From Afipia sp. (lineage in GTDB: Bacteria > Pseudomonadota > Alphaproteobacteria > Rhizobiales > Xanthobacteraceae), in the NCBI GenBank assembly GCA_017308495.1, contig JAFKES010000138.1:1-50009 (forward strand): a DNA stretch of 50,009 bases, read 5' to 3'. Below the pieces are notes generated by a model. The model saw only the letters and a list, made by a program, of their open reading frames with translations. It did no database searches and was not told where the DNA came from. Positions 1 through 50,009 of this stretch are shown piece after piece. The position numbers and the translations under genes are program-made. Position 1 is the first letter of the stretch; each line of letters opens with the position of its first letter.

Positions 1-323
1 TTGACCAGCACGGTGCGCCCGCGCCACTCCGACAGCTTGCGCGGCTTGCCGTCGCCGTCCTCGAAGGCGAGGTCGGGCACCCGCATCGGGGCGGACGCCA
101 TGGTCAGCGCCGCCATCTCGCCCCGCGCCAGCGGGGCGATTTTCCGGGCCAGATCCACCGCTGGGCGGCAGGCCGGATCACCTGACGGATTGCCTGTGAG
201 GCCGCCGATCCCGTATACCCCCGCATATCCGAGCACGGCTCCAATCAGGACGGCGGCGACGATCAACGGAACACGACGGGATGGCTTCCGGGACTGGGGC
301 TGTTGCGGGGCGGCGTCGGTCAT
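1..323 (-). CDS. tlpA: Thiol:disulfide interchange protein TlpA (5' part only)
   Basis: The gene runs off the left edge, so only about the first 107 residues are visible. They show a short basic N-terminus, one membrane anchor (about residues 18-42, VPLIVAAVLIGAVLGYAGVY), a conserved ACRPAVDLARKIAPLARG stretch and the start of the thioredoxin fold (LSEWRGRTVLVN). The CxxC active site lies beyond the edge. TlpA is a membrane-anchored periplasmic thioredoxin needed for cytochrome oxidase maturation in Bradyrhizobium, and its divergent placement against argH matches that genus. The start could also be the in-frame ATG four codons upstream (to base 335). Confidence 0.85.
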   Translation of the reverse strand, partial: MTDAAPQQPQSRKPSRRVPLIVAAVLIGAVLGYAGVYGIGGLTGNPSGDPACRPAVDLARKIAPLARGEMAALTMASAPMRVPDLAFEDGDGKPRKLSEWRGRTVLV

Positions 324-458
324 GTGGCGTGTCATACTCCGGAATGGAACGGCTGTGATAGCGCCGGATAGGTGTCCGGTACGGCAGATTTTAGCAAGGC
401 GTTTGGCCGACAGGCTGATCGGTCAGAAGCGCGGTCAGAAGCGCATGGGTGTGCGGAC

Positions 459-1856
459 ATGAGCAACAAGATGTGGGGCGGCCGGTTCGCGGTCAGTCCC
501 GATGCGATCATGGAGGAGATCAACGTCTCCATCGATGTCGATCAGCACCTCTACGCCCAGGATATCGCCGCGTCCAAGGCGCATGCAGCCATGCTGGCCG
601 CTCAAGGCATCATTACGGCAAACGATGCAAAAAACATCGTGGGCGGTCTAGACACGATTTTGTCAGAGATCGGCAAGGGCGCCTTCACCTTCAGGCGCGC
701 GCTCGAAGACATCCACATGAATGTCGAGAGCCGTCTCGGCGAACTGATCGGCCCGGCCGCCGGCCGCCTGCACACCGCGCGCTCGCGCAACGACCAGGTC
801 GCCACCGATTTCCGGCTCTATGTGCGCGACGTCATCGACGACATCGACCGCGCGCTGGCCGCCTTCCAGCGCGCGCTGGTGGACCGCGCCATGGAGCACG
901 CCGATACCGTGATGCCGGGCTTCACGCATCTGCAGACCGCGCAGCCGGTGACCTTCGGTCATCATCTCCTCGCCTATACCGAGATGGCGGCGCGGGATCG
1001 CGGCCGGTTTGCCGATGCGCGCCGGCGGTTGAACGAAAGCCCGCTGGGCGCCGCGGCGCTGGCGGGAACCTCGTTTCCGATCGACCGCCACGCCACTGCG
1101 AGTGCCCTCGGCTTCGACCGTCCGATGGCCAATTCGCTCGATGCGGTGTCCGACCGCGACTTCGTGCTGGAGGCGCTGTCGGCGGCGGCGATCGCCGCGG
1201 TGCATCTGTCGCGCTTCGCCGAGGAGATCGTGATCTGGACCTCGCCGCTGGTGGGTCTGGTGCGGCTGTCGGACCGGTTCACCACCGGCTCCTCGATCAT
1301 GCCGCAAAAGCGCAATCCGGACGCCGCCGAACTTGTGCGCGCCAAGACCGGCCGCGTCATCGGCTCGCTGACCGCGCTCCTGATCGTGATGAAGGGGTTG
1401 CCGCTCGCCTACCAGAAGGACATGCAGGAGGACAAGCAGGGCGCGATGGAAGCGTTCGCGGCGCTGTCGCTCGCGATCCGCGCCATGACCGGCATGACCC
1501 TCGACCTCGCGCCGGACGAGGCGCGCATGAAGGTCGCCGCCGGCGAGGGCTACGCCACCGCCACAGATCTCGCCGACTGGCTGGTGCGCACGCTCAAGAT
1601 GCCGTTCCGCGAGGCCCATCACGTCACCGGCCGCATCGTCGCCAAGGCGTCCGAGGCCGGCATCGCCTTGCACAAGGTGCCGCTGGCGGAGATGCAGGCG
1701 GTGGAACAGCGCATCACCAGGGACGTGTTCGACGTGCTGTCGGTGGAGGCGTCGGTGCAAAGCCGCACCAGTTATGGCGGCACTGCACCGGCCAATGTCC
1801 GCGCTCAGGCCAAGGAATGGCTCAAGCGGCTGGAAAAAGAGCAGAATCCGGATTGA
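459..1856 (+). CDS. argH: Argininosuccinate lyase
   Basis: 465 residues, the usual length. It splits argininosuccinate into arginine and fumarate, the last step of arginine synthesis, in the cytoplasm. The family signature [12 protein letters not shown] is present about two thirds along, with MWGGRF near the N-terminus and the [10 protein letters not shown] block. The ATG at 459 begins the conserved [10 protein letters not shown]; a longer in-frame start exists but would add non-conserved residues. A perfect tandem duplication of the 12-mer GGTCAGAAGCGC (about 421-444) lies just upstream. A small lipoprotein and lysA follow on the same strand. Confidence 0.97.
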
Positions 1857-1938
1857 TCCCCGGATTTTTGGTCGAATCCGGGCCTCGCCAGAGCGCTGCC
1901 TTCTTTGTATGGTGGCGCGCCATTCAAGGACCTCGCAC

Positions 1939-2223
1939 GTGACCACTCGCTCCCATCGCTCGTTCTCCAGGCTGCTGCCGGCCGTCGCACTGATCGCATT
2001 GACCTGCGTGTTGGCAGGATGCGGCCGCAAGGCCGGGCTCGATCTTCCGCCCGGCGCGGCGGCGCAGAGCGCCCCGGCATCGGCGCAAGACGCGGGCAGC
2101 GCCGGCACGGCCGCGCAGGACGATGTCTTCCAGCAGCCGGCCAGCAGCGGCGGCGGCCGCGGGGCGGTGGTCGCGCCGCGCGGGCCGAAAAAGCGCATTC
2201 CCCTCGACGTGCTTCTGGACTGA
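1939..2223 (+). CDS. lptM: Small lipoprotein, LptM-like
   Basis: 94 residues starting at a GTG. The N-terminus is a lipoprotein signal with lipobox LAGC at about residues 24-27. It is followed by GRKAGLDLPP, which matches the CGxKGPLxxPP pattern of LptM (YifL), a small outer-membrane lipoprotein that helps the LptD/LptE machine mature. The rest is Ala/Ser/Gly rich and probably disordered, ending in a basic PRGPKKRIPLDVLLD tail. It sits 7 bp before lysA, a position such lipoproteins often take in Rhizobiales. Function is inferred from the family only. Confidence 0.75.
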   Translation: MTTRSHRSFSRLLPAVALIALTCVLAGCGRKAGLDLPPGAAAQSAPASAQDAGSAGTAAQDDVFQQPASSGGGRGAVVAPRGPKKRIPLDVLLD

Positions 2224-2230
2224 TCCGGCC

Positions 2231-3490
2231 ATGAATCACTTCCAGTATCGCGACGGCGTGCTGCACGCCGAGGGCGTCAGCCTGATCGATCTCGCCCAAG
2301 CGGTGGGAACGCCGTTCTATTGCTATTCCACCGCGACGCTGGAGCGGCACTACCGCGTGTTCTCCGATGCCTTCGCGGGCACCCCGCACCTTGTCTGCTA
2401 CGCCATGAAGGCGAATTCCAACCAGTCGGTGCTGCGCACACTGGCGCGGCTCGGGGCCGGCGCGGACGTCGTCTCCGGCGGCGAATTGAAGCGCGCCCGC
2501 GCCGCCGGTATTCCCGCCGGCAAGATCGTGTTCTCCGGCGTCGGAAAGACCGAGGCTGAACTGCGTCAGGCGCTGTCGGCAAACATTCTCTGCATCAATG
2601 TCGAATCCGAGCCGGAACTCGACCTGCTGTCGCGGCTTGCCGCCGAGACCGGGTCCACGGCGCGCATTTCCGTGCGCATCAATCCGGATGTCGACGCCCG
2701 GACCCACGCCAAGATTTCCACCGGCAAGTCCGAGAACAAGTTCGGCATTCCGCTGAGCCGCGCCCGCGAGGTTTATGCCCGGGCCGCGAAGCTGCCGGGC
2801 ATCGAGGTCAGCGGCGTCGACATGCATATCGGCAGCCAGATCACCGATCTCGGCCCCTTGGAAGATGCCTTCAACCTGCTGGTCGAATTCGTCGGCATCC
2901 TGCGCGCCGACGGCCACACCATTTCCCATGTCGATTTCGGCGGCGGCCTCGGCATTCCCTACGAGCACAATCTGCCGGTTCCACCGGAACCCGCGGCCTA
3001 TGCGGAAGTGGTGAAGCGCGTCACCAGGGGGCTCGACGCGACGCTGTTGTTCGAGCCCGGGCGCATGATCGTCGGCAATGCCGGGATCCTTGTCGCCAGT
3101 GTGATCTATGTGAAGCATGGCGACGCCAAGAACTTCGTCGTCATCGACGCGGCGATGAACGATCTCATCCGTCCGACGTTGTACGAGGCGCACCACGATT
3201 TGCTGCCGGTGCGCGAGAGCGCGTCGCACGACTATGTCGCCGACGTGGTGGGGCCGGTGTGCGAGACCGGCGACTATCTTGCGCTGGACCGCAGGATGGC
3301 GGAGCCGCGGCCGGGCGATCTGATGGCGATCATGACGTCGGGCGCTTACGGAGCGGTGCAGGCGGGGACCTACAACACCCGCCCGCTGGTGCCGGAAGTG
3401 CTGGTCAAGGACGACCGCTATGCGGTGGTGCGGCCGCGCGTCGACGCCGATGCGCTGATTGCGATGGATCGCATCGCGCCTTGGCTGTGA
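2231..3490 (+). CDS. lysA: Diaminopimelate decarboxylase
   Basis: 419 residues. It is a PLP enzyme that decarboxylates meso-diaminopimelate to lysine. The fold-type III alanine-racemase-like barrel is clear: the PLP lysine lies in CYAMKANSN (about residue 58), the HIGSQ motif is present, the glycine-rich phosphate loop is GGGLGIPY, and the C-terminal active-site block GPVCETGD carries the cysteine donated across the dimer. The ATG is 7 bp after the lipoprotein stop, so the two are probably co-transcribed from the argH side. Confidence 0.97.
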   Translation: MNHFQYRDGVLHAEGVSLIDLAQAVGTPFYCYSTATLERHYRVFSDAFAGTPHLVCYAMKANSNQSVLRTLARLGAGADVVSGGELKRARAAGIPAGKIVFSGVGKTEAELRQALSANILCINVESEPELDLLSRLAAETGSTARISVRINPDVDARTHAKISTGKSENKFGIPLSRAREVYARAAKLPGIEVSGVDMHIGSQITDLGPLEDAFNLLVEFVGILRADGHTISHVDFGGGLGIPYEHNLPVPPEPAAYAEVVKRVTRGLDATLLFEPGRMIVGNAGILVASVIYVKHGDAKNFVVIDAAMNDLIRPTLYEAHHDLLPVRESASHDYVADVVGPVCETGDYLALDRRMAEPRPGDLMAIMTSGAYGAVQAGTYNTRPLVPEVLVKDDRYAVVRPRVDADALIAMDRIAPWL

Positions 3491-3651
3491 TCCGGCTCTG
3501 ATCGGCTGTGAACCGGCTCTGAGGCCGGCGCTCCCGCCTCGCGGTTGGCCGAATTTTTGCCTGTCGGGAACTGTGCGGTGGCGTGGCCCGGGCCGTGCCT
3601 CATTGCCGCCGCCGTGCTAGGCTGCACTGACCTTTCAACCGGGAGATCCTG

Positions 3652-6186
3652 TTGGCCGGACCGACCCCAGACGCCGTGAACCCGCAGCCGCCGGCCGACG
3701 AGGCGCGGCGGCTTGAGCTTGCGCAGGCGCTGCGCCGGGCGCGGTGGGCGCTGGCGTGGGAGCGCGGCTGGCCGCATCTGGCGCGCGTGCTCACGGTGAT
3801 CGGGCTGTTCCTCGCGGCGTCGTGGGCCGGGCTGTGGGTGGCGTTTCCGTTCGCGGTGCGGATCGCCGCGTTCGCGGCGTTCGTTCTGCTGGGCATCGCC
3901 GCGCTCATTCCCGCATTGCGGTTTCGCTGGCCGAGCCATGACGACGCGCTGCGGCGGCTCGATCGCGGAACCGGAATCCCCCATCGCCCCGCTACAGCGC
4001 TGACCGATACGCTGCGGTCGCAGGATCCGGTGACGCAGGCGCTGTGGCAGGAGAACCGCGCCCGCACGCTGGCGTCGCTCAAGCACATCCGCGCCGGCCT
4101 GCCGTCGCCGCGCCTGGTGCTGCACGATCCGTGGGCGCTGCGCGGCCTCGTCGTGGTGCTGATGGCCGCGACTTTCGTCGCCGCCGGCGACGACCGCGTC
4201 GCCCGGGTGATGGCCGCGTTCGATTGGGACGGCACCTTCTCCGCCGCCAATGTCCGCGTCGATGCCTGGGTCACGCCGCCGCCCTATACCAGCCGGCCGC
4301 CGGTCATTCTGTCCGCCCCCGGCCGGGATGCGTCGCCGGTCGATGCGGGCGCGGTGTCGGTGCCCGCCGGCAGCACGCTGACCGTGCGCGCCAGCGGCGG
4401 TCGGCTCGATGTCGCGGCGAGTGGCGGGGTGACGGAAATTCCCGTCACCGAAAACGCGCCGCAGGGCACCAGCGAGCGGCGCTTCACCATCGCCGGCGAT
4501 GGCACCGCTCATGTCCGCGCGCCGTCGGGGCAGCCGCAATGGACGTTCAAGGCCGTCCCCGACCGCGCGCCGTCGATCGCGCTCGCCAAGGATCCCGAGC
4601 GGCAGGCCAAGGGCGCGCTGCTGCTGTCCTACAAGCTGGAGGACGATTACGGCGTCACCGCAGCGAGGGCCGAGTTCGCGCCGCGCAAGAGCGACAATGC
4701 CGATGCGATGCCGCTCTACGATGCGCCGCAGATCGCGCTGGGCCTGCCCAACGCGCGCACACGCACGGGCGTCGGCCAGACCGTAAAGGACCTGAGCGAC
4801 AATCCCTATGCCGGGGCCGACGTGACGCTGACGCTGATCGCCAAGGACGAAGCCGGCAATGAAGGCCGCAGCGAACCGTTCGACATGCGCTTGCCGGAGC
4901 GGCTGTTCGTGAAGCCGCTGGCGCGGGCCCTGATCGAGCAGCGCCGCAATCTGGCGCTCGACGCCAACCAGAAGCCTTTGGTGATGATTGCGCTTGAGGC
5001 GCTGATGATCGCGCCGGAGATTTTCACGCCGGAGTTCGGCCACTATCTCGGCCTGCGCGACGTCGCCACGCAACTCGGCCATGCCCGCACCCGCGAGGCG
5101 CTGCGCGAGACCGTCGACAGCATGTGGGCGCTCGCGGTGGCCATCGAGGACGGCGACATCAGCGATGTCGAGAAGGCGCTGCGGGCGGCGCAGGAGGCGC
5201 TGAAGCAGGCGCTGGAGCGCGGCGCCAGCGACGAGGAGATCAAGAAGCTCACCGACAATCTGCGCGCGGCGCTGGACAATTTCATGCGCCAGCTCGCCGA
5301 GCAGATGCGCAACAATCCGCAGCAGCTAGCGCGGCCGCTCGATCCCAACACCAAGGTGCTGCGTCAGCAGGATCTCAAGAATATGATCGATCGCATGGAG
5401 CGTCTGTCGCGCTCCGGCGACAAGGATGCCGCCCGCGCGCTGCTCGATCAGATGCAGCAGATGCTGGAGAACCTGCAGATGGCCCGGCCCGGCCAGCAGG
5501 GCGGCGACGGCATGGAGCAGGCGCTGAACGAGCTTGGCGACATGATCCGCAAGCAGCAGCAGTTGCGCGACCGCACCTACAAGCAGGGACAGGACGCGCG
5601 GCGCGAGCGCAATCGCGGCGAGCAGGGCGACGAGAGCGGCATGGACGGCCTGCAGCAGGATCAGCAGGCGCTGCGCGACCGGCTCGGCAAGCTGCTCAAC
5701 GACATGCGCAAGAACGGCATGCCGCCGGGCCAGCGTGGCGAGAAGGGCCAGCCCGGCGCAGGGCAGGATGGCCAGCAGGATGACGGCGATTCTCTGGGCG
5801 ATGCCGATTCCGCCATGGGCGATGCCGGCAGCCGGCTGGGCGAAGGCAACGCCGGCAGCGCGGTGGACGCGCAGGGCCGGGCGATCGAGGCGCTGCGCAA
5901 GGGCGCGCAGAATCTGGCGCAGTCGATGCAGCCCGGCGACAATGGCGAGGACGGCGGCCCGGGCAATCGCGTCGGCCGCCAGCAGAACAGCGGCAACACC
6001 ACCGATCCGCTCGGTCGCCCGCTCAGCGGCCGGGAATGGAGCGACGATCTCAGCGTCAAGATTCCCGGCGATATCGACGTGCAGCGGGTGCGGCGGATTC
6101 TGGAAGAACTGCGCCGCCGGCTGGCCGATCCGAGCCGGCCGCAGATCGAACTCGATTACATCGAGCGGTTGCTGAAGGACTTCTGA
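3652..6186 (+). CDS. TIGR02302 family membrane protein
   Basis: 844 residues from a TTG start with a GGGAGAT ribosome-binding site. The N-terminal third has two hydrophobic hairpins (about residues 45-90 and 160-175). A beta-rich region follows, then a long Gln/Asp/Gly/Arg-rich part (about 480-800) with a strong helical and low-complexity character, and a conserved end with RVRRILEELRRRLADP. This architecture is the alphaproteobacterial low-complexity family TIGR02302, usually next to lysA. No enzymatic motif is visible. A cell-envelope role is inferred from topology only. Confidence 0.85.
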   Translation: MAGPTPDAVNPQPPADEARRLELAQALRRARWALAWERGWPHLARVLTVIGLFLAASWAGLWVAFPFAVRIAAFAAFVLLGIAALIPALRFRWPSHDDALRRLDRGTGIPHRPATALTDTLRSQDPVTQALWQENRARTLASLKHIRAGLPSPRLVLHDPWALRGLVVVLMAATFVAAGDDRVARVMAAFDWDGTFSAANVRVDAWVTPPPYTSRPPVILSAPGRDASPVDAGAVSVPAGSTLTVRASGGRLDVAASGGVTEIPVTENAPQGTSERRFTIAGDGTAHVRAPSGQPQWTFKAVPDRAPSIALAKDPERQAKGALLLSYKLEDDYGVTAARAEFAPRKSDNADAMPLYDAPQIALGLPNARTRTGVGQTVKDLSDNPYAGADVTLTLIAKDEAGNEGRSEPFDMRLPERLFVKPLARALIEQRRNLALDANQKPLVMIALEALMIAPEIFTPEFGHYLGLRDVATQLGHARTREALRETVDSMWALAVAIEDGDISDVEKALRAAQEALKQALERGASDEEIKKLTDNLRAALDNFMRQLAEQMRNNPQQLARPLDPNTKVLRQQDLKNMIDRMERLSRSGDKDAARALLDQMQQMLENLQMARPGQQGGDGMEQALNELGDMIRKQQQLRDRTYKQGQDARRERNRGEQGDESGMDGLQQDQQALRDRLGKLLNDMRKNGMPPGQRGEKGQPGAGQDGQQDDGDSLGDADSAMGDAGSRLGEGNAGSAVDAQGRAIEALRKGAQNLAQSMQPGDNGEDGGPGNRVGRQQNSGNTTDPLGRPLSGREWSDDLSVKIPGDIDVQRVRRILEELRRRLADPSRPQIELDYIERLLKDF

Positions 6187-6219
6187 GCAGGTTTCGTCGC
6201 GACGGAATCAATAACCGGT

Positions 6220-6301
6220 CATGCCCGGGCCATTGCCGTTCGAAGAAGGCGTCGTTTCCGCTCGTCCTCAAGATGTGGATGCCCGGCATACAGCCGGGCA
6301 T
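6220..6301. repeat. REP-like GC-rich palindromic element
   Basis: The gap between the TIGR02302 gene and the convergent SDR gene holds CATGCCCGGGC at about 6220-6230. A perfect hairpin follows at 6279-6301: arms ATGCCCGGC and GCCGGGCAT with a five-base loop. Short elements with ATGCCCGG arms recur in intergenic gaps of this bacterial family. It may also act as a transcription barrier between convergent genes; no T tract follows. Confidence 0.5.
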
Positions 6302-6324
6302 GACGACGGTTGATTCGGTCGCGC

Positions 6325-7113
6325 TTAGCCGTTACGGCCCTCGCCGCGCAGCGTCGGCAGGCCGATGCCGGTGGCCTCGAAGCCGCCGTCGACGCACAGC
6401 ATCTGTCCGGTGATGTAGGTGGCGCGATCGCTGCACAGGAAGAAGATGGCTTCCGCCAGTTCTTCTTCGAGGCCATAGCGGTTGAGCGGGATGGTGTCGT
6501 GATAATCGGCGCGGATCGCGGGCGTGTGCACCGCTTTGGCCATGGCGGTGTCGACCGGACCCGGCGCGACCGCGTTGACGCGGATGCCGAGGGTGGCCAG
6601 TTCCACCGCGAACTGCTTGGTGAGATGGGCGAGGCCGGCCTTGCTGGTGCCGTAGGCGGTGCGCAGCGTCGATGCGCGCAGCGCCGAGATCGAGGTGATG
6701 TTGACGATCGCGCCGCCGCCGTTGTCGCGCATCAGCGGCGCAGCGGCCAGCGTGCACAGGAACGGCCCGCTCAGGTTGACGGCGAGCACGCGGTCCCAGT
6801 CGTCCTTCGTGGTTTCCAGCAGCGGCTTGAAGATCGCGATGCCGGCATTGTTGACCAGCGCGTCGAGCCGCCCGAACCGGTCGCCCACCTGCTTGATCGC
6901 CGCGGCGACCGCCGTGGCGTCGGAGACGTCGCAATGGATGGCGAGGGTGGTGTCCGGCGCGGCGAGCGCCTTGAAGGTCTGGTCGAGAAGTTCACGCTCG
7001 ATGTCGAGCAGCGCCACCTTCCAGCCCTCGGCAAGGAAGCGCTTGGCCGCGGCGAGGCCGATGCCCCGCGCGGCGCCCGTCACCAGCGCCACCTTGTGCT
7101 GCTCCTTGGTCAT
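6325..7113 (-). CDS. SDR-family NAD(P)-dependent oxidoreductase
   Basis: 262 residues, a classical short-chain dehydrogenase. The cofactor loop TGAARGIG is at residues 13-20, NNAG is near 88, and the Ser-Tyr-Lys triad is intact (SISALRAS followed by YGTSKAG). The C-terminal CVDGGF motif is also present. The substrate cannot be told from sequence. It follows the CpdR-type regulator gene on the same strand by 19 bp, which may be read-through rather than a functional link. Confidence 0.85.
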   Translation of the reverse strand: MTKEQHKVALVTGAARGIGLAAAKRFLAEGWKVALLDIERELLDQTFKALAAPDTTLAIHCDVSDATAVAAAIKQVGDRFGRLDALVNNAGIAIFKPLLETTKDDWDRVLAVNLSGPFLCTLAAAPLMRDNGGGAIVNITSISALRASTLRTAYGTSKAGLAHLTKQFAVELATLGIRVNAVAPGPVDTAMAKAVHTPAIRADYHDTIPLNRYGLEEELAEAIFFLCSDRATYITGQMLCVDGGFEATGIGLPTLRGEGRNG

Positions 7114-7132
7114 GTCGTCCCCAACCTTTGCG

Positions 7133-7510
7133 TTAAATCTTCTTGCCGGAAGTGAGTGCGTCGGCCACCGCGGTGCGGATATCGGCTACGGCGAACGGCT
7201 TGGTCACGATGTCGTGGACGATGGCGTCGAGGCCGGAGGCGCGTTCGCGTTGATCGGCGAAGCCGGTCATCAGCAGGATGGTCAGACGCGGGAAGTCGCG
7301 CGCCACCGCCAGCGCCAGCGCGATGCCGTCCATCACCGGCATCTTGATATCCGTCAGGAGAAGGTCGAAGGCGCCATTGTCGCGTGTCAGGATTTCCAGC
7401 GCGTCCGCTCCGTCCTCGGCGGTCACCACTTCGTGCCCGTCCATGGCGATCGCCCGCGCCACTAGCAGGCGCATCGATTCTTCGTCGTCGGCAACCAGTA
7501 CGCGCGGCAT
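7133..7510 (-). CDS. cpdR: Single-domain response regulator, CpdR type
   Basis: 125 residues consisting only of a receiver domain. The acidic pocket (VADDEESMRLL), the phospho-acceptor Asp in LLTDIKMPVMDG, the Thr in LLMTGFADQRERA and the conserved Lys in IVTKPF are all present. ADQRERASGLDAIVHD is typical of CpdR, which in Caulobacter directs ClpXP to polar substrates in the cell cycle according to its phosphorylation state. Its ATG follows immediately after the stop of the upstream zinc-ribbon gene, so translation is probably coupled. Confidence 0.85.
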   Translation of the reverse strand: MPRVLVADDEESMRLLVARAIAMDGHEVVTAEDGADALEILTRDNGAFDLLLTDIKMPVMDGIALALAVARDFPRLTILLMTGFADQRERASGLDAIVHDIVTKPFAVADIRTAVADALTSGKKI

Positions 7511-8362
7511 TCAGGCCCCTCCGGACGCGATGTCCAGCTTATGGAAGAACCTCACGGCGATTTCACGGCCCTCGGCCGGCGGCGAAGCGAGGCGCGTCTT
7601 GAACCGCACGTTTTCGCCGGGGTTGATGACGGACTGTTCGAGCACGGCGTTCCAGGCGTAGATGTCGTTGCCCTTGGCGTCGCGCACGATGAAGCGCAAT
7701 CGGGGAATTTCCATCGATCTGCGGGCGATGTCGACGATGGTGCCCTGGATCAGCAACACCGGCTTGTCGTCGGCGATTTCGGTGGAGACCTTGACGTCCT
7801 CGAAGCGCAGGCCGCGCAGGTTGACGCCGAGGCCGGTGGCCTGGAAGAAGGCGGCGGTCTGCGGCATCATCCGCACCACGTCCGCGCGCCACACGACCAG
7901 CGCGAACGCCAGCGTCCCCAGCGCCATGCACACCGTCGGCAGGTTGAGCGCGGCGGGCAGCGCGCGGCGCCAGCCCGAGGTTTTCAGCGCGCCCGCACCG
8001 CGCCAGCGCGGCAGGGTGCGTCGTCCCGTTGCGAAGCCGCGTGGGGCCGTCTCCGCCTCGATGTGCAGGGAGGATGCGTCCCGGTCGGGATCGGTCGTGA
8101 AGGCCGCGCCGTCGGACGAAATGGATGGGCTTTCGATATGCGGCGTGTCGGTGTCCGGCCATGCGGAGGCGGCGTCGGAGACGGCTCCGGATGCGATGTC
8201 CGGACCATCGTATCCGGTTTGGGCCGCGGTCGTGGCCATGTCCTGCGGCACCGCCAGCCAGATCTCGTGGCAGCGGACGCAGCGGACCCGGCGGCCCGCC
8301 GCGCTGAAGTTGGCCGGATCGACGGCGTAGGATGTCGTACAATGGGGACAGACAATGTGCAT
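7511..8362 (-). CDS. MJ0042-type zinc-ribbon membrane protein
   Basis: 283 residues. The N-terminus MHIVCPHCTTSYAVDP followed by RVRCVRCHEIW is the four-cysteine MJ0042 zinc ribbon. A variable acidic linker follows, then one membrane helix at about residues 135-160 (VCMALGTLAFALVVW). The C-terminal half is a DUF3426-like beta domain. Function is unknown; in related genomes it neighbours cpdR and ftsEX. It is divergent from ftsE, with about 170 bp between the two starts. Confidence 0.8.
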   Translation of the reverse strand: MHIVCPHCTTSYAVDPANFSAAGRRVRCVRCHEIWLAVPQDMATTAAQTGYDGPDIASGAVSDAASAWPDTDTPHIESPSISSDGAAFTTDPDRDASSLHIEAETAPRGFATGRRTLPRWRGAGALKTSGWRRALPAALNLPTVCMALGTLAFALVVWRADVVRMMPQTAAFFQATGLGVNLRGLRFEDVKVSTEIADDKPVLLIQGTIVDIARRSMEIPRLRFIVRDAKGNDIYAWNAVLEQSVINPGENVRFKTRLASPPAEGREIAVRFFHKLDIASGGA

Positions 8363-8530
8363 GACGAATCGCCGGGGTGAACCTGCCTCGAGGCTAGCCG
8401 GCGTCCGTTAACGAATCGGAAACCATAACGGCCTCACAACGGTTTCATGGCATCCGGCCGCGGGCCGCCCGCCCTCGTGCGGGCAGGAACCGGCCGGTGC
8501 CGCCATTGGTCCCGTCGAACGGAGCTGAGC

Positions 8531-9190
8531 TTGGTCCGGTTCGAAAATGTCGGTTTGCGCTACGGGCTCGGCCCCGAGGTCCTGCGCGACCTGACCTTCC
8601 AGATTCCCGCCCGCTCGTTCCAGTTCCTGACCGGACCGTCGGGTGCGGGGAAGACGTCGCTGCTGCGGATGCTGTTCCTGTCGCTGCGGCCGACGCGCGG
8701 GCTGGTCAACCTGTTCGGCCAGGACGTCTCGCTGCTGGACAAGGACGCGCGGGCGGCGCTGCGCTCCCGCATCGGCATTGTGCTGCAGGACTTCCGCCTG
8801 CTCGACCACATGACCACGTATGAGAACGTGGCGCTGCCGTTCCGCGTCATGGGTCGCGCCGAGTCGAGCTATCGCAAGGAAGTGATCGACCTGCTCAACT
8901 GGGTCGGTCTCGGCAAACGGATGGATGCGCTGCCGCCGATCCTGTCGGGCGGCGAGAAGCAACGCGCCGCCATCGCGCGGGCAGTGATCGCGCGGCCACA
9001 ACTGCTGCTGGCGGACGAGCCTACCGGCAACGTCGATCCGACGCTGGCGCGGCGTCTGCTCAGCCTGTTCATCCAGTTGAACAAGTCAGGCACGGCCGTG
9101 GTCATCGCCACCCACGATATCGCGCTGATGGATCAATACGAGGCGCGGCGCATGGTGCTGCATGAATCGCGGTTGCATATCTATGACTAA
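8531..9190 (+). CDS. ftsE: Cell division ATP-binding protein FtsE
   Basis: 219 residues. ABC ATPase with Walker A GPSGAGKTS, signature LSGGEKQRAAIARA, Walker B LLLADEPTGNVD and the switch histidine in IATHD. FtsE drives FtsX at the division site to activate periplasmic murein hydrolases. The TTG at 8531 is chosen: GGAG lies 7 bp upstream, and the protein then begins VRFENVGLRYG as in the family. ftsX follows after 24 bp. Confidence 0.93.
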   Translation: MVRFENVGLRYGLGPEVLRDLTFQIPARSFQFLTGPSGAGKTSLLRMLFLSLRPTRGLVNLFGQDVSLLDKDARAALRSRIGIVLQDFRLLDHMTTYENVALPFRVMGRAESSYRKEVIDLLNWVGLGKRMDALPPILSGGEKQRAAIARAVIARPQLLLADEPTGNVDPTLARRLLSLFIQLNKSGTAVVIATHDIALMDQYEARRMVLHESRLHIYD

Positions 9191-9214
9191 AGCGGACGTT
9201 TCGGGTGCAACGTC

Positions 9215-10156
9215 ATGAGGGATCTGGGCAACGACACTGCGCCGGTGGCGGCGACCGCGCGCAACACCTCGCCGATCGTGCCGCGCGGCACGATCGCCGG
9301 CAGCGCGCTGGTGGCGGTGGTGGCGATCATGACGTTTCTGGCGTCGGTCACCACCGGCGCGGTGCTGCTGGTGCGCGCCTCTGCGGCGCAGTGGCAGTCG
9401 GATGTCGCCAGCGAACTGACGATCCAGTTGCGCCCGACGCCGGGGCGCGACATCGAGCGCGACACCCGCGCGGTGGTGGACGTGATGCGGGCGCAGCCGG
9501 GTATTCTCGATGTGCGGCCGTTCAGCAAGGATGAATCCGCCAAGCTGCTCGAACCGTGGCTGGGAACGGGGCTGTCGCTCGACGACCTGCCGGTGCCGCG
9601 CGTGGTGGTAGCGCGGCTCGCGCCTGGCGCGGTGCCTGACATGGCGGCGCTGCGCAATGTCGTCACCCAGGCCGCGCCGTCCGCCAGCGTCGACGACCAT
9701 CGCGCCTGGATCGAGCGGATGCGCACGATGACCGGGGCGATCGTGCTGGCCGGCATGGGCGTGCTGGCGCTGGTGATCGCCGCCACCGTGATCTCGGTGT
9801 CGTTCGCCACCCGCGGCGCGATGGCGGCCAACCGGCCGATCGTCGAGGTACTGCACTTCGTCGGTGCGCAGGACCGCTTCATCGCCAACCACTTCCTGCG
9901 GCACTTTCTCCGCCTCGGTCTGGAAGGCGGGCTGATCGGCGGGCTCGCCGCCATCCTCGTCTTCGGCTTTTCGGAATCGGTCGCAAACTGGTTCTCCGGC
10001 ACGCCGGTCGGCGACCAGTTTGCAGCATTGCTCGGGACCTTCGCCCTGCCGGCTTCAGGCTACCTGCTGCTGGCGGCCCAGGCCCTGATGATCGCGGCGG
10101 TGACGGCGTGGGCGTCGCGGCGCACGCTGTTCGCGACGCTTCGGGAAATTGATTGA
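9215..10156 (+). CDS. ftsX: Cell division protein FtsX
   Basis: 313 residues. Membrane partner of FtsE. A hydrophobic segment near residue 30-55 precedes a periplasmic domain of about 110 residues, and three further membrane segments follow (about 175-205, 235-260 and 285-305). The conserved VEVLHFVGAQDRFIA segment is the cytoplasmic coupling part. It is placed directly after ftsE as usual. Confidence 0.93.
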   Translation: MRDLGNDTAPVAATARNTSPIVPRGTIAGSALVAVVAIMTFLASVTTGAVLLVRASAAQWQSDVASELTIQLRPTPGRDIERDTRAVVDVMRAQPGILDVRPFSKDESAKLLEPWLGTGLSLDDLPVPRVVVARLAPGAVPDMAALRNVVTQAAPSASVDDHRAWIERMRTMTGAIVLAGMGVLALVIAATVISVSFATRGAMAANRPIVEVLHFVGAQDRFIANHFLRHFLRLGLEGGLIGGLAAILVFGFSESVANWFSGTPVGDQFAALLGTFALPASGYLLLAAQALMIAAVTAWASRRTLFATLREID

Positions 10157-10259
10157 GAACAACGTGTGGGGCGTCCCGGATATGGCATTTTGATGTCATA
10201 GCCGCGCCGGATTTTGAGATAGACTCTGCAGCGGAAAATTGCGCCGGTATCCCGCCATC

Positions 10260-10979
10260 ATGGCCCATGTGAGCGAGCCAAGATCATTCGATGCGTCAGG
10301 CGGCGGCCGTCCCCGCCGCCGATGGCGGGGGCGCGCCCTTATGTTCTCCGTCGTCACGGTTGCGCTGATCGGCAGCGCGGGTTTCGTCTGGTTCCTGTCC
10401 AAGGTGCTGCCCGGCGAGACCAGGCCCGCGCGCAACGCCGACGGCATCGTCGTTCTGACCGGTGGCTCCTCGCGCGTGTCCGACGCGATGGAACTGCTGT
10501 CGGCCGGCTATGGCCACAGGCTGCTGATTTCGGGTGTTCACCCCACCAACGGCCTCGCCGATATCCAGCGTACCTTGCCGGAGAGCCAGAACCTGTTCGC
10601 CTGCTGCGTCGATCTGGACCATTCCGCCGTCAACACCCGCAGCAATGCGACGGAGACGCGGCGCTGGGTCAATGAGCGCGGTTTCCGCTCTTTGATCGTG
10701 GTGACGTCGAATTATCACATGCCGCGCGCCATCGTCGAACTGTCGCATGCGATGCCCGACATCGACCTCGTGCCGTTCGCCGTCGTCGGCGACAAGTGGC
10801 GCGAGGAGCCGTGGTGGACAAGTGGCGCGGCGCTGCGGCTCCTGCTATCGGAATACGTCAAGTTTCTGGTTGCGGAGATGCGGGTGGCTTTCGGCGGCGT
10901 CGGGCAGGGCGGCGCGCCGGACGCCGGGGTCCCTGCGACGGGGCGTCCGGCCAAGCCTGCGACGGCATCGGCCAACTGA
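10260..10979 (+). CDS. YdcF-like (DUF218) envelope protein
   Basis: 239 residues. A basic N-terminus and one membrane anchor (ALMFSVVTVALIGSAGFVWF) precede a DUF218 domain containing ADGIVVLTGGSSR, the SNATETRRW block and VVTSNYHMPRA. Members of this family are thought to act in envelope or lipid-carrier metabolism, but the reaction is not established. The gene lies between ftsX and plsC, with an 11-bp gap to plsC, which fits an envelope role. Confidence 0.8.
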   Translation: MAHVSEPRSFDASGGGRPRRRWRGRALMFSVVTVALIGSAGFVWFLSKVLPGETRPARNADGIVVLTGGSSRVSDAMELLSAGYGHRLLISGVHPTNGLADIQRTLPESQNLFACCVDLDHSAVNTRSNATETRRWVNERGFRSLIVVTSNYHMPRAIVELSHAMPDIDLVPFAVVGDKWREEPWWTSGAALRLLLSEYVKFLVAEMRVAFGGVGQGGAPDAGVPATGRPAKPATASAN

Positions 10980-10990
10980 TCGGATTTTCG

Positions 10991-11776
10991 ATGGTCTCGG
11001 TTGTTCTGCGTTCGGTTGTCTACAATATCGTGTTCTACCTGAACCTGGTGTTCTGGGTGGTGGTGGGATTGCCGACCTACGTCATGCCGCGCTGGGGTAT
11101 CCTGTGGGTGGCGTCGACCTGGGGGCGCACCAGCATCTGGCTGATGGAAGTGATCTGCAACGTCAGGGTCGAATACCGCGGCCGTGACAAGATTCCGCAA
11201 GGACCGCTGATCGTCGCCTCCAAGCACCAGTCGGCGTGGGAGACGCTGGCGTTGCTGCAGTTCTTCGATCAGCCATTTTACATTCTCAAGCGCGAGCTGA
11301 CGTGGCTGCCGTTTTTCGGCTGGTATCTGCTCAAGGCCGGCATGATCGGCGTCAACCGCGAGTCGGGCGGGCGCTCGATGATTGGGGTGATCCGGCGCGC
11401 TGGCCAGCAAATCCGTCAGGGCCGCCAGTTTCTGATCTTCCCCGAGGGTACCCGCCGCGCGCCCGGTGCGCCGCCCGACTACAAGAACGGCGTCAGCCTG
11501 ATCTATGGCGACGCCGGCGTGCCGTGCCTTCCGGTGGCGCTGAACTCGGGGCTGTTCTGGCCGCGCCGCAGCTTCCTGCGTTATCCCGGCACGCTGGTGC
11601 TCGAATTTCTCGATCCGATTCCCCCTGGCCTCAAGCGCAAGGAATTCACCGGGCGCCTCAGTCAGGCGATCGAGGAGGCGAGCGACCGGCTGGTGCAGGC
11701 CGGCCGCGAGGAGCAGATCAGGCTGCTCGGCTTTTCCGCGCCGGTGATGTCGCCGGAGGCGCAGTCGCGCGCGTGA
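10991..11776 (+). CDS. plsC: 1-acyl-sn-glycerol-3-phosphate acyltransferase
   Basis: 261 residues. It transfers an acyl chain to lysophosphatidic acid at the inner membrane. An N-terminal hydrophobic segment (about residues 8-35) precedes the acyltransferase motifs: catalytic His in SKHQSAWE (HxxxxE instead of the common HxxxxD), GMIGVNRES and the FPEGTR glycerophosphate-binding motif. The ATG at 10991 gives the natural hydrophobic N-terminus. Probably co-transcribed with the ydcF-like gene. Confidence 0.9.
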   Translation: MVSVVLRSVVYNIVFYLNLVFWVVVGLPTYVMPRWGILWVASTWGRTSIWLMEVICNVRVEYRGRDKIPQGPLIVASKHQSAWETLALLQFFDQPFYILKRELTWLPFFGWYLLKAGMIGVNRESGGRSMIGVIRRAGQQIRQGRQFLIFPEGTRRAPGAPPDYKNGVSLIYGDAGVPCLPVALNSGLFWPRRSFLRYPGTLVLEFLDPIPPGLKRKEFTGRLSQAIEEASDRLVQAGREEQIRLLGFSAPVMSPEAQSRA

Positions 11777-11780
11777 GCTG

Positions 11781-12365
11781 TCAGGCGTGCCGACGCAGCG
11801 CGCCCTCGCCGCGCAGCATGGTGGCGAGCTGGTATAATGGCGTGTCGCGAATGCCCTGCGCCTCAAGCGCGGTCACGGTGGACATGACGTATTCGTCGTT
11901 CGGCCCGTAGTCGCCATGGCCCTGCCGCACGAGGCGCAGTTGTTCGTCGAGCGACAGGCGTCCGGCGTACTGGCTGTGGCCGCGGTCGGCGACATAGGCG
12001 AGCGCGCGGACGCGCTGGCGGGCATCGCCTTCGATCCACACCGAGCGCATCACCTCGCGATAGACGCTGGTTACCTGTTCGCGCTCGCGCAGATAGGCGA
12101 TCGTGGCGCGCTGGTGCGCCGCCTCGACCCTGAACGCGACGCCCTGGCAGGCGCCGCCGCGATCGAGCCCGAGCACCAGTCCGGGCTTCTCGGGCGTGCC
12201 GCGATGGACCATCGAATAGATGCAGAGCGAGCGATGCTCGCCAATCAGCCGGGCCGGCCTCTGCTCGGAAAATACGAATCCCGGTTTCCAGATCAGCGAG
12301 CCGTAGCCGAACACCCACAGGTCGCCGTCGGGGAACTCTGCCTCGGAAAGAATCTGCGCGGCCAT
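11781..12365 (-). CDS. chaC: Gamma-glutamylcyclotransferase, ChaC type
   Basis: 194 residues. Its VFGYGSLIWKPGF motif is the family hallmark and forms the substrate loop. The block LREREQVTSVYRE carries the conserved catalytic glutamate. ChaC-type enzymes open glutathione to 5-oxoproline and Cys-Gly in the cytosol. The stop codon is 4 bp from the end of plsC on the opposite strand, so the two transcription units converge tightly. Confidence 0.88.
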   Translation of the reverse strand: MAAQILSEAEFPDGDLWVFGYGSLIWKPGFVFSEQRPARLIGEHRSLCIYSMVHRGTPEKPGLVLGLDRGGACQGVAFRVEAAHQRATIAYLREREQVTSVYREVMRSVWIEGDARQRVRALAYVADRGHSQYAGRLSLDEQLRLVRQGHGDYGPNDEYVMSTVTALEAQGIRDTPLYQLATMLRGEGALRRHA

Positions 12366-12477
12366 GACGGCAGACGCCTATCAGTCTGGCATGGCGGGCG
12401 CAACCGTGCGAATGGGGATAGGCTTGGGCCGGCGCGGCATCTTGTATTTGCCCAATTCGCCTGCTTTGGGAGTCTTC

Positions 12478-13656
12478 ATGCAAACATCACCGCTCGCTCC
12501 GCGCCGCCGCGTTTGGCCCGTCCTTGTCCTGCCAGGCCTGCTCGTCGTGGCGGCCGTGGCGTGGAGCATTTTCTGGCTCTACGCCGCGTCCCATGTCGAT
12601 CAGAAATTCGAGGAGTGGCGCGGCCGCGAGGCCAAGTCCGGCCGGGTCTATGACTGCGCCGACCGCTCGGTCGGGGGTTTTCCGTTCCGTCTGGAGGTGA
12701 CCTGCCGCGATCCGGTGGTGACGCTGACGTCGCAGACCGCCGATCAGACGCAACTGACGGCGCGGCTGAAGAGCATCCTGGTGGTGGCGCAGGTCTACGA
12801 TCCCACCAGGATCATCGCCGAATTCACCGGCCCTGCCACCGTCAGTGACCGCGGCGAGACGCCGTCCTTTGTCGCGGGGTGGACCATCGGCCGGGCCAGC
12901 GCCGCCGGCGCACCGACGCCGCATCGGGTCTCGCTGGAGTTCGACGATCCGCAGATCGACCGCATCAGTGGCGCGGTGCAGACCCCGCTGTTGCGCGCCA
13001 GGCATCTCGAATTGCACACCCGGCTTCTGGAAGGTTCGTTGTCCGAGAATCCCGTGGTGGAAACCGCTTTTCAGGTTACGGCGGGCACCCTGCTCGGGGT
13101 GCACCCGGTTCTCGCCGAACCGTTCGATGCGGACATCCGAACGCTGCTGCGCGGCCTGAAGGACTTCGCGCCCAAGCCCTGGCCGGCGCGCTTCCGCGAA
13201 ATCCAGGCCGCCGGCGGCCGTCTCGATTTCACCCAGTCGCGTGCCCAGCAAGGCGATGCCATTGCCGTCGCCGCAGGATCGCTCGGCCTGACCCCCACCG
13301 GCTATCTCGACGGCGAACTGACCGTGACGATGGTGGGGCTGGACAAGTTCGTGGCGCAGTTCGGCTTCGACAAGCTTCTGGCCGAAGGCGGCGCGCCGCC
13401 GGGTGCCGATCGCATCGTCCCCGGCGTCAGCGCGCAGGATGTCAACAAGGTGATCGGTGCGCTCGACCGGATGATCCCGGGGCTCGGCAATGTCGCGCGG
13501 CGCAACGCCAATGCCGGCGTGGTCGCCGGGCTCAATCTGCTCGGTCAGGCAAGCACGCTGGAAGGCAAGCCGGCGCGGGCGTTCCCGCTGCGCTTCGTCG
13601 AGGGCGCCGTGTTCGTCGGACCGCTCCGGGTGGCGCAGACCCCGCCGCTGTTCTGA
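12478..13656 (+). CDS. DUF2125 family protein
   Basis: 392 residues. A basic start and one N-terminal membrane helix (VWPVLVLPGLLVVAAVAWSI) are followed by a long beta-rich extracytoplasmic domain, with the conserved GRVYDCADRSVGGFPFRLEV block containing two cysteines typical of DUF2125. No enzymatic motif is visible. The family is alphaproteobacterial and of unknown function. It converges on tyrC with only 6 bp between the stops. Confidence 0.82.
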   Translation: MQTSPLAPRRRVWPVLVLPGLLVVAAVAWSIFWLYAASHVDQKFEEWRGREAKSGRVYDCADRSVGGFPFRLEVTCRDPVVTLTSQTADQTQLTARLKSILVVAQVYDPTRIIAEFTGPATVSDRGETPSFVAGWTIGRASAAGAPTPHRVSLEFDDPQIDRISGAVQTPLLRARHLELHTRLLEGSLSENPVVETAFQVTAGTLLGVHPVLAEPFDADIRTLLRGLKDFAPKPWPARFREIQAAGGRLDFTQSRAQQGDAIAVAAGSLGLTPTGYLDGELTVTMVGLDKFVAQFGFDKLLAEGGAPPGADRIVPGVSAQDVNKVIGALDRMIPGLGNVARRNANAGVVAGLNLLGQASTLEGKPARAFPLRFVEGAVFVGPLRVAQTPPLF

Positions 13657-13662
13657 GCCGCG

Positions 13663-14604
13663 TCAGTCCGCCTTCTTCGGCAGATGGGCGGGCTTGCGGC
13701 CGAAATCGGGATCGGCGGTTTCCTGACCGAGACTGACGATGCCGCGGCGGATGGCCCGGGTGCGGGTGAAGTGGTCGAACAGCGCCTCGCCGTCGCCGCG
13801 GCGGATGGCGCGGGTGAGCTTCGACAGGTCTTCCTGAAACGCGCCGAGCATTTCCAGCACCGCATCCTTGTTGGCGAGAAACACGTCGCGCCACATGGTG
13901 GGATCGGAAGCCGCGATGCGGGTGAAGTCGCGGAAGCCGCCGGCGGAGAACTTAAGCACTTCCGCCTGGGTCACGTCCTCCAGTTCGTCGGCGGTGCCGA
14001 CGATGGTGTAGGCGATCAGATGCGGCAGATGGCTGGTGACCGCGAGCACCAGATCGTGGTGATCCGCGGCCATGATCTCGACATTGGCGCCCAGTGCGCG
14101 CCAGAACGTGGCGAGTTTCTCGACCGCGGCCTTGTCGGCGTCCGGCGGCGGGGTGAGGATGCACCAGCGGTTGATGAACAGTTCGGCAAAGCCGGAATCA
14201 GGACCGGAATGTTCCGTGCCCGCCACCGGGTGTGCCGGGATGAAGTGAACGGTGTTCGGCAGATGCGGCGCCATCGCGCGCAGCACCGTGCCCTTGACCG
14301 AGCCGACGTCGGAGACGATCGCGCCCGCCTTGAGGTGCGGCGCGATGTCCTGCGCCACTGGCCCGCAGGCGCCGACCGGAATGCACAGGATGACGAGATC
14401 GGCGTCCTTCACGGCCTCCGCGCTGGTGTCCACCACGCGGTCGACGACGCCGAGTTCGCGCACCCGGGCGCGGGTCGCGGCTGAGCGCGCCGTGACGACG
14501 ATCTCGCCCGCGAGCCCCTGGGCGCGGGCGGCGCGCGCGATCGAACCGCCGATCAGGCCGAAGCCGATCAGCGCGATCCGCTGGAATAGCGGTGCGGGGC
14601 TCAC
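13663..14604 (-). CDS. tyrC: Prephenate/arogenate dehydrogenase
   Basis: 313 residues. It oxidatively decarboxylates prephenate or arogenate in tyrosine synthesis. The Rossmann loop IGFGLIGGS is at the N-terminus. The family motifs SDVGSVKG and [15 protein letters not shown], and [15 protein letters not shown] with the catalytic histidine, are intact. The GTG start overlaps the hisC stop by four bases, so translation is coupled. The protein lacks a fused chorismate mutase domain; that activity is encoded separately two genes upstream. Confidence 0.92.
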
Positions 14605-15695
14605 TTTCGCCCCATGAATTCGGCCAGCGCCGCCACCACGAGGCGGTTCGCTTCCTCGGAGCCGACGGTCATGCGCAGCGCATGCGGCAATTGATAGTTC
14701 TTCAGCGCGCGCAGGATCAGCCCGCGTTGGGTCAGGAAGGTGTCGGCCTCTTCGGCGGTGCGGCCCTTGTCCTGCGGGAAGTGGATCAGGATGAAGTTGG
14801 CGACGCTCGGCGTCACCGTGAGGCCGAGTTTGCCGATCTCGTCCGTGAGCCATGTGCGCCACTGTTCGGTGTGCGCGCGGGCGGTTTCGTGATGCGCGAT
14901 GTCTTCCAGCGCTGCCGCCGCCGCCAGCATGGCCGGCGCGGAAACGTTGAACGGCCCGCGAATGCGGTTGAGCGCGTCCACAATATTCGCCGGGCCGTAC
15001 ATCCAGCCGATGCGCAGCGCCGCAAGGCCGTAGATCTTGGAGAAGGTGCGGGCCATCACCGTGTTGTCGGTGGTGGCGACGAGTTCGATGCCGGACTCGT
15101 AATCGTTGCGCGAGACGTAATCGGCGTAGGCGGCATCGATCACCAGCACCACATGCCCGGGCAGCCCGGTGCGCAGGCGCTTGACCTCGCTGAAGGGAAT
15201 GTAGGTGCCGGTCGGGTTGTTGGGATTGGCGAGCCACACGAGCTTGGTGCGTGGCGTCACCGCGGCGAGAATCGCATCCACATCGGCGGTGAAGTTCTTT
15301 TCGGCCGCCACCACGTTGGTCGCGCCGTTGCCCATGGTGGCAATGGGATAGACCAGGAAGCCGTGGGTGGTGTGGATCGCCTCGTCGCCGGGGCCGATAT
15401 AGGCGTGGGCGAGAAGATTGAGAATCTCGTCGGAGCCCGCGCCGCAGATGATGCGGTCCGGGTCGAGGCCGTAGGTGCGTCCGATGGCCTCGCGCAGCAC
15501 ACGGGAGGTGCCCTCCGGATAGTCTTCCAGATGATCGGCCGCCGCCTTGTAGGCCGCGATGGCCTTGGGCGACGGTCCGAGCGGCGTCTCGTTGGCCGAC
15601 AGCTTGAACACGCGCCCGGTAATCCCGGCGCCGCTCTTGCCGGGCGTGTAGGGCGCAATATCGAGAATGCCGGGCTTGGGCACGGGAGGCGACAT
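14601..15695 (-). CDS. hisC: Histidinol-phosphate/aromatic aminotransferase
   Basis: 364 residues, fold-type I PLP aminotransferase of the HisC family. [12 protein letters not shown] at the N-terminus, ANPNNPTGT, the PLP lysine in TFSKIYGLA and the RIGWMYG arginine are all present. Located between chorismate mutase and tyrC, it may transaminate both histidinol phosphate and the aromatic keto acids, which is known for HisC paralogs in such operons. A second hisC in the genome would support the aromatic role. Confidence 0.9.
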
Positions 15696-15718
15696 CAGCT
15701 TGAACTCCGGAAGATTAT

Positions 15719-16552
15719 CTATGTTCGGGATTGCGGCACCGTATAGCGCGTTGCGTGGCCGCCGACGAGGGCCGAGGAGCGCAGGGATGCGCCTGCCGCC
15801 ATCAGCGCGCCGGTGATCTTGCCCAGCCCGTCGGGGCCTGGCACCGAGATCAGCAGCGCCGCGCCGTCCGACACGGTGTCGGGTACGGCGATGATTTCGC
15901 AGAACGGCGACAGCGCGCGGGCGACATCGGCATTCCAGCCGGAGACGCGGACGCTCCACATCTCGACTTCCGTCACCATGGCGTCGGCGGCGACGCGCGA
16001 GACCACGAACACCGGCAGCCCTGCCGGATGATCGGCGCGCTCGACGAAGGGCAGCCGCGCTATGATCTTGGGCGCGGCGGCGGGCTCAAGCGCGAGCCAC
16101 CATGGCGTGCGGCTGCTGGTCGCCGACACCAGCGCCAGATCGCCCTTTGATTTCGCGGTCGCATCGACCGCCGCCTCGGCGCTGAAATGCGGCAGGAACG
16201 GCACGGTGAACCCGAAATGAAACCGCGCCGAATCCCGCATCGCCGGTTCGCCGACGGAGAGATCGGCATGCACCGCGAACGGTGCCTGAACATAGGTGAA
16301 GGTGGCAATGATGACACGCCAGATGCTTTCCACCGTATCGAGCGGCAGGATGCCGCGATGGCGCTGCACCAGCCGGCGCATCATGTCGGCCTCGCGCGCG
16401 GGCCGGAAGGCGGAACCCACTTCCTGTGTCTTCTTCACCGCGATCAGGCGATCGATGATGTCGCCGCGCTGCATCAGCAGATTGTGCACCTGCTCGTCGA
16501 TGGAATCGATTTCGCGGCGAAGATCCTGCAGGGATGGCGGCGTATCGGTCAT
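15719..16552 (-). CDS. Chorismate mutase with C-terminal ACT-like extension
   Basis: 277 residues. The first 90 or so form an AroQ-type helical chorismate mutase: [19 protein letters not shown], then ERxxxV-like helices, with RLIAVKK and FRPAREADM carrying the usual Arg/Lys/Glu positions. The remaining 180 residues are not a full prephenate dehydratase. They look partly like a degenerate substrate-binding lobe and end with a possible ACT-like fold ([19 protein letters not shown]). It opens the operon with hisC and tyrC and converts chorismate to prephenate. Confidence 0.82.
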
Positions 16553-16732
16553 GGGCTCGAATTCGGGTTGGTTCTGGCGGCGAGGACCGCAGGCGGCTCG
16601 CGGCCGGACGGCGCATTGATAGGCAGGACAACGCCCGAAAGCAAAGAAAACCTTGGCAATCACGGGCTTGCGCTGACGCGGGAGCGGCGCCGTGGCTTGA
16701 CGGAGCCCCCGGACAGGATTAGTAACGAGCCA

Positions 16733-16797
16733 TTCCGTGGTCATTTGAGCCGGCCGGCTTGCAGCCACGTTAAACAACTCGCTAAACAGGCCGGGGA
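16733..16797 (+). ncRNA. SAM-II riboswitch
   Basis: The leader before metX carries the alphaproteobacterial SAM-II (metA motif) consensus: CCGTGGTCATTTGAGCCGG, then CTTGCAGCCACG, then GTTAAACAACTCGCTAAACA and GGCC. GTGG and CCAC flank the core, and the two AAACA-containing loops are the conserved pseudoknot parts. It binds S-adenosylmethionine and lowers expression of the methionine genes. A strong terminator begins 11 bp further on, so control is probably by transcription termination. Confidence 0.92.
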
Positions 16798-16807
16798 CAT
16801 GAGTGAT

Positions 16808-16839
16808 CCCGGCCGAACCTCGTTCAGGCCGGGTTTTTT
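16808..16839 (+). terminator. Intrinsic terminator coupled to the SAM-II riboswitch
   Basis: Arms CCCGGCC and GGCCGGG, with inner GAAC/GTTC pairing and a small loop, are followed by six T residues. It lies between the riboswitch and the metX start, so it is a regulated attenuator and not the end of a gene. Confidence 0.9.
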
Positions 16840-16894
16840 GTGGCCTGAGACCTTCAGCGGGTCCGCGACCTGCTGAGGAGAGGCCAGGAACACG

Positions 16895-18097
16895 ATGGTG
16901 ACGATCAGACCGGAGCAGAGCGGCGGCGCATCCGCCGGTGAGAGGGCACAGGAGGCGGACCATCCGTCGTCGCTGGTCGCCCGGTTTGGCCCTGACAAGC
17001 CGCTCCGGCTCGATTGCGGCATCGATCTCGCGCCGTTCCAGATCGCCTATCAGGCCTATGGCCGGCTCAATGCCGATCGCTCCAACGCCATTCTGATCTG
17101 CCATGCGCTGACCGGAGATCAGCATGTCGCAAATGTGCATCCCGTCACCGGCAAGCCGGGCTGGTGGCAGACGCTGGTCGGCCCCGGCAAGCCGATCGAC
17201 ACCGATCGCTATTTCGTTATCTGCTCGAACGTGATCGGCGGCTGCATGGGCTCCACCGGCCCGGCTTCGACCAATCCCGCGACCGGGCGGCTGTGGGGGC
17301 TGGATTTCCCGGTGATCACCATTCCCGACATGGTGCGCGCGCAGGCGATGCTGCTCGACCATCTCGGTATCCAGAAGCTGTTCGCCGTGGTCGGCGGCTC
17401 GATGGGCGGAATGCAGGTGCTGCAATGGACCACGGCCTATCCCGAGCGGGTGTTCTCGGCGCTCGCGGTCGCCTGCAGCACGCGGCACTCGGCGCAGAAC
17501 ATTGCCTTCCACGAACTTGGCCGTCAGGCGGTGATGGCCGATCCGGACTGGCGCGGCGGGCGCTACTTCGAGCACGGCACCCATCCGCGCCGCGGCCTTG
17601 GCGTCGCCCGCATGGCCGCGCACATCACGTATCTGTCAGACGCTGCGCTGCATCGTAAGTTCGGCCGCCGCTTGCAGGACCGCGACACGCCGACGTTCTC
17701 GTTCGACGCGGATTTCGAGGTGGAGAGCTATCTGCGTCATCAGGGCTCGTCCTTTGTCGAGCGCTTCGACGCCAACAGCTATCTCTACCTCACCCGCGCG
17801 ATGGACTATTTCGACATCGCCGCCGATCATGACGGCGTGCTGGCGAACGCTTGGCGCGGCGCGCGCACCCGCTTCTGCGTGGTGTCGTTCACCAGCGACT
17901 GGCTGTTTCCGACCGCGGACTCGCGCGCCATCGTCCATGCGCTCAACGCTTCCAGCGCCCGGGTCTCCTTCGCGGAGATCGAGACCGACAGGGGCCACGA
18001 CGCATTCCTGCTGGACGTTCCCGAATTCATCGAAATTTCCCGCGCATTCCTGGAATCGGCCGCGTCCGCGCACGGCCTGACCGCGGCAGGAGGCTGA
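16895..18097 (+). CDS. metX: Homoserine O-acetyl/succinyltransferase MetX
   Basis: 400 residues, alpha/beta hydrolase fold. The nucleophile serine lies in [14 protein letters not shown], the Asp in TSDWLFPT and the His in DRGHDAFLL, a complete triad. It activates homoserine for direct sulfhydrylation to homocysteine or via cystathionine. Acyl-CoA specificity cannot be read with confidence. It sits behind the SAM-II riboswitch and one base before metW. Confidence 0.95.
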
Positions 18098-18098
18098 C

Positions 18099-18776
18099 AT
18101 GGCGCTTCCGGATCAGGCCTTCCGGCTGACCGCGGTTCTTCCCGTCGCGGAGAGCGGTTATCGCGCCGATCATCTGCTGGTGGCGCAGATGGTCGAGCCC
18201 GGATCGAAGGTGCTCGATGTCGGCTGCGGCGAGGGCGACCTGCTGCGCCTGCTGGAGCGGCGCGGCGTCGATGGCCGCGGCATCGAATTGTCGCGCGAGG
18301 GCGTCAACCGCTGCGTCGCCAAGGGGCTCGCGGTGATTCAGGGCGATGCCGACACCGACCTCGTCAACTATCCCGACGATGCCTTTGACTACGTGATCCT
18401 GTCGCAGACGCTGCAGGCGACGCGCCAGCCGCGCGCGGTGCTGGAAAACCTGCTGCGTATCGGCCGCCGCGCCATCGTGTCGTTCCCGAATTTCGGCTAC
18501 TGGAAAATGCGGCTGCAATTGCTGGTGAAGGGCCAGATGCCGCGCACCGAGAATCTTCCGGCGACGTGGTACGACACGCCGAACATTCATTTTTGCACCA
18601 TCAAGGATTTCGTGCAGCTCTGCGACGAGATCAACGTCAAGATGGAGCGCGCGGTCGCGCTCGACGTCGAGGGCCAGCCGCTGCGCCTCAATGCGCCGTG
18701 GTGGTTCTGGAACATGTTCGGCGAGCAGGGGGTGTTTCTGCTCAGTCGGCGCGATTCAGATCACGGGCGAAAATAG
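18099..18776 (+). CDS. metW: Methionine biosynthesis protein MetW
   Basis: 225 residues with a class I SAM-methyltransferase-like fold: VLDVGCGEGDLLRLL glycine loop, then LSREGVNRCVAKGL. The block FPNFGYWKMRLQLL and the TWYDTPNIHFCT motif are typical of MetW, which partners MetX in proteobacteria. The ATG is one base after the metX stop, so translation is coupled. Confidence 0.93.
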   Translation: MALPDQAFRLTAVLPVAESGYRADHLLVAQMVEPGSKVLDVGCGEGDLLRLLERRGVDGRGIELSREGVNRCVAKGLAVIQGDADTDLVNYPDDAFDYVILSQTLQATRQPRAVLENLLRIGRRAIVSFPNFGYWKMRLQLLVKGQMPRTENLPATWYDTPNIHFCTIKDFVQLCDEINVKMERAVALDVEGQPLRLNAPWWFWNMFGEQGVFLLSRRDSDHGRK

Positions 18777-18957
18777 GGCTTTTCCTGCATTGTTCTCGCC
18801 ATAACTGATCCCGCGCCGCGCGTGGAACTTTGGCGTGTGGAACTCATGGCAGGTCTGATTCCCTGCGTCCTCTTTTGGCCACATCCACTCGGTGTACGCC
18901 TCTCTCATCGATCTCGTTCGGATCGATGGGGAACGGGGGTGTCACGAGGACTACTGG

Positions 18958-19584
18958 ATGATTGTATCTCTTGCGTTTCGTCGGCCTGCTGGGCTTGCTG
19001 CTGCTGCACTGTGCTCACTGGCGATTGTCGCGGTTGCGACACCGGCTTCGGCGAGGCCGTCTCATCACTCAGGCCGCCATGCTCATGCGCATCACGCCGG
19101 CAAACATCACGCTCATCGCATTCGCCATCTCCGCGTCGAAACCGGCGCGCTGGCCGGCGCGGCGCAAAGCCAGATGGCGCAGGGCTTCATGGCGCAAGGC
19201 TTCATGGCGCAAGGCTTCGGCGGGTTTGGCGGCGGCTCCGACGTGGTCGCCGAAGCGCGGCGCTATATCGGCGGCAATCCGACCGGGCGCGGCAGCCTGT
19301 GGTGCGCGCGTTTCATGAACATGGTGCTGCAGCGTTCCGGCCATCGCGGCACCGGATCGGACATGGCGCGCTCCTTCGCCAGTTACGGTCAGCGCGTATC
19401 CGGTCCGCAGGTCGGCGCCATTGCGGTGATGTCGCGCGGCCGTCGCGGCGGCCATGTCGGCGTTGTCAGCGGGGTCGACCCGAACGGCAATCCGGTCATC
19501 ATCTCCGGCAATCACGGCCATCGCGTCGCTGAAGCGACTTATTCGCGTGGCCGCGTCTACGCCTATGTGATGCCGTCGAGCTGA
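18958..19584 (+). CDS. Secreted CHAP/TIGR02594-like peptidase protein
   Basis: 208 residues from an ATG with GAGG upstream. A signal peptide (RRPAGLAAAALCSLAIVAVA, cut near ASA-RP) is followed by a His-rich segment and a triple MAQGF repeat. The C-terminal CHAP-like domain has the catalytic Cys in SLWCARFMNMVL and His in GGHVGVVSGV. Such domains hydrolyse peptidoglycan peptides. The His-rich part may bind metal. Alternative upstream starts add no signal-like sequence. Confidence 0.8.
   Translation: MIVSLAFRRPAGLAAAALCSLAIVAVATPASARPSHHSGRHAHAHHAGKHHAHRIRHLRVETGALAGAAQSQMAQGFMAQGFMAQGFGGFGGGSDVVAEARRYIGGNPTGRGSLWCARFMNMVLQRSGHRGTGSDMARSFASYGQRVSGPQVGAIAVMSRGRRGGHVGVVSGVDPNGNPVIISGNHGHRVAEATYSRGRVYAYVMPSS
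19174..19218 (+). repeat. Three 15-bp tandem repeats inside the CHAP gene
   Basis: ATGGCGCAGGGCTTC is repeated three times in frame, with only a G/A difference at the third base of one codon, encoding MAQGF three times between the His-rich linker and the catalytic domain. In-frame 15-bp units make this linker likely to vary in length between strains. Confidence 0.85.
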
Positions 19585-19599
19585 TGTTCTGGAATCCCG

Positions 19600-20268
19600 C
19601 TAGTCGGGGATCGTGATCGCATCACCGGCGGCGATGTCGCCGCCGGTGAGCACCTGCGCATAGACCCCGCAATCGCTGTGGCCGAACGCCTGCGTCAGGG
19701 CATGGGGGATATGCCCGAGCAGGTCGAATTCGTGCCAGGCCGGCCAGCCGCTGACATAGAGGTTGGCGCGAAACCGCAACGGATCGACCGTCTGCCCGAC
19801 CACGCCCTCGATGGCGGCGACGCTGGCGAGGTTGATGATCGAGACCACCTTGGCGGCCACGTCCGAGAAACTGTGGCCGGGGGCCGACAGCACTTTCGGC
19901 GGCCCGCGCAACTCGGCGGCGAATTCGTTGGCAAAGAACCGCTCGATCGCGGCGCGGCCGGGCGCGGTTTCCAGATCGCCCTGCACGGCCACCGCGCCGT
20001 CGCGCCGGACGGTGAGGACGTTCGACGTCTCGTCGAAGCGTGTCCGCAGGCCGGCCAGCCGCTCGTCGCGCATCAGCATCAGGAACCGGATTTTCGGAAA
20101 ATATGCTGGAGCGGCGGGATCGAAGCCGGTGGGGCCGTTCTCGATGGCGTAGCGGCGGTCGGCGGGCAGGGTCTGCCCGGGCGTGAGCGTCGCGCCGGCG
20201 ACTTCCTCCGGCGACAGGCCCTTGACGGGATAGCGGTAGAGACGGGCGATCGTGGCGGGGCCGGACAT
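19600..20268 (-). CDS. MOSC-domain protein
   Basis: 222 residues. The N-terminal beta-barrel segment LYRYPVKGLSPE and the MOSC core (VDPLRFRANLYV, then GHSDCGVYAQVLTGGDIAAGD) are clear. The Cys in SDCGVYA is the conserved MOSC cysteine thought to handle sulfur for molybdenum-cofactor-like chemistry or N-hydroxylated base reduction. The substrate is unknown. The internal ATG at 20268 is chosen because it begins the family-typical SGPATIARLYRYP. Confidence 0.82.
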   Translation of the reverse strand: MSGPATIARLYRYPVKGLSPEEVAGATLTPGQTLPADRRYAIENGPTGFDPAAPAYFPKIRFLMLMRDERLAGLRTRFDETSNVLTVRRDGAVAVQGDLETAPGRAAIERFFANEFAAELRGPPKVLSAPGHSFSDVAAKVVSIINLASVAAIEGVVGQTVDPLRFRANLYVSGWPAWHEFDLLGHIPHALTQAFGHSDCGVYAQVLTGGDIAAGDAITIPD

Positions 20269-20480
20269 TGCGAAATCGTATGCGGATTCGGCGCGCTGTT
20301 CTACGCCGATGATTTTTTGGCCCGGCCTCTTTCGCGGGCGGTCCCCGGTTCCCACATCATCGGTGCCGGCCCAGACCGGCGACCGCTCCGGGTTGAGGAA
20401 CGTCAATGCCGGCGGCGGAAACCCATTGAAGATGCCATGTCCGTGCCTTCGGGGCGGGCAGGCAGGCTGAGGGAAACCGA

Positions 20481-23114
20481 ATGAACATCGAAAAATATAC
20501 CGACCGGGTGAAGGGATTCATCCAGTCCGCCCAGACATTGGCCATGCGTGAGGGCCATCAGCAATTCACGCCGCTCCATATCCTCAAGGTTCTGCTCGAC
20601 GACAGCGAAGGGCTGGCCGGCGGTCTGATCGACCGCGCCGGCGGCAACTCGCGCGCGATCCTGCGCGCCACCGAGGACGCGCTGGGGAAAATGCCCAAGG
20701 TGTCCGGTTCCGGCGCCGGCCAGGTCTATCTCGCTCCGGCCACCGCGCGGGTGCTGGACGCCGCCGAACAGGCCGCCGACAAGGCCGGCGATAGCTTCGT
20801 GACGGTGGAGCGGCTGCTGCTCGCTTTGGCGCTCGACAAGGACAGCGATGCGGGCAGCCTGCTCGCCAAGGGCGGCCTGTCGCCGCAGAACCTCAACGCG
20901 GCCATCAACGCGCTGCGCAAGGGCCGCACCGCCGACAGCGCCTCGGCGGAGAACGCCTATGACGCGCTCAAGAAATACGCCCGCGACCTGACCCAGGCGG
21001 CGCGCGACGGCAAGCTCGATCCGGTGATCGGCCGCGACGAGGAAATCCGCCGCACCATTCAGGTTCTGTCGCGCCGTACCAAGAATAACCCGGTGCTGAT
21101 CGGCGAGCCCGGCGTCGGCAAGACCGCCATCGTCGAGGGGCTGGCGCTGCGCATCGTCAACGGCGATGTGCCGGAAAGCCTCAAGGACAAGCGGGTGCTC
21201 TCGCTCGATCTGGGCGCGCTGATCGCCGGCGCGAAATATCGCGGCGAGTTCGAAGAGCGGCTCAAGGCCGTGCTTCAGGAGGTCACCGGATCCGACGGCC
21301 AGATCATCCTGTTCATCGACGAGATGCATACGCTGGTCGGCGCCGGAAAGGCGGACGGCGCGATGGATGCGTCGAACCTGCTCAAGCCGGCGCTGGCGCG
21401 CGGGGAACTGCATTGCATCGGCGCGACCACGCTCGACGAATACCGCAAGCATGTGGAGAAGGACGCGGCGCTCGCCCGTCGCTTCCAGCCAGTGTTCGTC
21501 AGCGAGCCGACCGTGGAGGACGCGGTCTCGATCCTGCGCGGGCTCAAGGAGAAGTACGAATTGCATCACGGTGTCCGCATCACGGATTCCGCGATTGTCG
21601 CCGCCGCCACGCTGTCGAGCCGTTACATCACCGACCGTTTCCTGCCGGACAAGGCCATCGACCTGATCGACGAGGCCGCGGCGCGGCTGAAAATGCAGAT
21701 CGATTCGAAGCCCGAGGAACTCGACAATATCGATCGCGAGATCGTGCGGCTCAAGATCGAGCAGGAGGCGCTGAAGAAGGAAACCGATTCGGCCTCGCAT
21801 GACCGCCTGCAGCGGTTGGAGAAGGAACTCGCCGACCTGGAGGAGCAGGGCGACGCGCTGACCGCCAAGTGGCAGTCGGAGCGCGACAAGCTGTCCGATG
21901 CCCAGAAGGTCAAGAGCGAACTGGAGCAGGCGCGCCAGGAATTGGCCGACGCCCAGCGGCGCGGCGAATTCCAGAAGGCGGGCGAACTGGCCTATGGCCG
22001 CATTCCCGAGCTTGAGAAGCGGCTGAAGGCGCTGGAAGACAGCGAGAAGGCCGGCAGCGTCGTGCTCGAGGAAGCGGTGACGGCAAGCCACGTGGCGCAG
22101 GTCGTCTCGCGCTGGACCGGCATTCCGGTCGACAAGATGCTGGAAGGCGAGCGCGAGAAGCTGCTCAAGATGGAGCTGCAACTGGCGGAGCGCGTCATCG
22201 GCCAGGCGGAAGCCGTCGGCGCGGTGTCGACTGCGGTGCGCCGCTCGCGCGCCGGCTTGCAGGACCCCAATCGTCCGATCGGCTCCTTCATGTTCCTCGG
22301 CCCCACCGGCGTCGGCAAGACCGAGCTGACCAAGGCGCTCGCCGAATACCTGTTCGACGACGAGACCGCGATGGTGCGCATGGACATGTCGGAATACATG
22401 GAGAAGCACTCGGTGGCGCGGCTGATCGGCGCGCCTCCGGGGTATGTCGGCTACGACGAGGGTGGCGCGCTCACCGAGGCGGTGCGGCGGCGTCCGTATC
22501 AGGTCGTGCTGTTCGACGAGATCGAAAAGGCGCATCCCGATGTGTTCAACGTGCTGCTGCAGGTGCTCGACGACGGCCGCCTGACCGATGGTCAGGGCCG
22601 CACCGTCGATTTCCGCAACACGCTGATCATCATGACCTCGAACCTTGGCTCCGAATTTCTCGTCGGCCAGGCCGAGGGCGAGGATACGGCGGCGGTGCGC
22701 GATCAGGTGATGGCGATCGTGCGATCCAGCTTCCGGCCGGAATTCCTCAACCGCGTCGACGAGATCATCCTGTTCCATCGCCTGCAGCGGGCCGAGATGG
22801 GCCGCATCGTCGATATTCAGATGAAGCGGCTGTCCAAGCTTCTGGCGGATCGCAAGATCACCCTGAAGCTCGACGACAAGGCGCGCGACTGGCTGGCGGC
22901 GAAGGGCTGGGACCCGGCCTACGGCGCTCGTCCGCTCAAGCGCGCGATCCAGCGCGCAGTGCAGGACCCGCTGGCGGAAATGATCCTGTCGGGCCGCGTG
23001 CACGACGATGAAACCGTCATCGTGTCCGCCACCGATGAAGGGCTCACCTTCAACGGCGCGGTGGCGCGGATCGATGCAGATGCGCCGCCGGTGCCGAAGA
23101 GCAAGCTGAACTGA
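20481..23114 (+). CDS. clpB: ATP-dependent chaperone ClpB
   Basis: 877 residues, the full ClpB length. The N domain is at residues 1-145. The first AAA module has Walker A GEPGVGKT near 208, followed by the coiled-coil middle domain (about 400-520, heptads rich in Glu/Lys/Leu). The second AAA module has Walker [10 protein letters not shown] near 607. The middle domain distinguishes it from ClpA. It disaggregates proteins with DnaK in heat stress. I could not assign a heat-shock promoter with confidence. Confidence 0.97.
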
Positions 23115-23116
23115 GG

Positions 23117-23172
23117 CGTCCGGTTCTCCGGACGTCGAAGCGCGGTTCGGCGAATGGCTCGCCGAACCGCGC
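23117..23172. terminator. Double hairpin between clpB and the convergent DUF1236 gene
   Basis: Two stems follow the clpB stop. The first has CGTCCGG/CCGGACG arms (23117-23134). The second is a perfect 14-bp dyad, GCGCGGTTCGGCGA with its complement (23140-23172). Both lie before the stop of the opposite-strand gene at 23178 and probably end both transcripts. No long T tract is present on the + strand. Confidence 0.65.
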
Positions 23173-23177
23173 CATGG

Positions 23178-23864
23178 TTACGCTTCGAGAACCGCGACGA
23201 TTTCAAATGTGCGCGGATTGACGACCACGATCTGGTCGCGCACCAGGAAGAAATCATAGCCACGCCAGTCCGGATAGACCGTGATGATCTCGGCTGGCAG
23301 AGGATGGAAGTGCACTGTCCTCGGCACGCGGGTGCCGATCGAAATATTGAAATTGACATTCGTTTCCGGCTGAACGCGCTGCTCGCGGATCACCGTGGTA
23401 ATCCGGGATCGTTGCTCGCCCGAAAGTTTGGCGCCGGCGCCGGCCTGACCGGTGGTGGTATGCGAACGCGTGTCGGATCGCTGCGTGTCGCTCTTCATTT
23501 CGCTGCCGCGACGCTCGTCCTTTCCGCGAGGGCTGCCCGACTCGGAGTTTTTCATCCGGTCGCCTTTTGAGCGCTCTTCAGTGGACTGATGGTTCTTTGC
23601 CCTGTCAGGCCGCGTGTCCTGGGCGTTATGGCGCGATCCTTTCGTGCCGGGTTGCGATTCCGCTCCGCTGGAATCCGGCGGCGGGCTTCGATTCATTTGT
23701 TGCATGGACGAGCCGGAGTCGGAGCGAGGGGGCGCCGTGGGCGACTGCTGGGTGGAAGTTCCGCTGGACGGCGCTTCCCTGGTGTTGGGGGTCTGTCCGA
23801 AGGCCGCGCCTGTTCCAGCCAATATCGTCAGTACAGCCATGGATGTCATCACTCGGTTTCGCAT
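23178..23864 (-). CDS. DUF1236 secreted protein
   Basis: 228 residues. A signal peptide (TSMAVLTILAGTGAAFGQ) is followed by about 120 residues of Ser/Gln/Arg/Asp-rich low-complexity sequence, then a C-terminal DUF1236 domain with VPRTVHFHPLPAEI, YPDWRGYDFFLV and IVVVNPRTFEIVAVL. The family is common in Bradyrhizobiaceae and of unknown function, probably periplasmic. Confidence 0.85.
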   Translation of the reverse strand: MRNRVMTSMAVLTILAGTGAAFGQTPNTREAPSSGTSTQQSPTAPPRSDSGSSMQQMNRSPPPDSSGAESQPGTKGSRHNAQDTRPDRAKNHQSTEERSKGDRMKNSESGSPRGKDERRGSEMKSDTQRSDTRSHTTTGQAGAGAKLSGEQRSRITTVIREQRVQPETNVNFNISIGTRVPRTVHFHPLPAEIITVYPDWRGYDFFLVRDQIVVVNPRTFEIVAVLEA

Positions 23865-24000
23865 CGGATGTCTCCTGTCCCTTTGAAATGCTCCCTGCTG
23901 TCAACCGGACAGAACCAGCATCGTTCCTGTGACGCATCCGTGCGTGCGATTGAAACCATGCGTCGATCTGGCGGTTGACAACGGAACCGGAGGGAAAGGC

Positions 24001-24444
24001 ATGCAGCACAAGCTTCTGAACGACAGCGGGGGACAGCGAACCTTTGCCGTCATTCTTGAAACCGGCGACGAAGTGCAGCATTGCCTCAAGGCTTTCATCG
24101 CCACGGAGAACGTGCGAACCGCGCAGTTCACCGCAATCGGGGCTTTCAGCAGGGTCGAGTTGTTGTATTTCGAGTGGGAAACCAAAACGTATCGCAAGAA
24201 CGCAATCGAGGATCAGGTGGAGGTTGCATCGCTGGTCGGCGATGTCGCCACGTCACCGTCCGGAGAACCCGCGGTGCATATCCACGTCGTTGTCGGCAAG
24301 CGCGATGGTGCGGCTTTGGCTGGCCATCTCGGTCATGCCCATGTGCGCCCGACGCTGGAGATTGTGCTCACCGAGAGCCCGGCACATCTTCAAAAGAGAT
24401 ATGACAGAGAGTCCGGCCTTGCCCTTATTCGCATCGACGCCTGA
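24001..24444 (+). CDS. PPC/DUF296 domain protein
   Basis: 147 residues. The single PPC (DUF296) domain includes QFTAIGAFSRVELLYF, the metal-type motif VHIHVVVGKRDG and GHLGHAHVRPTLEIVL. Plant proteins with this domain carry AT-hooks and bind DNA; bacterial stand-alone copies have no proven role. The ATG at 24001 has AGGGAAAGG upstream. No obvious operon partner. Confidence 0.82.
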   Translation: MQHKLLNDSGGQRTFAVILETGDEVQHCLKAFIATENVRTAQFTAIGAFSRVELLYFEWETKTYRKNAIEDQVEVASLVGDVATSPSGEPAVHIHVVVGKRDGAALAGHLGHAHVRPTLEIVLTESPAHLQKRYDRESGLALIRIDA

Positions 24445-24553
24445 ACAACATCGCGAAATCTAGGTTTGCGCGGAATGTTGATGCGCGGACATGATCGTTC
24501 GAAGAACGGCGTCACGTCCGCGCGCTCATGATCCGCGCATCCATCCAAGGCTT

Positions 24554-24844
24554 CTAGGATCGCGATTTTCTGGCGGCCTTTTTGGGGACTTTCTTCCCCT
24601 TCTTGCGGGCCTTGGACAGGCCGATCGCAATCGCCTGCTTGCGGCTTTTCACCTTGCCGCCCTTGCCGCCGGCCCCGCTTTTGGCGGTGCCCTTTTTGTA
24701 GCGGCGCATCTCGTTCTCGACGTCGCTGCCGGCGCTTTTCGAATAGCGGCGCTTGGCAGCTTTCTTTGCGGTTTTAGCTTTCTTAGCCGTTTTTGCTTTC
24801 TTCGCTGTCTTGGCCTTCTTCGCTGTCTTGGCTTTCTTCGCCAT
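24554..24844 (-). CDS. Lys/Ala-rich DUF6496-type protein, histone H1-like
   Basis: 96 residues, very basic. The N-terminal part is a run of KTAKKA units; the C-terminal half (DVENEMRRYKKGTAKSG, then KSRKQAIAIGLSKARKKGKK) is the conserved DUF6496-like domain. Such proteins resemble bacterial histone-H1-like DNA-binding tails, so nucleoid association is a reasonable inference. The ATG at 24844 with GAGGAAA upstream is preferred over an upstream start. Confidence 0.75.
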   Translation of the reverse strand: MAKKAKTAKKAKTAKKAKTAKKAKTAKKAAKRRYSKSAGSDVENEMRRYKKGTAKSGAGGKGGKVKSRKQAIAIGLSKARKKGKKVPKKAARKSRS

Positions 24845-25006
24845 CAGGTTTTCCTCGCGGTCCTGTCCAATGCCCTGTGAAACCCGCAATTCGGGTTCGA
24901 GTTCCGGCAGCCGGGAACAGGATGTGCTGCGGCCAGATCGTCACCCAGCCAGCGCACGCGCGCGCCGGCTGTCAATTGGGCCCGGTCGCGCGAGCCTCAT
25001 GTCCAA

Positions 25007-25891
25007 TTACACCGCAACGGGCGCCCAAATGGTCGGATGGGGATCGTAGCCGCCGAGTTTGAAATCATCGAATACGAAAGCGAAGATGTTCTGCACATTC
25101 GGGTTCAGCCGCATCGTCGGCAGCCTGCGCGGCGCACGGGATAGCTGGAGCCGTACCTGCTCGGCGTGATTGGCGTAGATGTGCGCGTCGCCCAGGGTAT
25201 GAATGAATTCGCCAGGCTGAAGATCGACCACCTGAGCGATCATGAGAGTGAGCAGCGAGTAGCAGGCGATGTTGAAGGGCACCCCCAGAAACATGTCCCC
25301 GCTGCGCTGGTACAACTGACAGGACAGGCGGCCGTTCGCAACGTAGAACTGGAAGAGCGCGTGGCAGGGTGGCAGCGCCATGTCGGCGACTTCCGCCGGA
25401 TTCCATGCGACCACCATGTGGCGGCGCGAATGGGGTGTGCTCCGCAGCGTCTCGATGACGCGAGCCAGCTGATCAATCTCCTGCCCGTCGGGGGCTGTCC
25501 AGCGGCGCCATTGTTTGCCATAGATCGGGCCGAGGTCGCCGTCGGGGCCTGCCCATTCATCCCAGATCGAGACGCCGTGCTGCTGCAGCCAGCGCGTATT
25601 GGTGTCGCCGCGCAGAAACCACAGCAGTTCGTAGATGATCGATTTGACATGCAGTCGCTTGGTGGTGAACAGGGGGAAGCACGTATCCAGAGGAAAGCGC
25701 ATCTGCAGGCCGAACGTGGAAAGCGTGCCGACGCCGGTTCGGTCCTCCTTGTGTTCGCCATGCTCGAGGATATGCTGGAGATGATCTAAATACTGGCGCT
25801 CTGACGCGACATCGTGGTCCGAAAGCACGTCGTCAGAAGGCGCACAGTGGGATGCGTTCGAATGAGCAGGGGAGGGGGATCGGGTCGGCAT
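25007..25891 (-). CDS. thyA: Thymidylate synthase ThyA
   Basis: 294 residues, about 30 longer than usual at the N-terminus. It methylates dUMP with 5,10-methylene-tetrahydrofolate and releases dihydrofolate. The catalytic Cys is in [12 protein letters not shown], the folate and phosphate motifs [16 protein letters not shown] and DAHIYANH are intact, and it ends with the canonical APVAV tail. Its ATG overlaps the start of the divergent LysR gene by two bases. An in-frame GTG at 25828 would give a normal-length protein and leave room for a promoter. It is the left edge of the folate/BMC cluster. Confidence 0.93.
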
Positions 25892-26846
25892 GGCAATGCA
25901 TTCAATGGATTTGAGGAGATTGAAGAACGTCGTCGCGTTGGCGAAGTACGGGAGCTTTGCACAGGCCGCCGAAGCCGTTCACCTGAGCCAGCCTGCGTTC
26001 AGCCGCAGCATTCAGTCGCTCGAGGAAGATCTCGGCGTCGATCTCTTTAATCGTGGGCAACGCAAGATCACGTTGACCGCTTATGGCAAGCTTGTCGTGA
26101 GCCGCGGCGAGCGGATGCTGGCCGAGGTGGCGAGCCTCAAGCGCGATGTCGGGCGCATGCGCGCCCACGAATTCGGTGAGGTCGCGATCGGGCTCGGTCC
26201 GATTCCGGTTGCGGTGTTGTTCGAAACGATCCTGTCGCGCATTACGCGCGAGCATCCGGGGATTCGCACGCGCGTGGAAATCACGCATTGGCAGAACCTG
26301 CTCAAGCTGCTGGAGGCCGACGAGCTGGACTTCTTCATCGGCGATACGCGGGAATTGGTCTCGGGCGATCGGCTGGTGATCGACACCCTGCCCGAGTTTC
26401 GCATCGGGATGTATGCCCGCAGGAATCACCCCGCGCTCTCTATTCAGCCGATCAGCCCGAGCGACCTGCTGAGATTTTCGCTCGGCTCGTTCAAGCTGCC
26501 GGACATCAGCCTGGCCGAATTTACGCAGTGGCTGGAGTTCGAAGGTGATCCGAAGGCCCTGTTCACCGTGCAATGCGATGACTTGCGCGCGCTCGAGCGC
26601 GTTGCGATCCGCAGCGACCTGATCGTGGTCGGTCCTCAACTGAGTTTCCGTGAAGCGACCGAAAATCAGCTTCTTGTGGAAATTGAGCTGACCACTCCCC
26701 TGAGCATGACCACGCATATGGGCGTGGTGCGTCTGCGCGACAGGATGCTTGCGCCCGGCGCCGAATTGCTGATCGGCATGGCCTTCGAGGCATTGACGGA
26801 CGGCCCGGGAGAATTTCCTCCGCTTCCCGCCGTGAGGCCCGCCTAG
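25890..26846 (+). CDS. LysR-family transcriptional regulator
   Basis: 318 residues. An N-terminal winged helix-turn-helix ([19 protein letters not shown], then [12 protein letters not shown]) precedes a periplasmic-binding-like effector domain. It is the only transcription factor in the BMC cluster, so it is the likely reader of the twin dyads at 29.3 kb and 39.2 kb, one of which is a textbook T-N11-A box. The inducer is probably a small acid or keto acid, as usual in the family, but unknown. The ATG at 25890 has GGAGGGGG upstream; the ATG at 25905 begins the more canonical MDLRRLK. Confidence 0.9.
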
Positions 26847-26859
26847 CTCCGGGCTCGAG

Positions 26860-28320
26860 TCATCCGACTTTCGGATCTTTCCCCTTGAAGTGGTTCGCCC
26901 AGGAAGACGTCCCTCGCGTTCCTTCGACGGGGGGAACGATCGTGCGTTCCAGCTCATCGAGCCGGCCCAGGCTTTTGGCCAACCGATACTTCCTGTTGTG
27001 GATGCATTCGCGATCCTTGAACTCACAGGTGTTTTCGTCCGTGCCGGCGCATGGTCCATTGGCAAGTCCCTTCGGACAGGTTTCAGGACAGTTGTAGAAG
27101 AGATATTCGATGCGGCAGAAGCCGCAGGTTTCGCATCCCAGAGCCGCGTGCTTCGTGGTCTTTTCAAGCTGCAGCAGCGCGGATCGCCCGATGGCGGTCT
27201 TGTCGAGGGCGCGGACGGCGAGGCTCATCACCGACGCTCCGAGCGTTCCCTCCTCGAACGCCACATCATGCAGCGTCTTCATGCGCGCGTACTTGGCCAG
27301 CTCCGCTTCCGACGGCTTGACGTCGCCGAATGCGGGGAGGTGATTCAGGCTTCCGGGCGCGGGCTTCGTGTCGAACAGGTAGAGGCCGCGCGGGGGCGCA
27401 AAATCGACCGTGCGTCCGTCGGGCAGCCGGTGAGCCTCGTTCCAGGCCTCTTTCCAGGCCTCCAGCGAAGGCAGCTCGCGCGCAAGGTTGTCCGCCATCT
27501 CGATCGCCGTGCAGAGATCTTCGTATCGGTCCACGCCGCTCATGTGTACGCCGGCATAGCCAAGATGCTGCGCGCCGACGATCTGCAGCGCCAGCCGGTT
27601 CCAGGCCCAGCGTTTGGCTTCGGCTTTGCCTTGCGCGTGCTCTTCGCAAATCTTGTTAAAGAGATCGTCCGACATGAACACGCCGGGCAACCGCCGCGAA
27701 TGAATGCCCCTGGCCCAGCCCATCGTGGGCATGAGCAGGTTCGCGACCAGCGGCGTCTGAAAGCCGCGTGCGTCGCGATACCATGCGAGTTCTTCCAGCT
27801 TCCGCATATCCCAGCCGCAATTGGTGATCAGGTAATCGACCCCGATGCTCACCTTCTTGGCCATCTTGAGATATTGGTTCGCCAGCTCTTCCTCGCGGTA
27901 TTTGAAAGGTGAGATGGCGCCGGCCACCAGGGAGGCCGGCGCCATCTGCTTGGCATCGCGAATCGCGTTGACCGATTCCTGATAGCGGAATCGTTCAGCT
28001 CGCTTTTCCGTGATGCCATCGCCGGTCAGGAGAAGCATGTTCTCCAGTCCTTGAGACAGCGCGCGGGCGATGACGGCGCGTGCCTGATCGGGGGTGCGGT
28101 TCTTGCCGGCCAGATGCAGCAGCGGGACCTTGCCGCTTGCATCCGCGGCGATGCGGCCGCATGTCACGGTATCGAGCGAGTCGAGCGACTTGACGCGATC
28201 GCCGATGTTGATGCCGCCGATGCGCGGATCTCGTCCGACCAGTTCGGAATTGCGTTTCAGTTCGGTCACGCCGGCCGGCCCGGATTCGATCAGATCCGGG
28301 ACATATTCCAGCGTGTACAA
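26860..28320 (-). CDS. Fused MetF-like reductase barrel with MetV-type C-terminal domain
   Basis: 486 residues. The N-terminal 300 or so form a methylenetetrahydrofolate-reductase-type barrel (LYTLEYVPD, LLHLAGKNRT, NMLLLTGD, YLITNCGWD). The last 90 carry eight cysteines at about 396, 399, 402, 411, 415, 424, 432 and 439, in CETCGFC, NCPETCPKGLANGPCAG and CEFKDREC, the MetV-like domain found with MetF in acetogens and C1 pathways. It probably interconverts methylene- and methyl-tetrahydrofolate. The TTG at 28320 is the only usual start, yet RESLRAGTF-like residues upstream look coding, so the true start is unclear. It follows the PanB-fold gene by 60 bp. Confidence 0.82.
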   Translation of the reverse strand: MYTLEYVPDLIESGPAGVTELKRNSELVGRDPRIGGINIGDRVKSLDSLDTVTCGRIAADASGKVPLLHLAGKNRTPDQARAVIARALSQGLENMLLLTGDGITEKRAERFRYQESVNAIRDAKQMAPASLVAGAISPFKYREEELANQYLKMAKKVSIGVDYLITNCGWDMRKLEELAWYRDARGFQTPLVANLLMPTMGWARGIHSRRLPGVFMSDDLFNKICEEHAQGKAEAKRWAWNRLALQIVGAQHLGYAGVHMSGVDRYEDLCTAIEMADNLARELPSLEAWKEAWNEAHRLPDGRTVDFAPPRGLYLFDTKPAPGSLNHLPAFGDVKPSEAELAKYARMKTLHDVAFEEGTLGASVMSLAVRALDKTAIGRSALLQLEKTTKHAALGCETCGFCRIEYLFYNCPETCPKGLANGPCAGTDENTCEFKDRECIHNRKYRLAKSLGRLDELERTIVPPVEGTRGTSSWANHFKGKDPKVG

Positions 28321-28380
28321 AAACGTACCGGCTCGAAGCGATTCCCGAATCTGGTTGCGATAACCAGTGCTCCTTCAGCC

Positions 28381-29259
28381 TTAGACGGTCGTTTTCTCGA
28401 CAATCTTGAGGAACTTGTCGTGTTCCTGCGGCGTCATGTGCTGTACGAATTCCTCGTACGGATACTTCTTCGACAGAACCTCGTCCTTGTACTGGCGCAA
28501 GCCCTGCTGAATCAGCGGCCGCACGTCGACGAAAGTGCCTTCGTGCTTGGGACGGGGGAAGGCACTATAGCCCACCGCGTCGCCGCTGATGAGATAGACG
28601 CCGTCGGGCGAGGCGCCGCCGCCCACGCTGATGACCGGGATCGGGAGCGTCTCGGCGAGATACTGCGTGATTTCCACCGGCACGTATTCGATGATCAATG
28701 CGAACGCTCCGGCGTCGACGAACGCGCGGGTGTCGTCGACGATCTTGGCGGCCTCGGCGGCGGTGCGCCCCTTGAAGCCGTAGCCGCTCTGCTCCAGCTT
28801 GCGCGAAGCCTGCATGCCCATGTGGCCCATGACGGGGATGCCGGCGCGCACGATCTCGGCCACGGTCTTGGCCGTATGCCGGTTGCCTTCGCACTTCACG
28901 GCATCGGCACCGCCTTCGGCGATCAGGCGCGCGGCGTTGCGGATCGCGTCCTCGGTGGAGAAGTGATACGTCATATAGGGCATGTGCCCGACGACCATGC
29001 CGTATTGCGTGACGCGGCTCACGGCCTGCGTCAGCACGAGTTGCTCTTCGAACCGAACGGTCATCGGCGTTTTGTGTCCGAGCAGCGACATCGGACCGGC
29101 ATTGCCGTTGATCAGCATATCAAAGCCGATCTCGTCCGAGATGGCCGCCATCGGCGCATCGTATACGCCAAGGGCGACGATGCGTTCCTTGTTGGCCTTC
29201 TTGTCCAGAATATTCTTGACGGTGATCTTGCTGCGCTTGCGTGCGGGCGTGTTGCTCAT
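28381..29259 (-). CDS. KPHMT-like (PanB-fold) protein, copy 1
   Basis: 292 residues, similar to ketopantoate hydroxymethyltransferase. Against E. coli PanB, the Mg ligands Asp45 and Asp84 are replaced by Gly52 (LINGNAG) and His92 (VGHMPYM). Lys112 and Glu114 are kept as Lys122/Glu124 (AVKCEGN), and the catalytic base Glu181 is kept in IIEYVP. A different metal site or reaction is likely, so panB is not assigned. The ATG has GGAG upstream. It is transcribed away from the BMC operon from the shared control region. About 278 bp of it is almost identical to copy 2. Confidence 0.85.
   Translation of the reverse strand: MSNTPARKRSKITVKNILDKKANKERIVALGVYDAPMAAISDEIGFDMLINGNAGPMSLLGHKTPMTVRFEEQLVLTQAVSRVTQYGMVVGHMPYMTYHFSTEDAIRNAARLIAEGGADAVKCEGNRHTAKTVAEIVRAGIPVMGHMGMQASRKLEQSGYGFKGRTAAEAAKIVDDTRAFVDAGAFALIIEYVPVEITQYLAETLPIPVISVGGGASPDGVYLISGDAVGYSAFPRPKHEGTFVDVRPLIQQGLRQYKDEVLSKKYPYEEFVQHMTPQEHDKFLKIVEKTTV
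28709..28986 (-). repeat. 278-bp inverted near-identical tract, left arm
   Basis: This segment of PanB-fold copy 1 matches 34844-35121 of copy 2 in inverted orientation, with four differences by my count. The adjacent 60 bp differ at 14 positions. The arms are 5.86 kb apart and bracket the shell operon. Confidence 0.85.
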
Positions 29260-29317
29260 AAAGGAAACTCCGGTGGATTATACCGAAGTGAGTAGCAGCA
29301 GTTCGTTCGCCTCTCCA

Positions 29318-29405
29318 ATGCATTGTATTGCGAGATGCAATGCACGGCGCGCAATTTGTGAAGCTTGCGTCGGACGCAACGAATTCGACCTATAAATGCA
29401 TTGGG
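29318..29405. promoter_or_regulatory. BMC divergent control region with two dyads
   Basis: The first element (29318-29344) is an imperfect dyad reading ATGCATTGT, then CGA, then TGCA, then GCA. The second (29365-29379) is the perfect palindrome TTGCGTCGGACGCAA, containing a LysR-type T-N11-A box. A TATAAA hexamer follows at 29391-29396, overlapping another ATGCATTG. The same elements with the same spacing recur before the ABC importer at 39198-39285. It sits between copy 1 (-) and copy 3 (+) of the PanB-fold genes, so both operons are probably controlled here. Confidence 0.75.
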
Positions 29406-29474
29406 CGGCATCGTTTCGCGCTGCTAACGTTTGCGTCATTCGAATTCCGCTCAGCAGCGCATAAACGCAAACCA

Positions 29475-30362
29475 GTGGTCGACAAGTTGTCAAATAGTCG
29501 CCGGAAAATCACGCCCGCATCAATCATTTCCCGAAAAGGGCGCGGCGCTCCCATTACTCTCGTGACGGCTTACGATTATCCGTTTGCAAGTTACGCCGAG
29601 CAGGCCGGAGTCGACATCGTATTCGTGAGCGATGCATTCGCGAGCGTTGGCATGGGGTGCGACAACACCCTGGCGGTCACCGTGGACGAGGTCATCTATC
29701 ATACGCGTGCGGTGCGTCGTGCGGTGTCGTCGAGCCTGGTGCTGGCGTCGCTGCCGTTCCTGTCATACACGACGCCCGCTGATGCGGTGCAAAACGCCGG
29801 TCGCATCATTCGTGATGGCGGCGCGGATGCCGTCGAGATCGAGGGTGGCGCCGAGCTTGCGCCGACCGTGCGGGCTCTGACGAAAGCCGGTATCGCGGTT
29901 ATCGCGCATGTGGGGCTGACGAAAATACTGTCGGCGCGCACCGGAAGCTATCGTTCGCAGGCGCAGGACGCGCAGTCGGCAATCGCCATCATGCACGATG
30001 CGCTCGCGCTGTCGGAGGCCGGGGCCTTCGCGCTCGTGCTCGAATGCATTCCCGACCGCATCGCCGCGGCGATTACGGAGCTTGTCCCGGTGCCGACCAT
30101 CGGCATTGGCGCGGGCGGTTACTGCGATGGGCAGGGTCTCGTCACCCAGGACATGCTGGGGCTGTTCGAGAAGTTCACCCCGAAATTTGTGCAGAAGTTT
30201 GCCGCGCTCGGCGAGGGCGCGCGCGACGGCTTTCGACAGTTCAAGGCGAGCGTCGAGTCGGCTGCATTTCCAGGTTCCGCGCACACGCTGGCGATTGAGG
30301 ACGAGAAGCTCGACGACATCGTGGCGCGGCTCAACAGTGCCAGCAACGGTACTCCCTACTGA
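29475..30362 (+). CDS. KPHMT-like (PanB-fold) protein, copy 3, first gene of the BMC operon
   Basis: 295 residues from a GTG. It is nearer to true PanB than the other copies (VTAYDYPFA, TLAVTVDEVIYHTRAVRR, LPFLSYTTP). Asp45 is kept (Asp53), but the second metal ligand Asp84 is Ser92 (LASLPFL) and Lys112 is Glu121 (VEIEGG); Glu114 and Glu181 remain. A C-terminal extension with EDEKLDDIVARLN may be an amphipathic helix. Upstream in-frame starts are rejected because they lie inside or before the dyads and the TATAAA hexamer. A TTG at 29487 is also possible. It precedes BMC-H by 58 bp. Confidence 0.83.
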   Translation: MVDKLSNSRRKITPASIISRKGRGAPITLVTAYDYPFASYAEQAGVDIVFVSDAFASVGMGCDNTLAVTVDEVIYHTRAVRRAVSSSLVLASLPFLSYTTPADAVQNAGRIIRDGGADAVEIEGGAELAPTVRALTKAGIAVIAHVGLTKILSARTGSYRSQAQDAQSAIAIMHDALALSEAGAFALVLECIPDRIAAAITELVPVPTIGIGAGGYCDGQGLVTQDMLGLFEKFTPKFVQKFAALGEGARDGFRQFKASVESAAFPGSAHTLAIEDEKLDDIVARLNSASNGTPY

Positions 30363-30420
30363 CCGCGTGAGATCGCCTGACGCGGCGCAACCAACCCACC
30401 TGACTGGAAGGAAAACGTAA

Positions 30421-30723
<303 letters not shown>

Positions 30724-30755
30724 GGCTGTCGCCAGCTTGTAAGTGAGGAGACGAC

Positions 30756-31388
30756 ATGTCCAAGGAAAATAACGTGCAGCTGCGCGCATACTTTTTCATC
30801 GACCGCATGCAGCCGCAATACGCAGCCTATTTCGGTACGGTGACCGCCGGCGACATTCCGGTGGCGGGTATGGCGCAGATGTACGTGGAGCTCGCTCCGG
30901 GCAACGAGGTGTTTCGCGTCGTTGACATGGCCGTGAAGGCGACGGAGGTGAAGCCCGGCGTGCAGATCGTCGAGCGCGAGTTCGGTGTGCTCGAAGTGCA
31001 TTCCGAGTCGCAGGAGGCAGTCCGCGAGGCGGGACGCACCATCCTGGAGCGTCTGGGCATGCGGGAAGAGGACCGGATCCGGCCAAAGGTCGCCTCGGTC
31101 CAGGTGATCACCAATGTGTCGCCCTATCAGGCGCAGCTGATCAACCGGTCGCGTCGCGGCAGCATGCTCGTTCCCGGAGAGGCGCTGTTCGTGCTCGAGG
31201 TCACGCCGGCCGCGTATATCGATATCGCGGCCAACGAGGCCGAGAAGTCCGCGAATGTCCGCCTTGTCGATCTGCGCGACGTCGGACGGTTCGGCCGCCT
31301 GTTCATGGCAGGCACCGAAGCGGAAGCGCGCACCGCGCAACTCGCCTCGATTGCGGCCATCGAAGCCATCTCTGGCACCGACAAGTAA
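30756..31388 (+). CDS. BMC-T tandem-domain shell protein
   Basis: 210 residues, two fused BMC domains that make a pseudohexameric trimer. The first half begins LRAYFFIDRMQPQ, with APGNEVFRVVDMAVKATEV, VQIVEREFGVLEVHS and a helix REAGRTILERL. The second half has VITNVSPYQAQLINR, SMLVPGEALFVLEVTPAAY and FMAGTEAEA. The opening LRxYxFIDRxQPQ recalls permuted BMC-T proteins of aminoacetone-type loci. BMC-T trimers often carry large gated pores. A GTGAGGAG ribosome-binding site precedes the ATG. Confidence 0.93.
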   Translation: MSKENNVQLRAYFFIDRMQPQYAAYFGTVTAGDIPVAGMAQMYVELAPGNEVFRVVDMAVKATEVKPGVQIVEREFGVLEVHSESQEAVREAGRTILERLGMREEDRIRPKVASVQVITNVSPYQAQLINRSRRGSMLVPGEALFVLEVTPAAYIDIAANEAEKSANVRLVDLRDVGRFGRLFMAGTEAEARTAQLASIAAIEAISGTDK

Positions 31389-31404
31389 AATCAGGAGCGG
31401 TGGA

Positions 31405-31710
31405 ATGCTGATCTGCAGAACGACCGGAACCGTCGTATCGACTGTCAAGCACGAGCGGCTGCACGGTCGCAAGCTGCTGCTCGTGAGGCGTTCCGCCCCC
31501 GATGGCAAGGCTGTCGGTGATCCGTTCGTCGCGGTGGATGCCGTCGGCGCCGGAGAAGGAGAACTCGTGATCGTTGCCGTTGGCAGTGCCGCGCGCGAAC
31601 TCGATACGACCCGGTCGGCGCCGGTGGACGCCACCATCATCGGTATCATCGATTCCACGGCTGTCGGCGGCAAGCTCCGCTTCGCGAAGTCGAATGAGGC
31701 GAACGCATGA
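31405..31710 (+). CDS. BMC-P pentameric vertex protein (EutN/CcmL family)
   Basis: 101 residues from an ATG at 31405 with AGGAGCGG upstream. The fold is EutN/CcmL-like: MLICRTTGTVVSTVKHERLHG, KLLLVR, the VAVDAVGAGEGELVIVAVGSA block and DATIIGIID. Pentamers of this protein cap shell vertices. Its stop overlaps the ATG of the aldehyde dehydrogenase by four bases. With BMC-H and BMC-T it completes the minimal set for a closed icosahedral shell. Confidence 0.95.
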   Translation: MLICRTTGTVVSTVKHERLHGRKLLLVRRSAPDGKAVGDPFVAVDAVGAGEGELVIVAVGSAARELDTTRSAPVDATIIGIIDSTAVGGKLRFAKSNEANA

Positions 31711-33176
31711 CCAGTGATCTCGACAAGGATCTGAAGGCCATCCAGCAGGCCAGGCGTCTGGCCGAACGGTGCCGCGAGGCGCAGCGGGAGTTCGCGAAGG
31801 CGTCGTCCGCCACCGTCAACGCGGTGTGCGAAGCGGTGTCCGAGGCGTCGTTCAAGGCTGCGCGCCGCCTCGCGGACATGGCCCACGAGGAAACCGGCTA
31901 CGGAAATGCCGATCACAAGGTGCTGAAGAACGAGTTCGCCGCGCGCAATGTTTGGGAATCGATCCGCGACGTTCCGACCGTCGGCGTGATCGAGCGCGAC
32001 GAGTCCAAGAAAATGCTGGTCATCGCCGAGCCGATGGGCGTGGTGGCGGCGCTGACGCCGTCGACCAACCCGACGTCGACGGCGATCTTCAAGTCGCTGA
32101 TTGCGCTCAAGGGCCGCAATGGCATCGTGCTGTCGCCGCATCCGTCGGCGGCGAAATGCACAGCCGAGGCCGTGGACATCATCGCCCGGGCCGCGGAGGG
32201 CGCCGGCGCGCCGCGCGGCCTGGTCAGTTGCCTCGACGGATCATCGTATTCCGGGACGCAGGAGTTGCTGCGCCACTATGCCGTCAACGTGATCCTCGCC
32301 ACCGGCGGCGGGCCGATGGTTCGCGCCGCCCATAGCACGGGCAAGCCGGCGTATGGCGTCGGCCCCGGAAACGTTCCTGCCTGGGTTGACCGCAGCGCCG
32401 ATATCGCGAAGGCGGCGCGTGACCTCGTCAACAGCAAGTCGTTCGATTGCAGCCTGATCTGCGCCACCGAACAAGCTGTGGTGGCCGACGAGCCGATCGC
32501 GGCGGAACTGCGCAGCCGGATGGAAGAGCAGGGCGCGTATTGGGTGCCCGAGGCTTATCACCAGAAGCTGGCGGCGACGCTGTTTCATCCGGATGGCGGC
32601 ATCAACGCCCGCTCTGTCGGCCAGACCGCGGCGGCACTGGCGGGCGCTGTCGGCATGGAGATTCCGGCCGGTACGTGCGTGCTCGTGGCGCCGCTCGGAG
32701 GGATCGGCAAGGATCACCCGCTCTCGCGCGAGAAGCTGACTTCGGTGCTGGGGTTCATGACGGCGCGGGATGCGCAGGCCGGACTGGACCTGTGCGTCAA
32801 GATTCTCCGCTTCGGCGGCGACGGACATTCCGCGGTGATCCACTCGCGGGATGCGACGCAAACGGAGGCCATGGCGGCGCAGCTTCCCGCGTTCCGCATC
32901 ATCGTCAATTCGATGTCGACGCTGGGCAGCATCGGCTCCACCTGCCGCTTCGTCCCCTCGCTGACGCTGGGGACCGGAGGCATGGGCGGCGCCATCGTGG
33001 GGGACAACATTACGGTCACGCACCTGATCAATCGCAAGCGCGTCGCGTGGGAAGTCGAATCCCCGCCCGCGAGCGTCGGCCGGCCCGGAGCCGCGGCGAT
33101 CAAGCGAGAGCCCAGCGTTGACGAGATCGTCGCGCAGGTGCTGGCGCGGCTCGGGCGTATGCCGGTCCAGGCTTAA
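31707..33176 (+). CDS. CoA-acylating aldehyde dehydrogenase, BMC cargo
   Basis: 489 residues, EutE/PduP-like family: [37 protein letters not shown], catalytic Cys252 in [11 protein letters not shown] and [13 protein letters not shown]. It turns an aldehyde into acyl-CoA with NAD and CoA. After a Pro/Gly/Ala-rich linker, the last residues (about 470-485, [15 protein letters not shown]) form an amphipathic helix of the encapsulation-peptide type, so it is probably packaged in the shell. Cys248 next to the active site is an extra cysteine. The aldehyde is unknown; sulfoacetaldehyde-type acylating enzymes are close relatives in this fold. Confidence 0.93.
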
Positions 33177-33190
33177 AGAGCGGAAGCAAC

Positions 33191-33616
33191 ATGGCGTATT
33201 TTCGTCCTTCCCAGGAACGGGCTTTGGCCACAAAGCGCTTTCTCACGGCACGGGAAGTCGAGGACATGGCGGCCGCGGGCGCGGTCGAGATCTTGCAGGT
33301 CGATGGCCTGGTGATCACGGATGCGGCGCGGGAAACCGCGCACGATCTCGGCTTGCGCATCAAGCAGCCGGATCGTCAGCCCAAGCCGGAAGGCAGGCCG
33401 CCGCAGCGCGAGCCGGAGGCGCCGCGCGCCGAAACGGTTGCGCGTCCGGCACCGGTGCCGCTGGCGTCCGTCGGCTCGGTTCGGATCGCGTCAGCGGGGG
33501 GCGGGCCGGATGCGTCGCGATCCCGCGACGTGACGTCCGATCCTTTGCTGCGGGCGGTGATACAGGCGGTGCGCGCCAACCGATCGGCGCTGGCGGCGAT
33601 CGCGGAGGGGACCTAA
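33191..33616 (+). CDS. Small EutQ-N-terminal-like BMC accessory protein 1
   Basis: 141 residues. The N-terminal 55 or so (RFLTAREVEDMAAAGAVEIL, then LVITDAARETAHDLGLRI) resemble the N-terminal domain of EutQ, where ITxxDIR, ITPEAREVA and LGF occur. A Pro/Arg/Ala-rich linker follows, then a short C-terminal helix (DPLLRAVIQAVRANRSALAA) like an encapsulation peptide. No cupin or adenosyltransferase domain is present. I infer a cargo or scaffold adaptor. It sits 15 bp after the dehydrogenase gene. Confidence 0.75.
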   Translation: MAYFRPSQERALATKRFLTAREVEDMAAAGAVEILQVDGLVITDAARETAHDLGLRIKQPDRQPKPEGRPPQREPEAPRAETVARPAPVPLASVGSVRIASAGGGPDASRSRDVTSDPLLRAVIQAVRANRSALAAIAEGT

Positions 33617-33619
33617 CAG

Positions 33620-34015
33620 ATGTCGAGTCGACTTGAGAAGATCGCGCTGCGGCAGTTTATCACCAGTGATGACGTGCGCGCCGCCGCCACTCGCAATGAA
33701 AGCCACCTGGCGTTACCGCAGAACTGCACGGTGACCGACGAGGCGCGGGAACTGGCGCTCAAGCTCTCCATCCGTCTGGGTGAGGCGGCGGCGGCCAAGC
33801 CGCCGGCTCCCGTGGCCAGCGCACCCGTGCAGCCCCGCAAGGATGCTCCGGCGCCGGAAGCCTTTCAGCAGACATGGTCGGAAGACACAAACCGCCGGGT
33901 CGTGGCGGCGGTGAGCCAGGTGCTCGAAGGGCTGGATCTGGGAGAGCGCAAGGCGATCCTGCTGCCGACGATTATCCGCCGTGTATTTGCCGGGCTCGCA
34001 GCCAGTCGGAGCTGA
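33620..34015 (+). CDS. Small EutQ-N-terminal-like BMC accessory protein 2
   Basis: 131 residues. The N-terminal domain (RQFITSDDVRAAATRNESHL, then TVTDEARELALKLSIRL) is again EutQ-N-like. A Pro/Ala linker leads to a C-terminal helical pair (RRVVAAVSQVLEG, LPTIIRRVFAGL) resembling the helical segment that precedes the cupin in EutQ. It starts 4 bp after accessory protein 1. The pair looks like an old duplication. A scaffold or core-assembly role is inferred. Confidence 0.75.
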   Translation: MSSRLEKIALRQFITSDDVRAAATRNESHLALPQNCTVTDEARELALKLSIRLGEAAAAKPPAPVASAPVQPRKDAPAPEAFQQTWSEDTNRRVVAAVSQVLEGLDLGERKAILLPTIIRRVFAGLAASRS

Positions 34016-34016
34016 G

Positions 34017-34505
34017 ATGAGCGTCTATCACAACCCCGCGGAGATGCTGGAGGGCGATCGCGTTATCATCGAGGATCTGCGAATCCCGGCCTGCATCGGC
34101 GTCTATCCGCACGAGAAGCTTCGACAGCAGGTCGTCGTCATGACCATCGAGATGGGGTTGCCGTCTCAGGCCTGCTTCCGAAGCGATCGAGTTGACGACA
34201 CGATCGACTATGCCGCGGTGGCAGATGCGGTGAGACGGCTGGCGGTCAGCCGGCATTTCAATCTGATCGAGCGCCTAGCTGAACAGGTTTCGAATGTCAT
34301 CTTCGATGGCTTCGGCGCCACGTGGGTGAAAGTGCGCATCGGCAAGATAGGCGTCATTCCCGACGCGAAGTGTGCCGCCGTGGCGATCACGCGGCTGAAT
34401 GCCCGCGTTTTCGCAGGAATGCCTTCGTCGGGATCCGTCGCGGAGGTGCGGGACGGTCACCGGGATGACGCTCTCTGTGTGTCGGAGGACGCAGGCAACA
34501 CCTGA
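34017..34505 (+). CDS. folB: FolB-type dihydroneopterin aldolase in the BMC operon
   Basis: 162 residues, 40 longer than E. coli FolB. Active-site positions are kept: Glu33 (GVYPHE), Tyr65 (IDYAAVAD), Glu85 (NLIERLAEQ) and Lys110 (RIGKIGVI). The reaction splits dihydroneopterin to 6-hydroxymethyl-dihydropterin and glycolaldehyde. The C-terminal 35 residues after RLNARVFAG are not part of the family and have no clear fold. The start is one base past the previous stop. Epimerase activity or another pterin substrate is possible. Confidence 0.85.
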   Translation: MSVYHNPAEMLEGDRVIIEDLRIPACIGVYPHEKLRQQVVVMTIEMGLPSQACFRSDRVDDTIDYAAVADAVRRLAVSRHFNLIERLAEQVSNVIFDGFGATWVKVRIGKIGVIPDAKCAAVAITRLNARVFAGMPSSGSVAEVRDGHRDDALCVSEDAGNT

Positions 34506-34573
34506 CAATTTGCGAGTTCGGATGCGGCGGCTGAATCCGCCATCGGTGCATGTCGTATAGTGAGGAAAACCCA

Positions 34574-35449
34574 GTGAGCAATCCATCACCACAGCGCAAG
34601 AAAGTCACGTGCAAGAGTCTCCAGGACAAGAAAGCGCGCGGCGAGCCGATCGTCGCGCTCGGTGTCTACGATGCTCCGATGGCTGTGATCGCCGATGAAA
34701 TCGGCTTCGACCTTTTGATCAACGGCAATGCCGGCCCGATGTCGCTGCTCGGGCATCCGACGCCGATGACCGTGCGTTTCGAGGAGCAGCTCGTCCTGAT
34801 GCAGGCGGTGACGCGCACCGCGCCGTACGGGCTGGCCGTCGGACACATGCCCTATATGACGTATCACTTCTCCACCGAGGACGCGATCCGCAACGCCGCG
34901 CGCCTGATCGCCGAAGGCGGTGCCGATGCCGTGAAGTGCGAAGGCAACCGGCATACGGCAAAGACCGTGGCCGAGATCGTGCGCGCCGGCATCCCCGTCA
35001 TGGGCCACATGGGCATGCAGGCCTCGCGCAAGCTGGAGCAGAGCGGCTACGGCTTCAAGGGGCGCACCGCCACCGAGGCCGCCAAGATCGTCGACGACAC
35101 CCGCGCGTTCGTCGATGCCGGCGTTTTCGGAATCATCCTCGAATACGTTCCGGTCGAAATCACGCTCTATCTCGCGCGGACGCTGCCGGTGCCGATCATC
35201 AGCGTGGGCGGCGGCCCGTCGCCCGACGGAATCTATATTGCGAGCAGCGATGTGGTTGGCTACAGCGCGTTCCCCAAGCCCAAGCATGAAGGCAGCTTCG
35301 CCAATATCCGCCCGGTGATCCAGGAGGGATTGCGTCAGTACAAACAGGAGGTGCTGAGCGGGCAATATCCATACGCGGAATTTGTCCAGCACATGACGCC
35401 GGACGAACATCGCCGCTTTCTCGAGCTTGTTGCCGCGCCGGCAGCGTGA
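34574..35449 (+). CDS. KPHMT-like (PanB-fold) protein, copy 2
   Basis: 291 residues from a GTG with GAGGAAAA seven bases upstream; this start aligns with the N-terminus of copy 1 (MSNPSPQRKK against MSNTPARKRS), so the longer ATG at 34550 is not preferred. The substitutions are those of copy 1: Gly51 for Asp45, His91 for Asp84, with Lys121, Glu123 and the Glu in ILEYVP kept. A mid-gene tract is almost identical to copy 1 while the rest has diverged. It may form homo- or hetero-oligomers with copy 1. It lies 68 bp after folB. Confidence 0.85.
   Translation: MSNPSPQRKKVTCKSLQDKKARGEPIVALGVYDAPMAVIADEIGFDLLINGNAGPMSLLGHPTPMTVRFEEQLVLMQAVTRTAPYGLAVGHMPYMTYHFSTEDAIRNAARLIAEGGADAVKCEGNRHTAKTVAEIVRAGIPVMGHMGMQASRKLEQSGYGFKGRTATEAAKIVDDTRAFVDAGVFGIILEYVPVEITLYLARTLPVPIISVGGGPSPDGIYIASSDVVGYSAFPKPKHEGSFANIRPVIQEGLRQYKQEVLSGQYPYAEFVQHMTPDEHRRFLELVAAPAA
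34844..35121 (+). repeat. 278-bp inverted near-identical tract, right arm
   Basis: Right arm of the inverted pair with 28709-28986. The sharp edges of near-identity inside otherwise diverged genes suggest gene conversion. The arms could also allow inversion of the 5.86 kb between them. Confidence 0.85.
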
Positions 35450-35521
35450 TCGTTGGCGGCGGCTTTTCTGCCGCGACAATTTTGAGTGTCGAGAGCGTTG
35501 TCCGTCGAAGGTGATGAAGCT

Positions 35522-37786
35522 GTGACATCCGAGAGCACGCGCGGGAAAATTGGGCGGACGGTGGCTGAATCGACGCCATGGTGGCCGCAACCTCTGAAGG
35601 GGCCACCGGGCTCGCCCAACATTCTGCTCGTTCTGTTCGACGATGTCGGCTTCTCCGATTTCGGCTGCTACGGTTCGCCGATCCGGACCCACGCCATCGA
35701 TCGCCTTGCCGCAGAAGGCATTCGCTATTCGGGATTTCACACCACCGCGATGTGTTCGACCACGCGCGCTGCATTGCTCACCGGTCGAAATCATCACTCT
35801 GTGGGGATGGGATGTCTGGCGAATTTTGACAGCGGCTATCCGGGCTATCGCGGCAAAATTGCACGCGAGGCCGGCACGCTGGCGGAAATGCTTCGCGAGA
35901 ACGGTTACCGCAATTACTTTTGCGGCAAGTGGCATGTGACGCCGATGAGCGAGGGGGGATCGACCGGCCCGTTCGACGGCTGGCCCCTCGGGCGCGGATT
36001 CGACAGGTTCTACGGTTTCATGAATGCCGAAACCGACCACTACACGCCGGAACTGGTGCAGGATAACTCGCACGTCGATCCGCCCGGCACTTTCGAAACG
36101 GGCTATCACCTGACGGCGGATCTGGTCGATCACGCGATTCAATTCATCGCCGATCACTCGGCGCAGAAGCCCGACCTGCCGTGGTTTACGTGGGTGGCTT
36201 TCGGCGCATGCCATGCCCCTCATCAGGCGCCCCGGAGCCTGATCGACAGCTACGAGGATGTTTTCGCGACGGGCTGGGATATCGAACGCGCGGTGCGTCT
36301 GGCGACCCAGAAAGACCTCGGGCTGGTGCCGCCGGACACGCGGATGCCTTCTCGCAACACCGGCGTTCAGCCGTGGGACGCGCACACGGAGGAGGAGCGG
36401 CGTCTCTTTGTCCGGTTGCAGTGCGCTTATGCGGCGATGCTGGATCACGCGGATCAGCAGATCGCGCGGCTTGTCGATTTCCTCGAACGCACCGGCGCGC
36501 GCGACAACACCATCATTCTCGTCCTCTCGGACAATGGCGCCAGCCAGGAGGGCGGACCGCTCGGCGCGGTGAATACGCTCGGCAGCTACAACTATCAGGA
36601 AGAATCCCTGCAGGTTAAAATCGAGCGCTTCGAGACCATCGGCGGCCCGGGAAGCCATGCCAATATCCCGCACGGCTGGGCGATGGCGTCGAATACGCCG
36701 CTCAAACGCTACAAGCAGAACACGCATGGCGGCGGTATTCGCGACCCCCTCGTGATCTCATGGCCGAAGGGCATTCACGCGCGGGGCGAGATCCGCCATC
36801 AGTTTGCGCATGCCTGCGACCTGTTGCCGACGCTGCTGGAAGCGGTGGGCGTGCAGGCGCCCGAGCAGGTGAACGGCCTTGCCCAGATGCCGATCGAGGG
36901 GGTGAGCTTCGCCCAAACCTTCAACGCCTCCTCGGCGCCCAGCAAGGCGTCCGCGCAATATTTCGAGATGTTCGGACATCGCGGCATCTGGCACGAAGGC
37001 TGGAAGGCCGTGGCCTATCACGCTCCGGGGACGCCTTTCGATCAGGATCAGTGGGAGCTTTACAATCTCGATCGCGATTTTTCCGAAACGCAGGACCTCG
37101 CCGGGGTCGAGCCGAGACGCCTTGAGGCGCTGAAGCGGCTGTGGTGGCGGGAGGCGGAGAAGCACAAGGTGCTGCCGCTGGATGATCGGTTCGGTCCGCG
37201 GTTCGCCGAAAATGCCGCGCGGATCCTGGGCGACAGGCGTCAGTTCGTATTTCACAAAGGCGTCGGTCATGTGCCGACCGATCTGGCGCCGGACGTGCGG
37301 AGCCGGAGCTACACCATCGAAGCCAGCGTGGAACTGTCCGGCAACGACAACGGCGTTCTCATCGCCCACGGCGACGGCACCACCGGATATGTGCTGTATG
37401 TCCGCGACGGCTACCTGGTGCACGATCTCAATCTCGGCGGCTCGCACGAAACCCTTGTTTCCAACGGGCCGATTCCGCGTTCGGCGCGAACACTCGGTCT
37501 GCGCGTGGATCGGCTCAAGCGAGGAGCGGGCGGTGAGGCCCTGAAGAGTCGCTACACGTTGCTGATTGAGGGACAGCCCGCGGGCTCCCTCGACACCGAG
37601 AGGTACTTCAAGTCGCTGATCTCCTGGGCCGGTTGCGATATCGGATGCGACCGCGGCACGCCGGTCGGCGATTATATCTCGCCCTTTGAATTCACCGGCG
37701 AGCTTGCAAAGGTTGTCGTGACGCTGGACGACGACCAGCAACTGGACGGCGACTCGGTCGGGCGCGCGGAGCTGGGCCGGGAATGA
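35522..37786 (+). CDS. Sulfatase (alkaline-phosphatase superfamily)
   Basis: 754 residues. The metal-site motifs LVLFDDVGFSDFG and LVLSDNGASQEGG, GKWH and the formylglycine motif CSTTRAALLTG (Cys78) identify a type I sulfatase. The third motif position is Thr rather than the usual Pro/Ala. A C-terminal beta-rich region of about 180 residues (GHVPTDLAPDV to the end) is an added domain. No signal peptide is visible, so it may be cytoplasmic. GTG 35522 is chosen for the GAAGG upstream; GTG 35486 is possible. It follows PanB-fold copy 2 by about 70 bp. The sulfate ester is unknown. Confidence 0.88.
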   Translation: MTSESTRGKIGRTVAESTPWWPQPLKGPPGSPNILLVLFDDVGFSDFGCYGSPIRTHAIDRLAAEGIRYSGFHTTAMCSTTRAALLTGRNHHSVGMGCLANFDSGYPGYRGKIAREAGTLAEMLRENGYRNYFCGKWHVTPMSEGGSTGPFDGWPLGRGFDRFYGFMNAETDHYTPELVQDNSHVDPPGTFETGYHLTADLVDHAIQFIADHSAQKPDLPWFTWVAFGACHAPHQAPRSLIDSYEDVFATGWDIERAVRLATQKDLGLVPPDTRMPSRNTGVQPWDAHTEEERRLFVRLQCAYAAMLDHADQQIARLVDFLERTGARDNTIILVLSDNGASQEGGPLGAVNTLGSYNYQEESLQVKIERFETIGGPGSHANIPHGWAMASNTPLKRYKQNTHGGGIRDPLVISWPKGIHARGEIRHQFAHACDLLPTLLEAVGVQAPEQVNGLAQMPIEGVSFAQTFNASSAPSKASAQYFEMFGHRGIWHEGWKAVAYHAPGTPFDQDQWELYNLDRDFSETQDLAGVEPRRLEALKRLWWREAEKHKVLPLDDRFGPRFAENAARILGDRRQFVFHKGVGHVPTDLAPDVRSRSYTIEASVELSGNDNGVLIAHGDGTTGYVLYVRDGYLVHDLNLGGSHETLVSNGPIPRSARTLGLRVDRLKRGAGGEALKSRYTLLIEGQPAGSLDTERYFKSLISWAGCDIGCDRGTPVGDYISPFEFTGELAKVVVTLDDDQQLDGDSVGRAELGRE

Positions 37787-37809
37787 GCCGTTGGCGGCAG
37801 TGACCGATG

Positions 37810-37830
37810 CGCCTTCCGTTCCGGAAGGCG
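37810..37830. terminator. Hairpin after the sulfatase gene
   Basis: Arms CGCCTTCC and GGAAGGCG with a five-base loop lie 24 bp after the sulfatase stop. There is no T tract, so termination may be partial or Rho-assisted. The rest of 37831-38069 shows no gene I can support. Confidence 0.45.
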
Positions 37831-38069
37831 TGGTCGGCATGGTCCTGCCCGCTCCGACCGCGCGGGATTGTCGCCGGGATGCGGGGCTGCGCCGTCCGGG
37901 GGCGGGCAGGACCCGCGGCCCGTTTTCAATGCGCTTTTGGCATCGAAACGCGATCAAAAGCGCATTGGACACCCGCCGGATCGGTTGACTAAATTGCCGT
38001 CATGGAACGATTTTTCATCCGTGAATCTGCGAGGCGGCCCGATGGTGTGACGGACGCTGCAAGGAGGAC

Positions 38070-38429
38070 ATGTCCGTGACTCGCCCAGCTTGGCAACAGG
38101 AAGGCCGCGAACCCGATTATCGGTTCAGTTTGGCGAATGAGCGCACGTTTCTCGCGTGGATTCGGACAGCTCTGGCGGTTGTCGGCGGCGGGGTGCTGTA
38201 TCGGCAGTTCGCGGCGGGAACCGGACCCCGTTCGCTGCATTTCTTCATCGCGATCAGCATAACGATTTTAGGGGGCGTGATGGCGGTCGCCGCCTATCGG
38301 CGGTGGAAGTCTCATGAAATTGCAATGCGGCATGACCGGCCGCTTATGGCGGGGTGGGACCTCGTTGCCCTGAGCGCCATGATCTCGAGCATCGCCATCG
38401 GGCTGGGCGTTCTGCTGTTGCCGATGTGA
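38070..38429 (+). CDS. DUF202 membrane protein (YidH-like)
   Basis: 119 residues. FSLANERTFLAWIRTALAVV is the DUF202 signature, with three membrane segments (about residues 34-50, 55-75 and 95-115). Function is unknown. E. coli has a similar DUF202 pair, yidG and yidH, in the neighbourhood of the sulfatase gene yidJ, so the link to a sulfatase here is probably not chance. Confidence 0.85.
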   Translation: MSVTRPAWQQEGREPDYRFSLANERTFLAWIRTALAVVGGGVLYRQFAAGTGPRSLHFFIAISITILGGVMAVAAYRRWKSHEIAMRHDRPLMAGWDLVALSAMISSIAIGLGVLLLPM

Positions 38430-38433
38430 CGTC

Positions 38434-38790
38434 GTGGCGCGCGATCCCGGCCTGCAGCCCGAGCGAACGTCGCTGGCATGGCGCAGAACCGCATTCAGCA
38501 TGCTGGTGGTGAGCCTTCTGCTCATCCGGGACGCCGTGCAGATGCATTCGATATGGTTCGGCGCCATCGCCGCGCTTCTGCTCGCGTCGTCGTCGCTGCT
38601 GGCGATGGTCGGATCTCTGCGGATGCGCAGTCTTCACGCTTACGGAACGGCCGGAGCGCCGCATGCGGCGCTGGTTGCTTTTACCGCGGCGGTGGTTGGT
38701 CTGGCCGCGGCCGCCGGCTGTCTTCTGGCCGCCGCGACCTCCGATATGGTCAGCATTCTCGAGGACCTGTTGCCGTGGGTGTTTCAATAG
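38434..38790 (+). CDS. DUF202 membrane protein (YidG-like)
   Basis: 118 residues from a GTG four bases after the previous stop. LQPERTSLAWRRTAFSMLVV is the DUF202 signature of the YidG subtype, with three membrane segments. With the preceding gene it forms a typical DUF202 pair, perhaps a hetero-oligomer in the inner membrane. Confidence 0.85.
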   Translation: MARDPGLQPERTSLAWRRTAFSMLVVSLLLIRDAVQMHSIWFGAIAALLLASSSLLAMVGSLRMRSLHAYGTAGAPHAALVAFTAAVVGLAAAAGCLLAAATSDMVSILEDLLPWVFQ

Positions 38791-39197
38791 GGCTCATTGA
38801 CGAGCCGACGTAGATCCAGCTTGGCTCCATACTGCGGTGTGGTCGCTGGAGCAGCGCCATTTTCGGGCGAACGTCTGGTGGCGCCGGACTCGACTGTCCT
38901 CTCGATTGTGGTTGCGCAGGATGCAACGCGTACGTTGGCCATCCATACCCCTCCCGAGCGGCGGGCGGGAAATCGGGGCTCCGCAGCGCCGGAGAATGGG
39001 CCTTTGCGTGATCCGGACACCGTGATGATCGCCCGGAACTCCGGCTGCGGATATCATCGGTTCTTTCCTCTCTCCGCCCTGGTGAGAGCGGCGCGTCGTT
39101 CTGCCGCGATCGTCACGTCAGTCGGTTGATCCGTCAGGCATCGTCCAGCGTGTGTTGAAGCGAATGCGCTTCCCGCTGCGTGAATTTGTGCTTTGCG
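38791..39197. other. Gene-free stretch before the ABC importer promoter
   Basis: About 400 bp. I see no ORF with a ribosome-binding site or recognisable protein. A weak GGCTC/GAGCC hairpin follows the DUF202 gene. The DNA becomes noticeably richer in A+T from about 39180, where the control region begins. Confidence 0.5.
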
Positions 39198-39285
39198 ATG
39201 CATTGTCAAACGATGTGCATCGCATATTAAAGCCGATCGCTCGATTGCGCGGCATGCAACGATTCCGGCTTAAATATGCAATTGT
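39198..39285 (+). promoter_or_regulatory. ABC importer control region, twin of the BMC one
   Basis: The first element (39198-39224) reads ATGCATTGT, then CGA, TGCA and GCA in the same register as 29318-29344 (19 of 27 bases identical by my count). The second (39245-39259) is TTGC-N7-GCAA, a LysR-type box, 47 bp after the start of the first in both regions. An ATGCAATTG element follows 78 bp from the start, again matching. The binding-protein gene starts 74 bp downstream. Confidence 0.75.
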
Positions 39286-39358
39286 GGGTGCTGGTCGCTG
39301 CGGGTACTGTCAAAGAAAAACAGGATTTGATGCGATCAAAGATCGTGAGGGAGGGTAC

Positions 39359-40393
39359 ATGAAATTCCAGAAATTCTTCGGGGCCGCGTTGGGTCTCTTG
39401 CTGTCCGGCAGCGTTGCGACAGCTCAGAATGCATCTTCAAAAGAGCTCATTCCGATCAATATCGGTGGCCCGAGCGCCGGCTACTTTATGACTTACGTCG
39501 CCACCGACCTCGGTCTTTATCAGAAACACGGTCTCGATCCGAAGATCCATTGGTTCACGAGCGGCGCGCCGCTGCTCGCAGCCCTCAAGAGCGGCAGCAT
39601 CGATCAGATCGTCACCGGCCTCGCCTTTGTGTTCGCGCTCGGTCAGGACATTCCTCTGAAGATCATTTCCTGGGAGCTCGACAACGCCCAGGGCGCTGGT
39701 CTGATGGCGACCGAGGCCAGCGGCATAACCAGCTACAAGGACATCGGCAAGGCGAAGAAAATCGCGGCGACGGCCGGGACGTGTTCGCAGGTGTCGCTGA
39801 AGCTGATGGCCAAGAAGGCCAACATCAATTACGACAAGTTGAACGTGGTGAACATTGCGCCGCCACTTTTCGCCAATGCATTCACGGGAGGCGCGATCGA
39901 TGCCGCCGTGGGCTGGGCGCCTTGGACGATGAACCTCCCGGCGGGCGCCAAGCTTGTGTCCATGGATTCCGATTATGGTGGCGTCTGTCCGAGCATCAAC
40001 GGTTTGCGGCCGGATTTCATCGCGAAGTATCCCAGCGTACCGGAGAAGCTGCTCGCGGTTCAGGCCGAGGCGCGCGAGTTGATCGCCAAGAATCCTCAAC
40101 TGGCCATCGATGCGTTGCAGCGGCAGTTGCAGATTTCTCCGGCGGTCGCGAAGCAGTTCTACGAGAAGCACTGCTGTGGCGGCTTGCCCACGTTCGAGCA
40201 GCAACTGGATCCGAAGTCGCAATGGTCGCTCGTGAATCCGAACGGCGGACTGGCTGCCCAGGCGGTGCTCGCAAGCCAGATGCTGTTTGAACTCGGCACG
40301 ATTCCGGCGCCGCTTAAGCCGGAGACGATAACGGCGGCGATCGATCCGGCGCCCATGCGCAAGTTCCTCAGCGCGCATCCAGCCAGCCGGTGA
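39359..40393 (+). CDS. ABC importer substrate-binding protein (NitT/TauT type)
   Basis: 344 residues from ATG 39359 with GAGGGAGGG upstream. A signal peptide (FFGAALGLLLSGSVATAQ) is followed by an NMT1/SsuA-like periplasmic fold: YVATDLGLYQKHGLDPKIHW, LLAALKSGSIDQIVTGLAF and AFTGGAIDAAVGWAPW. Families of this type bind nitrate, taurine, alkylsulfonates, pyrimidine precursors or aromatic acids. An upstream in-frame start would run through the operators and is rejected. The shared control elements link it to the BMC. Confidence 0.9.
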   Translation: MKFQKFFGAALGLLLSGSVATAQNASSKELIPINIGGPSAGYFMTYVATDLGLYQKHGLDPKIHWFTSGAPLLAALKSGSIDQIVTGLAFVFALGQDIPLKIISWELDNAQGAGLMATEASGITSYKDIGKAKKIAATAGTCSQVSLKLMAKKANINYDKLNVVNIAPPLFANAFTGGAIDAAVGWAPWTMNLPAGAKLVSMDSDYGGVCPSINGLRPDFIAKYPSVPEKLLAVQAEARELIAKNPQLAIDALQRQLQISPAVAKQFYEKHCCGGLPTFEQQLDPKSQWSLVNPNGGLAAQAVLASQMLFELGTIPAPLKPETITAAIDPAPMRKFLSAHPASR

Positions 40394-40406
40394 TAGTCGA
40401 GGCCTG

Positions 40407-41186
40407 ATGATGAATCAGATGAGCAGTATTCCCCGTTACTGGATATCCACGGGGGCGGTCGTTTCGGTCTTCGCAGTGTGGTTTGCGGTCACCAATACCG
40501 GACTGGTTGGCCCAAGCTACCTGCCGTCGCCGCAAGCGTTGTTCCTGTCGTTTGTCAATCTGATTGAAAACGGGTATCAGCGCACGCCGCTCTGGGAGCA
40601 TATCGGCATCAGCCTGTTCCGCGCATTGAGCGGGTTCACGCTGGGAGTCGCCGTCGGGATTCCGATGGGATTGGTGACGGGCTACAACCGTTCGGCGGAT
40701 GCCGCCATGTCACCGATCATGGCGTTCATCCGTCCGATCCCGCCGATCGCGTTCATTCCCATGGTGGTGTTGTATTTCGGGCTTGGCGAGGTGGGTAAGG
40801 TCGTCCTGATTTTCATCACGGCGTTCAACTATGCTCATGTCAACGCCCACGCCGGCGCGGCGCATGTCCCCATCGCCTACATCCGCGCTTCGCAGACGCT
40901 CGGTCTGACGCGAGGACAGATCTTTCGCAAGATCGTGTTCCCTGCGGCATGGCCTCACATCTTCACGGGACTGAAAGTCGCAATGGCGCTGAGCTGGGCG
41001 GTCGTGGTCGCGGCGGAGCTGGTCGGCGCGCAGAAAGGCCTCGGCTTCATGATCTCCGACGCGGCGCAGGTTTTCCAGATACCGGTTGTCTTCATCGGCA
41101 TCGCGCTGATCGGCTCCATCGGGCTCGCGCTCAACATGCTCGTCAGTCTCGCCGAGCTGAAGATCGTCCATTGGAAGGGCCGGTGA
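40407..41186 (+). CDS. ABC importer permease (NitT/TauT type)
   Basis: 259 residues with six predicted membrane segments and the EAA-type coupling loop RASQTLGLTRGQIFRKIVFP. It belongs to the SsuC/TauC family. It starts 13 bp after the binding-protein gene and is followed by the ATPase gene. Confidence 0.92.
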   Translation: MMNQMSSIPRYWISTGAVVSVFAVWFAVTNTGLVGPSYLPSPQALFLSFVNLIENGYQRTPLWEHIGISLFRALSGFTLGVAVGIPMGLVTGYNRSADAAMSPIMAFIRPIPPIAFIPMVVLYFGLGEVGKVVLIFITAFNYAHVNAHAGAAHVPIAYIRASQTLGLTRGQIFRKIVFPAAWPHIFTGLKVAMALSWAVVVAAELVGAQKGLGFMISDAAQVFQIPVVFIGIALIGSIGLALNMLVSLAELKIVHWKGR

Positions 41187-41209
41187 GCTCTCAGTTGTTA
41201 GAGAATGCC

Positions 41210-42049
41210 ATGACCATACATCACAAACCTGCACTGCATCTGATGACCTCACAAACCCAACCGACTTACAACGCGGCTGAAGACAAGGTGGTCTTCGAGG
41301 ACGTTTCGAAGACCTACCCGCAGTCCGGAGCTGCGGCCGGATCGACGGTCGCCATCAAGTCGCTGAACATCGCGATCAAGACGGCTGAAATCGTCAGCAT
41401 TCTCGGCCCCACCGGCTGCGGAAAATCGACGGCGATGAACATGATCGCCGGATTCGAATTTCCCACCCAGGGACGGGTCCTGCTCGATGGCAAGCCCATT
41501 CTTGCGCCGGGCCCGGATCGTGCCGTCGTGTTCCAGCAGGCTTCGCTGTTTCCGTGGCTCTCGGTCTTCGAAAACGTGGTCCTGGGCGTCAAGAGCCGCG
41601 GAATTAGCCCGGACGTCTATGCCGGACGGGCGGAGCAGCTGCTGAAAGCCGTCAAGCTCAGTGGTTTTGAAAAGCACTATCCGTACCAGCTTTCGGGCGG
41701 CATGCAGCAGCGCGTGCAGATTGCCCGGGCGCTGATCTCGGAGCCCGAAGTGCTGTTGATGGACGAGCCGTTCGGCGCCCTCGACTCGCAGACGCGCCTG
41801 ATGATGCAGGAACTGGTGCTACAGCTTTGGACCGAATTTCGCCCGACGATTATTTTTATCACCCATGACGTGGCCGAAGCGGTCTTCGTGTCGGATCGCA
41901 TCCTCCTGATGTCGAGCCGGCCAGGCAGGGTCAAGCTCGATGTCTCGGTCGATGAGCCCAAGCCGCGCAGTCAGGATTTCCTTGTCAGTTCCAGCTTCGT
42001 CGATCTTCAGGCCAGCCTGCTTTCGGCGCTGAAGGAGGAGGTTCACTAG
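41210..42049 (+). CDS. ABC importer ATPase (NitT/TauT type)
   Basis: 279 residues from ATG 41210. Walker [11 protein letters not shown]-loop [11 protein letters not shown], signature [15 protein letters not shown], Walker [13 protein letters not shown] and switch [11 protein letters not shown] are complete. A longer in-frame start would overlap the permease gene and is rejected. It completes the three-gene importer. About 140 bp without a gene follow. Confidence 0.93.
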
Positions 42050-42192
42050 CGCGCTGTCTGCGTTTGTCTGCGCGGCCCTGGGGTGGAGTTCCGGTGCCGC
42101 GCCGATGATGGTCGGCAGCAGCGTGATGACGTCCCTTGCATAAGGCCCTGCTTGAGTGCATTCGTTCTGGGAATCACCGAGGGGCCGGGAGA

Positions 42193-43011
42193 ATGGGCGA
42201 TTTTGACGTCTGTTTCTGCAACGATGGACTGGTTTCAAGAGCGTCCGCGCATGTCGAGCTGACGGATCGGGGTCTCACGCTGGGCGATGCCGTGTTCGAA
42301 ACGATGCGCGTCCGGGGCGGGCGCGTTGTCGATATCGACAGGCATCTCGAACGGCTGGCGGCGGCTTGCGATTGTCTCGGATTCCTGGCCGTTGCGGATT
42401 CGCAGGCTTTATCCGCCGCTCTTGAGAGCACCCGCACGGCGAATGCTGTCGTCGAAGGTGTGCTGCGGCTCACCTTGACGCGCGGTTGTGGCGGCCGCGG
42501 GCTGGCGCCGGCGCAGGACCTGCGGCCGACCGTGATCGTCACCGCATCCTTGCTGCCGGTGCGATCGCCCGGCTTTCGCGCCGTGACGGCGTCGGTCACG
42601 CGGCGCAACGAGCAGTCGCCGTTGTCCAGAATCAAGTCGACGGGCTATCTCGACAATATTCTGGCGCTGAGAGAAGCGCTGTCGCGCGGCGCCGACGACG
42701 CGCTGCTGCTCAACACGGGTGGCCGCGTGGCGTGCTTTTCCGCCGCCAATCTGTTCACCCGCCTGGGTTCGGTCGTGATGACGCCGCCGCTGGCCGATGG
42801 GGTGATGCCGGGAACGGTCCGCCGCCGCATGATGGAGCAACTGCCGGTCAGGGAGGCCAGCCTGACCCCGGCGGAGCTGGTGCTGGCCGATGAAATCATC
42901 GCGACGAACAGTCTCGGCGTCCGCCAGCTCGTGGCGCTCGACGGCAAAGCCCTGTCATCCGAGCCGATCCTTTTCGGGCAGGCGCAGGCAATCTACGACG
43001 CGCTGACGTGA
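42193..43011 (+). CDS. pabC: Class IV aminotransferase, aminodeoxychorismate lyase type
   Basis: 272 residues, fold-type IV PLP enzyme. The PLP lysine is in RIKSTGYLDNILALREA, the N-terminus has LTLGDAVFETMRVRGGR and ADEIIATNSLGVRQL closes the site. Next to pabAB the likely job is to release pyruvate from aminodeoxychorismate to give p-aminobenzoate for folate. A branched-chain or D-amino-acid aminotransferase cannot be excluded by sequence alone. Confidence 0.8.
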   Translation: MGDFDVCFCNDGLVSRASAHVELTDRGLTLGDAVFETMRVRGGRVVDIDRHLERLAAACDCLGFLAVADSQALSAALESTRTANAVVEGVLRLTLTRGCGGRGLAPAQDLRPTVIVTASLLPVRSPGFRAVTASVTRRNEQSPLSRIKSTGYLDNILALREALSRGADDALLLNTGGRVACFSAANLFTRLGSVVMTPPLADGVMPGTVRRRMMEQLPVREASLTPAELVLADEIIATNSLGVRQLVALDGKALSSEPILFGQAQAIYDALT

Positions 43012-43198
43012 CAGAACGGGCACTCTTTCGCATCGCGTGGTTGCTTGGCTCTCCACGAGAGATGTCCGGGAATGTATACATGCCCGGGAATGCCGAATGT
43101 TGTGACGTCGGGTACGCGGTTGAACGGGTTGGCGCGATATCGTTCTGTGCCGGAGGCGTGAGCCACCAGACCTGCTGGTGCGATTGAGGAAGCCGCGC

Positions 43199-45262
43199 GT
43201 GACGACTCTGCTCATCGACAACTATGACTCGTTTACGTACAACCTGTTTCAGGATTTGACCAAGCTGACAGGAAGTCCTCCGATCGTCATCAGGAATGAC
43301 GAGATCGGGTGGGATGAACTTTGCGAACTCGAATTCGACAGCATCGTCATTTCGCCGGGGCCCGGGCGACCTGAAAACCCGCAGGATTTCGGCATTTGCC
43401 GGCGCGCGATCCTTGAAGCCACCGTTCCGATTCTCGGCGTCTGCCTGGGACATCAGGGCATCGCGCATGCCTTCGGCGGACGCATCGTATCGGCAGAGCC
43501 GATGCACGGCCGCGAAAGCAAAGTGTATCACGATGCCGGTGGGCTGTTCCGCGATATTCCCACGCCCTTTTCGGCCGTGCGCTATCACTCGCTCATTGTC
43601 GATGGCGATTTGCCGAGTTGCTTGATCGCCAATGCCTGGACGCAGGACGGCGTGTTGATGGCTCTTCAGCACCGCACCAGGCCGATCTGGGGCGTCCAGT
43701 TTCATCCGGAATCGATCTGCTCCGAACACGGTGCCACTCTGCTGCGCAATTTTCTCGATCTGGCAAAGTCGGCGCGCTCCCTTGAGCGGGACATGCCGCG
43801 CAAGACGACCTCTCTTCGGGCGCCCGAAGCAGCGCCCCGCCCGCTGGCCTATCGCCGCCTGCCGCGTCTGATCGATCCCGAGGCCGTGTTCCACGAGTTA
43901 TACGCTGCCGAGACGCATGCCTTCTGGCTCGACTCGGCGCTCGTCAGCGAAGGGTTTTCGCGGTTCTCGTTCATGGGGGATGCATCGGGACCGCAGGGGG
44001 CGGTGCTGTCCTATCGCAGTTCGTCGCGCCGCCTCGACATCACGGACCGCTCCGGAACGCGCAGCCTGAACGAGAGCATCTTCGATTTCATCAAGGCGCG
44101 AACGGGGCCACGGTTCAGATCGGATGCGGACCTTCCGTTCGATTTTCGCGGCGGGTACGTCGGCTATTTCGGTTACGAACTGAAACAGGAATGCGGCGGC
44201 GATGCCGCGCACGAATCGCCGTTCCCCGATGCGGTTTTGCTTTCGGCCGGGCGCTTCATCGCGTTCGATCATCTCAAGCATGAAACCTATCTCGTGAGCA
44301 CCGATGAGGACGGCGAGGAGGGGGATGCATGGCTGCGCGAAACCGAGGCGCGGCTCGAACGCCTTACGCCATTGCCGGAACCGTTGTCCGGGCCGTTGCC
44401 GAATCCGCTGCCTGAACTGGCCGGTGATGCCGGGGGCTTCACGCTCCGCCACAATCGATCGGCCTACATCGACCGCATCCAGCTTGCGATGAACGAGATC
44501 AGAGCGGGCGAAAGCTATGAAGTCTGCCTCACCAACACGTTGACGTTGGATGCGGGCCTCGACGCGTTCAGGCTCTATCGCATCCTGCGCCGTATCAATC
44601 AGGCGCCTCACGCCGCATTTCTCAAGCTGGGCGATCTGACGGTGGTCAGTTCTTCGCCCGAGCGGTTCTTGCGGGTCGATCGCAGCGGTCGCGTGCAGGC
44701 CAAGCCGATCAAGGGCACAGTGCGGCGCGCCGTCGATCCGGCGGAAGACGCGGCGCTGGCGGCATGGCTTCGCGCGGACGAGAAAAGCCGGGCGGAAAAT
44801 CTGATGATCGTCGATCTGCTGCGCAACGATATCGGCCGTGTCTGCGAGGCCGGGAGTGTCCGCGTCCCGCGGCTGATGGAGATCGAGAGCTATGCAACCG
44901 TTCACCAGCTGGTGAGCACGGTCGAGGGACAACTGCCGGACCAGGTGCATGTGATCGATTGCATCAAGTCCTGCTTTCCCGGTGGCTCGATGGTCGGCGC
45001 GCCGAAGATCAGAACCATGCAGATCATTGATCGGCTGGAGGGGGAGGCGCGCGGCATCTATTCCGGTGCGATCGGATATATCGGTGTGGACGGAGCGACC
45101 GATCTCAGCATCGTCATCCGGACCATCGTCGCGACGGACGACCGCCTCTCGATCGGCGTCGGCGGCGCCATCGTCGCGTTGTCTGACCCTGACGAAGAGT
45201 TCGAGGAAACCATGCTGAAGGCAAGGTCGCTTCTGCACGCCATCGCGCTCGCGTCGGAATAG
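43199..45262 (+). CDS. pabAB: Fused aminodeoxychorismate synthase PabA-PabB
   Basis: 687 residues from a GTG with GAGGAA upstream. The amidotransferase part (residues 1-190) has VCLGHQG with the catalytic Cys82 and the FHPES histidine/glutamate. The synthase part (from about 220) ends in a chorismate-binding domain. The motif PIKGT at about residue 503 has the lysine typical of PabB, where anthranilate synthases have alanine. It makes aminodeoxychorismate from chorismate and glutamine, the p-aminobenzoate branch of folate synthesis. Confidence 0.93.
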   Translation: MTTLLIDNYDSFTYNLFQDLTKLTGSPPIVIRNDEIGWDELCELEFDSIVISPGPGRPENPQDFGICRRAILEATVPILGVCLGHQGIAHAFGGRIVSAEPMHGRESKVYHDAGGLFRDIPTPFSAVRYHSLIVDGDLPSCLIANAWTQDGVLMALQHRTRPIWGVQFHPESICSEHGATLLRNFLDLAKSARSLERDMPRKTTSLRAPEAAPRPLAYRRLPRLIDPEAVFHELYAAETHAFWLDSALVSEGFSRFSFMGDASGPQGAVLSYRSSSRRLDITDRSGTRSLNESIFDFIKARTGPRFRSDADLPFDFRGGYVGYFGYELKQECGGDAAHESPFPDAVLLSAGRFIAFDHLKHETYLVSTDEDGEEGDAWLRETEARLERLTPLPEPLSGPLPNPLPELAGDAGGFTLRHNRSAYIDRIQLAMNEIRAGESYEVCLTNTLTLDAGLDAFRLYRILRRINQAPHAAFLKLGDLTVVSSSPERFLRVDRSGRVQAKPIKGTVRRAVDPAEDAALAAWLRADEKSRAENLMIVDLLRNDIGRVCEAGSVRVPRLMEIESYATVHQLVSTVEGQLPDQVHVIDCIKSCFPGGSMVGAPKIRTMQIIDRLEGEARGIYSGAIGYIGVDGATDLSIVIRTIVATDDRLSIGVGGAIVALSDPDEEFEETMLKARSLLHAIALASE

Positions 45263-45456
45263 GTTCTGGGGCGTTTCCATCCGAATGGCCGCCGTGCTGG
45301 GCCGATTCCGCCCGCCGGCAATGTCCGAAACCTGTTCAAGCCGTCGCAAAGGTGCGATGAGCGCTGCAGGGACGCGTGGTTAAGTCCGATTCGTCCGGCC
45401 ATGGCTGTCCCGGCCGGGCGGAGTCCGCGCCGCCCGCCCACCTCTTGGAGATCTCG

Positions 45457-46266
45457 ATGGATTTCTTCGCCCACCTCGCCGCCCGCAGCGTGCCGGCCTT
45501 CATTGCCGTTCTCTTCATCGGATTGTTCATCGCCCGCGAGATCGGTCTCTGGCTCGGGCGGCGTCATGCCGCCGATGACGCGACGGTGCCGGACGGGGTC
45601 GGCCTTGTCGTGGGCAGCATGCTCGGTCTGCTCGCTTTCGTGCTGGCGCTGACGCTGTCGTCTTCCTCGGGGCGTTTCCAGGAACGGCGTCAGAACACCC
45701 TGAGCGAGGCCAGCGCCATCAGTTCGGCGGTGTCGCGCGCGCAGTCGGTGACCGATCCGCGCGGGCAGGAGATCGTGCGCAAGCTGGCCGACTATACGCG
45801 GGTCAGGATGGCGTTCGTCGAGGCGCCGCCCGATCCCGTCCAATTGGCCGAGATCGAGCGGCGCAGCGCTGCGCTGCAGGCGGAGATACGCCGCATCGCC
45901 GTGGCCATCGTGCAGACGCAGCCGAATTCGTTCACGGTGTCGCTGCTGAACTATCTCGACACGGCTTTCGGGGCGGCGACCTCGATCCGCTTCGCCTTTT
46001 CCACGCGGATGATGCCGCAACTGTTCTGGCTGCTGCTCGGCATGGCGGCGATTTCGGTCGGCGGCATGGGCTATCAGACCGGCTTGCGCAAACAGACGCT
46101 GCGCAAGTTCTCGCTGCTCATCATCGTGATGTGGACCGCGGTCATCACCGAGATTCTCGATCTCGGAACCCCGCGTATCGGCACCATCAGCAACAGCACC
46201 GCGGTGTATCAATGGGTGCTGGATGAGATCGCGAGCGCCCTGCCGCCGCCAGTCGCTCCGCGATAA
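45457..46266 (+). CDS. DUF4239 (bestrophin-like) membrane protein
   Basis: 269 residues with four hydrophobic segments (about 10-32, 50-68, 187-207 and 216-236). A helical, charged middle part (RFQERRQNTLSEASAISSAV) is typical of DUF4239 proteins, which are distantly bestrophin-like. No function is assigned. The ATG at 45457 has TTGGAGAT upstream. It marks the return to ordinary chromosome. Confidence 0.82.
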   Translation: MDFFAHLAARSVPAFIAVLFIGLFIAREIGLWLGRRHAADDATVPDGVGLVVGSMLGLLAFVLALTLSSSSGRFQERRQNTLSEASAISSAVSRAQSVTDPRGQEIVRKLADYTRVRMAFVEAPPDPVQLAEIERRSAALQAEIRRIAVAIVQTQPNSFTVSLLNYLDTAFGAATSIRFAFSTRMMPQLFWLLLGMAAISVGGMGYQTGLRKQTLRKFSLLIIVMWTAVITEILDLGTPRIGTISNSTAVYQWVLDEIASALPPPVAPR

Positions 46267-46281
46267 ACCGCCCGGCCGGCG

Positions 46282-47214
46282 TCAGGACAGCTGCGACTCG
46301 TAGGCTTTCAGATGCGTATAGACGACGCGCAGCAGCGGCACGTCGAGCGCCCCGCTGCTGTTGGTTTCGGCGCGCTGGATCAGGTCGCCGATGATCTGGT
46401 CCGCCTCGATCCGCGCGTGGCTACGGATGTCGCGCAGCATCGATGCGGTGAGGGGAGAGCTGGGCGCGAACAGCATCGTGCCGGTGCGCTCGAGAAATTC
46501 CGGGCGCGGAGCGTGTCCCTCGGCTGCGGCGACGGAGGCGATCTCCGCGCGCAGCGCGCGGATGAAATCCGCGCCGCCCGGCGCGGCGGTGATGTGCCCG
46601 GCCGGCGCGCGCATCAGCGACGTGCTGCCCGCGAGGGTAGCGAGAAACACCCACTTCTCGTACATGTCCTGAATGATGTCGGCGCTGGCCCGGACGTCGA
46701 ACCGCGCGCCCTGCAGGGTGGCCTCGATGCGCCGGGCGCGGTCGCCCTTTGGGCCGCCGCGTTCGCCGAACGACATCGCATGCATCGGGGCGAGATGATG
46801 GATCACGCCCTCGGGGTCCACTGTCGCGGCGATCTGGCACTGGCCGCCCATGACGCAGCCGATACCGAATTTCGCGTCGAGCACGTCGAGATGCCGCATG
46901 CCGTTGAGGAAGGGAATGATCGCGGTGTCCGGCCCCACCGCCGGAGCGAAATCGGCGATGGCGTTGTCGAGGTCGTAGGCCTTGCAGCTCAGGATGATGA
47001 CGTCGAACGGGGTCGTGAGCGTCGCCGCGCTCACCGTCGGCGGATTTTGCAGGGTCACGTCGCCGGCCGGGCTCTTGATGGTGAGGCCATTCTTCGCCAG
47101 CAGCTCGGCGCGGCGCGGTCGCACCAGAAAGGTGACGTCGCGGCCGGCCTCGAGTAGCCGGCCGCCGAAATAGCCGCCGGTCGCGCCGGCACCGATCACG
47201 AGAATGCGCATCAT
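46282..47214 (-). CDS. Ketopantoate-reductase-like protein
   Basis: 310 residues. The N-terminal Rossmann loop ILVIGAGATGGYFGG, CKAYDLDNAI and the LNGMRH region are as in PanE/ApbA, with a helical C-terminal domain (MYEKWVFLATLAG). Many such proteins reduce other 2-keto acids. The start may also be GTG 47223. It lies over 10 kb from the PanB-fold genes and on the other strand, so I do not link it to them firmly. Confidence 0.83.
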   Translation of the reverse strand: MMRILVIGAGATGGYFGGRLLEAGRDVTFLVRPRRAELLAKNGLTIKSPAGDVTLQNPPTVSAATLTTPFDVIILSCKAYDLDNAIADFAPAVGPDTAIIPFLNGMRHLDVLDAKFGIGCVMGGQCQIAATVDPEGVIHHLAPMHAMSFGERGGPKGDRARRIEATLQGARFDVRASADIIQDMYEKWVFLATLAGSTSLMRAPAGHITAAPGGADFIRALRAEIASVAAAEGHAPRPEFLERTGTMLFAPSSPLTASMLRDIRSHARIEADQIIGDLIQRAETNSSGALDVPLLRVVYTHLKAYESQLS

Positions 47215-47386
47215 CCGATCCACTTCGTTGGAGGGTCGCGATGCGGTCCGGACCTTCGGGACGGGTCCGTCGGATCACACCACGCGACCGGGAGGTGAGG
47301 AGACGCGATCTTCGCCCGAATGCGACGGCCGGTGCAAGCGGAGCAGGACCGGCAGCGCGCCGGTCAGCCATGCATGCGGGGGCCGC

Positions 47387-48124
47387 TCACCACTTCTCGC
47401 CGAACGGGCGGATTTCCATCTCGAAGGTCCAGGCGCTGCGCGGCTGCTGGTAGAGTTGCCAGTACGAGTCCGCCACCGCCGACGGCGGCATCAGCAGGTC
47501 CGGATTGTCGAGCGCGTTCGGTCCCAGCGCCTCGATGCGACGCTGGCGCACCCATTCGGTGTCGACGCCGGAATCGATGATGAGATGTGCGACATGGATG
47601 TTTTTCGGCCCCAGTTCGCGGGCCATCGCCTGCGCCACCGCGCGCAGGCCGAACTTGGCGCTGGCGAAGGCGGCAAAGCCGCTGCCGCCGCGCAGGCTGG
47701 CGGTGGCGCCGGTGAAGAAGATATGGCCCTGGCCTCGCGGCAGCATCAGGCGCGCCGCCTCGCGCCCGGCGAGGAAGCCGGAATAGCAGGCCATCTCCCA
47801 CACCTTGCGGAACACGCGCTCGGTGGTGTCGAGGATCGGGAAGTTGACGTTGGCGCCGATGTTGAAGATGCAGACGTCGAGCGGCGCATGGTTGTCGGCC
47901 TCGTTGAGGAACGAGACGATCTCCTCCTCCTTGCGGGCGTCGAGCGAGCGCGCGTGAATCTCGCCGCCCATGGCCTCGATCTCCTTCACCAGCGGGGCGA
48001 GCTTGTCGCCGTTGCGCCGTCCGGCGAAGACGGTGAAGCCTTCGGCGGCGAATTTCTTGGCGATCTCGCCGCCGATATAGTCGCCGGCGCCGATCACCGC
48101 CGCAGTTGCGTTTCGTTTGGCCAT
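47387..48124 (-). CDS. Atypical SDR-family protein with Tyr to Phe change
   Basis: 245 residues. The cofactor loop is AVIGAGDYIGGE and FNIGAN stands where NNAG is usual. The active-site YxxxK is FASAK, so the catalytic tyrosine is replaced by phenylalanine, while the Ser/Thr region (FFTGATASLRGG) and the lysine remain. It is either a non-classical enzyme or a binding protein. It may form a unit with the downstream PanE-like gene. Confidence 0.8.
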   Translation of the reverse strand: MAKRNATAAVIGAGDYIGGEIAKKFAAEGFTVFAGRRNGDKLAPLVKEIEAMGGEIHARSLDARKEEEIVSFLNEADNHAPLDVCIFNIGANVNFPILDTTERVFRKVWEMACYSGFLAGREAARLMLPRGQGHIFFTGATASLRGGSGFAAFASAKFGLRAVAQAMARELGPKNIHVAHLIIDSGVDTEWVRQRRIEALGPNALDNPDLLMPPSAVADSYWQLYQQPRSAWTFEMEIRPFGEKW

Positions 48125-48204
48125 GAGCGTCTCCTTTTCATCGGCGATTGCCGGGAGGATGATGGCGCGGCGGATAGAGTGGCCGCCGCGCGGTTGAAGT
48201 CAAT

Positions 48205-49425
48205 TCACTTCGCGGCTTTCGCCTCGTCGCTGATCAGTTCGCCGAACAGGTCCCAGCCCTTGCCATTCCAGCGCTGCAGATGGAGCTGGGTGTACATCTG
48301 GTTGTTGGTCGGTCCGGTATTGACGGTGATGCCGGGCAGCGCCATCGGCAGCGCCAGGTTCTGGATGTTGCGGGTCTGCTTGAGAATGTTGGCGCGCGAC
48401 AGGTCGTTGCCGCATTGCTTGAGCACCTGCGCCAGCACGACGCCCTGATGTACGCCGGTGAAGTAGTTGCTTTCGGCGAGATCGGCGCCGGGCATGTATT
48501 TCTCCATGAAGGCGCGATACTGCTTCACCCCGGCATCGTTGGTCCATTTCGGATCGTCCGGGTCCTTGCGATAGGTTGCGGTCACCACGCCCTTCGAGAT
48601 GTCGAGGCCAGCGGGGGTGAGAACCGACGCGATCGAGCTTGACACCAGGTTGGTGATGAACAGCGGCTTCCATCCGGATTCGTGAGTCTTGCGGATGGCC
48701 TGCGCGGCGAATTTCGGTGTCCCGGCGAACAGCAGCACCTCCGCGCCCGAACTCTTCAGCGCCACGATCTGCGAATCGATGGTCGGCTGGCTGACCTCGT
48801 AGCTGCTGGTCACCACCTTCCTGTCGAAGGATTCGCCGAGTTCCGTCTTGAAGCCGTCGATGAAGTCTTTCCCCAGGTCGTCGTGCTGATAGAGGATCGC
48901 GATTTTGGCGTTCGGTTTTTCCCGGGCGAGATATCGCGCATAGGCACGCGCCTCGGTGCCGTAGCTCGGCAGCCCCGTGGTGATGAAGGGATACTCCTTG
49001 ACGTTGGTGAAGCGGGTGGCGCCGCTGACGACAAACGCCTGGGGGATCTTCTTGGCGGCGAGATATTTGGCGATGGCGAGGTTGCTCGGGGTGCCGAGGG
49101 TCGAGAACATGAAGGCGACCTCGTCGGATTCGACCAGCCTGCGGGTCTGTTCCACGGCCTTCGGTGGGCTGTAGGCGTCGTCGAGCGCGATCAGGTTGAT
49201 CTTGCGGCCGTTGACGCCGCCCTGATCGTTGACCATGGCGACGTAGGCGATCAGCGCCTTGCCGACTGCGCCGAGCGCCGAGGCCGGGCCGCTGAACGGG
49301 AACACCGCGCCGATCTTGATCTCCGTGGCGGTGACGCCGGGAGTGTCGGACGCGCCGGCGGGCGCGGCGAGCGCGGCCGCCAGCAGGCCGGCCAGCGTGG
49401 CTTTCAGTGCGGTTCTCCTGTGCAA
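48205..49425 (-). CDS. Branched-chain-amino-acid-type ABC substrate-binding protein
   Basis: 406 residues from a TTG with GGGGAG five bases upstream. A signal peptide (TALKATLAGLLAAALAAPAG) is followed by a type I periplasmic fold: EIKIGAVFPFSGPASALG, VNDQGGVNGRKINLI and YTQLHLQRWNGKGW. Such LivK-like proteins bind amino acids, amides, aromatic acids and others. No permease or ATPase genes are in the window beside it. A 17-bp palindrome precedes it. Confidence 0.9.
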   Translation of the reverse strand: MHRRTALKATLAGLLAAALAAPAGASDTPGVTATEIKIGAVFPFSGPASALGAVGKALIAYVAMVNDQGGVNGRKINLIALDDAYSPPKAVEQTRRLVESDEVAFMFSTLGTPSNLAIAKYLAAKKIPQAFVVSGATRFTNVKEYPFITTGLPSYGTEARAYARYLAREKPNAKIAILYQHDDLGKDFIDGFKTELGESFDRKVVTSSYEVSQPTIDSQIVALKSSGAEVLLFAGTPKFAAQAIRKTHESGWKPLFITNLVSSSIASVLTPAGLDISKGVVTATYRKDPDDPKWTNDAGVKQYRAFMEKYMPGADLAESNYFTGVHQGVVLAQVLKQCGNDLSRANILKQTRNIQNLALPMALPGITVNTGPTNNQMYTQLHLQRWNGKGWDLFGELISDEAKAAK

Positions 49426-49549
49426 TTCAGTCTCCCCTTGGATTGGCGTTCTGATTTTGGCCCCGGTGCCGGCGGCCGGATGGCCGGGCGTCCGGCTGCT
49501 CGGCGCGGACTGCGGGAACACGGTTGTTGCGTCCCACCTCTATCGGTAT

Positions 49550-49566
49550 AGTTCTATTTTAGAACT
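49550..49566. promoter_or_regulatory. Palindromic operator upstream of the LivK-like gene
   Basis: AGTTCTA and TAGAACT are perfect arms around TTT, in an A+T-rich patch 125 bp before the start of the binding-protein gene on the - strand. The shape fits a TetR- or GntR-type operator. The regulator is not in the window. Confidence 0.5.
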
Positions 49567-49690
49567 GTCAATGCCGACGCGTCCGCGACACATTGTCCTT
49601 ACGCAGGGCATGTCTGGAAACCATCACGGCTGTGGTGATGGGGTATTCAATACTGAATTGGAATGGACGTGCGAGAGGCCGGCGACGCGC

Positions 49691-50009
49691 CTAATACCCC
49701 GCGGCGTCGGCGCCGCGGGTGCGCGGATCGGCGGCGCCAAGCAGACGGTCGGGCGTGAGCGCGATGGAATTGGCCGAGGTCTGGCCGAGTGGCATCGCCA
49801 CGCGATGGCCGCGGGCGCGCAGCGCCGCCAGCGTGGTCTCTGGAAAACCCTGTTCGACGCGCACCTCGTCCGGCAGCCATTGATGATGCAGCCGCGGCGC
49901 GGCCACTGCGGCGGCGACATTCATGTCGAAATCGATGGTGTTGAGGATCACCTGGATCACCGCCGAGATGATGCGGCTGCCGCCGGGCGAGCCGGTGATC
50001 AGCACCGGC
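49691..50009 (-). CDS. ggt: Gamma-glutamyltransferase, C-terminal part
   Basis: Only the C-terminal 106 or so residues are in the window; the start lies beyond the right edge. GSPGGSRIISAVIQVILNTI is the small-subunit signature, followed by APRLHHQWLPDEV and LGAADPRTRGADAAGY at the end. It cleaves gamma-glutamyl bonds such as in glutathione in the periplasm. The processing threonine is outside the window. Confidence 0.85.
   Translation of the reverse strand, partial: PVLITGSPGGSRIISAVIQVILNTIDFDMNVAAAVAAPRLHHQWLPDEVRVEQGFPETTLAALRARGHRVAMPLGQTSANSIALTPDRLLGAADPRTRGADAAGY

Follow-up and report, generated by a model that had tools for sequence, protein, structure and literature searches.

The window analysed here (the whole stretch of 50,009 nucleotides of contig JAFKES010000138.1 from Afipia sp.) contains a bacterial microcompartment (BMC) locus that is real, conserved, unusual and rare, in which shell genes and a CoA-acylating aldehyde dehydrogenase gene stand among genes for PanB-fold and folate proteins. 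We propose, giving the idea about equal weight for and against, that it encodes a metabolosome for formaldehyde-level C1 units, which would derive from a small organosulfur compound and be moved to tetrahydrofolate (THF). The gene set named in a sequence-only reading of this DNA (shell, dehydrogenase, three PanB-fold, FolB, MetF fusion, ThyA, PabC-type and PabAB genes) could be confirmed by Pfam and NCBIfam profiles, and the features, in window coordinates, are as follows:

25007..25891, minus strand, second ThyA (thymidylate synthase; PF00303, 403 bits)
25890..26846, plus strand, LysR-type regulator (PF00126/PF03466)
26860..28320, minus strand, fusion of a MetF-like (MTHFR) and a Cys-rich DUF5981 part (PF02219, 30 bits; PF12225, 67 bits), hereafter MetFV
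28381..29259, minus strand, PanB3, divergent PanB-fold protein of N45/H84 type (PF02548, 241 bits; site table, trees)
29260..29474, no strand, divergent promoter with TGCATTG/CAATGCA dyads (half-site count)
29475..30362, plus strand, PanB1, PanB-fold protein of D45/S84/E112 type with an EP-like C-terminal helix (PF02548, 308 bits; predicted start)
30421..30723, plus strand, BMC-H shell protein (PF00936, 105 bits)
30756..31388, plus strand, BMC-T shell protein, CcmP-like (NF053796, 260 bits, cut-off 340)
31405..31710, plus strand, BMC-P vertex protein (PF03319, 100 bits)
31707..33176, plus strand, CoA-acylating aldehyde dehydrogenase with a C-terminal encapsulation-type peptide (TIGR02518, 507 bits; PDB 5j78)
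33191..33616, plus strand, EutQ-N-like small protein 1 with a C-terminal amphipathic helix (weak EutQ match, E 0.08)
33620..34015, plus strand, EutQ-N-like small protein 2 (weak EutQ match, E 0.001)
34017..34505, plus strand, FolB (dihydroneopterin aldolase family), second copy (PF02152, 95 bits; start at about 34017, a correction to the earlier reading)
34550..35449, plus strand, PanB2, divergent PanB-fold protein of N45/H84 type (PF02548, 234 bits; site table)
35486..37786, plus strand, sulfatase with a Cys-type motif by eye (PF00884, 211 bits)
39152..40393, plus strand, SsuA-like binding protein (TIGR01728, 111 bits, cut-off 163.5; conserved)
40407..41186, plus strand, SsuC-like permease (PF00528; conserved)
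41210..42049, plus strand, SsuB-like ATPase, start approximate (PF00005, 113 bits in ORF 40949-42049; conserved)
42136..43011, plus strand, PabC-type aminotransferase-fold lyase (PF01063, 178 bits)
43178..45262, plus strand, PabAB fusion (TIGR00553, 352 bits, cut-off 328)

An SDR gene, to which no substrate is assigned, was also observed at 47.4 kb of the window.

BMC-H, BMC-P and BMC-T genes were present at all eight loci considered below, and each of the eight genomes had exactly one BMC-H match over the cut-off. A profile search of the window genome returned a single PF00936 match and a single PF03319 match, both inside the window, and thus the shell set described here is the only detectable one in this genome. 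The BMC-T protein, which with PF00936 reached 22 bits (under the cut-off of that model), was 83-99.5% identical to those of the seven other loci, and a BMC-T scan found no relatives in viral contigs. The dehydrogenase matched PDB 5j78 (E 4e-134) and a packaging-type C-terminal helix, as judged by eye, was found on it at 8/8 loci. As far as such features of the sequence can indicate, it appears to be an acylating enzyme addressed to a shell, and the locus would accordingly class as a metabolosome. Its best score was that as an EutE-type acetaldehyde dehydrogenase, below the TIGR02518 cut-off of 620 bits, which suggests that C2 aldehydes might fit at least as well as formaldehyde. One study reported that 9 of 46 EutE-clade homologues assayed were able to reduce formyl-CoA to formaldehyde above control (PMC8511477). 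The EutQ-N-like pair occurred at 8/8 loci in spite of its weak similarity to EutQ.

No diol dehydratase, ethanolamine lyase, glycyl radical enzyme or sugar aldolase (PDU, EUT, GRM, SPU, PVM) was found among the window ORFs scanned, which for these ORFs bears out the earlier statement that a classical signature enzyme is absent; nor did the scanned ORFs between 20.5 and 49.5 kb include an alcohol dehydrogenase or a phosphotransacylase. In these respects, and in its shell proteins and acylating aldehyde dehydrogenase, the locus resembles the MUF/MIC metabolosomes, to which no signature enzyme has been assigned (Axen 2014, Sutter 2021), whereas conserved PanB-fold, MetF/DUF5981 and folate genes belong to the locus here. 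None of the enzyme terms looked for in the main texts of these two papers occurred there. One explanation, which we consider fairly improbable, is that the aldehyde (for example, an organosulfur-derived C2 compound) is made by an enzyme encoded elsewhere, with the PanB and folate proteins processing by-product C1 outside the shell. In line with it, PMC8217296 describes core enzymes at satellite positions in other BMC types, and SauS-type sulfoacetaldehyde dehydrogenase is related to the locus dehydrogenase (306 bits). On the other hand, PanB1 has an EP-like tail and lies immediately 5' of BMC-H on the same strand at 8/8 loci.

The conservation of the locus was analysed by scanning 84,980 species genomes for the PanB2/3 subfamily. 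Seven loci were found, all of which adjoin BMC-H, BMC-T and BMC-P genes, the aldehyde dehydrogenase, the EutQ-like pair, PanB1 and MetFV; including the window, eight genomes of alpha-, beta- and gammaproteobacteria carry the locus (L057 and L060 are the genomes G016 and G023, respectively, and were each counted once). The linkage of PanB-fold and folate genes to the shell, whose lack in relatives had been named beforehand as telling against the sequence-only reading, came out in its favour, with the shell set present at 7/7 scanned loci. Chance adjacency could be ruled out, since the same set occurs in seven further genomes of three classes. MetFV was present at all eight loci and the LysR gene adjoined seven, L057 being the exception. 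Because MetFV is truncated at L057, and ThyA and LysR are absent there, this locus (AGun1) may be decaying. Castellaniella sp. S9, apparently an isolate and one for which no literature was found, has the locus with neither a FolB nor a sulfatase of its own there. The TGCATTG/CAATGCA motif was found in the divergent promoter at 8/8 loci, in regions that were picked once the motif was already known from the window: the eight promoters contained 24 overlapping half-sites versus 0.23 expected (18 once overlaps were merged), and the window promoter alone contained 4 (3 merged) versus 0.03 expected. As the longer ORF of PanB1 crosses the promoter and its dyads, this gene probably starts at about 29475 (GTG).

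Examination of the PanB-fold proteins revealed two types of changed metal site, a feature that the earlier reading had not noted. Canonical PanB sequences have Asp at both positions 45 and 84 (5/5 in the site table), residues which we take to be the metal ligands of ketopantoate hydroxymethyltransferase. PanB1 has Asp followed by Ser, Thr or Ala (8/8) and PanB2/3 have Asn and His (14/14), so these positions are non-canonical in 22/22 locus proteins, which argues against plain ketopantoate chemistry. One reaction does not explain both types. In one of two trees, PanB2/3 and the methanesulfonate-linked type were separated from PanB1 and canonical PanB with support of 100/99; long branches were flagged in both trees, the other of which was built without L110 and L111 (Lacisediminimonas satellite pieces, two contig starts). 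It is highly unlikely that the PanB genes are additional pantothenate genes supplying CoA to the compartment, with the folate genes serving an ordinary PanB, and we rejected this candidate on the basis of the changed sites and of a separate canonical-scoring PanB kept in 7/8 genomes. PanC, too, was not found among the window ORFs scanned. This is in spite of the use of methylene-THF by PanB, of a PanE-family gene downstream in the window and also in G016, and of the scores of PanB1, which exceed both NCBIfam PanB cut-offs (PanB2 and PanB3 fall under both). A search of 72,556 plasmids with PanB3 matched 644 records, all at <60% identity; three of the four places fetched were panB-panC pairs, and at the fourth (Sphingomonas) panC was not found within 500 bases. 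The structure model of PanB3 was weak (pLDDT 64).

A PanB-fold protein might also be a signature enzyme for a C2 or larger aldehyde, which would arise by retro-aldol transfer of a hydroxymethyl group to THF (for example, 3-hydroxypropanal to acetaldehyde, which the dehydrogenase would convert to acetyl-CoA). This possibility, which we regard as unlikely though a serious one, would account for the folate genes and the dehydrogenase alike; the dehydrogenase is nearest to acetaldehyde dehydrogenases, PanB1 has the EP-like tail, and the altered metal ligands would fit a substrate that is not an alpha-keto acid. However, on its own it leaves the sulfonate-type transporter, TauE and the methanesulfonate setting in which PanB relatives occur unaccounted for.

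This organosulfur side was absent from the earlier reading. SsuABC-type transporter genes were found at 8/8 loci, a sulfatase at five, TauE at four and SulP (sulfate permease) at two. It should be noted that the last three are each lacking at several loci. Near other BMC types, too, there are ABC ATPases that share 29-37% identity with SsuB, and therefore an SsuB-type gene alone is weak evidence. In two BMC genomes, satellite PanB genes lie beside Ssu/TauE genes or beside PurU-FolD-FolB, a set that provides a route from methylene-THF to formate. Among 297 genomes of the order, four besides that of the window, none of them with this locus, had a PanB3 match at E<=1e-45, and in all four the relative was near an MsmA-type Rieske oxygenase (78-100% identity, the query having been taken from one of them, hence 100), in methanesulfonate-type clusters with varying combinations of SsuA-like transport, sulfite dehydrogenase, TauE and GcvT-like or formate-THF ligase genes. 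In one of the four, G256, the genes, MsmA among them, have the same order and spacing as in the published Filomicrobium methanesulfonate segment (msmABCD/msmEFGH); that report annotates its PanB-like gene, which is on the same side of our tree as PanB2/3, as 'C1-moiety transfer' (PMC4433239). The methanesulfonate cluster thus shares with our locus the PanB-like gene, SsuA-type ABC transport, TauE, LysR and folate C1 genes. In contrast, its PanB retains both Asp metal ligands, unlike the locus proteins, and no shell gene was matched within the stretches read of these clusters. Moreover, none of the eight BMC genomes has a close MsmA (the best matches, at about 35%, are generic Rieske oxygenases), and hence methanesulfonate as the substrate is unsupported.

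Folate genes recurred at the loci in varying combination: FolB at 7/8, a second ThyA at 6/8, Pab-like genes near 4/8 (the PabC-type gene is also at L057), FolC near 2/8, and PurU and FolE at 1/8 each. The locus ThyA was a second copy in 6/6 genomes having it there; in the window genome, another ThyA is on contig C85 and the other FolB on C194. Some of the Pab, FolC, FolE and PurU genes may be sole copies. The FolB protein matched the PF02152 family and scored narrowly under the TIGR00525 cut-off (67.4 versus 72.15 bits). MetFV exceeded the PF02219 cut-off and scored far below those of the NCBIfam MTHFR models; its weak structure model (pLDDT 61), the only one used for a fold search, matched the MTHFR fold in Foldseek (E 1.1e-11). 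The recurrence at eight loci supports the earlier claim that PanB-fold and folate genes are conserved alongside a microcompartment. Its further suggestion that FolB is the aldehyde source was rejected, as the Castellaniella locus lacks FolB and the only FolB of that genome lies elsewhere. A FolB that releases glycolaldehyde, for conversion to glycolyl-CoA by the dehydrogenase, is to our mind extremely improbable: FolB does follow the EutQ-like pair at 7/8 loci and the window protein has E, Y, E and K, presumably the catalytic residues, but only a minute flux of pterins is to be expected. Since Pab-like genes, FolC and FolE occur near the loci in alternation, FolB seems to serve the supply of the carrier.

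MetF, FolD and PurU form the chloromethane-type THF route, and our locus would similarly take folate-bound carbon to formate by MetF, FolD and PurU. It differs in having PanB-fold proteins and in that no corrinoid methyltransferase was found among the ORFs scanned.

Returning to the organosulfur C1 metabolosome, we infer the following reaction, direction, transport roles, substrate and contents of the shell. An organosulfur compound would be imported by the SsuABC-type transporter, in some lineages with removal of sulfate by the sulfatase. The PanB-fold proteins might then act as hydroxymethyl transferases to THF, opposite to the biosynthetic direction of PanB, such that methylene-THF is formed from a hydroxymethyl group given up by a sulfur (or carbon) nucleophile. 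Our leading guess for the substrate is hydroxymethanesulfonate, which would yield sulfite and methylene-THF; sulfite or sulfate could be exported by TauE or SulP where present. MetFV, ThyA and FolD/PurU may use or oxidise the folate-bound carbon, with the role of ThyA being hard to place, and FolB, FolE, the Pab proteins and FolC may replenish the carrier. The shell would retain free aldehyde, which the packaged dehydrogenase could convert to acyl-CoA (formyl-CoA in the case of formaldehyde). In its boldest form, which we advance tentatively and think possible rather than probable, this would be the first microcompartment for formaldehyde-level C1, with a PanB-fold hydroxymethyl-sulfur:THF transferase of ketopantoate-type ancestry, a shell confining formaldehyde and a packaged dehydrogenase making formyl-CoA.

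Literature searches, partly by title and abstract, found nothing linking PanB or FolB to microcompartments; by title and abstract, they found no locus combining a microcompartment with methanesulfonate or with formaldehyde/tetrahydrofolate, and, by title, nothing on bacterial hydroxymethanesulfonate breakdown among the matches listed. To our knowledge, every functionally assigned metabolosome acts on aldehydes of at least two carbons, none of these compartments is folate-based, and we know of no other compartment in which C1 is stripped from small sulfur compounds onto folate. If our proposal is true, compartments would gain a one-carbon and organosulfur branch and the PanB fold a new reaction type, and a role would be suggested for the PanB-like gene near methanesulfonate monooxygenase in Filomicrobium and others, with relevance to the sulfur cycle. 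The vague class of metabolosomes without a signature enzyme would thereby acquire a testable case, for which Castellaniella sp. S9 has the locus.

Every gene listed by the sequence-only reading (BMC-H, BMC-T, BMC-P, the dehydrogenase, three PanB-fold genes, FolB, the MetF fusion, ThyA, PabC and PabAB) was found in the window by family assignment. The locus and its flanks are arranged as follows.

~29.5-37.8 kb, + strand: PanB1, BMC-H, BMC-T, BMC-P, aldehyde dehydrogenase (EutE-type, CoA-acylating), two small EutQ-N-like proteins, FolB, PanB2 and a sulfatase (family profile assignments)
Divergent from the PanB1-to-sulfatase run: PanB3 and the MetF/DUF5981 fusion (family profile assignments)
Beyond PanB3 and the MetF fusion, + strand: LysR gene, with ThyA divergent from it
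38070-38429, between sulfatase and transporter: DUF202 membrane protein, 96% identical in the Bradyrhizobiaceae AGun1 locus (L057)
39-45 kb, after the PanB1-to-sulfatase run: sulfonate-type ABC transporter, PabC and PabAB
46282-49521, - strand: PanE-family, SDR and periplasmic binding protein genes, in the same order in AGun1 (L082) and 91-96% identical

The genome also has a separate canonical PanB, a second ThyA and a second FolB.

The PanB2/3 proteins of the window were aligned with those of two genomes of the same genus, and 84,980 species genomes were scanned with this alignment. The scan was seeded by two short subfamily-typical peptides, which leave remoter PanB proteins outside its reach. 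Seven loci were returned, two of them from the genomes that supplied the seeds: Bradyrhizobiaceae AGun1, an Afipia MAG, Bradyrhizobium LY.8, a Burkholderiaceae MAG, Castellaniella S9, a Legionellaceae MAG and Lacisediminimonas. The shell set (BMC-H, BMC-T and BMC-P) lay alongside in 7/7. With the window counted, PanB1, the three shell proteins, the dehydrogenase and both EutQ-like proteins were common to all eight loci, and FolB was present at seven; the linkage of divergent PanB genes to this set, whose absence from relatives would have counted against the sequence-only reading, is conserved. PanB2/3 occurred in at least one copy in 8/8 loci and in two copies in six, and the MetF fusion in 8/8, truncated in AGun1. 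Each of the eight genomes had a single BMC-H match over the cut-off, and that of the window a single BMC-P match. The distribution of the locus is patchy within the genus, as the BMC-P gene was found in only 2 of 28 other same-genus genomes. In the same order, a BMC-T relative was present in 29 of 397 genomes (window included), nothing in 296 other genomes matched the MetF fusion at E<=1e-30, and PanB and FolB had no tblastn match in 13 other BMC loci (6-20 kb stretches, some ended by the contig). Three stretches (L010-L012) belong to another type of BMC, which has two BMC-T genes (36-47% identical to that of the window) and a dehydrogenase (~40%), an ABC ATPase gene lying nearby. In AGun1, the MetF/DUF5981 gene (L057 3390-3690, CP078014) retains ~100 residues followed by unrelated sequence, and ThyA and LysR are absent from the locus, which may reflect decay, rearrangement or an assembly join. 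Judged from listings, none of the papers found that join microcompartments to PanB, FolB, methanesulfonate or formaldehyde plus THF describes such a locus, and the main texts of two BMC catalogues contain none of the enzyme words sought (Axen 2014; Sutter 2021, PMC8217296).

PanB relatives were also identified outside compartments. When 297 genomes of the order were searched with PanB3 at a limit of our choice (E<=1e-45), the window and four further genomes were returned. In all four of the latter the PanB-like gene (36-41% identical) lay near a methanesulfonate-type Rieske oxygenase, 78-85% identical in three of them to that of the fourth (G054). One stretch (G256) agrees in order and spacing with the methanesulfonate segment of Filomicrobium as set out in Table 1 (LysR, TauE, GcvT, PanB-like gene, SoxC, SoxD), and its MsmA lies at the distance expected from that segment to within one base (PMC4433239). 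That source names the PanB-like gene of the segment '3-methyl-2-oxobutanoate hydroxymethyltransferase', with C1-moiety transfer as its function entry (PMC4433239). MsmA was present in all four comparison genomes, one of which (G072) also encodes a BMC, of another type, on a separate contig; neither a close MsmA nor Fae was found in any of the eight BMC genomes. The PanB-like genes near the monooxygenase (L094-L097) retain both Asp ligands, and a GcvT-like THF protein adjoins two of the four. Two BMC genomes have extra PanB-like genes outside the compartment locus, closer to PanB2/3 of the window than the methanesulfonate type. The Afipia MAG has two (41-45%) with TauE and a sulfonate (Ssu)-type ABC transporter on contig 213 (L109 1-8340), where shell genes had no match. 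Lacisediminimonas has PanB-like pieces (55-71%) at two contig starts (L110 1-3994, L111 1-4547), perhaps one gene split between contigs; one is divergent from PurU-FolD and a weakly scoring FolB, and the other is followed by an Ssu-type transporter.

We compared the positions that we take to be E. coli D45, S46, D84, K112, E114, H136 and E181. Canonical PanB reads DSDKEHE (5/5), the methanesulfonate type DTDKEHE (4/4), PanB1 DA[STA]EEHE (8/8) and PanB2/3 NAHKEHE (14/14); the Afipia MAG satellites (L109) read NSTQHHE and PSHKDHE. Because E114, H136 and E181 are kept in all 31 proteins of the main site table while the metal ligands are altered in fixed patterns, the locus proteins look like cases of changed chemistry rather than decay. 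The tree separated PanB2/3 and the methanesulfonate type from PanB1 and canonical PanB (support 100/99), a split unchanged once the two satellites were added; finer placement is unsure, since long branches were flagged.

Sulfur and folate genes accompany the compartment. SsuABC-type genes (at least two of three subunits visible) were found at 8/8 loci, 56-95% identical to those of the window, partial matches at contig edges included. As a control, several other BMC types were likewise found to have ABC ATPases nearby, 29-37% identical to SsuB, so the ATPase alone is weak evidence. A sulfatase was present at five loci, TauE at four (L058, L061, L062 and the contig of the Afipia MAG locus, L060) and a SulP-type permease at two (L061 and the L060 contig, the latter under the NCBIfam cut-off); the Lacisediminimonas contig has a separate Ssu-rich cluster with a sulfatase of 44% identity. 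FolB was missing only at the Castellaniella locus, the single FolB of that genome being elsewhere. ThyA copies occurred at six loci (window, L058, L059, L060, L061, L063), each genome having a further ThyA; AGun1 has no copy at the locus, and the Legionellaceae locus is cut off by the end of its contig. Pab-like genes lay near four (window, L057, and L061 and L062 by 24-39% BLAST similarity only), FolC near two (the L058 contig, L062), PurU at one (L058) and FolE near one (Castellaniella). That the folate genes differ from locus to locus suggests a common requirement for folate, not inherited neighbours.

A packaging-type C-terminal tail was visible in the dehydrogenase at 8/8 loci. PanB1 ends in a short amphipathic helix resembling it (EKLDDIVARLNS and similar), and the EutQ-like proteins have helix-like stretches at their C-terminal ends; these are putative packaging signals, for which moments alone are no proof. 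The divergent promoter carries 24 overlapping TGCATTG/CAATGCA half-sites over the eight loci (18 once merged), where mononucleotide shuffles predict 0.23; the rest of the loci, 182,502 bases, has 19.

PanB transfers a hydroxymethyl unit between THF and a carbon nucleophile, and hydroxymethanesulfonate, which methanesulfonate oxidation probably forms first, is such a unit on a sulfur nucleophile. The oxidation yields formaldehyde and sulfite (PMC4433239). With the transporter, the PanB-type proteins, the folate C1 genes and, in part, sulfite/sulfate exporters, BMC genomes without the oxygenase could use hydroxymethanesulfonate, or a close relative, directly. Shell and dehydrogenase would then contain the aldehyde; EutE-clade enzymes act on formyl-CoA, if slowly (PMC8511477). 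The alternative that the dehydrogenase acts on a C2 or larger aldehyde is kept alive by its closeness to acetaldehyde dehydrogenases. For substrate, hydroxymethyl transfer and containment alike, we infer a metabolosome that would move formaldehyde-level carbon from an organosulfur compound to THF.
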